Below are positions 1 to 64,000 of a stretch of DNA of 64,000 nucleotides, one piece after another (within the stretch, counting starts at the first letter, position 1; each line of letters starts with the position of its first letter). The notes under the pieces were generated by a model. The model did not search any database, had not been told where the DNA came from, and saw only the letters and a list, made by a program, of their open reading frames with translations. This DNA comes from Diplocarpon mali (lineage: Eukaryota; Ascomycota; Leotiomycetes; Helotiales; Drepanopezizaceae), in NCBI GenBank assembly GCA_024741835.1, contig JAENRP010000245.1, positions 1 to 64,000 on the forward strand, read 5' to 3'. The translations under genes and the position numbers were made by a program.

Positions 1-3000
1 ACTTTATATTATTTTAAAGGTAATATTATAAAAATTAACTTTTAAGCCAGACCTATAAGTAGATTCCTTTAAAGAAAGTGCACTTTCCGCTTTAATATAA
101 TTAAATAAGAATAGGAAGAATAATTAGACTCTTAAGCTAGGATTGCAAATGAAATTCGCGAAAATGACTTTTAAGCTAAGACTATAGGTAGAATGCAATA
201 TATCTTCGAAAATAACTCTTAAGCTAAGATTATAAATGAATTTAGTAGAAATGACTCTTAAGTTAAAACTATAAGTAGATTCTATAGATTTGCTAATAAT
301 AACTCTTAAGCTAAGATCGCAAGTGAAATTCGCAGAAATAACTCTTAAGCTAGGATTGCAAGTAAACTTCGCAGATTCGTTAAAAACGACTCTTAAGCTA
401 GGACCGCGAGTGGATCTCGCTATTTTTAAGAAATCGACTCTTAAGCTAGGCTCGCAATTAGAAAACAGCAAAACCTCGAACTGCTATTACTATTCCTTTT
501 TAATTGCCAATAATAAAGTATCGATTAATAATAGACTATTAAAGCTATTAAAAGTCGAAAGCCTATTAAAGTATTAGCTAATTTATAAAATATTTACGCA
601 TTTAAGGCTAAAGAAATTAAAAGGCTTATATAAGGTCTTAACTTTAAAATAAAAGATCTAAGTATTAAAGGATCGCTTAGTATATTGAATTTGCAAATTA
701 ATAAAACTTTAAAATTAGACGCAAACTAAGCTTAATCTATAAAAAGATTTAATACTAGCGCTAATATCTATTAATACTATTAGACTATTTATAACTTTAA
801 TTAAAGGAAATAATTGGTTTTTTTAAATAGTAGATAACTCTACTTAATAAATATAGATTATTTATATTAAGATTAAATCTAAGTTTATAAAAAAGTTAGA
901 AATTTAAAAAGTGATAAAGGAACGCTAGACTTAATTAAAGCTAATAGCTGTTAAGTCTAATAATATATTAAAGATTAAGTCAAAGCTTAATAAATAGGTA
1001 AAATAAGAAGTTTATTATAAACCAATTATAATATATAAAGGTTCTTATTAGAATAGCATTACTAAGCGAAGCATTTAATAAGTAGAGATTAACTATCGCG
1101 CTCTATTATAAGATGCTAACTTACTATTAGAATTCTAGGACCTTATAGTTAAGGTAGACGCATACTTATAAAATAGAATAAGTAATAGATTAATAGTTAA
1201 TAGCATTCGAATATCGCCTTATAAGGCATATTTCGAAGAAAAACTAAGCTTAGACTATATCTGCGTCTTTAAAAGCGTCTGCTACTCTTATATTAGCCTA
1301 AAGTCCTAGCCTATAGGTATAAAAAGTAAAAAGCTAATAGACTAAGGTAAAGAGTATATATTTATTAAATATATTAAATAGATAATAAAGTAATAGATAA
1401 TATATGCATTAGATCTAAAGTAAGTAATTATATCCTTAATAATTAAGTTCGATAAATCTTAAAATAAAAGGGAGTTATTATTAAAGCTTTATATACTTAG
1501 AGATTCGCAAGGTATACTACTTAATAGTAATACTATTAAGCCAAATTAATAACCCCTTTCTCTTAGCTTAAGTATATTAAGCGTACCTGCTAATTAATAA
1601 CCTACTAGTCGCCTAAAGGCCAAATAGACTATTCCTATTGTTTGCAAACTGCTTAAAGTATAAAATAACTTTAATATTATTATCCTTTTAATTAAAGTAA
1701 CTATAGTAAAGGATATTCTTAAACTAGGTATAAGTAATAATAAGCCTCTACTATTAAAAAGCGGTTCCTTGAATGATAAGCCTACGAAACCTATAGCCGA
1801 ACCTACGCCTTTAAAGAGGAATAAAGATTTAGAATTAGAAAATACCTTAGATAAACGTAAGTTTAAGTATATCTAAGCTATAATAGCATATAGGATCTAT
1901 AAGCTTAAACTTTAATAGAGCTTTAATAAAGATAATGTATTCCTAGCCGCTAAGAGGATAATGAAAATCTCTCTTTTAAAGATATATAATAAAGCTATTA
2001 ATAACTTAGAGAATAAAGTAATATAGAATAAGGCAATTCAAAAGGAGATAAGCTCTCTTACTATTAATAGTATATAAATAGAGGAACTAATACTAAAGGA
2101 CGTAAACCTAGTATTAATAAAGTAAGTCTTTATAATTAAAATATATATAAATAAGACCTTAAAACGTTATAAGGTAAGGCTTATAGCTAAAGGCTTCTTT
2201 TAATAGTATAAAGAAGACTACTTTAATATATTTACCCTTATAGTTTATATAAATACCCTTTGTATATTTATAGTAATAGTAGCCGCTAAGGACTTTAAAT
2301 ACAGATAGTATAATATTAAAAATGCATTTACTAAAGCGACTATAAAGGAACGGATTTTTCTCTTCTAACCTAACGGTATTCTTATATGCAATAGCCACTT
2401 TCTTTATATACTCTGCAGTATCTATAGGCTTAAGTAATCAGCCTATAATTAAAACCTCTTATATAGCTCTACTTTAGTAGAAATAGGATTCGTTTAAAGC
2501 CTAGCTAACCCTTATTTATTTACCTATGCTAAGCGTAGAATTAAGTTGCTATTATATATCGATGATATTATTATAGCTATAAAAACAACTACTTAATTAG
2601 ATTGGTTCTTTATAACTATTTAAAAACGTTTTAATACTAAGGATTTAAAGGGAATTTATAAGATCCTTAGCATCTGCGTTATAAGGAACCGCTTTATTTA
2701 AGAACTCTAGTTAAATTAAGAGTAGTATATTAAGAAGATCCTAGACTAAATAGGACTTTCTACTTATGCTCCTAACTTTAAGCCAAAGCGTACTCTAATT
2801 AAAGGAAAGTATAATAAGTTAATGCCTACTAATAAAAATAAGTAAAGAAGAGATTTAAAGAAGTACTAATAAGATATTAGAGCGATTATATATACTATAG
2901 TATATATAAGATCAGATATCGCCTTTATTATTAAGTAACTTAGTTAAAACTTAAAGGATCTAACGATTTGATATAAAAACGCAGTTAAGCGATTTAAAAG

Positions 3001-3488
3001 ATACCTTTAATTAATAATTATATAAAAGGTAAGATATAGACTAACGAAATATATAAGTATAAAGCTTAAGGTATATACTAATTCTAATTAGGCAAATATA
3101 AAAGGTTGGAAAAGTATATCTAAAAGCGTAGTAGTACTATATAGTAGACCTATATTATAAGGAAGTAAGAAGTAGAAATCAGTAGCTACTATAAGCACTA
3201 AGGCCGAATATATATTAATATTATCTAATTATAAGTAAGAATTATAGATCGCTTAAGTTTTAAAAGATATAGGTTTCGCTAAGTATATTAAATAAGATAG
3301 GAATTATATTAATCTTTAAATAGATAATATAAAGGTAATTGTACTTATAAAGAATCTATACTTATATAAGTGATTAAAATATTTTAATATTACTTACTAC
3401 TTTATTTATAACCTTATTATAAAGAATAAGTCATCGATCACTTATATTTTAACTAATTGAATAGTAGCAAATGGATTTATAAAGCTAT
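1..3488 (+). pseudogene. Ty1/copia gag-pol remnant, family A copy A1 (5' part outside window)
   Basis: This is a RIP-damaged copia polyprotein read in one frame with many TAA/TAG codons. The window edge cuts it upstream, so Gag and protease are missing. After the repeat array (38-460) come a GAG-pre-integrase/integrase zinc region (about 560-720) and the integrase core (about 740-1500). The RVT_2-type reverse transcriptase runs about 1900-2870, with LLLYIDDIIIA at 2546-2578, so both catalytic Asp codons survive. A copia RNase H follows (about 3040-3290, KAEYILILS near 3200). The C-terminus stops at 3488, where A2 is inserted; the last codons and the stop (43931-43933) lie beyond the 40-kb insertion. 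Compared with A2, this copy keeps the YIDD motif that A2 has lost. Confidence 0.92.
38..460 (+). repeat. In-frame array of nine 24-bp palindromic units in copia A1
   Basis: Units of 24 bp resembling ACTCTTAAGCTAGG followed by NNNGCAAGTG begin at 38, 128, 167, 215, 254, 302, 341, 389 and 437. Spacings are 90, 39, 48, 39, 48, 39, 48 and 48 bp, all multiples of three. The array therefore stays in the pol frame and encodes repeats of the type TLKLGxQV plus a 5- or 8-residue linker. It lies between protease and the pre-integrase domain, where copia proteins do not normally carry such repeats. The inverted copy A2 has the same array with one more 48-bp unit. Confidence 0.88.
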
Positions 3489-3684
3489 TTATTAGGCTTA
3501 AGTGAGTCGGCGCAGTAGGTAATGGAAACTTCTAAAGGTCGATAGTCGATATATTAATAAGAGTTAGGGAAGGAAGGTTACCCCTTTCTTCCCTATAGCT
3601 ATATACGTGTTAATATCCTACTAACTAAGCAGTAGGGTCATATGATAATACATTAGAGTGATAGCTATATCACTTATCTTAATA
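3489..3684 (-). repeat. 3' LTR of copia A2 (196 bp)
   Basis: In element orientation the family LTR starts TGTTGAGATGGG and ends AAGCTCAACA, so a 7-bp terminal inverted repeat (TGTTGAG/CTCAACA) is present. This copy shows the TG/CA ends mutated to TA. Other copies are at 19834-20028, 44255-44449, 44565-44759 and 44992-45186. TSD CTATT lies immediately left. Confidence 0.92.
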
Positions 3685-4005
3685 CCTCTACTCAGACCTT
3701 ACTCTAATTGACCTGCAGTTAGGAAAATAATAACTATCCTTTTGCGCTAATCTAACTCTTAAGTATCTCTTTAGATTAAAAATAATCAATTAATAGTAAC
3801 CTCTATTAAAATCACTAAATTCCACTTGCAAAGTAGGACTAGGAGTCAATTTTTCTTAAAAGTGTTCCTTTATAAGACTATATGACTTAACTCGCAGTCT
3901 AGGCCTAGGAGTCGATCTAAAAACTTTCCTCTATAAGACTATATGACCTAACTCGCAAGGCGGGCCTAGGAGTCGTCCTTAAGCCTGCTAAGCCCCTACT
4001 GTCTT
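3685..4005 (-). other. 3' UTR of copia A2 with three palindromic 24-mers and PPT
   Basis: This non-coding stretch lies between the pol stop and the 3' LTR. Three 24-bp palindromes lie at 3824-3847, 3900-3923 and 3951-3974, all in the same orientation. The last two follow a repeated TATAAGACTATATGAC-like phrase. The purine-rich run GAGTAGAGG (minus strand, about 3685-3693) abuts the LTR and is the likely polypurine tract. The same arrangement is seen in A1 (43976-44115) and A4 (45325-45475). Confidence 0.75.
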
Positions 4006-4181
4006 TTATAACCTTAGCATATCTTTAAACGCTTCGAACTTTGCAACTATCTCTAATAGCTTTGTAAATCCATCTACTACTATTCGATCAGTTAGGACAT
4101 AGGTAATCGACAACTTGTTCTTTGTAATAAGGTTGCGGATGAAGTAGTAAGCAATATCGATGTATTTCGATCGCTTATATA
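4006..4181 (-). pseudogene. C-terminus of copia A2 pol
   Basis: This is an open frame ending at a natural stop at 4006. It has the typical copia C-terminal segment after RNase H (about HIDIxYHFIRDL...VTYVxT...DGxTK in the family; here KYIDIAYYFIRNL and VVDGFTKLL are visible). It is unusually free of nonsense codons compared with the rest of A2. The frame is cut at 4181-4186 by gypsy B and continues at 18729. The ORF's apparent upstream extension into 4187-4242 belongs to the B LTR. Confidence 0.9.
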
Positions 4182-4186
4182 AGTGT

Positions 4187-4444
4187 TGTGACGGCGGAAG
4201 CAAAGCACAAGTTGATAAAGTCACTGAGATCAAGGCTGCCAAATCGTATAGAATTCAAAGCTAAGGAGTATATACAAAGTAGCAAACCTCTCCCTTAATA
4301 TGCCTCCTTAGCCTAAGACTTAGAAAGGTCGATTTCTACCAACTACTTATATTCTGCCTATTAAAGGAAAGGTATAACTATAAGACGTCGTATCTACTGT
4401 ATTAGTTGTAGGTGCTTTGACAGTTCCTTAATACGACTGTGATA
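4187..4444 (-). repeat. 3' LTR of gypsy B (258 bp)
   Basis: On the + strand it begins TGTGACGGCGGAAGC and ends CGACTGTGATA (originally TGTGACA), giving TGTGAC-type inverted ends. It is the partner of 18471-18728 with identical length; most differences are RIP-type transitions. Confidence 0.93.
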
Positions 4445-4460
4445 TTACCCCCCCCTCTTA
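4445..4460 (-). other. Polypurine tract of gypsy B
   Basis: On the minus strand a run of eight G preceded by TAAGA abuts the 3' LTR (eight C at 4448-4455 on the + strand). Its position, just inside the 3' LTR, is that expected for the plus-strand primer of a Ty3/gypsy element. It also contains the last codons of the downstream ORF, whose TAA stop is at 4445-4447. Confidence 0.8.
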
Positions 4461-5745
4461 AGAAGCAAGGTGCCCTTATCTCGACCTACTCTTAGATAAA
4501 GTCGTATATAATCCTATTTTCAGCCCTATTAACAAAGCCCTTTATCTTTTCGTTTGCTGGATCCCCTTCTAATCGGATAGTCTCGATAGCGGTCTCGACT
4601 AGTTTATTAAGATTATTAAACGCACTAATTAGCTTTCGATCGCAAGGGTCTTTAAGATCGCGATATTATTATTAATTTTCGCGTATTTGCTTTAGCTAAT
4701 CTATCTGATTCGACTTTTGGCGTTTGGCAAGGGTGCTGGCAGTAGTAGTAAGGGTAGCCTTCCTCTTTTATATAACAGTATAAGTAGCGACTTGCCGTTA
4801 TAGCTTATTGTTCTCGTTTTGCAATATCTTAAGCTTTAGCTCGTCCTCCTCTACTTTAGCTCATAGGGTCTTTAATTTGCGAGATTATTTATTAAGATCG
4901 TTATATAGGCGATTGAACTCGACTGCCTTAAATAGTATGATAAAGACTATATAGCCACCTTGTATAAAAGTTCCTCCTTTAGCCTCGATCTTTGCAACCA
5001 CCTTATTGATATTAGCAGGCAAGCGTTTCTTGCTTTGCGCAGCTTTTACAACTATCTTCTAGATGCGCTATTCAAATGCTCTAAATCTAATAGGCCTTAG
5101 GTTGACCTACGTCTTGCCTTAGTTGGAGATGTTTTAGCATAACTATCTTTAAAGGTTATTCTTCAATAGCCTCAACTTACTAGGTTGCGACTCTCGAATT
5201 ATTACGCTATCCTTTCTCTTTATTAGCGTGCTATCCCTCTTTATCTTAATAGGCGTAGGTCGGTCGTCTTTATCGTTTTCGTTCTTTAACTTATCGCAGA
5301 GCCAATTGAGAGGAACCTTCTTACTAAAGGTAGCGCTATTTCTAAATAGGAGGGGGGTCGGTAATAGTAAGGCGATAGGTTTATTATCTTCATCTATAAA
5401 TAGGAGGGGCGTCGGTAACGGCAAGGCCGCAGGTTCGTCGTCTTTATCGCTCTCAGATTCGCTATTTATATCACTTATAGCTAAAGGGAAAGAGGTATTT
5501 CTAGCTAGCCTAATTAGCATTATAGGTTGGTCGTCTATCAGCTATTAGGCAAGGGCAGCCTATACAAGGTCCTCCTCTATTAAAAAGGCCATAGCGTTAT
5601 CGACTCCAATTATAGAATCGTCTTATATATTAAAGGAGTCGGCCAAGGGAATAGCAAGCGTAATAGTCTTATCGTTAAAGGAAAGAGGGTTATTCGTTAG
5701 TTCGCTTATAGTAGTAGTTGGTCGAGTAGTTCGGTTCAATAATAT
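4445..5745 (-). pseudogene. Accessory ORF of gypsy B downstream of the chromodomain, function unknown
   Basis: One frame can be followed for about 430 codons, broken only by TAA/TAG consistent with lost Gln codons. The intact stretch is 5520-5149. N-terminally it is Thr/Ser rich (TTRPTTTTISEL), then acidic with Pro-rich repeats (two copies of a LPTPLLF phrase about 20 residues apart). A basic part follows, then a Leu/Glu/Lys-rich segment around 4790-4890 that looks coiled-coil. The probable start is an ATG decayed to ATA near 5738. The frame stops at the LTR boundary, so there is no 3' UTR. I recognise no domain; there is no signal peptide or membrane segment, so it is not env-like. Confidence 0.6.
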
Positions 5746-5827
5746 AGTATATAATAGTAGGGCGGTAGGTTAAAAGAGCGAGTTGATTAATTTATAAAAG
5801 CAAAGCGAAGGTAGTAGGGAGGAGAAG

Positions 5828-5835
5828 TATTTATA
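5828..5835 (-). promoter_or_regulatory. TATA-like box upstream of the gypsy B accessory ORF
   Basis: TATAAATA on the minus strand sits in a pyrimidine-rich stretch (about 5750-5930), roughly 90 bp upstream of the likely start of the accessory ORF. The position suggests separate transcription of that ORF, but the motif is short in AT-rich DNA. Confidence 0.3.
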
Positions 5836-6039
5836 AGAGAATAGATCTAGGCAGAAGTACTAGTATAGAACTTAGAACAAAGGAATAGAATAGTATAGAA
5901 TAGTAAGTAGTAATGCGGTAAATTATAAGAATAGTTCAAAGGGAGGGTAGTCTTTATTATACGTTTTAAATAGGTGCATTAGCGTCTAGCGCTTTTATTC
6001 CTAGTCTTTATTAGGGTTGAATCGTTAAAAGGGTATCTA

Positions 6040-6302
6040 CTATCATCGCTAGCGCGTTTAGTAATAACCTTTGTTCTTAAGGATATTATCTAATAGATAG
6101 TCTAAGTCGAGTTCATCTTTAAAGGCGGCTTCTAGCTAGGTCTGCAATCTCGCCAGGGGCTTAAGGGCGTCGGGATAGTCAGAGTAGAACTTTTTAAATA
6201 GTATAGCCGCGTTCTTAAAGTTGCTAGCAGGGTACTATTAATTGTTAGGATCCTATCCTATTTAGCTGACTTTATAATAGAGTTGCTTTTGCTATATATT
6301 AG
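6040..6302 (-). pseudogene. Gypsy B chromodomain, distal part
   Basis: This continues the pol frame from the other side of copia C. LYYKVS, then YPASNFKNA and a Pro/Leu-rich tail are typical of the chromodomain (LxYxVKWxGY ... WxPAxxF) at the C-terminus of fungal gypsy integrases. The first part (EVDQIL) is at about 12885-12905. The TSD ATTAG at 6298-6302 marks the break. Confidence 0.8.
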
Positions 6303-6499
6303 TATCGTGTAGAATGGGCGGAGTCTCCACTTATTCTGAAGACCCTCTACGTGACTCTGCTAAGTCATAGACTCTCCCTTTTCTTTCCGAAGTCTCCTTA
6401 CTATATATATACTAGAGAATAATACAATTAATTATCTTCTCCTACTTCTGTAAGCCTCTTAAGCGACCTAATGAAGGCCCTCCAGCCGATCGTACTATA
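6303..6499 (+). repeat. 5' LTR of copia C (197 bp)
   Basis: It starts TATCGTGTAGAATGGG and ends TACTATA. Both LTRs of this element have TA...TA ends. RIP on a canonical TG...CA would give precisely this, because TG becomes TA on one strand and CA becomes TA on the other. Confidence 0.93.
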
Positions 6500-6511
6500 G
6501 TTATAAGCCTT
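6500..6511 (+). other. Primer-binding site of copia C
   Basis: GTTATAAGCC directly after the LTR. Restoring one G gives GTTATGAGCC, complementary to the anticodon stem-loop of initiator tRNA-Met (CAU anticodon). Half-tRNA priming of this kind is known for Drosophila copia. The same site follows the LTR of family A. Confidence 0.7.
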
Positions 6512-6659
6512 ATAAGTACTTTAATATGCTTTCTCTTTATATGCAACTGGCTAAAGGGCCTTTTGAGCTCTTAACCGACTTTTCGAGTATTTATAATAAC
6601 TCGAAGGACCTTTATTTTTAATTAATAAATCTCTATTTTCTAATCGAACCTTATTTGCA

Positions 6660-9600
6660 AACTCTATTTATATACTTAACCTTTTTCACTAGACTCTATT
6701 TAATATATCTAACGCTTTAAGCATCTTTAAGCCTTGCTTTAATACTTTTGCCTCTTAAGTAAAATAGTTTAGTAAATATATATTCTTTGCTAAGCTCTAT
6801 AATATTACTATTTTTACCGATCTAAGACTCCTATTTAAGTCAATTATAGAGACTGAGCCTTAAGCTCCCTTTATATAAGAGCTTAAGGAATTGGAAACGG
6901 CCAACCTTTGCATAGTATATGCGAGGTTATATAAAGAGTATATAGCTACTTTAGCCGAATAGATTTACGCCCGCTTTCCCTTAAGAGATCTATCAAAAGC
7001 TCTTTTTCTATAGGCTTCTTATAAAGATATTAAGGACGAATATAAAATCCTAATAAAAGAGCACCTTATGCGCAAAGAGACTTAGAAGACCTAATGCAAA
7101 TACTATAAACTACTATTAGAATAGGTCTTTAAGACTATTAATAAAACGCTTTTAGCTTTTGCGATAGCTTAAGCTTAAATCCAAGCTAAGAAGCTCTCCT
7201 CTTTAATACTTAATAGAAATACTCCTATAAGTAGAACTATTGCTAACGACTTATATATTAATTTGGTAAACTAGCAACTCTTACTCTAAGGCCTAGTATT
7301 TATTTTAAAGTATGATATTGCGCCTTTTGATAAGGCTATTCAGTCTTAAATAAGGCTTTAGTACTATAATATACTATACTAAGATAAGACTAAAAGAACT
7401 AATACTTAATAGTAGATCTAAGAGTAGCAGGAGGCATACCGTCTAATAGAATAATATAGTCTTCCTAAGATTAAAGGGAGATTAGGAGTAACTGACTTTT
7501 TAGACTTAATTATAATAAAGATTAATCCGAATTAAGCGATTCGCTTAAAGGAGGAAATAATTATTAATAAGCAAATAGGAACCCTATATAAGTATAACCT
7601 AATGCAATTAAGCTGCGCCTTAGTAGGCATTGAATCTAATAGAGCGATTGATAATAAAGGGCTAGCAGTTTTTATTATTTGAAAGTCTTTCTTAAATGCC
7701 AAAACCCCTTTGCAGGCTTTAGTAAGCAGCTCTCGAAATCGCTCTATAAGCTTTAGAAGGGAGATTAGGCCTAAGTGCCCTTGTAAAGGCTCTACTAATT
7801 ACTATTAGAAGCCTTAGGACTATCGGAAACTATTATATATTATAAATAGGCGTAAGGAAAATATAAAGGCTCTTCTTTTACAAGAGGAGGTCTTATAAAT
7901 ATAAAAGGCGTTAAATGCAAAAGATTAGTTCAAGGGTCTTTAAGCATAGCTTAAAGAGAATAATATTGCAGTAATAGCAATTGATAAATTTAAAGGAAAG
8001 GCTTTAGCCTTTAAGGAGGATAGTTTAAGTAAAAGGGAAAACTTACTAGTCTTTATAATAATAGATCCCTTTGCCTTCGACGCTTTTGAAGAATTGTTTA
8101 ATATCTATTACCTCTTTAAGCTAGAACGCTACTTGCTCTCCTTAAGTACGCTTCTTAATAATTGCGCAGCTACTTATATTATTAATTCGAAGGATTTACT
8201 TATCGCAGGCACCTTTAAGCCTTCTAGCGACTTGTAGTAATATATTAAAGTAGGTACCTTAAGACTCCTAATTATTAAAAGAGGTAATAGATATATAGTA
8301 GACTCTCTTTTATAGTATAATAGCTCTCTTATAAGGATAATACTACGCAATATTGCTATTATAAAGGAGTTTACTACTAATATTATCTTAAAGAGGCTCC
8401 TTGCAAATAAGGGTTTTTAATACTCTAAGGTAGACTTTACTTTGCGCTTTAAGAGTATTATAGATTCTATAAAGCGAGCTTAATTAAAGCGTTACTATAA
8501 TCTCGTTTTTTTAAATATAAGCCTATTAACTATTTGGATCTCTTAAATATACTTTAATATAACTTCTCTACTTTAATAGCGTTTCCTATAGCTGAGATAA
8601 CGCTTTATAATAGGTTTTAGTCTAGCTATACGCTTACTAAGGTATAGGATAATAACGCATATATATAGTACCTTTGCGCTAGCCACTTAAGTGCAAAGGC
8701 TTTCTAAGCGCTAGTCAAGTGCGCTAGGGGAGTAAAGATCAAGGGAATATAGAGGCTAGAGTGCCCTATATGCGTAGTAGCGTTTGCTAAGCAAGTTATT
8801 TCTTATACTACTTTTAAGAACTAATCTCTAAGGCCCTTCTTTAAGATCTCTTAAGATCTCTTTAACTTTTTAAATAACTTATATAATAGTTGCTTATAGG
8901 TTCTTTTAATTAAGGATAAGTATAGCAGTATACTTTAGACATTCTTATTAAGATCAAAGGGTAGAGATATAGTTATAAAGGTCCTTTAGGCCTTTGAAGT
9001 ATAGGTAAAACGCTAATATAGGCTTTCTTTTTACAAAATTAGGCAAGATAATAATACTTTAGTAATCTTCTTAAGAGAAGACTCTTTTATAGAATACTAA
9101 AGATAGGTAAAAGAGGAGGGAATCGATTTAAAGCTTACTCCTACTTATATATACCAACTTAATAGAGGCGCAGAGTAAGTAAGAAGGGAGTTAATTAAAC
9201 GCTTTATTAAAATAAGGATTTACGCTAGGCTTTTAGCAAGCCTTTAGCCAGAAGTTATAAAGGCTACTATATACTTTTATAATATCTCCTTACTTACTAG
9301 GAAGAAGATGATCTTATTAAATAAGGCTCTTTATAGTTAGTTTAAGTAGTATTTTCAATTTTATAAGCTGCTACTTATTAAGTAGATAATAGCAAGCTTA
9401 AAGCCTAACTAAAGTCGCATTTATATATATAGCGCTTGCGTATACCCTTTAATTAAAGAGAGGGAGGCGGGAAGGGATTGCCGAACCTTTAAAATTGAAT
9501 TATAAGAGCACTTAGGTTACTTAGTTAAATATATTACCTTTAATATTTATAGAATCTAAGTTCTTATACTCTAGCGAGTAATAATAATTTATAATATCGA

Positions 9601-12200
9601 ATTCGATAAGTCTTTCTTTTATAGTTTAAAAGCTAAGCGCGCAAACCCTATATTGCGCTAGGAACTTAAGACGACCTTTTAATTGATTAAAAAGGGAAAG
9701 GGAGCTTAGGACGCTAAGTTCGAAGGCATTTTTAAAGAATTAGAGCTTATTATAAGGCTAAACGCAATCGCCATAGAAGAAGCTACTATATAAGAAGAGC
9801 CTGCATTATAGACTGACGCTATTCTATAGCCTTTAACTAATAATATAAAAGGCCTTAACTTAAATCCAAATTCTTTAAGAGACCTGCTTAGAAACTTAAA
9901 GGTAGAAGTAAGCGAATTAGAAGCTACTTTGCCAGTCTTTAAAAAGGCAAATGGCAATTAAAGCTTAAGGGTGATAATTTCTTATAGAAGCCTTATTAAA
10001 GAAGGAACTATAGATAACTTTAAGAGAGTCTTTAGAGATAAGTTCTATAAAGCGATCGGCAGATCTTTAGCTACTATTTTATATAAGAATAGAGATAGCT
10101 TAAGGGCTTTAAGATAAAGTCTTTAATTATAAAAGCAAGCTTTAGTAAACTCTAATAAAAGGCTAAAGGCACTATTACTAAGATCTAAGAGAAGCTTTAA
10201 TAGTCTTATAAGAAGCGATTTAATAAAAGGAGCAGGCTTTAATAATATAATACCTTAAGTTATAATACTAGCTTAAAGACTTTAGGCTTAGGAGATAGAG
10301 CTACCTAGACTCTTAAAGGAACCTTTAGTAATAATAAAAATAAAAGAGGAGACTTATAGAGAAAAGCGTAAGGAGGAATTCCCTCTTTTTAAGCAAAAGA
10401 GGATAAGACGCTTAAGCATTAAGTAATAGGAGACTTCAAAAGTATATACTACTATTTTAAAGTATATGCTTTCTTAAAGCAATATTAATTTACCTTACTC
10501 TTTATATATATAAGAATTTATATCAACTTTTTAAGTGAACGAATAGATAAGGGAGGATAGGAAGGACTATTTGATAGTTTATATAGTTATTAAAGCTGCA
10601 GTTAATAGTTAGGCAAAGGATAAAGCGCAGTCTCTTAACCGCCTATAGTATTAAGGCTCTCTGCTAAAGCCTTTAAAAGGATAGCTAGACTTAAAGAAGT
10701 ACCCTTTTAACAAACGATTTAAGAAAGGAGGGCATTAGGAGATTAGAAATCTAGAATCTCAAAGTTGCTAAAGAATTATATAAAGGGACTATTTAAAGCT
10801 TTTGCTAATACTATTAAAATGGGTTTTTACTTATAAAGTTAATAGCTTTAGCGAGCTTTTAAGTGCTGATTATAGCTAGTTATGCAAAGGGATCTTTAAG
10901 ATAAAGCTTCAATTTTCTCAACCTATATAGCTACGCTTATAGTAAGGTCTTTTAAGGTACTAATAGCGCTTATTATATACTTTAATATAAAAGTAAAGTA
11001 GTTTAATGTTATTAATGCGTTTGTTAACGCTCCTAAAGACCTAAAGAGTGCTTTAGTCATATGCTTCCTATTAAATGGCTTTAAGCGCCTTAGTATAGTA
11101 GTAGAATTAGACCGCGCGCTCTATAGGCTAAAAGACTCTTTAGCGCTATAGTATAAGAACTTCGCAGAAATGCTCAAAGGCCTTCAACTCGAGCTACTAG
11201 GCGAGGAGCCTTATATTTTTATAATAAAGGATCGTATAGTCTTTATAGCGTTTTATATTAATGATATTTAAGTATTATATAAGGCCTTTAACCTAAATTA
11301 AGCGACTTATTTAATTAAAGACCTAAAGAGAGCATATAAGCTTACTATTATAGGAGATATCTCTTAATTCCTTAAAGTAAGGATTATTTAAAATAAGAAA
11401 GTAAAGAGGATCTCCTTAGTTTATAATACCTATATTAAGAAGATCGCTTAAAAGTTCGGAGCTAATATAAGGAAAGTGCCTAATACTCTATTGCTAAAGA
11501 AGGAGTTTATTAAGAACTTAGGATAAGCTTCCTTAGAAAAGGTAAAGGAGTACTAAGAGAAAATAGGCTTTATTCTTTATATAGCGATTATAATACGCTT
11601 AAACGTTGCGTTCGCAGCCTTTTAATTATCTTTCTTCTTAATTAATCTAAGCTTTAAGTACCTCTTAGCCGCGGACTAGACGCTTCAATACCTATATAGT
11701 ATATACTTCTTAGGAATTGCCTATAGCTTTAAGGCTAGGGAATACCAACTGGTTGCATCTTTAGATACTTCTTTCGGAGATAATCGAAAGACCCGCAGAT
11801 CCTCTTAAGGATACGTCTTCTTCTTATTTAAAGGACCGATTATTTAGAAAGCGAATCGCCAAGCGACTGTTACGCTCTTTTCTATTAAAGTAGAACTCTA
11901 TAGTATAGTTTTTATTACAAAGGAGATAATGGCTATAAAACGCCTCTTTAAGGAGATTCGCATAGACTTCCTCTTTAAATGGAATATATATTGCAATAAC
12001 TAATAGACTATTCGGCTAATTGTTATAAAGAATAAGAAGATCAAGATAAGCTTCCGATATATCGAAATTAGTAATATATAGATCCGCTAAGAGTATTAGA
12101 AAGGAAGCTTTTAGATAATCTACCTCCCTATTAAGGAGATATACATAGATAGGCTTACTAAGAACCTAGACCGCTAGAAGTTTAAGAGCTTTATTCGTTT
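6660..12200 (+). pseudogene. gag-pol of copia C
   Basis: A degraded Gag region (6660-7760) precedes a CxC-type knuckle near 7765-7800 (KCPCKGS). The protease active region (NCAATYIINS, about 8160-8190, from a DNCAATH-type motif) is followed by GAG-pre-integrase and a HHCC integrase finger with CPIC at about 8765. The integrase core runs to about 9400. RVT_2 spans about 10780-11620 with YINDI at 11253-11267, where the first catalytic Asp has become Asn. The RNase H region runs about 11750-12180 with KVELYSI. Stops fall at expected Gln and Trp positions throughout. Identification as copia rests on domain order and RT type. Confidence 0.88.
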
Positions 12201-12680
12201 ATTAAACCTCTAGAGCTTTTAAACAATCGTTTAGCAACTCGCACTTGCTAGTGAGTAGTCACTTATTACTAGGAGACTTATACTTACGAGCTCTTACTCT
12301 CTTATAGTCATATTCATTTGTTTTCTCTTACTTTGCAGGGGCGGCCGGGGCTACGACGAGCAGGAGTTCCTTCTATATTTAAAAATTATTAGTATAAAGA
12401 CGATATTTTTAAATGATAAAGGAGGGTTATTTTTAGAAGAAGGGAAGGAGAACCTCTGTAATGGAAATACTCTATAGGAAGCCTAATAGAGCACTAGCGT
12501 AGAATCGCGAAGATTCTTAAGAGCGCTTATTGCCTATGGCGACCCTTCTCGTTCTAAAAGGAACGACCTTTAAAGGGGCAGTACGTGAGATAGAGCCTCT
12601 TTTCTTTATAACTGCTATTCTTTCTTTTATTTTATTTATATAGCTAAGCGATTCTAGGAGCATCGCCTAACTAAGGGGTA
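12201..12680 (+). other. 3' UTR of copia C with polypurine tract
   Basis: No ORF or known motif is visible in this 480-bp stretch after the RNase H and C-terminal codons. The purine-rich TAAGGGGTA at 12672-12680 directly precedes the 3' LTR and is the probable polypurine tract. Confidence 0.6.
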
Positions 12681-12877
12681 TATTGTATAAAATGGGCGGA
12701 GTCTCCACTTATTCTAAAGACCCTCTATATGACTCTGCTGAGTCATAGACTCTCCCTTTTCTTTCCGAAGTCTCCTTACCATATATACACTAGAGAACAA
12801 TACAATCAATCATCTTCCCTTACTTCTGCGAGCCTCCTAAGCGACCCAATGAAGGCCCTCCAGCCGACCGCACCATA
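12681..12877 (+). repeat. 3' LTR of copia C (197 bp)
   Basis: It starts TATTGTATAAAATGGG and ends CGCACCATA. It aligns without gaps to the 5' LTR at both ends I compared; the differences there are C/T or G/A. Confidence 0.94.
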
Positions 12878-15800
12878 ATTAGATCCTAAGATTTGGTCGA
12901 CTTCCTATTTCAGATAGGTATTAATAATAGTAAGATCTGCCGGTAGGTTAATCTACCTAGGCAAGGGGTTATTAGCGGCTCTCCTTAATCTGTCGGCGTA
13001 GAAGACGTTATATATTCGATAGGATAGGGGTAGGTCTACCTTATAAGAGTAGTAGACTAGGCTAATGATTTTAAAAGGGCCTATAATAGGAAAGTCGAGT
13101 TTATCAGAGGGTTAGTCTATTTTCCAAGCTCTCTTTATAATATATACTAGGTCTCCTAGGCCGAAGTCGGGTTAGTATCGCTTTTTATTTGCTTATTTGG
13201 ATTATCTCTTCTAAGCTATTAATATAGATTCTTAAGTAAATTGGACTGCTTTATCGATTCTTTTGGCCTATGCTTGCGCTTTTTCTCTATTTAGCTTCTC
13301 CTAAGTATTTAAGTGCTTAGTAGTATAAGCGGTCTAGTCAAAATCCAAGCAGGGTTTATAGCTATAATCGACTATAGAAAGGGAGAGGCCAGTTGACTCA
13401 TTTAGGCAAGCGGCGCCGGCGGCGTCTATAGCAAGGAGTAAGTCGGCCTAATTGTCCTAGAAGTAGTTGATAAAAGGGCATAGTTATATATCGATTATCT
13501 AATTAATAATCTTAGTCTATCCGTCTATTTAAGTGTATTTAAAGGTCGATAGCTAGAGCTTAACCTATACTAGTATTAATAATTTATTTATAAAGTCGAA
13601 GATAAACTAAGGTCCTTAGTCGCTAGTAATAGTAAGAGGGCTCCTTTTAAACCTTTAAATGTATTAGTAAAACAAGGAGGCGGCGGTCTGCGCAGTAGCC
13701 TTCTTTATTATTAGTAGGCAGATATGCCATTTAAAGAGTCGGTCAATTATAATAAATATAGTATCGCAGCTATTACTAATTGATTTAGGAGTATAGAAGT
13801 CTATAGATAAGTCGTCCTATATATATAAGAGGATAGGCAATAGTTTAAGGAGTCCTAGCGTCTTATCTTAAGGTTTATATAAACGTCGGCAGTTGTAATA
13901 GTTAGCGATATCCCCCTTTATATTATAGCAGTATATAGGCCACTAGTAGTAATATTAAAGGAACTATATAGTCTTAGTTCTTTTAAGGTAAGCTATTAAT
14001 ATACTATTATAGATTTAGTAGAGTAGGCAGGTGCAGAGATTGTCCGATTCTTTAGGAACTATTAGCCTTCTATTATATAAGAGTAGTCTATCCTCTAATA
14101 GGGTCTAAGGAGTCTCTTTTTTAAAAGCTTTCTCTTGCTTTAATTGTAGCAACTTATAAGTCCAGTTAGCGTTAAGGACTTCTTCTATTATCCGGAAATT
14201 GTTAATAGAAGAGTAGTTCTTAAGTGCCGTAGGGTCGACTAAAGCTATTATAAGATAATCCTAAAAAATACTAGCTAGGTTAAAAAGCTATCGGGTTCTC
14301 TCGGCTTCTTTTGCAGCTTTCTAAGTAGGCGTGAGTTTATCTTTCTATAATAGTATATCAGCTATTATATTCTCCTTTCTAAGGCGATAGGTGATCTAGT
14401 AATTATATCTAAAGAGTATATCTATCTATTGGATTTATTATTTATTAAAGAGTTTTTTAGTTCTAAAGTACTCTAAAGCCTTATAATCGGTAATTATTAA
14501 GAAGCTTAATATACTTTATAACTCTACGTCTTATTCCTTTAAAGCTAGTATAACCGCTAGTATCTCTTTATTATAGATTTCGTAATATGATTCGGCATTC
14601 TGCAATCCTTTAAAGAAGAAGGCAATAGGGTGCTATTATTTATCGTTCTTATCTTTTTAATTAAGTACTCCGGCTGCCGCTAGATCTAAGTAGTTAATCT
14701 TAATCCTTATTAATTGGTAGTTTTTAAAGTATAATAAAGTAGGAGCAATTAGTAGCCGCTTCTTTAATTATTCGAATGCATCCTATTATTCCTTAATTAA
14801 GGCGAATATCAGGCTAGTATCCTTTATTATAAGCTGATTAAAGGGGCGCGCAATTCGACCGTAGGCCTTGATAAATCTCTAATAAAAGTTGCAGAATCCT
14901 AAGAACGACTATACCTATTTCTTTATTAATAAAGAGGTCTATTCTTTAATAACCTTAACCTTAGTAGGGTCGACTTATACTCTTTAATTAATAATAATAA
15001 ACCCTAGGAATCTAATACTAATGACTTCAAATTCGCACTTTTTAATATCGACCTATAGGCCAGCTTTATATAGTCTTTCTAAGACCTATTTAATATAGCA
15101 TTAATACTCTTCCTTAGTTTTCGAAAAGATTAAGATATTATTAATATATATAAAGTAAAAGTTATTTAAATATTCTATTAGTATAGTATTAATATACTGC
15201 TAAAAGGTAGCTAGGCTATTATATAATCTAAAGGGGAGTACTACTAATTCAAAAGAGCTATACCTCATCCTAAAGGCTACCTATATTATAAAATCAGGGT
15301 CTATTAGGATGCGATAGAATGTATAGCAGACATTGAGCTTTATAAAGAGTATTGCATTCCTAAGTCGGTTAAGGGTTTCTATAATTAAAAGGAGAGGGTA
15401 CTGGTCTTTTTTAATAAGTCTATTCAATTCTTAATAGTTAATATAGAACCGCAAGCTGCCTTTAGGTTTCTTTATAAATAGGACAGGCGATAAGAAGGCA
15501 GTATTAGATAGTTATATAATTCTTTCTTTAAGTTATTTATAAGGTATTCCTTTATTTTCTTAAGTTCGGGCTTGCTTATTTTATATAAGTAGGCGGTTTT
15601 TATTATTAGTAGTAGTCCTTTGAACTCGATCTTATAATTGATTAATCGCAATAGAGGTAGCGTATTCGCGGCGCTTTTGGAAAAGTATATAACTAGGTTA
15701 TAGAAGAAGGGTAGTAACTTGGCGCGTAACTTATAGGCCTCCTAAGGTCCTAAAGCATTATACTCACTAAGCGCGTTAGGTTCTTCCTCTTCTATTGCAT

Positions 15801-16680
15801 AAATCGGGGTCTAATCCATTTTTAAGTTTAGTAGGCGAATAATAGCTTTGTATTAAGTTTAGATATAAGGGGTTCTCCTATCTCTTTTTTTAAAGAGGTG
15901 ATCTAATTCTATAAGCGTAACCGACCTAATCTTAGTATTAATCTAATAGAGGCTAACTTTAAAGGCTGGCCTTAAGATTATCAATATATCTATACTTATT
16001 GGTTAAAGGGTATTAATATTAAGTTCCTCTTTTTATTACTTATAATTAGTAAGGCAGGTATCAAAGTCTTATATCAGCATATCCTTAGACTTAGTCGGAG
16101 GGTCTTTAAGAGCTTTCGGCGGTCTAAGGATACTAGTCTTATTAAGCTATCGCTAGTCTTTCTAGTCGGCGTCCTATTAATCCAATTGATAAATATTAGG
16201 CTAATATAGCTTCTTCCTTTTACAATTGATAATTATATCTTATTCAGCTAGCTACTTGCGACCTAAGATCATATTGTATAAGCCTAAGTCGGCGGCTAAG
16301 AAGAACTATCCTTTGAAGTTGTATTTATCGATTGTAATATCTATTTATATATCCTATTGAATAGCCTTGCTAGGTTGTCTATTAAATCCTTGCAAGGGGA
16401 TCGGTCTCTTAAGGTAGTAAGTCGGTAGCTTTAGCTATATAATTAAAGAAGGGAGTATCTTGCGATTAATAATTCTTAAGGCATTAGCCCTATAGTCTAT
16501 TAGGGCTATTAGGTTAGTATAGCGCCCTTTTTAATAGAGTCGGCACTAGGTTACGAATTACTAGCCTTTAATTAGCCTAAATAGGTCGACCGATTCCTAG
16601 TATCAATTGCGCTCTAAGAGTGATACTTAAAATCCTAAAGCGATTCATTTCCTAATTCCTTTATATTATTTATTATCTTA
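12878..16680 (-). pseudogene. pol of gypsy B (protease, RT, RNase H, integrase)
   Basis: Protease lies at about 16500-16190 (ALID then MILGRK-LAE, matching the ALVDSGA and ILGxxWL blocks). Reverse transcriptase lies about 15800-14900, with YINNILIFSK at about 15125-15157 in place of the YVDDILVYS motif, so both catalytic Asp are lost. It is followed by the RFLGFII and VQSFLGF-CNFYQRFIK blocks. RNase H has TDYKALEYF at about 14480. Integrase includes the core at about 13800-13500 (DRLFKW, GPQFIF) and the GPFKI...DLPLSYRIYNVF C-terminal block near 13080-12980. EVDQIL at about 12885 begins the chromodomain. Gln/Trp nonsense codons recur throughout. Confidence 0.92.
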
Positions 16681-16689
16681 GTATTATTC

Positions 16690-18150
16690 TTTAGTTTATC
16701 GTAGCCTTTCTCTATTAGTATGATCTTATATTATTTAAGGCAGTCTTAGCTATAATGCCCTTTTTATCCATACTTATAGTAAGTATCGTTGGACTTCGGG
16801 GTTCGGTCGTAAAGGGCGCGTTTATCGTCTCTAGGTCCTAAAGGTCTAAGGGTAGTATTTAATTCCTTTTAAAAACAACTTAAGGCTTATTTATAGCGTA
16901 TAGGTCCTATTTATTATAAGGTAAAAGAGGGCTGGTTAGAAATTTTAGCCTAATACTTATTATAATTAAAGCATTATAATAAAAGGCAGAGTTATCAGTT
17001 CTCCTTATTTATAAACCATTTAGCTAAGTCTTTAAGGTAATCGAACTTCCGATCGGAGAGTTGCTTTAGCAAAGACACTTTTACCTTATCCTAAAGCGCC
17101 TTATATTAATCGTTAGTCAACTTCCCTAATTTAGAAGCTAATCTGCAGAAGTCGGCTTAAAAGGCTATAAAAGGGGTATTTCCCTATTTAAGCTTTATCT
17201 AATTGTCTTTAGCTATCTATTGCTCTATTTCTTTACTAACTCTATAAGCCCTTTATAAGATTTAGAATAGCTGCGCAGCTGTTTCGATTTGTCCGATAGA
17301 TCCTTTTATAAGCCGATCTTAGATTAAACTTCAAGCGTCTCCTATTATTAAACTAATAGCATATACTAAGGCGACCGATTCGTTAGGGAACTTTATATAA
17401 TTAACCTTTATCTTCTACTATATATTAAAGATCCAGTCCTTAACCTTTATATCTCCTTTACTTAAGAAAGGGTTCAGATCTTTGATCTTTGCTAGGCGGA
17501 CCTGGCGACTAGGTTTAGGGGTATTAGAGTAGGGTTCCCTTTCGATAGGCTGTCTAAGCTAGGCGGTGGGGGGATCTCTGTAGGGATTTTCGAAGAGAGG
17601 TCGGCTTTATAGAGTAAGGGTAGCCGGCTAGCTAGCTAAGTTCGTATGTTATTATTCTTCTATTAAGTTCCTTTAATACGCGCTAGTCTCCTAGGTCGTT
17701 TTAAGCTCTTCTTACAGCTGCGCAGTTATAGGTATAATCGCTTCCTCTATTCTTTAGATATAATTATAAAAACTCTAAACTATTAAATCTTATTATTTAA
17801 TATATTAATAGTAGTATTCTATTAGGCGTTCCTTTACTGCTAGTCGATCCTTATATATGGTAGATCTCTTGCCTGCCTTAATTCAAAACCTTAGTAATAT
17901 AAAGAAGTCGTCTCTCTTAGCCTTTATATTAGTATAAAAGATAGGTTAGATTAAGGCTTCTTATTTAAAAGAGGTCGATATATCTTTTATATTATATAAG
18001 GTTCGTTTCGGAAAGGGGGCTAGTTAAGGCTTGCTAGCAGAGTCGGCTAGTATAGGAGATTCGTCGTCCGCAGGGTTTTAAAGGGTATCCTCTCTAATTA
18101 AAAGGTTGCTTAACTTAAGAGGTACTAGCATTATTATCTTAGGATTGATT
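16690..18150 (-). pseudogene. gag of gypsy B
   Basis: The Retrotrans_gag-like core is readable at about 17440-17050 (VNYIKFPNESVALVYAISL). A zinc knuckle at about 16745-16786 reads YYKYG-KGHYS-DC, where the first two Cys of a CCHC have become Tyr (TGT to TAT) and the Gln codons have become stops. The upstream part is charged and of low similarity to anything I know. Start codon not identified. Confidence 0.85.
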
Positions 18151-18470
18151 TTCCTAAAGTAAAAGGTCCTCTTATAACGTTTTCGTCTTACTAAGGGCTA
18201 TAGTTGGGAAATGCTTTAACTTATAAATTCTATAATTTCTTTTAAAGTCAGCTAAAAGCTACTAACTATCGATAGTTATTCTAGCTAAGTCCACTAGCTC
18301 TTCTTTCGATTCTTGAGTTTAAGAAAGGACCGAATATCAAGGCCATTCTTCAGATTGCTTCTACGTATTATAAGAGTCGGTTGAAAGAAGGGTCTCTATA
18401 GGGGTACTAGTCCTTTGCTAAGTATATTATATCGCCTTATAAGGCTAGAGGGGATATAAGCTTTGAATTA
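18151..18470 (-). other. 5' leader of gypsy B
   Basis: About 320 bp between the 5' LTR and gag. I found no convincing tRNA-complementary PBS next to the LTR and no ORF of note. Confidence 0.5.
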
Positions 18471-18728
18471 TATAATAGCGGAAGCAAAGCATAAGTCGAT
18501 AAAGTCATTAAGATTAAGGCTGCTAAATCATATAGAATTCAAAGCTAAGGAGTATATATAAAGTAGCAAACCTCTCCCTTAATATGCCTCCTTAGCCTAA
18601 GACCTAGAAAGGTCGATTTCTACCAACTACTTATATTCTGCCTACTAAAGGAAAGGTATGACTATAAGACGTCGCATCTACTGTATTAGTCGCAGGTGCT
18701 TTGACAGTTCCTTGACACGACTGTGACA
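18471..18728 (-). repeat. 5' LTR of gypsy B (258 bp)
   Basis: This is the direct partner of 4187-4444. Its outer end (TGTGACA at 18722-18728) is intact, while the inner end has decayed from TGTGACGGCGG to TATAATAGCGG by transitions only. Confidence 0.93.
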
Positions 18729-19833
18729 AGTATGGATTCTTTATAAGTGCAATCGCCCTTATATTATCTGCTTAGAGATTAATACAGTTCCTGTCTTATC
18801 TAATATACTTAGCGAAACCTAAATCTTTTAGAACTTAGGCGATTTATAATCCTTGCTTGCAATTTGATAATATCGATATATATTCGGCCTTAGTGCTTGC
18901 GGTAGCTATTAATTTCTACTTCCTACTTCCTTATAATATAGGTCTACTATATAGTATTGCTATACTTCCAGATATACTTTTCCAACCTTTTATATTTACC
19001 TAATTAGAATTGGTATATACCTTAAGCTTTACGCTTATATATTTTATTAGTTTGTATCTTACCTTTTATATGATTATCAATCGAAGGTACCTTCTAAGTC
19101 GCTTAACTGCATTCTTATATTAAATCGTCAGATCCTTTAGGTTTTGACTAAGTTGCTTAATAATAAAGGCGATATCTGGTCTTATATATACTATAGTATA
19201 TATAATCGCTTTAATATCCTATTAGTACTTCTTTAGATCTCTTCTTTACTTATTTTCATTAGTAGGCTTTAATTTGTTATACTTTCCTTCGATTGGAGTA
19301 CGCTTTAGCTTAAAATTAGAAGTATAAGTAGAGAGTCCTATTCGGTCTAGGATCTTCTTAATATATTGCTCTTAGTCTAACTAGAGTTCTTAAGTAGAGC
19401 GGTTCCTTATGATGCAAATGCTAAGGATCTTATAAATTCCCCTTAGATCCTTAGTATTAAAACGTTTCCGAATAGTTATAAAGAACCAATCTAATTAAGT
19501 AGTTGTTTTCGCAGCTATAGTAATATTATTAATATATAGTAGCAACTTGATTCTACGATTAATATAGGTAAATAGATAAGGGTTAGCTAGGCTTTAAACA
19601 AATCCTATTTCTATTAAAGTAGAGCTATATAAAAGGTTCCAATCATAGGCTGATTATTTGAGCCTATAGATACTGCGGAGTATATAAAGAGAGTGGCCAG
19701 CGCGTATAGAAATACCGTTAGGTTAAGAGAGAAAAATCCGTTCCTTTATAATCGCTTTAGTAAATGCATTTTTAATATCGTACTATTTATATTTAAGGTT
19801 CTTAGCGACTACTATTGCTATAAATATATAAAG

Positions 19834-20028
19834 TGTTGAGATGGGTGATACAGCCATCACTCCGATGTATTGTCATGTGACCCTACTGCTTAGTCAGTAG
19901 GATGTTGATACGTATATAGCTATAGGGAAGAAAGGGGTAACCTTCCTTCCCTAACTCTTACCAATATATCGACCATCGACCTCTAGAAGCCTCCTTTACC
20001 TACTGCGCCGACTCACTTAAGCTCAAAA
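19834..20028 (+). repeat. Solo LTR of copia family A inside A2 RT
   Basis: A 195-bp LTR from TGTTGAGATGGG to CTTAAGCTCAAAA, flanked by a perfect 5-bp duplication TAAAG (19829-19833, 20029-20033). A2 pol resumes on both sides. It is far less RIP-mutated than the other A LTRs (CATGTGACC, CCGATG and CAGCC are retained). It therefore probably arrived after the main RIP episode, or escaped because it is short. It shows that family A was still mobile after A2 landed. Confidence 0.93.
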
Positions 20029-21831
20029 TAAAGGGTATTTATACGAACTATTAGTGCGAATATATTAAAGTAATCTTCTCTATACTATTAGGAGAAGCCC
20101 TTAACTATAAGCCTTGCCTTATAACGTTCTATAGTCCTATTTGCATATATCTTAATTGTAAAGACCTACTTTATTAATACTAGGTTTACGTCCTTTAGCG
20201 TTAATTCCTTTATCTATATGCTATTTGCAATAAGAGAGCTTATCTCCTCTTAGATTGCCTTATTCTATACTACTCTATTTTCTAGATTGTTAATAGCTTT
20301 ATTATATATCTTTAAAAGAGAGATTTTCATTATCTTCCTAGTGGCTAAGAATATATTATCTTTATCGAAGCTCTATTGAAGTTCGAGCTTATAAATCCTA
20401 TGCGCTATTATAGCCTAGATATGCTTAGACTTGCGTTTATCTAAGGTATCTTCTAATTCTAGGTCTCTATTCCTCTTTAAAGGCGTAGGTTCGGCTATAG
20501 GTTCTATAGGCTTATTATCTAAGGAATCGCTTTTTAGTAGTAGAGGCTTATTATTACTTATATCTATTTTAAGAATATCCTTTACTATAGGTGCTTTAAC
20601 TAAAGGGATAATAATATTAAAGTTATTTTATACTTTAGGCAGTTTGCAAATAATAAGAATAGTCTATTCGGCCTTTAGGTAATTAGCAGGTTGTCGATTA
20701 GCAAGTGCGCTTAATATACTTAAGTTAAGAGAAAGGGGTTATTAGTTCGGCTTAATAGTATTACTATTAAGTAGTATACCTTACGAATCTTTAAGTATAT
20801 AGAGCTTTAAGGATAGCTCCTTTCTATTTTAAGATTTATCGAACTTAACTATTAAGGATATAATTACTTGCCTTAGATCTAGCGCATATACTATCTATTG
20901 CTTTATTATCTATTTAATATACTTAATAAATATATATTCTTTACCTTAGTCTATTAGCTTCTTACTCTTTATACCTACGGGCTAGGACTTTAGGCTAATA
21001 TAGGAGTAGTAGACGCTTTTAAAGACGCAGATATAGTCTAAGCTTAGTTTCTATTTAAAATATGCCTTATATAGTAATATTCAGGTGCTATTGATTATTA
21101 GTCTACTACTTATTCTATTTCGCAAGTATACGTCTGCCTTTACCGCAAGGTCCTAGAATTCCAGTAGTAAATCAGCATCTTATAATAAAGCGTAATAGTT
21201 AGTCTCTACTTGCTAAATGCTTCGCTTGGTAATGCTATTTTAATAGGAACCTTTATATATTATAGTTAGTTTATAATAAACTCCTTATTTTGCCTATTTA
21301 TTAAGCTTTGCCCTAATCTTTAATGCGTTATCAGACTTAATAGCTATTAGCTTTAATTAAGTCTGGCATTCTTCTATTACTTTTTAAGTTTCTAGCTTTT
21401 TTATAAGCTTAGATTTAGTTCTAGCACAAATAGTTTATATTTGCTAAGTGGAATTATCTACTATTTAAGAAAACCAATTATTTCCTTTAATTAAGGTTGT
21501 AAATAATCTAGTAGTATTAATAGATATTAGTGCTAGTATTAAGTCTTTTTATAGACTAAGCTTTATTTGCATCTGATTTTGAAGTTTTATTAGCTTGCGA
21601 ATTCGGCATACTAAGCGATCCTTTAATACTTAGATCTTCCGTTTTAGGGTTAAGACCTTATATAGGCCCTTTAATTTCTCTAGCTTTAAATATGCAAATC
21701 TTTTATATATTAGCTAATACTTTAATAGGCTTTTAGCTTTTAATAGCTTTAATAGCCTATTATCAATTAATACTTTATTATTAATAGCTAAAAAGGAATA
21801 GTAATAGTAGTTTAAGGTTTTACCGTTTTCT

Positions 21832-22302
21832 AATTGCAAGCTTGGCTTAGGAGTCGTTTTTAATAAAACCGCAAGATCTACTTGCGGTCCTAGCTTAAGA
21901 GTCGATTTCTTAGAAATAGCGAGATCTACTTGCGGTCCTAGCTTAAGAGCTGTTTTTAGCAAATCTGCGAAGTTCACTTGCAGTCTTAGTTTAAGAGTTA
22001 TTTCCGCGAATTTCACTTGCGATCTTAGCTTAAGAGTTATTATTAGCGAATCTGTAAAATCCACTTATAGGCCTAGCCTAAGAGTTATTTCTATTAAATT
22101 CACTTATAGTCTTAGCTTAAGAGTTATCTTTAAAGATACTTTGCAATCTACTTATAATCCTAGCTTAAGAGTCATTTTCGCGAATTTCACTTGTGATCCT
22201 AGCTTAAGAGTCTATCTATTTTCCCTCTTTTTACTTAATTGTATTAAGGCAAAGAGTGCACTTTCCTTAAAGGAATCCACTTATAGGTTTAGCTTAGGAG
22301 TC
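21832..22302 (-). repeat. In-frame array of ten 24-bp palindromic units in copia A2
   Basis: Units begin (plus coordinates) at 21832, 21880, 21928, 21976, 22015, 22063, 22102, 22150, 22189 and 22279. Spacings are 48, 48, 48, 39, 48, 39, 48, 39 and 90 bp, the same order as A1 read from its other end, with one additional 48-bp unit. The minus strand encodes TLKLGxQV repeats with 5- or 8-residue linkers. The unit-number difference between copies points to in-register gain or loss. Confidence 0.9.
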
Positions 22303-24176
22303 ATTTTTTATAATATCACCTTTAAGATAATATAAAGTCTATCTTTAATTTTAACTTTAAAGATCATTTTATAATTATTATTTATAAATTATATAAATTA
22401 ATTATTAAAAATTCTTATATAATTCAACTCTATATAGATCTTATAGCTAGATAAAAGATTAATGCTTAAGCTAGGTATAAGGAGAACATTTTGCAAAAGG
22501 AAAGAAATGCTAGCAATATTTATCTCTACTATACTTATTAAGTCTATATATAACCTTTTACTACTTACTTTAATAGAGCGCCTTTTTATTTTAATAAGCA
22601 GGCCTTTAAATAGGTAAGGTTTATCAATTATATATACTATACAATTAGTATTATTATACTAGTCAGATTTAAAGATCTTATAAAGATCGGCTTTTAAAAT
22701 ATAGGTATTTTTATTATAATTATTATTTGAATTATTAAAAGTGGATTTAGATTTAAATAACCTACTATTATTATTAGAGGTATTTGCTAAAGTTTTGGCT
22801 AAATAGCCTTTTCCTTTGCCTTTCTTTAATAGTTGCAGCCTTTGATAGGATAAGGGCAGTTTGCTTCTTAACTTCTACTTTAATTGCTTTTTAATATTAA
22901 AGCTAGCAACTATATCGATCAATTGCCTTTTAACTTTATAATTAGTAATATTATAAGTACTATTATAAAAGTAGTATCCTTAATAAGCTTAAGGGCTTAT
23001 CTTATGCTCCTTCCTCTTCTTAGGCTTATCGTTGCCTTATAATATAGTATTTGCTAATTTAGAGTATCCTTTAAAGTCTTACTTAATAGTTTAAAGGAGG
23101 TCGATCTTCTTATAAATCTTAAGGTTGGATTAGATAAGAAGAGATTGTTTTATAATAGTAAACTTAAGAGGGAGGCTATTAAGTAGGAAACTAAAAAGCT
23201 GTGTTTCTTTGAAAGTTATAACTATCTTAAGATCTACGGCTCTTACTCTCCTCTTTACTTTATATAGTATAGATTAAGTAGAGTCTATATTTATATCTAT
23301 ATCCTTACTATCTTTATCTTTTTTATATTAAAATAAAGTGATCTACTATAGTAGATGCTAAATATTAAAGGCAGTTATCTAAGAGTATTTTACCTTTAAA
23401 GTATCTTATCTTATCTTTATATTATTATAAACTTAAATAAAATCTCAGTCTTTATTGCTTAAACCTCTATTGATCTTAAGCTTGCATTTAGCTAAGGCTA
23501 GCCTATACTCCTTCTCCTTTTCTATATTTAAAATCTACCTTTAGGATTCTCAATTATTATCTACTAAAGCTCTTAAGCTAAGCTTATTTAGTATATCTGG
23601 TAAATCCTTAGCAATTATATTAGCTATTAAAGTAGAAGTAGACGAATCGGTAGAGGGAATATAGGAGGCTATTCTTATATATTTAATAAGTGTCTTTTGA
23701 ATCGCCATTTTAATGCCTTTGCTTTTAAAGTAAAGCTTTAAATCGTCGGACTATTATTACTAGTTCTTTTAAAAGAGTTAGAGGTCTTTAGGTCTAGTAT
23801 TTCGATTGGAATCGGAAGCTATTGCTATTTCAAATAGAATTGCGTTTAAAATCAAATAAATTAAATGGTTAAAGGCACTCCTCCTATTGAAAAGTCGAAA
23901 TGATTAAATAGCAGGTATTATAGAAGTATTAAATAAGGAGGAAGTCCTCTTATTGAAAAGGGTTTTTAGACTGTAACGCAGGGAATCATACCTCTTACGA
24001 AATACAGTAAAGCAAGGAATCACACCTCTTGCAGTATAGGTTGGCTAAATAGGGAATTATACCTCTTATTCGCCGATTGCTCGCCTCTTACTATAAGTCT
24101 TATTCAACTTCCTACTAATAGTTGCAGCGCAAGTGCTTTCTAAGGGAAGTTAATGATCTATTATCAGTCTATCCAA

Positions 24177-24187
24177 GGCTTATAACC
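24177..24187 (-). other. Primer-binding site of copia A2
   Basis: GGTTATAAGCC (minus strand) immediately after the 5' LTR. With one RIP change reverted it is GGTTATGAGCC, complementary to the anticodon stem-loop of initiator tRNA-Met. The same site is found in A3 at 44760-44770. Confidence 0.75.
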
Positions 24188-24315
24188 TATTAAGCTTAAG
24201 TGAGTTGGTGCAGTAGGTAATGGAAACTTCTAAAGGTCGATAGTCGATATATTAGTAAGAGTTAAGGAAGGAAGGTTACCCCTTTCTTCCCTATAGCTAT
24301 ATACATATCAATATC
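24188..24315 (-). repeat. 5' LTR of copia A2, first piece
   Basis: 128 bp of the A LTR, cut at 24315 by the D block. The remaining 67-72 bp are at 43808-43879, and together they give one 195-bp LTR after removing one copy of the duplication ATATC (24311-24315, 43808-43812). Confidence 0.92.
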
Positions 24316-24614
24316 TATTGGTACGCAGATTCCTATGCAGGAGGCAAGCTGCCCTCGTTCCTGGGGTCATCCTACACAGCTGTACCATATGCAATATAAG
24401 GGGTTTTGTATGTATTTCGGACGGCTGTTTAGCTAAAGGACTTCGGAAGGATATTTATATACAGCTAAGAAGGACTATAGGAGAGAGGATATTTATAAAT
24501 ATAAAGGTACTATCTTAGTTATATAAAGATAGATAGATATTATAATAGATTCTTTTTAATAATAAGTATTTAACTATATTTATATAAATATCAATTACTA
24601 GTATAGAACCTATA
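24316..24614 (+). repeat. 5' LTR of copia D1 (299 bp)
   Basis: It starts TATTGGTACGCAG (originally TGTTGG) and ends GAACCTATA (originally CCTACA). All four complete D LTRs in the window are exactly 299 bp. Confidence 0.93.
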
Positions 24615-27600
24615 CTAATTAGTAGTAGCACCTTTACTATAAATAGTAAGGTTATTAAACTAAAGAATTCTTTCTTAATTTAAGAAGTACTTAATTGTAT
24701 TTCCAGCTTACTTTAAATACTAACTTAAATGTATAAAGTAATATCAGTTACTACTAAAGGGGAAAAGGCGAAAGGTATGCGAATCTAGCTAGAGTTATTT
24801 CTTTAAAAGTAGATATTATCCTCTTCTACTTACGTTCTATTATATATTATAATTAGGGCAAAACCGGAGTGCAATTAGTATCTTAACTATAATTAGATAA
24901 TAGTATAATAATATATAAAATATAACTATATTAGACTTCTTTTAAAACCTATTAGGGCGTAAAGCAATATCTAGACAATATTAGGAAATAATTAAAGGAG
25001 GACTATTAATATCGCTTAATCTAAGGTAACCCTAGATACTAAGGGACTTTGAAAGGGATATAAAACCTTATAAGGATCAACCTAGCGAAAAGGCCCTTAG
25101 ATTAAAAGACTTATATATAAAGAACTTTTAAAAGATACTATAAGATAGTAAAAGGAAAGGGCTATACTTTGCCAAGGACTTTTAAAAGGAGTTTTAAGAT
25201 TGGATAGTTAGCGATTTTGATCGCTAGATAAGGACGTTTGATAATGCTTAAGGGACGACCTTTAGTACTATAGAGTATACGTTTAGCGTAAGAAGGGCAT
25301 TTCGATCAGCTAGGCACTTTTTAATATAGTATATTAAAAAGGGAATAAGTAGCTAGAAGATTAGCTAGAATTATAAACTTAAGAAGTATTAAACTCAGTT
25401 ATAGTATAATCTCTAAAATATAGAATAAGGTCTACTTTAGAATTTGCCGAATCTATGCGAATAAGCGAGCTACTTGCTTAAAGGGTTACTATAGCTGAAT
25501 AGGAGATATTATATTAAGACTTGCTTTAGCAAAGATACCTTAAATATAATAATAATACTTCGTAAGATAACTTATATAAAGTAGATACTTTAAGATAAAT
25601 AATTAAATGATATAACCTTAAAAGAATACTATATTAACCTTAATTAGGATAAACCCTAGTTATATAATACTTAAAGATCCCGAATCTAATACTAATACCG
25701 CCGATCTAATTAAGAGATAGATCATTACTACCCTTTACTATAGGAAGGGGTTTAAAAGCGCTTTTAGACCTAAACTAAAGCGATACTTAATTATCCTAGT
25801 ATATTATAGAACCTTTGACTTCGGATTAGGCTAAAACTCTTATAAATCTAAGTAAGATATATACTAAGGAAACTTAATACTTAAGTAGTAAAGATTACCT
25901 TAATAAGAAGCTTTATATATTCGCCGATTTATACTAAAGAGCCTTTATAAACTAAAGTATATAGTATAGAGTATTTCCTTTTATATTATAAGACTTAGCC
26001 TTAACCTATTACTATTAGTACTTATAAAATAAGAACTTTAAGTTTGCTAACCTAATAGAGGCTATTTAGGCCAATTATAAGACTGAAGAAAGAAGTAGTA
26101 GATTCCTAAAGAGGTGGTTTCGGTTAACATTTGACCTATTCTAATAAAAGGACTATTAAAGGAGGAAACCGATCCTAACCTAACTTAAGAACTATACTAA
26201 GGAGCTATAAAATCTATAATTAGGCCTATATGCTAGTATAAGGAACGATCGATCTATTAGAGATAGACTTATATAAAGTACTTTTAAGAATCGGCTATTT
26301 CAAATGGCACTTTTTAAGCTACTAGCGACGTTCTTAGCTCTATTAGATAGCTTATAGGCTTGCGTAGGAGTAGTTGCTTAAGACGGACTATCTAGACCCT
26401 AATACCCTAGTTTAGCTACTAATAGACCTTAATATTATTTAACTAAAGAGTAAGGGCAATCTATAGCGTACTTTTTAAATAGAAAGATGAAGTTTACCTA
26501 AGGTAATAAGAGAGGAATAACCTTCTAATTAAAACCAGGCTATATAAGGTGCATTATATAGTAGAAAAAGGACTACTATAATAGCAAGCACTTAGAAGAA
26601 GAAAGAGCCGCTTAAAAGTCTTACTATATAGTAAGCCGATAAGCCGAAGGCTATAAGCTAATAGATAAAATATATAAGGTATACCTAGCTTAAAAGGATA
26701 ATAGAGTATATTCGAAAGGTAATAGGACTAATAAGGATAAATAGGAAACGTCTTTAAAAAAGGAGGACTAAGCAAATAGCAACCCTAAAGATAGTAATAT
26801 CAACTTTACTATAGTATTCCTAGCTTTTGATTAGGAATATAACTTAAACTATACTTAACTAGCTTGAAAAGCAAAAGGCTAAATACCTTTTAATAATAAG
26901 GGTTAATAAACTGATATAAACGGACCCTAAGGTATTTATAACCTAATAGATAGATCAATTCTTTTAAGGATTCCTAATTGATATAGGCGCTTTAAATAAA
27001 AATGTAAGAGGAATTAACTAATTCAAAGCCTTGCAAAATATATAGGATGTAGTTCTAGCTCTACTTAGCGCTGAAAAGTATAAAATTACCTTTAGGGTAG
27101 GTTTGCGAAATGCAATCGGCAAAATAACTGTTTAAATATCGGCAGGCCTTATAAAGTTCTTAATTATAAAGGCAGATATACCATTTTTAATCTGCTTATA
27201 ATAACTCGATAAAATAGGAGCTAAATATAACAATTTATGTAATTTGCTTATAATTAGTAAAGAGAAATACTTAATTATTAGAAAATATAGGTACCTATAG
27301 CTTTTACTTAATATAATAGAGCAACTTCTAATAACTTTAAAGGGTATAATTAATATATGCCACTTAATAGAAATAGAGATCCGAAGGCTATATAAAAGAT
27401 TCGAATATCCTTTGGTAAAGCGCCTTAAATACCTTTTAAACTAGGCCGGTTATAATATAGACTTTAGCATTATAGTAAGAGTAAAGGAAATATACTAATA
27501 CTATTAACTCTACGCTAACGCCTCTTATAGATTCTGATTTAAGCTATAAGATAATATCGACTTTAATTATACTATACATATCGATATTGCTTAGTTTGGT

Positions 27601-28571
27601 AGAAGGAACGCCTTTTATATAGATGATAAAGCGATAGGATTTAGAGCTATAAGGTTCTTATAGAAGGGAATAGGAGTATATTCGGCTGACGTAGTATTTC
27701 AAGCCCTCAAATTGGCTTAGCTAAATACATATATTAGACCTTCTGATTTTATAGTATACAACTATAGTACTAACTTTAACTAAGCAGAATTTAGAAGCTC
27801 TTTAAGATCTATAGGAATAACCCTTAAGCTAGTTCTTATAGAAGCGCACCACTCTATTAGCAAGGTCAAACGGTATTATCGCCTTTTAAGATATGCCTTT
27901 AAGATAATAATAGCTAAATACCCTTGATTAAGCGATAATAAGAGGCTGCAAATGGCTATTAAAGCAGTTAATAATATAGTAAGACCTAATAGGATGATTC
28001 CTACCTTGCTCGTTTTTAAGGCATATCTAAGGCTAATTAAACTAGATCTACCAAATCCGTTAGTAGAATAGAGGGTAGTAATAATTAAGAAGGCTATAAA
28101 GGAAGTAAGGAAGATCTATACTACTCGCAAAGTCAATAACGCTTTAGGTATAAGGAATGGCCTTAGAACTACTTATATCTACGATTTTAGGCTAAAAGAC
28201 CTAGTATTAATATATTAAGAGAAGGGAAGATAGATAGGCCTATTTAAGTTCCTAGGCTTAGAGAATGAAACCTATATAATTAATATTAGTAGTAAAATAA
28301 AGCACTTTAGGTCGATAAGCGTATGCCTATTTAAAATCGATAATAAAGAAAACTACTTAAAGGAAACTAAAGGAATTGAACCTAAGGATCGAACGACTAT
28401 TGAAAGGGAGTAAAACGCAACTGACGTTAATAAAGAAGTAAAGCCCTCTTACTTAATTAAGCCGCAACTTAATAGCTGTAAGCAATCGCCAAGAGTAGAG
28501 GTTCCCTTTATTAAGCCTATTTCCGGCCTTCCTATAATCGATGATAACTATAATACTGAGATATGGATATC
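24615..28571 (+). pseudogene. 5' half of copia D1: gag, protease, integrase
   Basis: After a probable PBS (TTAGTAGTAGCACC at about 24617-24630, from TGGTAGTAGCACC) comes a long Gag (about 24960-26830). Protease follows at about 26980-27260 (LIDIGAL from DTGA, ...FLICLQQLDKIGAKY). Integrase lies at about 27500-28060: FNYTIHIDIAQF, then DFIVYNYSTNF and ALQMAIKAVN-type phrases. Breaks are mostly at Gln codons. The half ends in GATATC at 28566-28571, where D2 inserted. RT and RNase H of this element are now in inverted orientation further right. Confidence 0.88.
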
Positions 28572-28870
28572 TGTAGGTTCTATACTAGTAATCGATATTC
28601 ATATGAATATAGTTGAGTACTTATTGTTAAAAAGAATCTATTATAATATCTGTCTATCTTTATATAATTGAGATAGTACCTTTATACTTATAAATGTCCT
28701 CCCTCCTATAGTCCCTCTTAGCCGCATATGGATATCCTTCCAAAGTCCTTCGGCTGAATAGCCGTTTGAAATATATATAAAACCCCTTATATCGCATATA
28801 GTATAGCTATATAAGATGACCCTAGGAATAAGGGCAGCTTGCCTCTTGCATAGGAATCTGCGTACTAATA
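28572..28870 (-). repeat. LTR of copia D2, minus orientation (299 bp)
   Basis: It starts TGTAGGTTC and ends GTACTAATA. The left flank ATATC (28567-28571) matches, as reverse complement, GATAT at 35797-35801 next to the other D2 LTR. This is expected if one side of the insertion was later inverted. Confidence 0.92.
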
Positions 28871-28886
28871 CTAGCAGTACTTTCTT

Positions 28887-29117
28887 TTAAAAAGACCTTT
28901 TCAATTCGCATAAGGAAGTACGCAGAATAGGTATATAAAAGAGGCAGATTAGTAGCAAATAATCAAATGGTAATAAAGAATAAAATAGTAAAGATAAATA
29001 GCTTAATAGCAAAGGCAGGTATAATAGGTAATAAGGATAGTATATAGGAAGTAGAATAGCAAAGATAAAGGCTAATAGCAAAGAGGGAAAGGAAAGGTAT
29101 CTAAGTAATAGAAGCAA
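28887..29117 (-). CDS. Hydrophobic 76-codon ORF next to the D 3' LTR
   Basis: The predicted peptide is mostly Leu, Ile, Tyr, Phe and Pro, with a short basic end (ELKRSF). The same ORF, also uninterrupted, lies at 43262-43492 in the other D 3' half. Conservation in both copies without a stop is noteworthy, but the DNA is pyrimidine-rich on the sense strand and so has few Gln codons to lose. It may be a chance ORF in the polypurine/polypyrimidine region before the LTR. No known domain. Confidence 0.25.
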   Translation of the reverse strand: MLLLLRYLSFPSLLLAFIFAILLPIYYPYYLLYLPLLLSYLSLLFYSLLPFDYLLLICLFYIPILRTSLCELKRSF

Positions 29118-29400
29118 TCTAAAGTCTTTTATTCAAGCCTTATAGTAGTATAATTATAGTCTAGTTGCGTTTTAGTAGGTTTAAGACTCTTTATTAAAGA
29201 GTCACCTAGAGTTATAATCCACTATGGCTATAAATTATAATAATCTGTAAAAGGGAAAAGAGGGGCCTTTAAGAAGGCATATATATTAAGCTTCCTTCCT
29301 CTCTTAATCTCTTAACTCTAACTCCTACTTCTTATAAGTAGGTCGATTTCCCCTTTTTGCTTTTAAGTTAATTAACCCTTTAGTAGATCTTATCCTATAT

Positions 29401-29684
29401 TGTAGAGACCTAGAAGTCGAGGAGTCACGGGATACGGGTCGAAGGAGGAGTCACGTGACGTAAGTCACGTGACAAAGTCATATGATCGGCTAAGGGTCGA
29501 AGGGGGTATAAATAGGACCACTGTTATACTTAGAGACAGCGCGCAATGCCAACTACCTATTCTACCCCCAACTAGTGAATTGTCCTAGTTCTTGTCTTCG
29601 GAGAGCCCGCTTGTGGTGCTTCCTCCCTTTGTTCTTTGGTCTTCACGTAGGCCTATTCTTGTGTTGTTCCTGCTCCCTCTTATA
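29401..29684 (-). repeat. Solo LTR of gypsy family E, well preserved
   Basis: On the plus strand it reads from TGTAGAGACCTAG to GCTCCCTCTTATA. The flanks share a 4-bp duplication ATAT (29397-29400, 29685-29688); the uninterrupted sequence is at about 42965-43000 in D. It is much less AT-enriched than other E LTRs and longer (284 versus about 245 bp), with two CACGTG palindromes (in GTCACGTGAC phrases) and a TATTTATACC box on the minus strand. It lies at the beginning of the D antisense ORF. Confidence 0.9.
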
Positions 29685-30790
29685 ATATTATCTTATTACT
29701 AATATTATTATTATTAGTAAGTGCCTTAATAGTTGGCCGACCCCTTCTAATATATATATTACTAATTAGATAGTGCTTGAATGCAACTTAGAAGATCTGC
29801 TTAAGGCCTTTCGAATGCTATGCGTACATTATTCGCGTATAATATTAAGAAAGGAGGCTAGTAAGAATAATACTAGCTATATATATGCGTTTAATACTCT
29901 TACTTTTAAGAAGTATGACTACTATATTGCGCAATAGGCAAAGTATATCCTAGTAAGTGTCCTTTAATATCCTTATACTCTAATAACCTTTAATAAATAT
30001 CTATTTTAGATACCCATTTAAGCTTAAGATAAGTATATTATCCTTTAAGATGCTTAGGTTAATAGTAATATTAATGCGATTTAAGAGGCGGCCTAAATCC
30101 TATTTAAAGAGACTTAGATATAAATCTCTATAGTCCTAAAGACTTAGGATGCCTTTTAGCTAGCTTAGCTAAACGAAGCTTATGCCCTTTACTATAGTAT
30201 TGACCTTACAAATACCTAGTAAGCTATAAATGCCCTTAAATCTATCTAATATTAATAATTAACTATTCGCAAGATCTATTACACGCTATTTAAGGTAGTA
30301 ATGCTACCCTTAAGCATCTTAAGACTTAAGGCGCTAAGGTACTTAGCTCTCTTTAATATATAAAAGGGCTTTCTAGCTTAGCTAAGGGTCGCTCTTAAGC
30401 TCCCTTTAATAATATCTGCTGCTAAAAGGGCAAAGGCAAATAGGTCCCTTCTAAGGGCTCTTTAAAGGGTAAGGATCTGGATCTTAGTAATTTAGATAAA
30501 CTGAATCTAAAGGAGATCGCGGCTGCTTTTACTTAGGTGCGAGCTTAAGAGGAGCGGGCCAACTTAATCGCTATTTCGAGTAGTAAGGCTTCTAAGCCTT
30601 AGAAGGCTAGGGATCTACGCCTTAGAAATCCTAGTACTTAGGATAAGTACTTATTAAGAGTAGAATCGTTAGTAGATTATTATTTTTAATAATATAATAA
30701 TCGCTGCTTTACTATAATCCCCTTTCTTAAGTACTACTTGAGTGATAAAAATGCAAATACTTGCAGGTAAGTAAGGAAAAGATAAAAGAA
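29685..30790 (+). pseudogene. Antisense ORF of copia D (copy in the inverted 3' half)
   Basis: Relative to D pol (minus strand here) this frame is antisense, between RNase H and the 3' LTR. The counterpart is 43011-41905. It is readable from about 29775 (IVLECNLEDLLKAFR, ILRKEASKNNTSYIYAFN) to the end near 30767 (RCFTIIPFLKYY...NANTCR). An acidic/basic C-terminal third (about 30460-30640) starts with LKGKDLDLSNLDKLNLKEIA. At least one frame change near 30430 and many Gln-type stops are present. I do not recognise the protein; charged segments and a Cys-containing end recall a Gag-like protein, but that is inference. Confidence 0.5.
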
Positions 30791-30799
30791 GGTAATAAT

Positions 30800-32517
30800 A
30801 ATAAGTATAGGAATATATCTTATAGTAAAATAAAAAAAATTAAAAAAATTGCTAATAGCTTATAATTAAAATTATTAGATATTATTAATCTAAGACCTTT
30901 TTAAGTCTAGTTATACCCTAATAGGCCTTTTTACCTATCCCTCCTTCCTAATAGTTATCGAATTAGTATCTACTAGTTACTAAAGGGCCTGATTTAGATT
31001 GGCTTTTATTATAGCATTAGCGAGGTTGCTAGCGCTATCGATCTAACGTATCTCTATAAGCTCCCTATTCTTATACAATTGTCAAATAGCTATTATATCG
31101 ATTATTAATCGCTTCTCCTTTATAGTGCCTAATTTAATAATATACTTATATAAGGAGACGGAATCTGTATATATAATAATAAGGAGGCGGGGTAGACTTA
31201 GCTTAGCTATTACTATATCGATCGTTATAGCTATAGAAACTAGCATATTAATACCTACTATTATAGCATATAGTTCAAAGGCTAGTACAGCTCTCGTTAC
31301 TCTCTTATACTTCGTTAAGTTATAGTATAGAATATTACCTTTTAAAGTAAACTGCAATTCTCCTTCCTCTTTAATAGCTAGTACGATAATATAGCCGATC
31401 TGCGAGCTTAAATCCTTATTATTAGTAAAAGATCTATCGATAAATGCGAATAGCTTAGCGTTCTATAAATTGATAGCAAGGTAGGTTAGGCCTCTTTTAA
31501 GGTTGTTTTAGATCTATTTAAGTCGCTTATTCAGATTCTCTATATCCTAAACTATCAGATCCTAATATTAGACTGCAGCTAATAAATCGAAGGAAGCTTT
31601 TAGCTGGCAGATCGTAGCTAAATAAGCTCCCTTTGCTCTTTGCTTTAGGTATTATTACTTGTAGCCCTTCTAAGAAGTATGGACTAGTTCCATCCTTTAG
31701 CCTTAGCCCTTTTATTATATATATACTATATCCCTTTCTTAAGAAATAATATACCTATTAAAAGCTAGTGATTTAATGCTCAATAGGTATTGTATTAGCT
31801 TTATAAGGAATCCTATCCTTATAATCTTATCCTCCTCCTTTTTTAAGAAGTCTACTTCTCTAAGTATCAAAGTATCGTCTATTTATATTCCTACTATGCC
31901 GAAAAAGGGAGAAGTGCTTAAGATTAATAATAGACAGGGGTTATAAGTTGAGTTGGCTATACTAAGATTGCTATAATAGTACTTATAGTAGGTGCTAAAC
32001 TAGTGATTTCCTAATTTAGGAATGCTATAGAGCGGCAGTACCACTTTAAAGACTGTACCTGCGGGAAACAGCTTAGCGATATTGTGACGACTGGGAGTGT
32101 AACCTCTGCTCGGCACCGGTACATATACGAGTCCTATAGCAATGCCAATAGAACGTCTTAGTAATGACTTAGAATCAACAACTACGGAGCTCAAAAGGAG
32201 TAGAGGAGCGAAGTATATATACATAAAGGAAAGCGGGTCACGCGCCAAGGCGTAGCCGAACCGGGTACCAACCGGGGTACAACCCACACATAGTGACAAT
32301 CCGTCACAGATATCTCTTAGGGGAAATATAAATATATCGCATAATAGCTTTGAAGCTGCCTGGGTATATGCTTATATGATATCCCATAGGCCGAGAATGC
32401 CCTTTTTGCCCTATTCCTTAAAGTATTCCTAGATTGATGCCGAAAGTAATACTAAAAGGCGTTACCTTACTTATTAAATCATTAGAGATTAGGTGATTAT
32501 ACCTTCCTCCTTCTTAC
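30800..32517 (-). pseudogene. RT (part) and RNase H of copia D, inverted 3' half
   Basis: The minus strand carries the copia RT block with IDDTL at about 31880-31890, LYSIPKLGNH near 32000-32030, and RNase H. RNase H is open at 31357-31082 (QFTLKGNILYYNLTKYKRV, ending with TDSVSLYKYIIKLGTIKEKR). The matching + copy is 40400-41600. LTR F interrupts it at 32083-32308 and E1 at 32518-35472. Recombination with D1 means part may derive from either element. Confidence 0.85.
32083..32308 (-). repeat. GC-rich solo LTR F (226 bp) in copia D RT
   Basis: It begins TGTGACGACTGGGAG and ends CAATCCGTCACA, so the ends form an inverted repeat TGTGACG/CGTCACA. It is flanked by a perfect 5-bp duplication GATAT (32078-32082, 32309-32313); the uninterrupted D copy reads GCGATATCTCTTA near 40584. 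The minus strand contains TATGTATATATACTT, a possible TATA region. Hardly any RIP is visible (CCGGGTACC, CGCGCC kept). A 99-codon ORF across it is incidental. The ends resemble, but the body does not match, the gypsy B LTR. Confidence 0.85.
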
Positions 32518-32761
32518 TATAAGAGGGAGGAGATAATACAAGAATAGGCCTACGTAAAGACCAAAGACAAGAGGGAGGAAGCACTATAAGTAGGCTCTTC
32601 GAAGACGAGAACTAGGATAATTCACTAGTTAGGGGTAGAATAGGTAGTTAGCATTACGCGCTATCTCTAAGTATAATAGTAGTCCTATATATATCCCTTT
32701 CTTAATCCTTATCTAACTATATAACTTATATTATAAGATCCTCTACTTTTAAGTCTTTATA
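32518..32761 (-). repeat. 3' LTR of E1 (244 bp)
   Basis: Plus-strand start TATAAGAGGGAGG (from TGTAAG) and end AGTCTTTATA (from GTCTCTACA). It is followed by the TTAACTAACTTAAG phrase seen after every E 3' LTR. Confidence 0.9.
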
Positions 32762-32933
32762 TATATCTTAACTAACTTAAGTAGCGGCCCCTGCTACTAT
32801 TAGTAAAGATATAAGACTTTTATAAATTAAGAATACTAATCCTTATTTGTAATAATAATAAGTGTAAGTAAGGTTAGTACCTAAAGTTATAAAGGTAGGG
32901 AGAAGAGAGAGGGTTTTTTTTTTTTTTTTTTTT
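32762..32933 (-). other. E1 3' UTR with T20 tract beside an assembly gap
   Basis: Sequence matching 47093-47249 of E2. It ends in GAGAGAGGG followed by twenty T (32914-32933) and then 38 N (32934-32971). The E2 copy stops at the same phrase and enters its 682-base gap there. Confidence 0.75.
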
Positions 32934-33177
32934 NNNNNNNNNNNNNNNNNNNNNNNNNNNNNNNNNNNNNNCGAGTGGATTTTAAAGAAATATATAGAAG
33001 GAGAGAGGGAAGGGGAAAGGGGGAAGTGCGGTAGTAAACGAATAAAAATAATAAAAACTCCTTTTCCTCTTTTAATAATGCGACTCTTAGTCTAAGACTA
33101 TAAGTTAAAAGCTTAAAGTTATTAAAGCTATTAAATTGTAATTTTAAAGAAAATTCAATAATAATTTCAAGTAATCC

Positions 33178-35214
33178 TATACCTTAACTAACTTAAGAGG
33201 CGTCCTTATTAAAGAAAATCCAAGCTTTATATAGAATTCGATTAATAATTTAAGAATTCCTTTAATATAGCTATTTATTAAGCCTTTCTAAGGTAGTAAC
33301 TCGCTTATTTAACCTAAGGGAAGCTGGATTTAAGTATTTAGAGTTCGCGTACTAGTTTTTGCCTTTTAAAGCCTATCGATTTCTAAACTAAAGGGCGTAA
33401 TAAGTTTTTTAAAGAAGGCCTTTAATTAAGGTTTCTAAATATTAAATGCAAAGTTTAGAAAACTAGGCTTTAAGTTCCTTGATTTTTAAAGCAGATTTCA
33501 CTCTTAAGCTAGGACTACAAATAAAGGGAATTACTATTAGATTTCTCTTTACCTTTTTAGTAACTTCTAAAGCCTTCGAATATTCTTATACTAGGCTTTT
33601 AAGATCTTTAGTAAAGGAGGAGGTAGGCTCTTTTTCTTTTTCTATTACTTTAATAGTCCTTTTGCTAAGGTCTGATTTTAAGGCAAAGGTCGAGAAGTCT
33701 TCGAATTAAGTGTATATTATAAGATCCTGCTTATTAACTTTAAAATGTTTAATAATCTTATTTTAAAGGCTAATAGGCAATCTAAGTAAGAAAAGGCGTC
33801 CTCTTTTAACTTTATTAAAAATCTTCTAATTAATTAAAGTATTTAATACTTAAGTAAAGGTCTAATAGTAGTTTTTAAGTTCCTTAAAAGTATAAGTAAT
33901 AAGAATAAACTCTTTTAAAAAGGCCAAAGTATTGCGAATCTGCTATTTATTAAATTCTTAAAATTCAGCTTTAAAAGCCTTAATAAGTAGTTCCTAGGAC
34001 TTGCGAAGCTTCTACTTAAGTAGAGATTTAATAATATCTTTACTAATTTAGTTATAATAGTAGGAAAGTCGATTAATCATCTTATTATATCTAATACTAA
34101 AATTATAATAAGTCTCCTTATATTATTTAAGGAAATTAGTAATATAAGCTTTAGTAAAATAAGGAGCGCTAAGGGAACTAGGGAGAGGAAAATGATTAAT
34201 AATAGCTTTAAAGGCGGCTATTATCGCTTTATTCGTTTTAGTAAAAGGGGAAGAGCTAAATCGAATATAAGGCTTAAAGTATTCTAAAGAGTTTTCAAAA
34301 TCCGAATCAATCTTAAAGTAATTAAGGCAAGCTTAAAAAGATTTAAGTAAAGGGTTAAAAGGAGGTTTGAAATTAATGTTTTTAATATTTTTAAATATTA
34401 ATATTGAAAAAGCAGGTGCAGTTATTAAAGGGAAAGGTATTAAAGGGGAAGGTGAAGAATTCGAGTTATATAAAATTGCATTTTTATATTCCTACTCGCA
34501 GGCCTAGCCTAGAAGTGAAAATCCGACTTTTATAGAAAGTTTATTTATACTTTACTAAGACTTCTTTAGTAGGTATAAAGCAATAAATAAAGGTATTACA
34601 ATTACTAGTAGTAAGAAAAGGTTTATTAAGTTAAAGACTAATTTCTATAATAAAGTTTCTAAGAAAGATTTATCTTAGCTTCTAAGACAATTCCTATTAG
34701 TTCTTAAAATAAAAGGGCTTCTAAAGATGATTCTAAGGCAGTTTTCAAAGTCCTATTAAGTAAGGGTAGCTAAAGTATCCGATTTAGCTTTTTAAGAAAG
34801 CTAAGAAGATACTCCTAATTAGAGCTTTTGTTTAATATTATATAAATACTCGAAACTGCTATTATTTAAAGTAGCTATTATAGCTAATCAAACTTCTTTA
34901 TATTAGAAAGGCTAGAAATCCGATAATCGTACTAATAAGCTAATAATTCAAGCTTATTAGATCAAAGGTAGGAGAGGCGAAATAGGGACTGAAATAGGAA
35001 AATCTAAGGTTGTTAATAGTAGAGAGTGGCAATCGACAGCTCTAAATAACTAAGTGATTGCAAGGTCGATAATAGAGGAATAATAACCGGCAGTTATAAA
35101 TAACTAAATGATTATTATCTTAAGAGGTTTTCAAAAGGTTAATCTCTTATCTATAAACTAAGAGAATCAAAAGGAGAAGTCGTATAAAGACGAAATCTCA
35201 AAGGAATCGTCCTT
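33178..35214 (-). pseudogene. gag and leader of E1
   Basis: The frame corresponds to the E2 Gag: a GAP-type segment with FLK and YYNFGI-type phrases (about 34170-34100), SLRNKIIKHF-type block near 33750, and the coiled IKELEAQFSKLR-like end near 33450. Palindromes occur at 33083-33106, 33500-33523 and 34494-34517. RIP stops are denser than in E2. The segment 33178-33480 extends the Gag frame beyond the E2 equivalent and matches E3 (63225-63540). The PBS is at 35215-35227. Confidence 0.75.
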
Positions 35215-35228
35215 GCGTAAGTCACTAA

Positions 35229-35472
35229 TATAAGAGGGAGGAGATAATACAAGAATAGGCCTACGTAAAGACCAAAGACAAAAGGGAGGAAGCACCATAA
35301 GCAGGCTCTCCGAAGACGAGAACTAGGACAATTCACTAGTTAGGGATAAAATAGGTAGTTAGCATTACGCGCTATCTCTAAGTATAATAGTAGTCCTATA
35401 TATACCCCTTTCTTAGTCCTTATCTAACCATATGACCTATATCACGAGATCCTCCACTTCCAGGTCTCTACA
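35229..35472 (-). repeat. 5' LTR of E1 (244 bp)
   Basis: Same length as its partner and better preserved (ends AGGTCTCTACA). The PBS on the minus strand (TAGTGACTTACGC at 35227-35215, presumably from TGGTGACTTACGC) lies one base inside the LTR end. Confidence 0.9.
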
Positions 35473-35476
35473 TTAC

Positions 35477-35801
35477 CGGTATTATTCTAAGCCTATATAA
35501 CTAGGTGTGATTTTTCAAATAGGTGATCTGTTTCCTTCCCTTTTATCTTATCAACTATTCTTGATTTAAAGATCCTCTTGCCTTTTACCGCAGGGTCATT
35601 TTTATTCATTGGCACAAATACCCCCTTATTCATTAGCCCTTAGTACTCCTTTAGGCGAGATTGCTAAAAACGGCGCCTAGGAGTAGTGATCTTGCTTTCT
35701 GCCTATAGCTTTTGCAATAGTTCCTAGTCCCTATTCTCCTTCTCCATTAGGAATACCTCCGATTTGGCCACGTATGGCTTGTCATCTGCTCCAAAGGATA
35801 T
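35477..35801 (-). pseudogene. Start of the D RT region, inverted, mildly RIP-mutated
   Basis: The minus strand reads directly on from the D1 break (ATATCCTTTGGAGC) and encodes the stretch before RT, including KSEVFLIEKEN and RLKEY-GLI-RGVFVPMNKND. It is closer to an intact sequence than the + counterpart 40068-40390. Its right end GATAT (35797-35801) abuts the D2 LTR. Confidence 0.85.
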
Positions 35802-36100
35802 TATTGGTACGCAGATTCCTATGCAGGAGGCAAGCTGCCCTCGTTCCTAGGGTCATCCTACATAGCTATACCATATGCGATATAAGGGGTTTCGTATGTA
35901 TTTCGGACGGCTATTCAGCTAGAGGACTTCAGAAGAATATCTATATATAGCTAAGAGGGACTATAAGAGGGAGGATATTTATAAGTATAAAAGTACTATC
36001 TTAATTATATAAAGATAGATAGATATTATAATAGATTCTTTTTAATAATAAGTACTTAATTATATTTATATAAATATCAATTACTAGTATAGAACTTATA
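35802..36100 (+). repeat. LTR of copia D2, plus orientation (299 bp)
   Basis: It starts TATTGGTACGCAG and ends GAACTTATA. Its left flank is an inverted copy of the D2 target site, unlike a normal insertion. Confidence 0.92.
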
Positions 36101-39100
36101 TTAATTAGTAGTAGCACCTTTACTATAAATAGTAAGGTTATTAAACTGAAGAATTCTTTCTTAATTTAAGGAGTACTTGATTGTATTTCTAACTTACTTT
36201 AAATACTAATCCAAATGTATAAAGTAATATTAGTTACTATTAAAGGGGAAAAGGTAAAAGGTATGCGAATCTAGCTAGAGTTATTACTTTAAAGGTAGAT
36301 ACTATCCTCTTTTACTTGCATTCTATTATATATTATAATTAGGGCAAAACCGGAGTGCAATCGGTATCCCGATTATAATTAGATAATAGTATAATAATAC
36401 GTAAAATATAACTATATTAGACTTCTTTCGGACCTTATTAGGGTGTAGAGTAATATCTAAACAATATTAGGAAATGATTAAAGGGAGACTATTAATGCCA
36501 CTTAATCTAAGGCAACCCTAGATATTAAGGGACTTTGAAAGGGATATAAGACCTTATAAGGATCAACTTAGCAAAAAGGCCCTTAGACTAAAAGACCTAT
36601 ATATAGAGAACTTTTAGAAGATACTATAAGATAGCAAAAGGAGAAGGTTATACTTTACTAAGGACTTTTAAAAGGAGTTTTAAGATTAGATAGTTAGCGA
36701 TTTTAAATCGCTAGATAAAGACGTTCGATAACGCTTAAGGGATGACCTTTAGTACTATAGAGTATATATTTAGTATAAGAAAGGCGTTTCGATTAGCTAG
36801 GCACTTTTTAATATAGTATATTAAAAAGGGAATAAGTAGCTAAAAGATCAGCTAGAATTATAGACCTAAGAAGTATTAAACTCAGTTATAGTATAATCTC
36901 TAAAATATAGAATAAGGTCTATTTTAGAATTTGCCGAATCTATGCAAATAAGCGAGCTACTTACTTAAAGGGTTACTATAGCTAAATAGGAGATACTATA
37001 CTAAGACTTGCTTTAGTAAAGATACCTTAGATATAATAATAATACTTTATAAGATAACTTATATAAAGTAGATACTTTAAGATAAATAATCAAATGATAT
37101 AACTTTAAAAGAATACTATATTAACCTTAATTAAGATAAACCTTAGTTATGTAATATTTAAAGATCCTGAATTTGATACTAATACTACTAATCCAATTAA
37201 GAGATAGATTATTACCACCTTTTATTATAAAGAGGGGTTTAAGAGCACTTTTAGACTTAAATTAAAGCGATACTCAATTATCTTAATATATTATAAAACC
37301 TTTGACTTTAGATTAGGCTAAAATACTTATAAATTTAAGTAAGATATATATTAAAGAAACTTAGTACTTAAGCGGTAAAGATCACCTTAATAAAAAGCTT
37401 TATATATTTGTTAATTTATATTAAAGAGCCTTTATAAACTAGAGTATATAGTATAAAGCGTTTCCTTTTATATTATAAGACTTAGCCTTAACCTATTACT
37501 ATTAGTACTTATAAAATAAGAACTTTAAGTTTACTAACTTAGTAGAGGCTATTTAAGCTAATTATAAGACTGAAGAAAGAAGTAGTAGATTCTTAAGGAG
37601 GTGGTTTTAGCTAACATTTGACCTATTCTAATAAGAGGACTATTAAAGGAAGAAACCGATCTTAACCTAACTTAAGAACTATACTAAGGAGCTATAAAAC
37701 TTATAATTAGGCCTATATGCTAGTATAAGGAACAATCGATCTATTAAAGACAGACTTATATAAGGTATTTCTAAGAATTGGCTATTTTAAATAGCACTTT
37801 TTAAGCTATTAGCGATATTCCTAGCTTTATTAGATAGCTTATAGACTTGCGCAAGAGTAGTTGCCTAAGACGGACTATCTAGACCTTAGCACCTTAGTTT
37901 AGCTATTAATAGACCTTAATATTATTTAACTAAGGAGTAAGGGTAATTTGCAGCGCACTTTTCGAATAGAAAGATGAAGTTTACTTAAGGTAGTAAGAGA
38001 AGAATAACCTTTTAATTAAAACCAGGCTATATAGAGTATATTATATGCTAGAGAAAGGACTACTATAGTAGTAAGCACTTAAAAGAAGAAAGAGCCGCTT
38101 AAAAGTCTTATTATATAATAAGCTAACGAGCCGAAGGCTATAAGCCAATAGATAAAATATATAAGGTATACTTAGCTTAAGAGGATAATAGAGTATATTC
38201 GAAAGGCAATAGGACTAATAAGGATAAATAAGAAATGTCTTTAAAAGAGGTGAACTAAGCAAATAGCGACCTTAAGGATAGTAATATCAACTTTATTATA
38301 ATATTCTTAGCTTCTAATTAGGAATATAACTTAAGAATTATGCTTAACTAGCTTGAAAAGCAGAAGGCTAAATACCTCTTAATAATAAGGGTTAATAAAC
38401 TGATATAAATGGACCCTAAGGTATTTATAACCTAGTGGATAGATAAATTCTTCTAAGGATTCCTAATCGATATAAGCGCTTTAAATAAAAATATAAAAGG
38501 AATTAACTAATTTAAAGCCTTGTAAAATATATAAGACGCAGTTCTAGCTCCACTTAGCGCTGAAAAGTATAAAATTACCTTTAAGGCAGGTTTGCAAAAT
38601 ACAATCGATAAGATAACTATTCGAATACTAATAGGCCTTATAGAGTTCTTAATTATAAAGGTAGATATACCGTTTTTAGTCTGCTTGTAATAATTTAATA
38701 AAATAGGAGCTAAATACGACAATTTGCGCAATTTGCTTATTATTAGTAAGGAGAAACACTTAATTATTAGAAAATATAAGTACCTATAGCTCTTACTTAA
38801 TATAATAGAGCAACTTTTAATAACTTTAAAGGGTATAATTAATATATGCCATTTAATAGAAATAGAGATCTGAAGGCTATATAAAAGATTCGGACATCCT
38901 TTGGTAAAGCGCTTTAAATACCTTTTAAACTAGGCCGGTTATAATATAGACTCTAGTATTATAATAAGAGTAAAGGAAATATACTAATACTACTAACTTT
39001 ATGCCGACGCCCCTTATAGATTCTAATTCAAGCTATAAGATAATATCGATACCAATTATATTATATATATTAATATTACTTAGTTCGATAGAAGGAACGC

Positions 39101-41760
39101 CCTTTATATAATTAACGAAGCAATAGGATTTAAAGCTGCAAGGTTCTTATAAAAGGGAATAGGAGCACATTCGGCCGATGCAGTATTTTAAGCCCTTAAA
39201 TTGGCTTAGCTAAATATATATATTAGACCTTTTAATTTTATAATATATAACTATAGTACCAACTTCAACTTAGCAGAATTTAAAAGCTTTCTAAGATCTA
39301 TAGGAATAACCCTTAAGCTGGTTCCTATAGAGGCGTACTATTCTATTAGCAAGGTCGAATAGTATTATTGCCCTTTAAGATATACCTTTAAGATAATGAT
39401 AGCTAAATACCCCCGATTGAGCGACGATAAGAGGCTGCAAATGGCTATTAAGGCAGTTAATAATATAGCAGGCCCTAATAGGATGATTCTCACCTTACTT
39501 ATTTTCAGGATATATCTAAGGCTAATTGAACTGGATCTATCAAATCTATTAATAAAATAAAGGGTAGCAATAATTAAAAAGGCTATAAAGGAAGTAAGGA
39601 AGATCTATACTACTTATAAGGTTAATAATGCTTTAGGTATAAGGAATAGCCTTAGAACTACTTATATCTACGATTTTAAGTTAAAAGACCTAGTATTAGT
39701 ATATTAAGAGAAGGGAGGATGGATAGGCCTATTTGAGTTCTTAGGCTTAGAGAACGAAACCTATATAGTCAATATCAGCGGTAAAATAAAGTACTTTAAG
39801 TCGATAAGCGTACGCCTATTTAAAATCGATAATAAAGAAAACTGCCTAAAGGAAACTAAAAGAACTGAACCTAAGGATTGAATGACTATCGAAAGGGAGT
39901 AGAACGCAACTGATATTAATAAAGAAATAGAGCCCTCTCGCTTAATTGAGCCGCAACTTAATAGCTGCAAGCAATCGCCAAGATTAGAGGTTCCCTTTAT
40001 TAAGCCTATTTCCAGCCTTCCTATAATCGATAATAACTATAATGCTAAGATATAGATATCCTTTAAAGCAAATGATAAGCTATATATAGCTAAATCGGAG
40101 GTATTCCTAATAGAGAAGGAGAATAGGAACTAGGAACTATTGCAGAAGCTATAGGCAGAAGGCAAGATCACTACTCTTAAGTGCCCTTTTTAGCAATCTC
40201 GCCTAAAGGAGTACTAAGGGCTAATAAATAGGGGGGTATTTATACTAATAAATAAAAATGACCCTGCGGTAAAAGGCAAGAGGATCTTTAAATTAAGAAT
40301 AGTTAATAAAATAAAGGAGAAAGAAATAGATTACCTACTTGAAAAATCATACCTAATTATATAGGCTTAGAACGATACTAGTAAGAAAGAGGAAGGTATA
40401 ATCACCTAATCTCTAACGATCTAATAAGCAAGCTAATGCCTTTTAGTATCACTTTCGGCATCAATCTGGGAATACTTTAAATAATAGGGTAAAAAGGGCA
40501 TTCTTAGCCTATGGGATATCATATAAGCATATACCTAGGCAGCTTTAAAGCTACTATGCGATATATTTGTATTTCCCTTAAGAGATATCGCTAAGCTATT
40601 TCCTATAGGTACGGTCTTTAAAGTGGTACTGCCGCTCTATAGCATTCCCGAATTAGGAAATCACTAGTTTAGCACCTACTATAAGTACTATTGCAGCAAT
40701 CTTAATATGGCTAACTCAACTTATAACCCCTATCTATTATTAACCTTAAGCACTTCTCCCTTTTTTAATATAGTAGGAATACAAATAGACGACACTTTAA
40801 TACTTAAAGAAGTAGACTTCTTAAAAAAGGAAGAGGATAAGATTATAAAGGTAGGATTCCTTATAAAGCTAATATAATACCTATTGAGTACTAAATCACT
40901 AGCTTTTAATAGGTGTATTATTTCCTAGGAAAGGGATATAGTATATATATAATAAAAGGGCTAAGGCTAAAGGCTGGAATTAGTTAATACTTCTTAAAAG
41001 GGCTATAAGTAATAATACCTAGAGTAGAGAGTAAAGGGAGCTTATTTAGCTATAATTTACTAGTTAAAAGCTTCCTTCGATTTGTTAGCTGCAGCCTAAT
41101 ACTAGGATCCGATAGTTTAAGATATAGAGAATCTAAATAAGCGACTTAAATGGATTTGAAATAACCCTAAAAGAGGCCTGACCTACCTTGCTATTAATTT
41201 ATAGAACGCTAAGCTATTTGCATTTATTAATAGATCTTTTGCTAATAATAAGGATTTAAGCTCGCAGATCGGCTATATTATTATACTAGCTATTAAAGAG
41301 GAAGGAGAATCGCAGTTTACTTTAAAAGGCAATATTTTATACTATAGCTTGATAAAGTATAAGAGAGTGATAAGAGCTATACTAGCCTTTGAACTATACG
41401 CTATAGTAGCGGGTATTAATATACTAGTTTCTATAGCTATAACGATCGATATAGTAATAGCTAAGCTAAGTCTACCCTGCCTCTTTACTATTATATATAT
41501 AGATTCCCTCTCCTTATATAAGTGTATTATCAAATTGGGCACTATAAAGGAGAAGTAATTAATAATTAATATAATAGCTATTCGATAATCGTATAAGAAT
41601 AGGGAGCTTATAAAGATACATTAGATTGATAGTACTAGCAACCCCGCTAATACTATAATAAAAGCCAATTTAAATCAGGCCCTTTAATAACTGGTAGATA
41701 TTAATTCGATAACTATTAAAAAGGAGGGATAGGTATAAAGGCCTATTAGGGCATAATTAG
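36101..41760 (+). pseudogene. gag-pol of copia D, continuous copy
   Basis: Order: PBS-like TTAGTAGTAGCACC (about 36104-36117), Gag (about 36450-38320), protease (about 38450-38760), integrase (about 39010-39560), a linker, RT (about 40080-40900) and RNase H (about 41190-41600). RT retains GIQIDDTLIL at about 40772-40803 with both Asp. The RNase H end TIIYIDSLSLYKCIIKLG is open at 41349-41558. Order and RT type are Ty1/copia. Under the inversion model the 5' half is from D2 and the 3' half from D1, with the crossover somewhere after 40068. Confidence 0.9.
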
Positions 41761-41904
41761 ACCTAAAAAGGTCTTAGATTAACGATATCTAATATTTTTA
41801 ATTGCAAGCTATTAGCAATTTTTTTTATTTTTTTTATTTTACTATAAGATATATTCCTATACTTATTATTACTACTTTCTTTTATCTTTTCCTTACTTAC
41901 TTAT

Positions 41905-43011
41905 AAGTATTTGCATTTTTATCACTTAAGTAGTACTTAAGAAAGGGGATTATAGTAAAGCAGCGATTATTATATTATTAAAAATAATAATCTATTAACA
42001 ATTCCACCTTTAATAAGCACTTATCCTAAGTACTAGGATTTCTAAGGTGTAGATCCCTAGCCTTCTAAGGCCTAGAAGCCTTACTACTCGAAATAGCAAC
42101 TAAGTTGGCCCGCTCCTTTTAAGCTTATACTTAAGTAAGAGCGGCTGCGATCTCCTTTAGATTCGGTTTATTTAAATTACTAAGATCCAAATCCTTACCT
42201 TTTAAAGAGCCCTTAGAAGGGACTTATCTACCCTTGCCCTTTTAATAGCAGATATTATTAAAGGGAGCTTAAGAGCGACCCTAAGCTAAGCTAGATAGCC
42301 CCTTTATACATTAGAGGGAGCCGAGCACCTTAGCGCCTTAAGTCTTAAGACGCCCGAGGGCAGTATTACCGCCTTAGATAGCGCGTAATAAATCCTGCAA
42401 ACAGTTAGTTATTAATATTAGATAGATTCAAAGGTACTTATAGCTTGCTAAGTATTTGTAAGGTCGATACTATAGCAAAGGGCATAAGCTTCGTTTAGTT
42501 AGGCTAGCTAAAGGGCATCCTAAGTCTTTAGGACTATAGAGATTTATATCTAAGTCTCCTTAGATAGGATTCGGGCCGCCTTTTAAATCGCATTAATATT
42601 GCCGCTAACTTAAGCATTTTAAAAAATAATATACTTATCTTAAGCTTAGATAGGTATTTAGAATAGATATCTATTAAAGGTTATTAAAGTATAAGGATAT
42701 TAAAGGGCACTTACTAGGGTACACTTTGCCTATTGCGCGATATAGTAGTTATACTTCTTAGAAGTGAGAGTATTAAATGCGCATATATAGCCGGTATTAT
42801 TCTTACTAGCCTCCTTTTTTAATATTATATACGTATAATATACGCATAGCACTCGAAAGGCCTTAGGCAGATCTTTTAAGTTGCATTTAAGTACTATCCA
42901 ATTAGCAATATATATATTAAAGGGGGTTAGCCAACTATTAAAGCACTTACTAATAATAATGATATTAATAATAAGATAATATAAGATAAGATCTACTAAA
43001 GGGTTAATCAA
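41905..43011 (-). pseudogene. Antisense ORF of copia D
   Basis: The opposite-strand frame between D RNase H and the 3' LTR. Open at 43011-42730 (93 codons, starting MINPLVDLILYYLI), then continuing with Gln-type stops through AAAFTQV- and KARDLRLRNPS-like phrases to a Cys-containing end near 41905. Total about 368 codons. Both D copies carry it, so it is part of the family and not a private insertion. Function unknown. It could be an antisense gene of the element or a captured gene. Confidence 0.55.
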
Positions 43012-43261
43012 CTCAAAAGTAAGAGGGGGAGATCGACCTACTTATAAAAAGTAGGAGTTAGGGTTAAGAGATCAAAGGAGGAGGGAAGCTTGATATATAT
43101 GCCTTCTTAAAGGCCCCTCTTTTCCCTTCTATAAATCATTATGATTTATAGCTATAATGGATTACAACTCTAGGTAACTCTTTAATAAAGAGTCTTAAAC
43201 CTACTAGAATGCAACTAGACTATAATCGCACTACTATAAGGCTTAAACAAAAGACTTTAGA

Positions 43262-43492
43262 TTGCTTCTATTACTTAAATACCTTTCCTTTCCCTCTTTA
43301 CTATTTGCCTTTATCTTTACTATTCTACTTCCTATATACTATCCTTATTACCTATTATACCTACTTTTGCTATTAAGCTATTTGTCTTTGCTATTTTATT
43401 CTTTATTGCCATTTGATTATTTGCTACCAATCTGCCTCTTTTATGCACCTATTCTGCGTACTTCCTTATATAAGTTAAAAAGGTCTTTTTAA
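43262..43492 (+). CDS. Hydrophobic 76-codon ORF before the D 3' LTR
   Basis: Counterpart of 28887-29117 with several substitutions and no stop. Leu/Ile/Tyr-rich throughout, with a basic C-terminus. A chance ORF in pyrimidine-rich DNA is the main alternative. Confidence 0.25.
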   Translation: MLLLLKYLSFPSLLFAFIFTILLPIYYPYYLLYLLLLLSYLSLLFYSLLPFDYLLPICLFYAPILRTSLYKLKRSF

Positions 43493-43508
43493 AAGAAAGT
43501 ACTACTAG

Positions 43509-43807
43509 TATTAGTACGCAGATTCTTATGCAGGAGGCAAGCTGCCCTTATTCCTAGGGTCATCCTATATAGCTATACTATATGCGATATAAGGGGTTTT
43601 ATATATATTTCAAATGGCTATTCAGCCGAAGGACTTCGGAAGGATATCTATATACAGCTAGGAGGGACTATAGGAGGGAGGACATTCATAGGTATAAAGG
43701 TACTATCTCAGTTATATAGAGATAGATAGACATTATAATAGATTCTTTTTAATAATAAGTACTTAACTATATTCACGTGAATATCGATTACCGGTATAGA
43801 ACCTATA
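43509..43807 (+). repeat. 3' LTR of copia D1 (299 bp)
   Basis: It starts TATTAGTACGCAG and ends GAACCTATA. It is followed by ATATC (43808-43812), the partner of 24311-24315, and by the rest of the A2 5' LTR. Confidence 0.93.
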
Positions 43808-43879
43808 ATATCCTATTGACTAAGCAGTAGGGTCATATGATAATACATCGGAGTGATGGCTATATCACCCATCTCAATA
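43808..43879 (-). repeat. 5' LTR of copia A2, second piece
   Basis: Continues the LTR broken at 24315 and ends CATCTCAATA, followed by the A2 duplication CTATT (43880-43884). Confidence 0.92.
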
Positions 43880-43884
43880 CTATT

Positions 43885-44254
43885 AAAGATAGTTATAAAA
43901 TTTAAAGTATTTAAAGATATACTAGGGTTATAGAAGATAGTAAGGGCTTAATAAGCTTAAGGACGACTCCTAGGCCTGCTTTGCAAGTTAGATTAAATAG
44001 TTTTATAAAGGAAAGTTTTTAAATTAACTCTTAGGTTTAAACTGCAAGTTAAGTTATATAGTCTTATAAAGGAACGCTTTTAGGAAAATTGATTCTTAAT
44101 CCTACCTTATAAGTGAAGTTTAGTGATTTTGATAAAAGTTGCTATTAATTGATTATTTTTAATTTAAAGAGATACTTAAAAGTTAGATTAATATAAAAGG
44201 ATAGTTATTATTTTTCCTAACTATAGGTTAATTAGAGTAAGGTTTAAATAAAGG
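43885..44254 (+). pseudogene. End of A1 pol and its 3' UTR
   Basis: The A1 frame resumes after 40 kb with KIVIKFKVFKDILGL and a stop at 43931-43933, matching EIVAKFEAFKDMLRL of A2. The 3' UTR carries palindromes at 43976-43999, 44037-44060 and 44092-44115, and a purine tract AAATAAAGG at 44246-44254 next to the LTR. Confidence 0.88.
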
Positions 44255-44449
44255 TATTAAAATAGGTAATATAACTATTACTCTAATATATTATTATATA
44301 ATACTACTGCTTAGTTAATAGGATATTAATATATATATAGCTATAAGAAAGAAAGGGGTAACCTTCCTTCCCTAACTCTTATTAATATATCGACTATTGA
44401 CCTTTAAAAGCCTCCTTTACCTACTGCGCCGACTTACTTAAGCTCAATA
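44255..44449 (+). repeat. 3' LTR of copia A1 (195 bp)
   Basis: It starts TATTAAAATAGG and ends AAGCTCAATA. Heavily RIP-mutated. Confidence 0.9.
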
Positions 44450-44564
44450 TTATATATATTTTAAATAATAAAAGTAGTAGCCTCTATTACTATTAGTAAA
44501 GAATATAAAACAATTTAAGTTAAGGCAATAGTATATGAATTATTATTTATAAAATCCTAAGTAT
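44450..44564 (-). repeat. Fragment of gypsy E 3' UTR
   Basis: It resembles 47092-47160 (AGTAGCxxCCxxTACTATTAG then AAAGAATATAA, interrupted here). It is the right flank of A1, implying that A1 landed next to an older E copy. The last 40 bp are unassigned. Confidence 0.6.
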
Positions 44565-44759
44565 TATTAAGATAGGCGATATAGCTATCACTCCGATGTA
44601 TTGTTATATGACCCTACTGCTTAGTTAGTAGGATATTGATACGTATATAGCTAAAGGGAAGAAAGGGGTAACCTTCCTTCCTTAACTCTTATTAATATAT
44701 CGACTATTAACCTTTAAAAGCTTCCTATACCTACTGCGCTGACTTATTTAAGCTTAATA
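44565..44759 (+). repeat. 5' LTR of copia fragment A3 (195 bp)
   Basis: It starts TATTAAGATAGG and ends AAGCTTAATA, followed by the PBS GGTTATAAGCC at 44760-44770. Confidence 0.9.
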
Positions 44760-44943
44760 GGTTATAAGCCTTAATTAGACTAATAATTGATTATTAACTT
44801 CCTTTAGAAAGCACTTGCGTTGCAACTATTAATAGGAAGTTGAATAAGACTTATAGTAAGAGGTAAGCAATCGGCAAATAAGAGGTATGATTCCTTATTT
44901 AGCCAACCTGTATTATAAAAGGTATGATTCCTTGCTCTAGAAC
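44760..44943 (+). other. PBS and leader of copia fragment A3
   Basis: Matches the A2 leader (about 24187-24030 on the minus strand), including two of its GGTATGATTCC repeats. It is cut by a D LTR fragment. No coding sequence remains. Confidence 0.8.
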
Positions 44944-44991
44944 TATAGGTTCTATACCGGTAATCGATATTCACATAAATATAGTTAAGTA
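44944..44991 (-). repeat. 48-bp fragment of a copia D LTR
   Basis: TATAGGTTCTATACC and the next 33 bp match the beginning of the D LTR in minus orientation. Truncated by insertion of A4. Confidence 0.85.
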
Positions 44992-45186
44992 TATTGAGCT
45001 TAAGTGAGTCGGCGCAGTAGGTAAAGGAGGCTTCTAAAGGTCGATAGTCGATATATTAGTAAGAGTTAAGGAAGGAAGGTTACCCCTTTCTTCCCTATAG
45101 CTATATATGTATTAATATCCTACTGATTAAGCAGTAGGGTTATATAATAATATATTAGAGTGATAGCTATATTACCTATCTTAATA
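44992..45186 (-). repeat. 3' LTR of copia A4 (195 bp)
   Basis: It starts TATTGAGCTTAAG and ends CTTAATA on the plus strand; same family as 3489-3684. Confidence 0.9.
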
Positions 45187-46845
45187 CCCTTACTTAGACC
45201 TTACTCTAATTGACCTATAGTTAGGAAAATAATAACTATCCTTTTGCGCTAATCTAACTCTTAAGTATCTCTTTAAATTAAAAACAATTAATTAATAGCA
45301 ACTTCTATTAAAATCACTAACCTTACTCGCAAGGCGGGACTAAGAGTCAAATTTTTTAAAAGCGTTCCTTTATAAGACTATATAACTTAACTCGCGGTCT
45401 AGGCCTAGGAGTCGATTTAAAAACTTTTCTTTTATAAGACTATATGACCTAACTTATAGGGCGGGCCTAGGAGTCGTCCTTAAGCCTGCTAAGCCCTTAC
45501 TATCTTTTATAACCTTAGTATATCTTTAAACGCTTTAAATTTTATAACTATCTCTAGTAGCTTTATAAATCCATTTGCTACTATTCGATCGGTTAAGATA
45601 TAAGTGATCGATAACTTGTTCTTTATAATAAGGTCGCAAATAAAGTAGTAGGCAATATTAATATATTTCAATTGCTTATATAAGTATAGATTCTTTATAA
45701 GTGTAATTGCCTTTGTATTATCTACTTAAAGATTAATACAGTTCCTATCTTATCTAATATACTTAGCGAAACCTATATCTTTTAAAACTTAGGCAATCTA
45801 TAATCCTTGCTTATAATTTAATAATATTAATATATATTCAGCTTTAGTGCTTGCGATAGCTATTGATTTCTACTTCCTACTTCCTTATAATATAAGTCTA
45901 TTATATAGTATTACTATACTTTCAAATATACTTTTCTAACCTTTTATATTTACCTAATCGGAATCGATATATACCTTAAGCTTTATACTTATATATTTCG
46001 TTAGTCTATATCTTACCTTTTATATAATTATTAATTAAAGGTATCTTTTAAATCGCTTAACTGCGTTCTTATATCAAATCATTAGATCCTTTAGGTTCTA
46101 ACTAAGTTGCTTAATAATAAAGGCAATATCTAATCTTATATATACTATTATATATATAATTACTCTAATATCCTATTAGTACTTCTTTAGATCTCCTTTC
46201 TACTTATTTTTATTAATAGGCTTTAACTTATTATACTTTCCTTCGATTGGAATACACTTTAGCTTAAAGTTGGAAGCATAAGCAAAGAGTCCTATTTAGT
46301 CTAGGATCTTCTTAATATACTACTCTTAGTCCAACTAAAGTTCTCAAGTGGAGCAGTTCCTTATAATATAGATACTAAGGATCTTATAAATTCCCTTTAG
46401 ATCCTTAGTATTAAAACGTTTCCAAATTATTATAAAGAACTAATCTAATTAAGTAATTGTTTTCGCAACTATAGTAATATTATTAATATATAGTAGCAAC
46501 TTGATTTTACGCTTAATATAAGTAAATAGATAAGGGTTAGCTAAGCTTTAAACGAATCCTATTTCTACTAAAGTAGAGCTATATAAGAGGTTCTAATTAT
46601 AAGCTGATTATTTAAGCCTATAGATACTGCGAAGTATATAAAAAGAGTAGCTAGCGCGTATAAGAATACTATTAGGTTAAAAGAGAAAAATCCGTTCCTT
46701 TATAATTACTTTAGTAAATGTATTTTTAATATTATACTATCTGCATTTAAGGTCCTTAGCAGCTACTATTGCTATAAATATGCAAAGGGTATTTATGCGA
46801 ACTATTAGCGCGAACGTATTGAAGTAGTCTTTTCTATACTATTAA
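45187..46845 (-). pseudogene. 3' UTR and pol 3' part of copia A4
   Basis: 3' UTR with three palindromes (45325-45348, 45390-45413, 45452-45475), then C-terminus, RNase H and the RT region up to 46845, where the E2 LTR cuts it. RT reads YINNI near 46470-46490. It parallels 18734-20100 of A2. The 5' part of A4 is not in the window. Confidence 0.9.
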
Positions 46846-47092
46846 TATAAGACCGAGGGGAGACAATACAAGAATAGGCCTACGTAAAGACCAAAGACAA
46901 AGAGGGAGGAAGCACCACAAGCGGGCTCTCCGAAGACGAGAACTAAGACAATTCACTAGTTAAGGGTAGAATAGGTAGTTAGCATTGCGCGCTATCTCTA
47001 AGTATAATAGTAGTCCTATATATACCCCTTTCTTGCTCCTCCTTTGACTATATGACCTATATTACAAGATCCTCCACTTCTAGGTCTTTATA
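46846..47092 (-). repeat. E-type LTR at the left end of E2 (247 bp)
   Basis: Plus-strand start TATAAGACCGAGG, end AGGTCTTTATA. It interrupts A4 at CTATTA. Its sequence is close to the E1 LTRs and distinct from 62973-63218. Confidence 0.88.
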
Positions 47093-47249
47093 TATACCCT
47101 AACTAACTTAAGTAGCGGCCCCTGCTACTATTAGCAAAGAATATAAGACTCTTGCAGGTCGAGAATACTAATTCCTATTTGTAAGAATAATAAGTGCAAG
47201 TAAAGTTAGTACCTAAAGTTGTAAAGATAGGGAAGAGGAGAGAGGGTTT
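47093..47249 (-). other. E2 3' UTR up to the gap
   Basis: Same sequence class as 32762-32913. The gap at 47250-47931 (682 N) starts in a short T run. Confidence 0.75.
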
Positions 47250-47931
47250 NNNNNNNNNNNNNNNNNNNNNNNNNNNNNNNNNNNNNNNNNNNNNNNNNNN
47301 NNNNNNNNNNNNNNNNNNNNNNNNNNNNNNNNNNNNNNNNNNNNNNNNNNNNNNNNNNNNNNNNNNNNNNNNNNNNNNNNNNNNNNNNNNNNNNNNNNNN
47401 NNNNNNNNNNNNNNNNNNNNNNNNNNNNNNNNNNNNNNNNNNNNNNNNNNNNNNNNNNNNNNNNNNNNNNNNNNNNNNNNNNNNNNNNNNNNNNNNNNNN
47501 NNNNNNNNNNNNNNNNNNNNNNNNNNNNNNNNNNNNNNNNNNNNNNNNNNNNNNNNNNNNNNNNNNNNNNNNNNNNNNNNNNNNNNNNNNNNNNNNNNNN
47601 NNNNNNNNNNNNNNNNNNNNNNNNNNNNNNNNNNNNNNNNNNNNNNNNNNNNNNNNNNNNNNNNNNNNNNNNNNNNNNNNNNNNNNNNNNNNNNNNNNNN
47701 NNNNNNNNNNNNNNNNNNNNNNNNNNNNNNNNNNNNNNNNNNNNNNNNNNNNNNNNNNNNNNNNNNNNNNNNNNNNNNNNNNNNNNNNNNNNNNNNNNNN
47801 NNNNNNNNNNNNNNNNNNNNNNNNNNNNNNNNNNNNNNNNNNNNNNNNNNNNNNNNNNNNNNNNNNNNNNNNNNNNNNNNNNNNNNNNNNNNNNNNNNNN
47901 NNNNNNNNNNNNNNNNNNNNNNNNNNNNNNN
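47250..47931. other. Assembly gap (682 N)
   Basis: Unknown sequence. ORFs predicted across it are meaningless. It hides the junction between the E2 body and the left LTR. Confidence 1.
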
Positions 47932-48040
47932 GCACTTTTCACCTATAGGCCGGGCCCAGGAGTCAGAAAACAAAACTAGTAAAACAAACAAACAAGCTAT
48001 AGAGTCGCAAAAACAATTAAAAATAGTACTAACCCAGATG

Positions 48041-51000
48041 TCAATTTTCCTTAGTTCTCTTTAAAGGATAGGGAGAACCATCACTAGATAATACTCTCTT
48101 TATAAAGCGCTTACTTCTTCTTAATAGTTTACTATTAGTATCAGAAGAGTCCGGTCTTGGTGTTGCAAGAGCTTTAGTGTTTTATAAAGATGCTAGTATA
48201 GTTTAATAGCTTCTGCCGACAGGGAGGGAGACTTGTATCGTAGCGTTATCGTTATTATCCTCTTTATTATCATTATCATCCTCTAGAGAGTCTTCTACTG
48301 CGAAGGGGGATAAGGCAGGCAATTCAATAGACAACACTTCCTTTTCTTTGCCTTTGGTTAATATAAGTTGCGGGCCGGGCCTAGGAGTCGTATCGGAGGG
48401 TTTAGCACGAGGTTTCTTAGTGCTGTACTTTTCGAAAAGGATCGTCTTATCGATCATATTATCAGCTTTAATATCATTATTAGTGCCTTTCGTCTTAATC
48501 CAGGACTTATCCCTATATAGTTATAGCTCTAACTATTAAATCAGCTTCTAAGTGTAGGTAAAATCATCAAAAAGTTCCTACTTATACTTCTTCAGATATA
48601 TTATCAACTAAGTCATATCTTTAGAGAATAACTCCTTCACTATTATTACTACTAATAGATTGTTCCATAGCCGTTTCCCTACAAGTGCCTCTAATAGTAG
48701 GCCTCCTTTTATCATACTAAGCGTTATACAAAATTTGGCTAACGATTCTCTAGCAACACTCTATCTCGCAGTGCTAGGTCTCTTTATACCGATAGAATCG
48801 ATAAGAAAATCTTCTAAGTCTATGCCATTCTCTAGTGAGTTATTGCCAACAACTTTTATATAGTTGTTGCTAATAGTAAGAAAGCCACCTTTTCCTAATT
48901 CTCTAGCAGATTCCATATCAACGAATATGCCTTATCTAATAAATATAGAGAATAGAGTCGTCTTATTAAAGATGTACTCCTTTAGAAGTGTCTTCTCTCT
49001 AGTATTCAATTCTTTCTATTATACTGCATTTCGAGCCAGATTCAATAAGATCCATTAAGCATTCTTAAGGCGTTAGGGTATGAGATTTGATAATTCATAG
49101 GATTTTTCCTAAATAGCGAATTCTCCAGTCGATTGTTTAGCTACCAGAATCATATAGTAGTTAATAGTTCTATTATTAAGTAGATTAACCCGCGAGCCAG
49201 GCCTAGGAGTCAATCTCACAAATCTTATATTAATATCAATCTTAGTGGCAATAACTCTCAAGTGGTAGTCAATTCTAATAAACTATACAGGCTTAGGATA
49301 CGTCACTAGTTTATATAAAGACTTATATCGAGTCAGCAGAGCACCTAGGTACAATCTATAATGCATCCTCAGTATCTATTGTATTAAGCTATAAGTCATA
49401 TTATAGAGGTAGATAGAGGGAGGGTTTGGCTTCTTATCCAAGGTCCAGAAGTGGTATTAGTACATTTCTAGTTCTTCTTATACTAACGTTAAAAATGAAT
49501 TCTTTCTACGATTACTATAACCATACGTGCGCATAGCGCCTAAAAAGGCGCAGTTAAACAACTTAAGTATATTCAAAAAGCCTTTGCTATAGAATGATAT
49601 AAAGTTATCAATAGTTAGTATAGCATTATACTAGGCAGGGGTCTATACGATATTATAGAACAATTTAAGGGCTTTAAGTGCCACTTTGAACTTAGAGAAG
49701 CCTAACGATATATCCTTCTTAACTTGGCTTGCCATTCTATTGCCAATAGCTATAATTGCATGATTTCCTAAATGCAATAAAAACAAGGTCAGGTTGGGAG
49801 CAGTGCAAAATTTGTAGATATTAGACGATACATCTTCATTAGTAAGGCCTATCGTTGCCAATCCATAGTACTATATATATTAGCGTTTATAGAGGGCGCA
49901 GAACTTTTCAAAATTGAAGTCCTTAAACATTCCTATTATAAACTTTATAAGTCTTATCTTCATTTCCAATGTTACTACTATCTTAAAACTGTCGCTATGC
50001 TATAGTATTATCTTTATATTAAGGGGGACCTAATAACATTCTATAGAGATGATATTTGTATTAACTTCGGATTTCTCCTTAAGAATATAGAAGTTACCCT
50101 TCAATTTCTTATGCTTAATAAAGAACTATATAATATTATCTATAGAAAATTCGTCTTATAGCAGTTTTATAATCTACTTAACGGCTCTTATTGTCCCTTC
50201 CTATACTAATAAGACTTCTCCCCGACCTTCTTTTCTTAAACGCTTTATTATTAACTCGTAGAATTTGAGAACAAATTTTTACAGGTCATCGGGGAAAGAT
50301 TGCACGATATCGGTGGTATCCTTCTTAATATTATTAAAAATTTCTAGCATATTAGTAACAGTGCCTATTTCTTCATTAGATAATTCATCTTCTAAGTCTA
50401 TAATATCATATGTATTAACCCGTAGGCCAGGCCCGCGAGTCATTTTCTTTACTATTAGTGTTTAAGGTATTCGGGGTATTTCTAGGGATAGTGACTCAAA
50501 TTCGTCTAAGTCAAAGGAATAGTAGTCGGGCAGGTCAGCTGCTTGAATTCCTAGTGTCACAGGCACCTCCGGCTTGGAGACATTCTCCCTACGTGCTAAT
50601 TCCACTCGTAGGCCAGGCCTATAAGTCAAATTCTCCTCATCAGTTATTCCTGCCAAAGGTGGCAGCATTTTTAAAGTAATAGGGATAATAAACTCCTATC
50701 TCTCTAACTTATCGTCGAAGTAATTCATAATATACTCAGCGAGATAAGTCATCTTTTCTTTTATAATAAGTAGACTATATTGCGACTATTAAAGGCCAAG
50801 TGTATCTAGAATAGTTTAATCGGAAAGTGCAAAATTATTATACTATAAGGGTTCATCTTTTATAGTCTAAATAGTAGAGTATATAATAGTACTTAAGAAC
50901 CTAACAAATTTTCTACCTCTAATGCTATTTCCTTATAGCTTTTTCATACCTTCTTAGATGGTGAAATGATTCAACACCTATATAGCCTTTACTATAGGTT

Positions 51001-51514
51001 GGTATATCTTAAAGATTTTGCCAAGCCCTCGCAGGGCGTTATTAATAGTAATATCGATTATAAAGTAGGTCTAGAAAAGTATACTATAGGTACTACTTAT
51101 AAACTGCAACAATCTTTTTATACACTTATTCTTCTTATTTCGATTTTTCCGAAACAAATCCATAGAATTGGCATACCTTTAATATTCCTATAGAAATTTT
51201 TCATAATCGATCCCTTTTGTCTTAAGCTCATTCTTAAGAAAATCATCAAAGCCCAAAAATCCTTCTTCTATAGCAGAAATTCTATAGTTTAATACTTCTA
51301 TAGATAAGTTTAAGAATACTTGCTATTCTATTTCACCTAACGTTCTATAGGTACTCACCATATCTTCTAATAATCTCAAAGCTTTTCCATCCTATGAAAA
51401 GTTACCCTCTAACATTAGTTCGTTATTAGCAGTATTCAAGGGTTTGCTGCCTAAAGCCATAACTGATATATTCTTCTTAAGTATAGCTCTCTTACTTAAG
51501 CTCAGTGGTGCCAT
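48041..51514 (-). pseudogene. ORF-B of E2, 1,157 codons, unknown protein
   Basis: The start ATG (51514, MAPLSLSKRAILKK) and a TGA stop at 48041-48043 are exactly 1,158 codons apart. Three open stretches (50668-50462, 49861-49643, 48457-48203) share the frame, so it is one ORF with several dozen Gln/Trp-type stops. Visible are FDDFLKNELKTKGI near codon 95, a charged middle, LRMHYRLYL about codon 730, an Asp/Glu/Asn-rich acidic tail (DSLEDDNDNKEDNNDN) and a basic end (RRSKRFIKRVL, NLS-like). There is no membrane segment, RT or nuclease motif that I recognise. It is homologous over its length to ORF-A. Palindromes occur at codons of about 296, 358, 768 and 1042. Confidence 0.75.
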
Positions 51515-52076
51515 AATAAATTATTTAATAGAGGGGAGTAGTTCTAAATAAAGAGATGATTATTTAAGAAAGATTAACAACATAAGAGGCTTATACTAGA
51601 AAAGATTGATAACGAAAGACAATAGTAGTAGTACTAGTGTTATAGGTCTAGTGGGGTTGTAGAAAAAGTAAAAAAAGTAAAATCGTAGTGCAAGGAGAGG
51701 CTTATTTATAGAGTTTGAAATCGCGCTAGTGCATATAGGAAAAGTGGGTATAATAAGCTTAGAAGTAGGAACAAAAGTGGGGTGTAACGTATATAAGGAC
51801 CTACAATTAGTAAATAACAATTGTCAAAGGTAAGGAAGACATTTCAAAGGTAAGCGTTAGAAAGTTGCATACAAAGGGAATAATCAAAGAATAAATCATA
51901 TAAAGAGTAAAGTAAATAAAGAATATATATAGAATGGAATAATAGGTTAAGAATAAAGAGGTATAGGTATATAGAAAGTAGATAATCCTTAAAAATTTCA
52001 ACTTTTAATTCGCAATCTCTCTAAATGGTTTTCAAAAGGGGAAGTAGTAGACTCGATTCTCTAAGCTTAAGTCGAC
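51515..52076 (-). other. Spacer between ORF-A and ORF-B, promoter-like
   Basis: A 562-bp region without a supportable ORF, pyrimidine-rich on the minus strand. The minus strand has TATAAATAAG at 51710-51701 about 190 bp before the ORF-B start. Confidence 0.5.
51701..51710 (-). promoter_or_regulatory. TATA-like box upstream of ORF-B
   Basis: CTCTATAAATAAGCC on the minus strand in a CT-rich context, a plausible core promoter for separate transcription of ORF-B. Such strings also arise by chance. Confidence 0.35.
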
Positions 52077-55000
52077 TCAATTATCAGTTCTATTATCACT
52101 TTAGAGTCTTCTTCTCTTGCGTTAGTTCTTATTTCTTAGCGATTTCTCAGCTTTAAGGACCTCTCTTAAAGGATCTTCTATTAGTACCCCTAGATTTAGT
52201 AACCGAGGTTCATCCGAACTATCTCGTAGGCTTAAGCTAGCCAAGTCTAACCTCACTCGCAGGCCGGGCTTGCGAGTCAGTCTTAGCGTTTCTAAGCTTA
52301 AGGGTAAAAATAGGGGATTAATTCCCAAATCAGGGTCTAATACTATACTAGAGTCTCGGTTCGTCTCTTTTCCGAATTTTCTTGCAATAATGCCTTTATC
52401 AATTAGTATATTAGGCTCTCAGATAGCATTTACTTTATCGCGCTATCCCTAAGACTTAAGTCTATAAAGAAGCGACTTAGTATTTATAACATTCGTCTAG
52501 GCCTTAATAAGGGCGTTAAAGAGCTTTTAATTATATTCTATAAGGTGGATTTTCAATTCGTCTTTATTAAGAAGAAATAACTCCTGTACTTCGATTATAA
52601 CCGATAGATCCGTTTAAGAGCGTCGACTAATAATAGCTTTAAAAAGGCTACCGCAGTTCTTAAGATGAAAAGCTACCTTAAAAGGTATAGTAGTTCTACT
52701 TGCGTTAATCTATTAAAGTACTAGAGGTTGCTTTAAAGCAGAGACTGAAAAGATAAAATCGGAGATTTGAGTCTTATTTTCTAAGGTGTTCTTATTAAGG
52801 ATAGCTGTATAGTTATTGCAAAAGGCTATGAAACTACCAGTCCTATAAGAATTGTCCAAAAGCATTTTAAGAAGGTATCCCTATTTTATTATTACTATAA
52901 TTGGATTGCTATTATTAGTAATAGGTCGCAAGATCTCCTTTCGCTTTAACTTTGCGATCATTCGAGCTAGTTGAGATTTTAAACCGAGTGCCTAAGAAGT
53001 CCATCGACTCGTCTTCTTCGCAGATAGAGTGAGTTTTATAATCGACTAAGAGCCGACCCACCTATTAAGGCTTCTAGAAGCTGGCCCTTATCCGATCGGT
53101 AGGATCTGATAATCTAAGACTTGCTTTTTAATAAAATTGACTCGTAGGCTAAGACTGCAAGTGAAAATCGGAATTTCTTTATTAGTAGCACTTGCATCTC
53201 TCTTTATCGAAACGACTTGATTATAAAGACTAAAGCCAATCAATTAAAGAGGTTCAGGGTAAGCTATAAGCTAATAGGCTCCTCTACTTTTCGCTATTAT
53301 AGCTAAGAGGTAAAGTCTATAATGCATCCGAAGGACTTATTAAGTGAGGCTGAATATCATATTATAGAGAAAATAAGAAGGTATAAAGGTCGCGTTATCT
53401 ATAAAGCGGAAGTGATAAAGGTATATCTCTACTTCTTATCTTATAATAGAGAGGAATATACCTATAAAAGCACTATTATCGGTAGTAAAATTGTCGGTTA
53501 AGAAGCGGCATCCGAAGGGTTCAGGCATCACAATTGACCCTTCTTCCTCTATTTCCTCTTGCTATTTATTGCTTAATAATATCGAAAAGAAAGAATTGTT
53601 CTATTCAATCAGCTCCAATGCCTTTAAAGCTTCGGGATCAGCCTTGAATTTTATAGCACCTAGAGATGCTTCTATTATTAATAAGTTAGATTTGCGTATC
53701 CTTAAAGAGATAAAGAACTGATTATTAAAGTGGATTAGAAAAAGATTAATATCTTCTACTGCGTAAAGAAGTTCGAGGTATTTAATAGTTTCGTTAATAT
53801 CAAATCCTTTATAATTGAGATTATAGTAAACCGAAAGAGAGCGAATATAAAGGTCGCAAAGTCTTCTCCCTTCGATTCCTACGCTAGGAAGATACTATCG
53901 AAAGTGAGTCTTCATTGCAAAGGACACTTAAATATTATATTGTTCTCTAAGCTTAAGGTTGATAATGACCGATTGAGGCACATTACTACAATTACAAATG
54001 TCCTAATCAATAGATTCCTCTTTGCGTTCTCTTTCTCGCAAGATAAAATAGTCTCGCTTAGCATCCGAGAGATTAGGTTCTTAACTTCTGTAATTATTAA
54101 AGAATTGAATAATATCTATAGAGGCGAACTCGTTTAAGATAAGCCATTAAATCTATCTAACAGCTCTCTTAGTTGTCTTTAAAGCAATAGGAATAGGGTC
54201 TTCCCCTATATTATCGTTTTTAAAACAGTTGTATATAAATATAAAGAAGTCAAGAACTAGCTCCTTTAAGTTATTAGGGAAGGAGTCTAAGCGAGCGCGC
54301 AATCCTTTAGTTTCAAATTGCAAATTAGCCAAGGTAGCTATCGAACGATCTATCCTTTTTAAAGGTCGAGCCTTAAGGGGTCGTCTAGCTAAAGGAGAGT
54401 CCTTTGAAGATTTTGAAAATTCTAAAGAGGCTGCGCTAAGCGTTTAGGCAATTTGTTCGGCAGCGGTTTCTAGAATCATTTTAGCAAAAGGCAGGTTAGG
54501 TCTAGTTTTAAAATTCTCGTTTCTAACTCCTAGTCTAGGACCGCGAGTCAAATCACATAGTTTAGCACTTATCGTATCTTTAGGTTAAAAAGCGAATTTT
54601 AAGGCAGGCTTAACTATAAATAACCAATTCCCTTCTTTATTATTAAAGAAATCTCGTCTAAACTCTATTATAAGAGTCTAGTTCTCTTTTAAAATAAGCA
54701 AACTATAAGTAGAAGCGCAGAGCCTTAGCATATTAATAATAGTGCTATTAGGTAAGGTAATATCTATAGCTTAATTTAATCTTTTTATAGCCTTATCAGC
54801 TGCTATAAGTACTACATTAGATAGGCTTATAAATCTGCGACTGTGAATTCAATTGCCTTGGAATTTTACTACTCCTTCTTAAATGATAAAGAAATTAAGA
54901 ATCTAAATAGCTCTAGCGGTAGGAGTGTTTTCCTTAAGAATTTTTAATAATACTTGTCTTCTATTATTAGAATCAATATTTATTAAGAAGCGCAAACGAA

Positions 55001-55394
55001 ATAAGAGTCCTCTCTTATCAGTGGCTAAATTATCTAGTTATCGAATAGATTCTTCTCTTTTGTCTTAGTCTGTTTTAAAAGTGTCGGCCAAGGTCATATA
55101 TTAATCTGCATCAGCTAAGAATTCCTCTCTAGAGATTCCCTTTAGTCTTAATTCTTTAGTTAGGAAGTCGTCAAATTGGAGAATTCCAGGGGCCACCTAG
55201 GTTAAAAGGTTGCTAATAGTATTCGCGTAAGCTAAAAGGAGTTTTTATTACTCTATATCTCCTAAGGCTGCGTAAGTCGATTTAAAGCTCTCTAACGATG
55301 CAATAGCTCTACTATCCTAAGAGAAGTTTATAACTAGTGCTTATTCATCCCCTATTATAGTAGATAAAACCATTTGTAAGTTCTTTAAAGGCAT
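52077..55394 (-). pseudogene. ORF-A of E2, 1,105 codons, paralogue of ORF-B
   Basis: From ATG at 55394 (MPLKNLQMVLST) to TGA at 52077-52079 is exactly 1,106 codons, with in-frame stops at Gln-type positions. Correspondences with ORF-B in order: STYAALGDIE / STYRTLGEIE, FDDFLTKELRLKGI / FDDFLKNELKTKGI, YSLLILKEN / YSLLIIKEK, ALKALEL / ALKALKL, VLRMHYRLYL / ILRMHYRLYL. The C-terminus is Leu/Arg rich and ends basic (RKRRL). Palindromes at codons of about 282, 744 and 1039 encode LTRGPRLGV, FTCSLSLRV and LTRKPGLRV. No known domain seen. Its location directly after pol suggests an element-encoded accessory protein. Confidence 0.75.
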
Positions 55395-58300
55395 ATTACT
55401 TATAAAAGATAAGTAGTATAAATAAGAGAGTTCAATAGGGTATAAGAATTAAAAGGGCATATAAGCTGCAATAGGTTTACTATATATATATTAAGGAAAT
55501 TGGACTTTTTATTTATTATTTAAGGAAAGTAATAGGAATATTATAATTAAAGGCTAATATCAAGAATGCAAAATAAGTTAAAGCAAGTAAGAATTTAAAG
55601 TGATCTTAAAAGATCCATATCTTAAATAATAAAGGAAGCGACCTTACTGAAAATGTAAAAATAAGGATTAGAGGAAGGTAAGACAATTAATAGGCTAGGA
55701 AATCGTTTAGTATTCCTGCTTACGTTCTTCGGATATTTTAAGAATAATAACTTAAGGTTGCGATTAGTTAGGTATTTTAATATTCTTTACTCGTAGGACT
55801 AGCTTATAGGTCAAATTGGAAAAATCTTAGTCTTTATCCGAGGGTTCAAAATTGCTTATATCGCCGTCGGTTCCTATAGAGGATTCGGAGGTTGTATCAA
55901 TTTCTAATTCGTCTTCTAAGGGGAACAAGGTCTGGTCGCGTCGATAAAAGCGCTTTAGTCGGTTGGCTGCAAAGGTTCCTTTAATATTAACTCTATTAAG
56001 TTCCTAAAGAGAATAGTATCCCTTTTCTTTCTACTTAGATTTAACCTTAAATAGACTAAGCCATTGATAGTTAAGTTTAGTATCTACTAATATATTAATA
56101 CTTCTTGCAACGTCGTAGACTAAGATAAGATTATCTTTTCGAATAGGGTGCGTTTTAAGTACTTTAGAAGCAGCCTACGCTTCCTTAGCTTTTTCCTAAT
56201 ATCATTTCTTTTGCAAAATGATTTCCTCTATATCTATATCTCAAAGCTCAAGTTGTCGGCATCTTATTATAAGCAAATCGGAACAGTTCCGAATTTGACT
56301 ATAGTCGAATAATCTCTAAACAGGCTATTAGGATTCAAGAGGGAGCTATGCCTCTCTACTATAAATAAAGAAGAATAGTATAACTCCAGTTGGTTTATAG
56401 ATTATCGTTCGATAAGCAAAGAGTATTCTATAAAAGCGTTTTATCTAATCCTTAAATCCTCTATAAGTAACTTTAGATAGATTATTAAGAATATTATAGT
56501 GTCCTTATTCTACTACTCTATTAGCTTTCGAGTTATACGCTAAGATTTAAACCCGTTTAATACTATATTTTCGTAAGAAAGCTTCAACTACTCCTTTGTT
56601 TTTAGGGCCTCTATTAACAGTTAATCTGTTAAAAAGTCTATAGCAATAGACTACGTCTTCCTAGAGGAACTTTGCAATAGATTCAGAGTTAGCAGATCTC
56701 AAAGGTCGTCCTTTAGGCCATCCTAATAGGTCTTCCTTTACTAAAGCAAAATATATTATCCTATTCTTAATAGTTAGTACTTATATAATATTAAGGCTGA
56801 CTTTATAGAAAAGGCCTAATGGCTAGGTTAGGAATAAGGGATTTTCCTTATAACTAGGTTTTCGTTTCTAATAAGGGACGCAACTCTTTATAAAAGCTTT
56901 ACAGTCCTTAAAAGAGCCTTTCCAAAAGAATTTTCTCAAGAGTTAGTAGTAAGTAGACTTAGCTCCTTAGTGGCCAGTTTCCTTATAAATATCTTAGATA
57001 GCCTTGGCCCTTAGTTTTTCGTCGTCTAAGTAGAGTTGTATAGGGAATGAGTTATCGCTCCTTTTAAATAATCGTCTTCCTTGCACTAGATAAATCAAAG
57101 CTTTAGCTTTGAATTTCTGAAAATCCTTAAGAGCAACTGTCTTTAGTTATTTAAGCGTGACTAAAAATTTCGCGATTTCTTTAGAGTCACTTAAGTAGTT
57201 AAGTGATAAAATTCTCTTATTTGACTTACGGGTCGGGCTTAAGAGTTGAGTCCCTTTAAGGCGATATATCGATAGATAACCAACTTTGTTCTCTACCTAC
57301 TTATTAATATCTATTTCGTCTTCTTTAATTAAATCAAAGGGGTAGGGGCGAGTTCTTCTTAAAAGGCCGTTTGCAATAGTATTTTTCGTTCCTGGAATAT
57401 GTTTGACTTCAAAGTCTATTAGTCTTATCCAAGCAATCCATTTCATTAGTAAGGCTCTAGGTAGGTCGCTTATAGCTCTATTTAATTATTCTACTAGCAC
57501 TTTAGCATCGGTTTTAAGGATGAAGTAAGTATTATAAAGGTCGCTTCTTATCTTTTTCATTGCTTTCAAGGCTCCTTTGTATTCCTATTTAATAGTATTA
57601 TACTTTGTCTCTACTAGATTCTAAAGACCACTTTTAAAGTAAGCTAGATATCTTTTTTATTGGCTATTAGCTTATTAAAGGATAGTACCCTATCTGATTA
57701 AGCTTGCGTCAACTATTAGTATAATTGGCCTAGCGTCAGCTCTATAGTCTATTTTAATCAGATATAGCGCTTTAAGTAACGCTTGCTTCAATTGTTTTAT
57801 AGCCTCCATTTAGGGTTCCTCCTATTGAAACTCAGCCCCTTTCCAAAATAAGGCGTAAATAGGCGCTGCCTTTTTAGCGAAATCCTTAATCTAAATGCAA
57901 TAGTATACTATAACGCCAATGAACGCGCGAGCTTTTGCTATATCGTTATACCTCTTCTATTTGTCGATTTTAAGTACTTTAGCCCTTTAAGGACTTCGGC
58001 CATTGGAATTAGTAATGAAACTAATAATTTCTATCGATAGAAGATAGTATTATAACTTCGGACCAACCGTTGCTCCTGCCCTTTCGAATTGTATAAGCAC
58101 CTGGTCTAGGTTCTGAATATATTCTATTATAAATCGTTATATACTAGGAAGAACTTCTTTATAATTGTAGAATGATCTTAATCCTTTTACTCTTATATCG
58201 TTTATATAAGGGAGCGTAATATTAGGTATATAATCTACTAGTATCTTATAGATTACTTAGACAAATTGAGCGATCGAATTTATAGCCTCTTAAGGTAATC

Positions 58301-60849
58301 TTATTATCTGAAGTAGCCTAAGAAGGGTTTGAATTGCTATTATATCTCTTGATTTAACGTTAAGAATGAATTGGTCGTATCTAAAGAAGAAGTTAATAAG
58401 AGAGCTGTAGGTTAATCCTGCGAATTTATTTGAGAACTTATCTATATTTGGAGGAATATTGGCGTCCTTAACAGTTACTCGGTTTATCTCTACTACTGCT
58501 GTTATTAGTCTATAAGTTCCCTTCTCTTTCTTAGCAACTAGGAACCATTTGTTCCTATAAAGGCTATTACAGAACTCAAGAACTCCTTGCTTTAGCCTAT
58601 CCTTTAATATTTCGATTACCTTTTCTTAAAGAGCTTTAGGGACCTCGAATGTTTTCTCTTGCCAGGCTTTATAGGATATTGTCTTAATCTTAATATAAGG
58701 CGTAACCTCTTCTCGAATCTAGCTAAGTTCTATCTAATCAAAAGCTAAGGCGTCTTTTCGATTTGTCAAGGTTTTATAAAGTAGTTCGCGTTCTTATTCT
58801 ATTAAGTCATCTTTAATTTTTAGTATATCGAAACGTTCTTTTATTAGCCGATATCTGATAGGTTTATTAGAAAATCTGCCTATAATAAACTTATCGAATT
58901 TGCCACCCGGCTTTAGAGGTCGAAGCTTCTTATCTTATTTAAACCAATCGTTTAGTCCTCTAGGCTTTGAGCCGTCAGAGATTCCCTAATCTACCAGTTG
59001 TACTTTATCAGCCTTACTTTTATATATAGTTCGAATATTAGCTAGTACTATACTTCTCTGCTTCTTTCCTTTTTTATCAAATCCTATAAAACGGTCCGAA
59101 TTTTCCTTTTTAAAAACAAATAAAAGATTTTCTAAGTTATCAATTTGAAGTGCGTAGATAGAAATGTTATTAGTAATTTTATTATTTTTCACTTATAGGT
59201 CCGGCCCGTAAGTGGTTTTTAGGTTTTTTAAAATGATTAGTGAATTATCGAAATTTATAAAATAAACCCTCTTTTCTGCTATATTTTTCTTTTTTCTTAA
59301 TTATTAATCTGATAAAACGCCGATTGTACTATTTTTCAAAATTCCAGATTTGACTCCTAGTCCAGGACCGCAAGTCAAATCGCTATTATTCAAAATCGGC
59401 AAACTTACCTTTCTTTTGCTATAACTCCTTGCTAGGTGCCTTCCTTTACTAGCATTAAGCCTAGCCCTTATGCTAGCTAATCGTTTTTTAAAATCTTATT
59501 CTAGAATTCGGCTATATCTCCTGCAATAACCATTTGTCCTTCTAAAGATCGATCTGTATTCTAAAGACTAGCTTTTATAAGACTATCTCTAGGATAGTTA
59601 AATGTTAGCTGAGATTCTAAAATAAAGGGCATTCTTAAAAGAATATCGTTTAAAGAATTCTCTATTATTAGAAAGTTAGTATAATTAACGATTCCTCTAA
59701 CTCTAACCTTTACGTTTTTCACCTATTTATTAAAATTGTATTTCGATCTAGAGACAGTCGAATAAATAAGGAGTCGATCGCTAACGATTGTTAATTGAGC
59801 CATTTCTGCCACTTTTCTAATTATTGCATTAACTTCTAAACTACAATCGATTAGAGCCTTTGCTTTAACTGATTCTTCTATAGAACAAATAATAATAGGG
59901 CTTTTTATCGCAATTGCTAAACAATTTCAGTTGATATTCTAAGATGTTAAAGCTATTGCTATAATATTGTAGTACTTTTAGGTTCCTTTGTCTTTTGCAA
60001 TCTAAAGATATTTGATTAAGGCTAGGTGCTTCTTAGAGTTCTTTTACATTATAATTTCTATTTCCTTATTATTATTCAAATCTTTAAAGGCAATCGGGAT
60101 GTGCTTTCCTAGCACTTTATCAAAGCGTCCAGTTAAACTAAATAGGTCTTTAAATGTAAGGTTAATTTACTAGGCTATGATATTCTCTACAGCTTTCTCT
60201 ATTGCAGTTGAACTAGCGTATTTATTAATGAATTTTTCCTGTTTTAATATCTGTCTCTTTCGCTTAAGGTCAAGGGTCCGCGTAATAACTTCGACTTCTT
60301 AATCTTTAAGCTTAAAGCCATCTTCGTCTATTATATCTCTAATCAATTCGTCTGCCATATCGGCTTTATCCTCGTCCACTATAGTTCCAGATTATTAGGT
60401 GTCTTTTAGCGTTTGGACTCTATATTAAGATTCTTGAGTTGCATGCGTTAATTTCTGGACTTTAGCTGGTTTTATTAGTATTAGGGGAGTAGTAGATCTA
60501 GAAGGACGCTGAGTATTCTAAGGGTTTTTAAATATAGAAGTAGCATTAATATTAGCAGATATATTATTATTAACCCATCCTAAGACTAAGATGCCTCTAA
60601 CTTCTATAGCTATTTAATTAGAAGCTGGGTCCTTAAGAACTCCCTTAGGTAAGTTGCTAATTGGACTTATATATATATAAGTTGGAATTTTAGCATTTAT
60701 ATCTATAATATACTATCGTTCGACTAAATTCTCGTCCTATTTCGTACTATATATCATTGTTTGAATAGTCTATAACCATAAGCGATTCTAGTGCTTTTTA
60801 ATAGGGATAGCTTCTAGCCTAGGATCTTTAATACAAAGCATCCTATACT
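55395..60849 (-). pseudogene. pol of E2 (protease, RT, RNase H, integrase)
   Basis: Protease is at about 59860 (ALIDCSLEVNAI) with NDILLRMPF near 59640. Next comes a linker, open at 59192-58986. Reverse transcriptase spans about 58620-58000: EFCNSLYRNKWFLVAKKEK, INFFFRYDQF (from DFFSGYDQ), and LPYINDIRVKG at about 58187-58220. RNase H starts near 57710 (LIVDASLI) and includes KHIPGTKNTIANG near 57390. The integrase zinc region TGH...YQ (about 56985-56880) precedes the core with LLGWPKGRPLRSANSES (about 56720-56670) and NRVVEQGHY-like residues (about 56500). The end of pol is uncertain; sequence between about 55650 and 55395 shows no ORF and acts as the spacer before ORF-A. Confidence 0.9.
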
Positions 60850-62290
60850 TATTAATATATATAACCCTAATGTTAATAAAATAATAGAAAAGAGGGCAAT
60901 CGTTGCGATACTTATATAAAGCGTAGTTAGGTTCTTCGTTATTGCAAAAGTTGCAGGTTAGTCGTCTTCTATTGCCATTCCCTTAGTACCCTATAGTATT
61001 GATATTAGCAGAGTGCTAGTTGGGATTAATTTCTCCTTCTTCAGTTAATTGTTGAGTTCTTATATTAGCTAGTTGTTCTAAATAATAAGAAGTAGGAATC
61101 TAGTAATAGGAACTACTATATTAGCTTGTAGTGGCCGAGTTTTGCCTATTACTAAATTAGGGAATATGCTGTTTTTCCTATAAGAGATCATTAATCCTAG
61201 TTTCTAAGCTCTAGATTCAGAGTTCTGCAAATTAGGTCTTAAGTTCCTTAATTCTAAGGTTGGATCTTACTCTTAAGTCAGGCCCGCGAGTGAAAGGTAT
61301 GACTACTAGGTTCTTCTTTGCCTCCTCTATGACTTCCAGAGCTTTCGAGTGTTCTTAGACCAAATTCTTAAGGTCTTTAGTATAAGAGGGAGTAGGGGCT
61401 TTTTCCTACTCTATAGTATTAATAGTTCTCTTACTAAGATCTGACTTTAAAGCAAAGGCCGAGAATTCCTCAAATAAGGCAAAGGTTATAGGGTCTTGCT
61501 TATCGATTCTAAAATGCTTGATAATCTTGTTTCGGAGGCTAGTGGGTAATCCGAGCAAGAAAAGACAGCCTCTTTCAACTTCGCTAAGTATTTTCTAGCT
61601 AATTAAGGTGTTCGACATATAAGTAAAAGTCCGATAGTAGTTCTTAAGTTCCTTGGCAGTACGAGTGATCAGAATAAATTCCTTTAAGAAAGCCAAGGTA
61701 TCGCGAATCTGCTATCTATCAAATTCTCGGAATTTAGATTTAAGGGCCTTAATAAAGAGTTCCTATAAACCATGAGTTTTCCATTCAAGGAGGGACTTGA
61801 TAATATCCTTACTTATATGATTATAGTAGCAAGGAAGTCGAGAAATCATATCCTCTTATATAATACCAAAATTGTAATAAGTTTCCTTATATTGCTTAAG
61901 GAAATCAGTAATATTAGCGCCTATAAAGTGAGGAGCACCAGGAGAACTAGGGAGGGGAAAGTGACTAGTAACAGCCCTAAATGCGGCTATTATCGTTTTA
62001 TACTAACTGTCTGGGTTAATAGAATCTATAGGGGGTAAAGGGGAAGCTTTGATATTGCGAGATTGATTGCTAAGAGGAGTACTTTGAAATTCAAAAGGGT
62101 TTAAAGAACGTTTAAAATCCAAGTCAATCTTAGAGTGACTAGGACGAGTTTAAAAAGATTCAAATAAAGGGTTAGTGAAAAGTTTAAAATTGTTATTGTT
62201 TTTAGTATTTTCTAATATCGATATTGAAAAAGTAGGTAGTAGTCCTAAGTTGTTTAAGGACGTCTTTTTATCCTCCTACTCGTAGGCTAG
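60850..62290 (-). pseudogene. gag of E2
   Basis: Readable from about 62250: SSPGAPHFIGANITDFLKQ (near 61950-61890), YYNFGIIQEDMISRLP, then LAFLKEFI and LPTSLRNKIIKHF (near 61500), typical of a fungal gypsy Gag family. A palindrome at 61269-61292 is in frame (FTRGPDLRV). A zinc knuckle CNFCNNEEPNYA...CP lies near 60960-60920. A few stops only. It appears to run in the same frame into protease. E1 and E3 carry homologous Gag regions. Confidence 0.85.
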
Positions 62291-62301
62291 GCCTAGGAGT
62301 A

Positions 62302-62957
62302 GAATTCCGGATTCCACTAAAAGTTTAATCCGAGTTTGCCAAGAGATTTTAAGTAGGTGCTAAACAGCTAATAGGAGCGTTGCAACTAATCGCAATAAGA
62401 TAAGGTTTACTTAATTAAGGACCAATTTCTAAGATAAGGTTTGTATCTAAGATTCTTCTTAGCCTCTAGGCCAGTTCCTATTGGTCCTTAGAATAAAGGG
62501 GTCTCTGGAGACGATTCTAAGGCAATTTTTAGAGTTCTATCTAGCTAAGGCGGCTGAATTATCAGATTCGGATTTCTAAGGATTCTGCAGAGACACTTCC
62601 GATTGGAGTTTGCGCTTAGTATTACTTAAGTACTTGAAACCACCGCTATTAGAGATTGCTATTATAGGGTTTGTCAAACTTTTCATATTGAAAAGCCGAA
62701 AATTCCGAGAATCTCAGAGTTAAGGAAGAAAATAGGGGTTTTTAAAGCAGAGCCGAAAAGGGAAAATCTAAGGTTGTTAATAGTTGCTAAACGAAAATCG
62801 ATAGTTCTAAGTAACTAGGCGATTAAGGATAAGGGTTTTAGAGTTAATTAAAATGCTATAAGTGTTTCAAAGACGTATTTCAAAGGCCGGTCTCTTATCT
62901 GCGAACTAAGAGATCGATAAGGTCGTATAGGGATAGAAATCTCAAGAAATCGGTCCC
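62302..62957 (-). other. E2 leader between 5' LTR and gag
   Basis: About 650 bp with no supportable ORF. One palindrome (62278-62301) lies at its gag end. Similar sequence precedes gag in E1 (about 34520-35210). Confidence 0.6.
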
Positions 62958-62958
62958 T

Positions 62959-62971
62959 GCGTAGGTTACTA
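62959..62971 (-). other. Primer-binding site of E2
   Basis: The minus strand reads TAGTAACCTACGC one base inside the LTR. E1 has TAGTGACTTACGC. Reverting one RIP change gives TGGTGACTTACGC, the start expected of a site complementary to a tRNA 3' end (CCA). The tRNA was not identified. Confidence 0.55.
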
Positions 62972-62972
62972 A

Positions 62973-63218
62973 TATAAAATAGAAGGGAGACAACACAAGA
63001 ATAGGCCTAAGGGAAGACTTAAAAACAAGAGGAGGAAGCACTACAAGCGGGCTCTCCTAGATAAGATATTAAGAACAAGTCCTAAGTATAGGGTATATTC
63101 AGTACTATAGCGACACGCGCTATCTCTATATACAGAAAGTGGCCCTTTTATCCTCCTACCGGCCTGCGCCGATCATATGATATATATCACAAGACCTATC
63201 CATCTCAGGTCTCCATAG
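62973..63218 (-). repeat. LTR shared by E2 (5') and E3 (3')
   Basis: Plus-strand start TATAAAATAGAAGGG, end AGGTCTCCATA. It serves as the E2 5' LTR (PBS on its left) and, because the E3 3' end phrase CTTAACTAACTTAAG follows directly, also as the E3 3' LTR. It is a different subfamily from the other E LTRs, with CCTACCGGCCTGCGCC in place of their downstream segment. Confidence 0.8.
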
Positions 63219-64000
63219 TATATATGCCTTAACTAACTTAAGAGGCGTCCTTGCTAAAGAAAATTTAGGCTTTATATAAAATTCGATTGATAATTTAGGA
63301 ATTCCTTTAATATAGCCGTTTATTAAGCCTTTTTAAGGTAGCAACTCGCTTATTTAACCTAAGGGAAGCTAGATTTAGGTATTTAGAGTTTGCATATTAG
63401 TTTTTACCTTTTAAAGCCTATCGATTTCCAAACTAAAGGGCGTAATAAGTTTTCTAAAGAAGGCCTTCGATTAAGGTTTCCAAATGTTAAATGCGGAGTT
63501 TAGAAAACTAGGCTTCGAGTTCCTTGATTTTTAAAGTAGATTTCACTCTTAGGCTAGGACTATAAGTAAAGGGAATTACTACTGGATTTCTCTTTGCCTC
63601 TTTAGTAACCTTTAGAGCCTTTAAATATTCTTATACTAGGCTTTTAAGATCTTTAGTAAAGGAGGAGGTAGGCTCTTTTTCTTTCTCTATTACTTTAATA
63701 GTCCTTTCGCTAAGGTCTGATTTCAAAGCGAAGGTTAAGAAGTCTTCGAATTAAGCGTATATTATAAGATCCTACTTATTAACTTTAAAATGTTTGATAA
63801 TCTTATTTTAAAGGCTAATAGGCAATTTAAGTAAGAAAAGGCGTCCTCTTTCAACTTTATTAAGAATCTTTTAATCGATTAAGGTATTAGACACTTAAGT
63901 AAAGGTCTAATAGTAGTTTTTAAGTTCCTTAAGAGTGCGAGTAATAAGAATAAACTCCTTTAGAAAGGCTAGAGTATTGCAAATCTGCTATTTATCAAAT
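63219..64000 (-). pseudogene. gag 3' part of E3, continues beyond the window
   Basis: Nearly the same sequence as 33178-33980 of E1: the extended Gag end, a palindrome at 63545-63568, and the SLRNKI-type block. No pol lies between this Gag and the LTR, so E3, like E1, is a gag-only form. Confidence 0.8.

Follow-up and report, generated by a model that had tools for sequence, protein, structure and literature searches.

The window, the whole 64,000-nucleotide stretch of Diplocarpon mali DNA analyzed here, contains copies of copia A and of gypsy E. The latter include a RIP-damaged E1 copy that encodes two paralogous proteins, ORF-A and ORF-B (Table 1).

A 23-bp palindrome in copia A and gypsy E

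A short near-palindrome recurs in both elements. It comprises two 11-bp arms around one base (11-1-11), with the consensus ACTC-N-YR-GKCC-W-GGMC-YR-N-GAGT, and is flanked by weak symmetric wings of ∼5 weaker bases on either side. The symmetry extends outward, the second base beyond the unit (read outward) being a purine in 55 of 56 cluster ends. The first-pass annotation had described at least 35 sites of 24 bp with arms ACTC(GCA or CTA)GGCC. We find the unit to be 23 bp, and GCA and CTA are indeed the commonest triplets, but several others occur and arm position 5 is nearly free. Searching the window with the IUPAC form at up to three mismatches gave 45 rows, or 42 distinct places (three match on both strands), compared with 0.08 expected from shuffled sequence. 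A weight matrix derived from the sites themselves, with its threshold set 1 bit below the best of 30 Markov-simulated windows, gave 45 distinct places, which bears out the earlier count of at least 35. All 45 lie in the 33.4 kb that copia A and gypsy E occupy and none in the other 30,635 bp, in agreement with the earlier observation that families B, C, D, and F are free of sites.

Sites occur in both orientations relative to transcription (assigned by hand). Most E1 sites and the copia A array lie inside reading frames, and array units measure 39/48 and 45–54 bases. The three copia A sites at 3824, 3890, and 3951 cannot share one reading frame because they are spaced by 66 and 61. Near 44 kb, where a triplet had been noted, two sites exceed the matrix threshold and the third, at 44092, falls below it.

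Table 1. Palindromic sites and associated features of copia A and gypsy E in the window
Feature	Position	Strand	Basis or remark
copia A coding array, 9 sites	38..459	.	Weight matrix; array by Tandem Repeats Finder; starts 38, 128, 167, 215, 254, 302, 341, 389, 437; spacing mostly 39 or 48
copia A, three sites directly before 3′ LTR	3824..3973	.	IUPAC search and weight matrix; starts 3824, 3890, 3951
copia A coding array, second copy, 9 sites	21832..22211	.	Tandem Repeats Finder, weight matrix; starts 21832, 21880, 21928, 21976, 22015, 22063, 22102, 22150, 22189
copia A, lone site adjoining array	22279..22301	.	Weight matrix
gypsy E2 site near 3′ LTR	33083..33105	.	Weight matrix
gypsy E2 gag site, counterpart of 61269	33500..33522	.	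E1/E2 comparison, weight matrix
gypsy E2 leader site, counterpart of 62278	34494..34516	.	E1/E2 comparison, weight matrix
copia A inverted copy, two sites	43966..44049	.	Weight matrix; starts 43966, 44027
copia A, three sites	45325..45474	.	Weight matrix; starts 45325, 45390, 45452
gypsy E1 copy, RIP-damaged, ∼15.3 kb	47935..63220	-	
gypsy E1 site near 3′ end, adjoining assembly gap	47941..47963	.	Weight matrix
E1 ORF-B, protein of unknown kind, ORF-A paralogue, many stops	48000..51400	-	
ORF-B site, reads TPRPGPQL	48366..48388	.	Weight matrix
ORF-B site, reads TPRPGSRV	49188..49210	.	Aligns with 53140 even with both masked
ORF-B site, reads TRGPGLRV	50418..50440	.	Without ORF-A counterpart
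ORF-B site, reads TYRPGLRV	50604..50626	.	Up to 3 residues from 54526 counterpart when masked
E1 ORF-A, protein of unknown kind, ORF-B paralogue, many stops	51950..55298	-	
ORF-A site, reads TRKPGLRV	52255..52277	.	Empty-copy test position, genome-wide
ORF-A site, reads TCSLSLRV	53140..53162	.	
ORF-A site, reads TRGPRLGV	54526..54548	.	
gypsy E1 pol C-terminal end site, reads TYKLVLRV	55789..55811	.	Weight matrix
gypsy E1 RNase H–integrase linker site, other frame (LLSPTRKS)	57224..57246	.	Empty-copy test position
gypsy E1 protease–RT linker site	59191..59213	.	Weight matrix
gypsy E1 protease–RT linker site, reads TCGPGLGV	59353..59375	.	Weight matrix
gypsy E1 gag site, reads TRGPDLRV	61269..61291	.	
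gypsy E1 leader site	62278..62300	.	
gypsy E2 (interrupted copy) gag site	63545..63567	.	Weight matrix

Genomic spread, flanks, and variation between copies

In a degenerate-pattern search of the genome, as the first-pass annotation had suggested, one IUPAC form matched exactly at 2,265 places (1,192 + 1,073), and a control in which the pattern was read backwards matched nowhere. Together with the shuffling expectation in the window, this rejects a chance origin. Twelve 10-kb stretches, sampled because they contain sites, added copia H and gypsy I to the carriers. At least four LTR-retrotransposon families (copia A, copia H, gypsy E1/E2, and gypsy I) thus bear the unit, and the two families recognized initially were an undercount. 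The sites sit on nuclear-type contigs, inside LTR retrotransposons that bear RIP marks, not in mitochondrial DNA, and eight consecutive gene-rich 10-kb stretches (80 kb) held none at up to three mismatches. Rfam gave no match to the unit at the gathering threshold; the single match in IMG/VR, in a GC-rich viral contig, was judged to be chance. In open-licence literature text we found no paper on such sites, matches to the arm sequence being unrelated, and a term search of two Diplocarpon genome papers found no mention of palindromes.

Among 185 sites with up to four mismatches, the 182 with complete flanks fell into 28 flank clusters. A tighter rule gave 35, and a hand count that merged tandem and homologous ones gave ∼22 positions. 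The 28 clusters run against the possibility, raised at the outset, that homology of the surroundings accounts for every site: we accept that explanation within families and reject it across them, where flanks are unrelated.

Site positions are fixed per family in the sampled copies, which differ only by duplicated site-plus-spacer units in arrays and triplets; these array units apart, no site is cleanly absent from any sampled copy. Copies differ by 0.64% transversions, and RIP transitions predominate. The transversion rate between copies was 0.0066–0.0071 in the site core vs. 0.0064 far away, and we withdrew the idea of selection on the core between copies, the core being no more conserved than the rest. 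An earlier, apparently fourfold conservation had arisen mainly because tandem units were compared and sites were chosen by pattern. Divergence was raised near single sites, an observation confounded by arrays close by. Comparing E1 with E2 was uninformative as an age test (site identity 0.957, matched or exceeded by 42% of windows).

Searching the whole genome for empty-site junctions at two E positions (52255 and 57224) gave no matches; searched by itself, the right flank at 52255 matched 239 places. Nor did we find a consistent direct repeat at 2–12 bases around the sites: an excess reached p ∼0.02 at three of eight lengths, with p from 0.18 to 0.78 at the others. The check for clean insertion therefore yielded neither empty junctions at these two positions nor a consistent target duplication, and in the latter respect the unit is unlike miniature inverted-repeat transposable elements. 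Present-day mobility, as in the earlier reading of a minute mobile unit, is not supported, because empty sites are lacking at the two positions, no target duplication is consistent, and neighboring families are site-free. The accompanying suggestion of a recombinogenic sequence holds in part, insofar as arrays gain and lose whole units. A past insertion is suggested by gypsy I, in which a ∼24-residue stretch with two sites may have been gained relative to the related gypsy D, where it is missing, in a linker that varies anyway. Protein searches with two site-bearing pieces found no relatives without a site.

Sites shared by ORF-A and ORF-B

Aligned over 935 residue pairs, ORF-A and ORF-B show 32% identity, with a score of 912 vs. 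98 for the best of 50 shuffles. When the sites were masked, two of the three ORF-A sites remained within 0–3 residues of an ORF-B site under four gap settings, and the third pair sits in a tail that resists alignment when masked. Purine/pyrimidine identity was 62/69 at the three aligned pairs vs. 2,049/2,937 elsewhere (p 1.5e-4), and at third codon positions 18/21 vs. 593/981 (p 0.022), comparisons that are partly circular, as both members of a pair were picked as motif matches. Arm type differs between the aligned sites. The pieces of ORF-A and ORF-B submitted had no Pfam match at E 10 and no convincing match among solved structures; two weak structure matches to an RNA polymerase subunit (E ∼0.9) were judged to be chance.

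Candidate functions of the palindrome

We tentatively favor the reading that the unit is an old, multi-copy cis-acting signal, most likely the DNA site of a dimeric protein. Sites are complete pairs of half-sites at fixed spacing. They occur in either orientation and lie in coding linkers as well as untranslated stretches. Within the 45 window sites, 81 of 90 half-sites score at least 8 bits, and lone half-sites at that score outside them are not above chance (37 vs. 42.6 expected). Arm positions 9 and 15 vary independently (Fisher p 0.69) and positions 5 and 19 are non-complementary in 31 of 35 clusters, which favors two half-sites over a base-paired stem. We count the signal as old because ORF-A and ORF-B, despite their divergence, keep sites at two matching positions. 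Of the earlier suggestions, a shared binding site fits best, given the fixed positions, the paired halves, and these two matching places.

A putative sequence-specific dimer, encoded by an element or by the host, would bind the 23-bp site and aid the site-bearing families, for example by countering silencing or gathering element DNA; site-free families would not use it. Sites would be located where 24 bases can be carried harmlessly for the protein. The signal would have reached each family most probably through rare insertions, after which tandem duplication multiplied it locally.

VANDAL transposons of Arabidopsis carry a 9-base VANC-target motif in non-coding parts, for which a binding protein is proven (PMC5735166). 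The VANC motif, like ours, is enriched in particular families and rare in others, and has many copies per element, often in tandem arrays whose unit number varies between copies (PMC5735166). Here, the corresponding features are family enrichment (45 sites vs. 0 in 30.6 kb) and tandem gain and loss of copies. Unlike VANC targets, the present palindrome spans 23 bp, belongs to LTR retrotransposons from two superfamilies, and also occupies coding linkers (most E1 sites are coding), whereas VANC targets are mainly non-coding (PMC5735166). A fuller but unlikely version holds that copia and gypsy elements of one genome share a recognition code, one dimeric protein reading about a dozen palindromic sites per element. 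The protein might then come from the accessory ORF-A/ORF-B pair of gypsy E1, and families might exploit another's factor, as with VANC among VANDALs but here between two retrotransposon superfamilies.

A somewhat unlikely alternative to the protein-site reading is a fossil miniature mobile palindrome, the nuclear equivalent of mitochondrial GC clusters or Rickettsia palindromic elements: a 23–24-bp unit that once inserted into several retrotransposon families, has since been carried by its hosts, and is tolerated in linkers because 24 bases preserve the frame. Unrelated flanks, both orientations, location in protein linkers, and the two-site stretch of gypsy I that gypsy D lacks are consistent with it, as is an asymmetry shared by 29 of 35 clusters (∼17 expected from independent arms). 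This asymmetry is not strictly inherited, however, because arm type differs at the aligned ORF-A/ORF-B sites, and the missing empty sites at the two E positions, the lack of a consistent target duplication, and the absence of sites from copia B, gypsy D, other window DNA, and 80 kb of gene-rich DNA also argue against it. Rickettsia palindromic elements have a length of ∼100–150 bp. Like our sites, they are read in frame within unstructured protein parts (PMC2996958), but they are bacterial and lie in host genes, whereas the 23-bp unit lies in retrotransposons, also in non-coding positions, and no such host-gene location was seen in the eight gene-rich stretches. GC clusters such as yeast GC42, and similar fungal palindromes, are mitochondrial, vary in presence between strains, and use an AG target dinucleotide (PMC4478555, PMC7218506). 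Both systems consist of short GC-rich palindromes dispersed in many copies in AT-rich DNA, but the present one occupies nuclear retrotransposons and gave no presence/absence variation at two positions genome-wide or, array units apart, in the sampled copies.

An RNA hairpin acting in the transcript, for example in packaging, dimerization, or stability, is improbable. Five of six sites gave better folds than their shuffled versions (z −2.7 to −3.4), and sites occur in leaders and 3′ untranslated stretches besides coding sequence. The hairpin claimed in the first-pass annotation thus stands for these five, but the sixth did not fold (z 0.47), and the arms show no compensation, lacking covariation at 9/15 and being anti-complementary at 5/19. 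The occurrence of both orientations relative to transcription, by hand assignment, also weighs against an RNA signal. The fungal copia element GalEa likewise contains a palindrome, but this is one 9-bp hairpin at the junction with the 5′ LTR, with a presumed role in priming reverse transcription, compared with many 23-bp sites per element here, gypsy included (PMC5445492).

More improbable still is selection on an octapeptide, T-x-(R/K/G)-(P/L)-G-(L/P)-(R/G/Q)-V, with the DNA palindrome secondary. By hand count, 14 of 15 coding positions use the same frame; tested with 12 of 13, this bias had p 0.0017. A shared frame is not predicted by the cis-signal reading. The peptide would not explain sites in leaders and in apparently non-coding groups (those 66/61 bp apart before the copia A 3′ LTR), nor the E1 coding site in another frame, and degenerate codon positions are equally fixed (T3, A18, and A21 in 28–29 of 29). 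PARCEL repeats are 75-base coding repeats with a 25-residue amphipathic pattern; they resemble our arrays in being tandemly repeated coding units that have dyad symmetry and lie in genes associated with mobile elements, but our units are 39/48 bases and encode a different peptide (PMC2996958). Least probable is functionless exchange among coexisting families by recombination or template switching, which agrees with the asymmetric form common to several families and with readily recombining arrays, but should have left exchange tracts, and we find no flank homology across families.

Ordinary transposon annotation misses a long exact sequence common to unrelated elements. If the unit is a protein site, it would represent a transposon recognition system that spans LTR-retrotransposon superfamilies in a RIP-marked genome; as the fossil of a mobile unit, it would instead give mitochondrial palindromic elements a counterpart in the nucleus. 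On either view, unrelated elements of a single genome have come to hold the same long exact sequence, by convergence or by sharing.

Distribution of the site

The 23-bp near-palindromic site was sought in its IUPAC form, ACTYRCRRKCYWRGCYTARGAGT, and at most three mismatches gave 45 rows, or 42 distinct places, in the window (0.08 in shuffles). Scanning with a symmetric weight matrix (29.5 bits) derived from the sites themselves found 45 places, with none in the 30,635 bp of window outside the copia A, gypsy E1, and gypsy E2 retrotransposons. Both counts exceed the at least 35 sites of the first-pass annotation; its two-armed palindrome also stands, but at 23 bp (two 11-bp arms and one central base) rather than 24 bp. 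Across the 49.37-Mb assembly that contains the window, a genome-wide search for one IUPAC form returned 2,265 exact matches (1,192 + 1,073) vs. 0 for the reversed pattern as control. Twelve 10-kb stretches picked for having sites held 5 to 16 site rows each, and eight consecutive gene-rich 10-kb stretches (GC 48–55%) held none. The sampled stretches also contained copia H (∼5.57 kb, LTR-like ends) and gypsy I, which is related to the site-free gypsy D of the window. Other window families do lack sites, copia B among them, but the first-pass figure of two families is too low, as H and I carry sites too.

Domain names of these RIP-damaged elements are presumptive, assigned by eye from characteristic motifs; the sole Pfam match on copia A, Pol_BBD, lay under its cut-off. 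RIP marks are present in the window and in two site-rich stretches (TpA/ApT 1.43–1.46 vs. 0.66–0.76 in three gene stretches). They are strong over positions 1–64000 (TpA/ApT 1.46; CpA+TpG over ApC+GpT 0.59), and away from sites the sampled copies differ from one another by 10.7% transitions but 0.64% transversions.

Elements, site contexts, and other features (site counts by weight matrix)
Feature	Position	Strand	Description
copia A			27 sites over 13,242 bp
gypsy E1 stretch			15 sites over 17,159 bp, 1 of them within interrupted E2
gypsy E2	32514–35477		3 sites over 2,964 bp; short gypsy, gag present, no space for pol between LTR-like ends
gypsy D	12700–15850	−	no sites; RT 42–46% identical to gypsy I
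ORF-A and ORF-B	48000–55298	−	E1 accessory genes located after pol
Stretch adjoining N gap, E1 3′ end	46842–47935		88% to E2 LTR vs. 72% to E1 5′ LTR
End of E1	63220–63223		interruption point of an E2 copy
Coding contexts			gag; ORF-A; ORF-B
Linker contexts			protease/RT; RNase H/integrase; integrase/RT; zinc knuckle/protease
Untranslated contexts			leader; 3′ untranslated stretches
Host UBA-domain protein	L034:2127–4877		97% identity to Diplocarpon coronariae, 85% to D. rosae

E2 is perhaps non-autonomous, and E1 appears to have inserted into E2. Because the stretch at the E1 3′ end is closer to the E2 LTR, the join there may be misassembled. The host UBA-domain protein indicates that the fungus is a Diplocarpon, D. 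coronariae being the likely organism.

Anatomy and sequence contexts

Position 5 is almost free, and positions 2, 3, 10, 14, 17, 18, and 20–23 are near-invariant. Read outward, the second base beyond the 23 bp is a purine at 55 of 56 ends, followed by a weak RRWTY-like wing. G-type and C-type arms are paired in 29 of 35 clusters (∼17 expected if arms were independent), the other six, all in E1, having two G-type arms each; the base at position 9 varies without regard to that at position 15 (p 0.69). Half-sites outside full sites were not above chance at 8 bits (37 vs. 42.6 expected, SD 6.6) or 14 bits (2 vs. 2.85). The suggested hairpin was recovered by RNA folding for five of six sites (z −2.7 to −3.4) but not for the sixth (z 0.47).

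Surrounding homology does not explain every site: the flanks of 182 sites (of 185 at ≤4 mismatches, those with complete flanks) form 28 clusters, or 35 under a tighter rule, and ∼22 positions remain after units in tandem and positions that are homologous were merged by hand. Of 15 coding positions counted manually, 14 share one reading frame, with octapeptides resembling T-x-x-P/L-G-x-x-V; the exception, E1 site 57224, reads LLSPTRKS. This bias (p 0.0017 in a smaller count of 12/13, tested against one half) fits either a tolerated harmless peptide or a peptide having a role.

ORF-A and ORF-B are paralogues (32% identity over 935 pairs; score 912, vs. 98 for the best of 50 shuffles), and the pieces searched had no Pfam match. 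Three ORF-A sites align onto three of the four ORF-B sites. With sites masked, under four gap settings, 53140/49188 coincide exactly and 54526/50604 lie within three residues; 52255/48366 falls in a tail that cannot then be aligned. Purine/pyrimidine identity is 62/69 at the three pairs vs. 2,049/2,937 elsewhere (third codon positions, 18/21 vs. 593/981), a comparison that is partly circular because both members of each pair were chosen as motif matches; at least 20 matches are reached by 11% of other 23-base windows. Constraint on the core between copies, hinted at by a first, biased estimate, was dropped, as transversions were 0.0066–0.0071 in the core vs. 0.0064 in far DNA.

Possible readings: past insertion or a shared binding site

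The main rival reading is past insertion of a palindromic unit, likened to mitochondrial GC clusters (excerpts of PMC4478555 and PMC7218506) and Rickettsia palindromic elements (an excerpt of PMC2996958). At the sites, sampled copies differ by gain or loss of whole site-plus-spacer units. The best hint of insertion comes from comparing linker sequences: the RNase H–integrase linker of gypsy I contains two sites within ∼24 residues, a stretch absent from D, which is also shorter around the other site pair. Against it, empty-junction patterns for E1 sites 52255 and 57224, allowing transitions and two mismatches, had no match anywhere in the assembly; the control, the right flank of 52255 alone, had 239. 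Direct repeats flanking sites exceeded permuted pairings at lengths 4, 8, and 12 (p ∼0.02) but not at 2, 3, 5, 6, and 10, and inverted repeats showed no excess. No consistent target duplication, which the first-pass annotation had suggested looking for, was seen across these lengths.

That annotation had offered a mobile or recombinogenic unit or a shared binding site, and we favor the latter: a multi-copy DNA site for a putative dimeric protein, because only complete pairs occur, at fixed spacing and in both orientations, with half-sites varying independently, and because the sites form arrays, are restricted to certain families, and persist in diverged genes. No comparable sites were found in open-licence PMC literature; VANC together with its motifs (an excerpt of PMC5735166) offers the closest comparison. 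The putative protein would recognize paired half-sites present many times per element, and insertion may have been the origin of a site retained afterwards.
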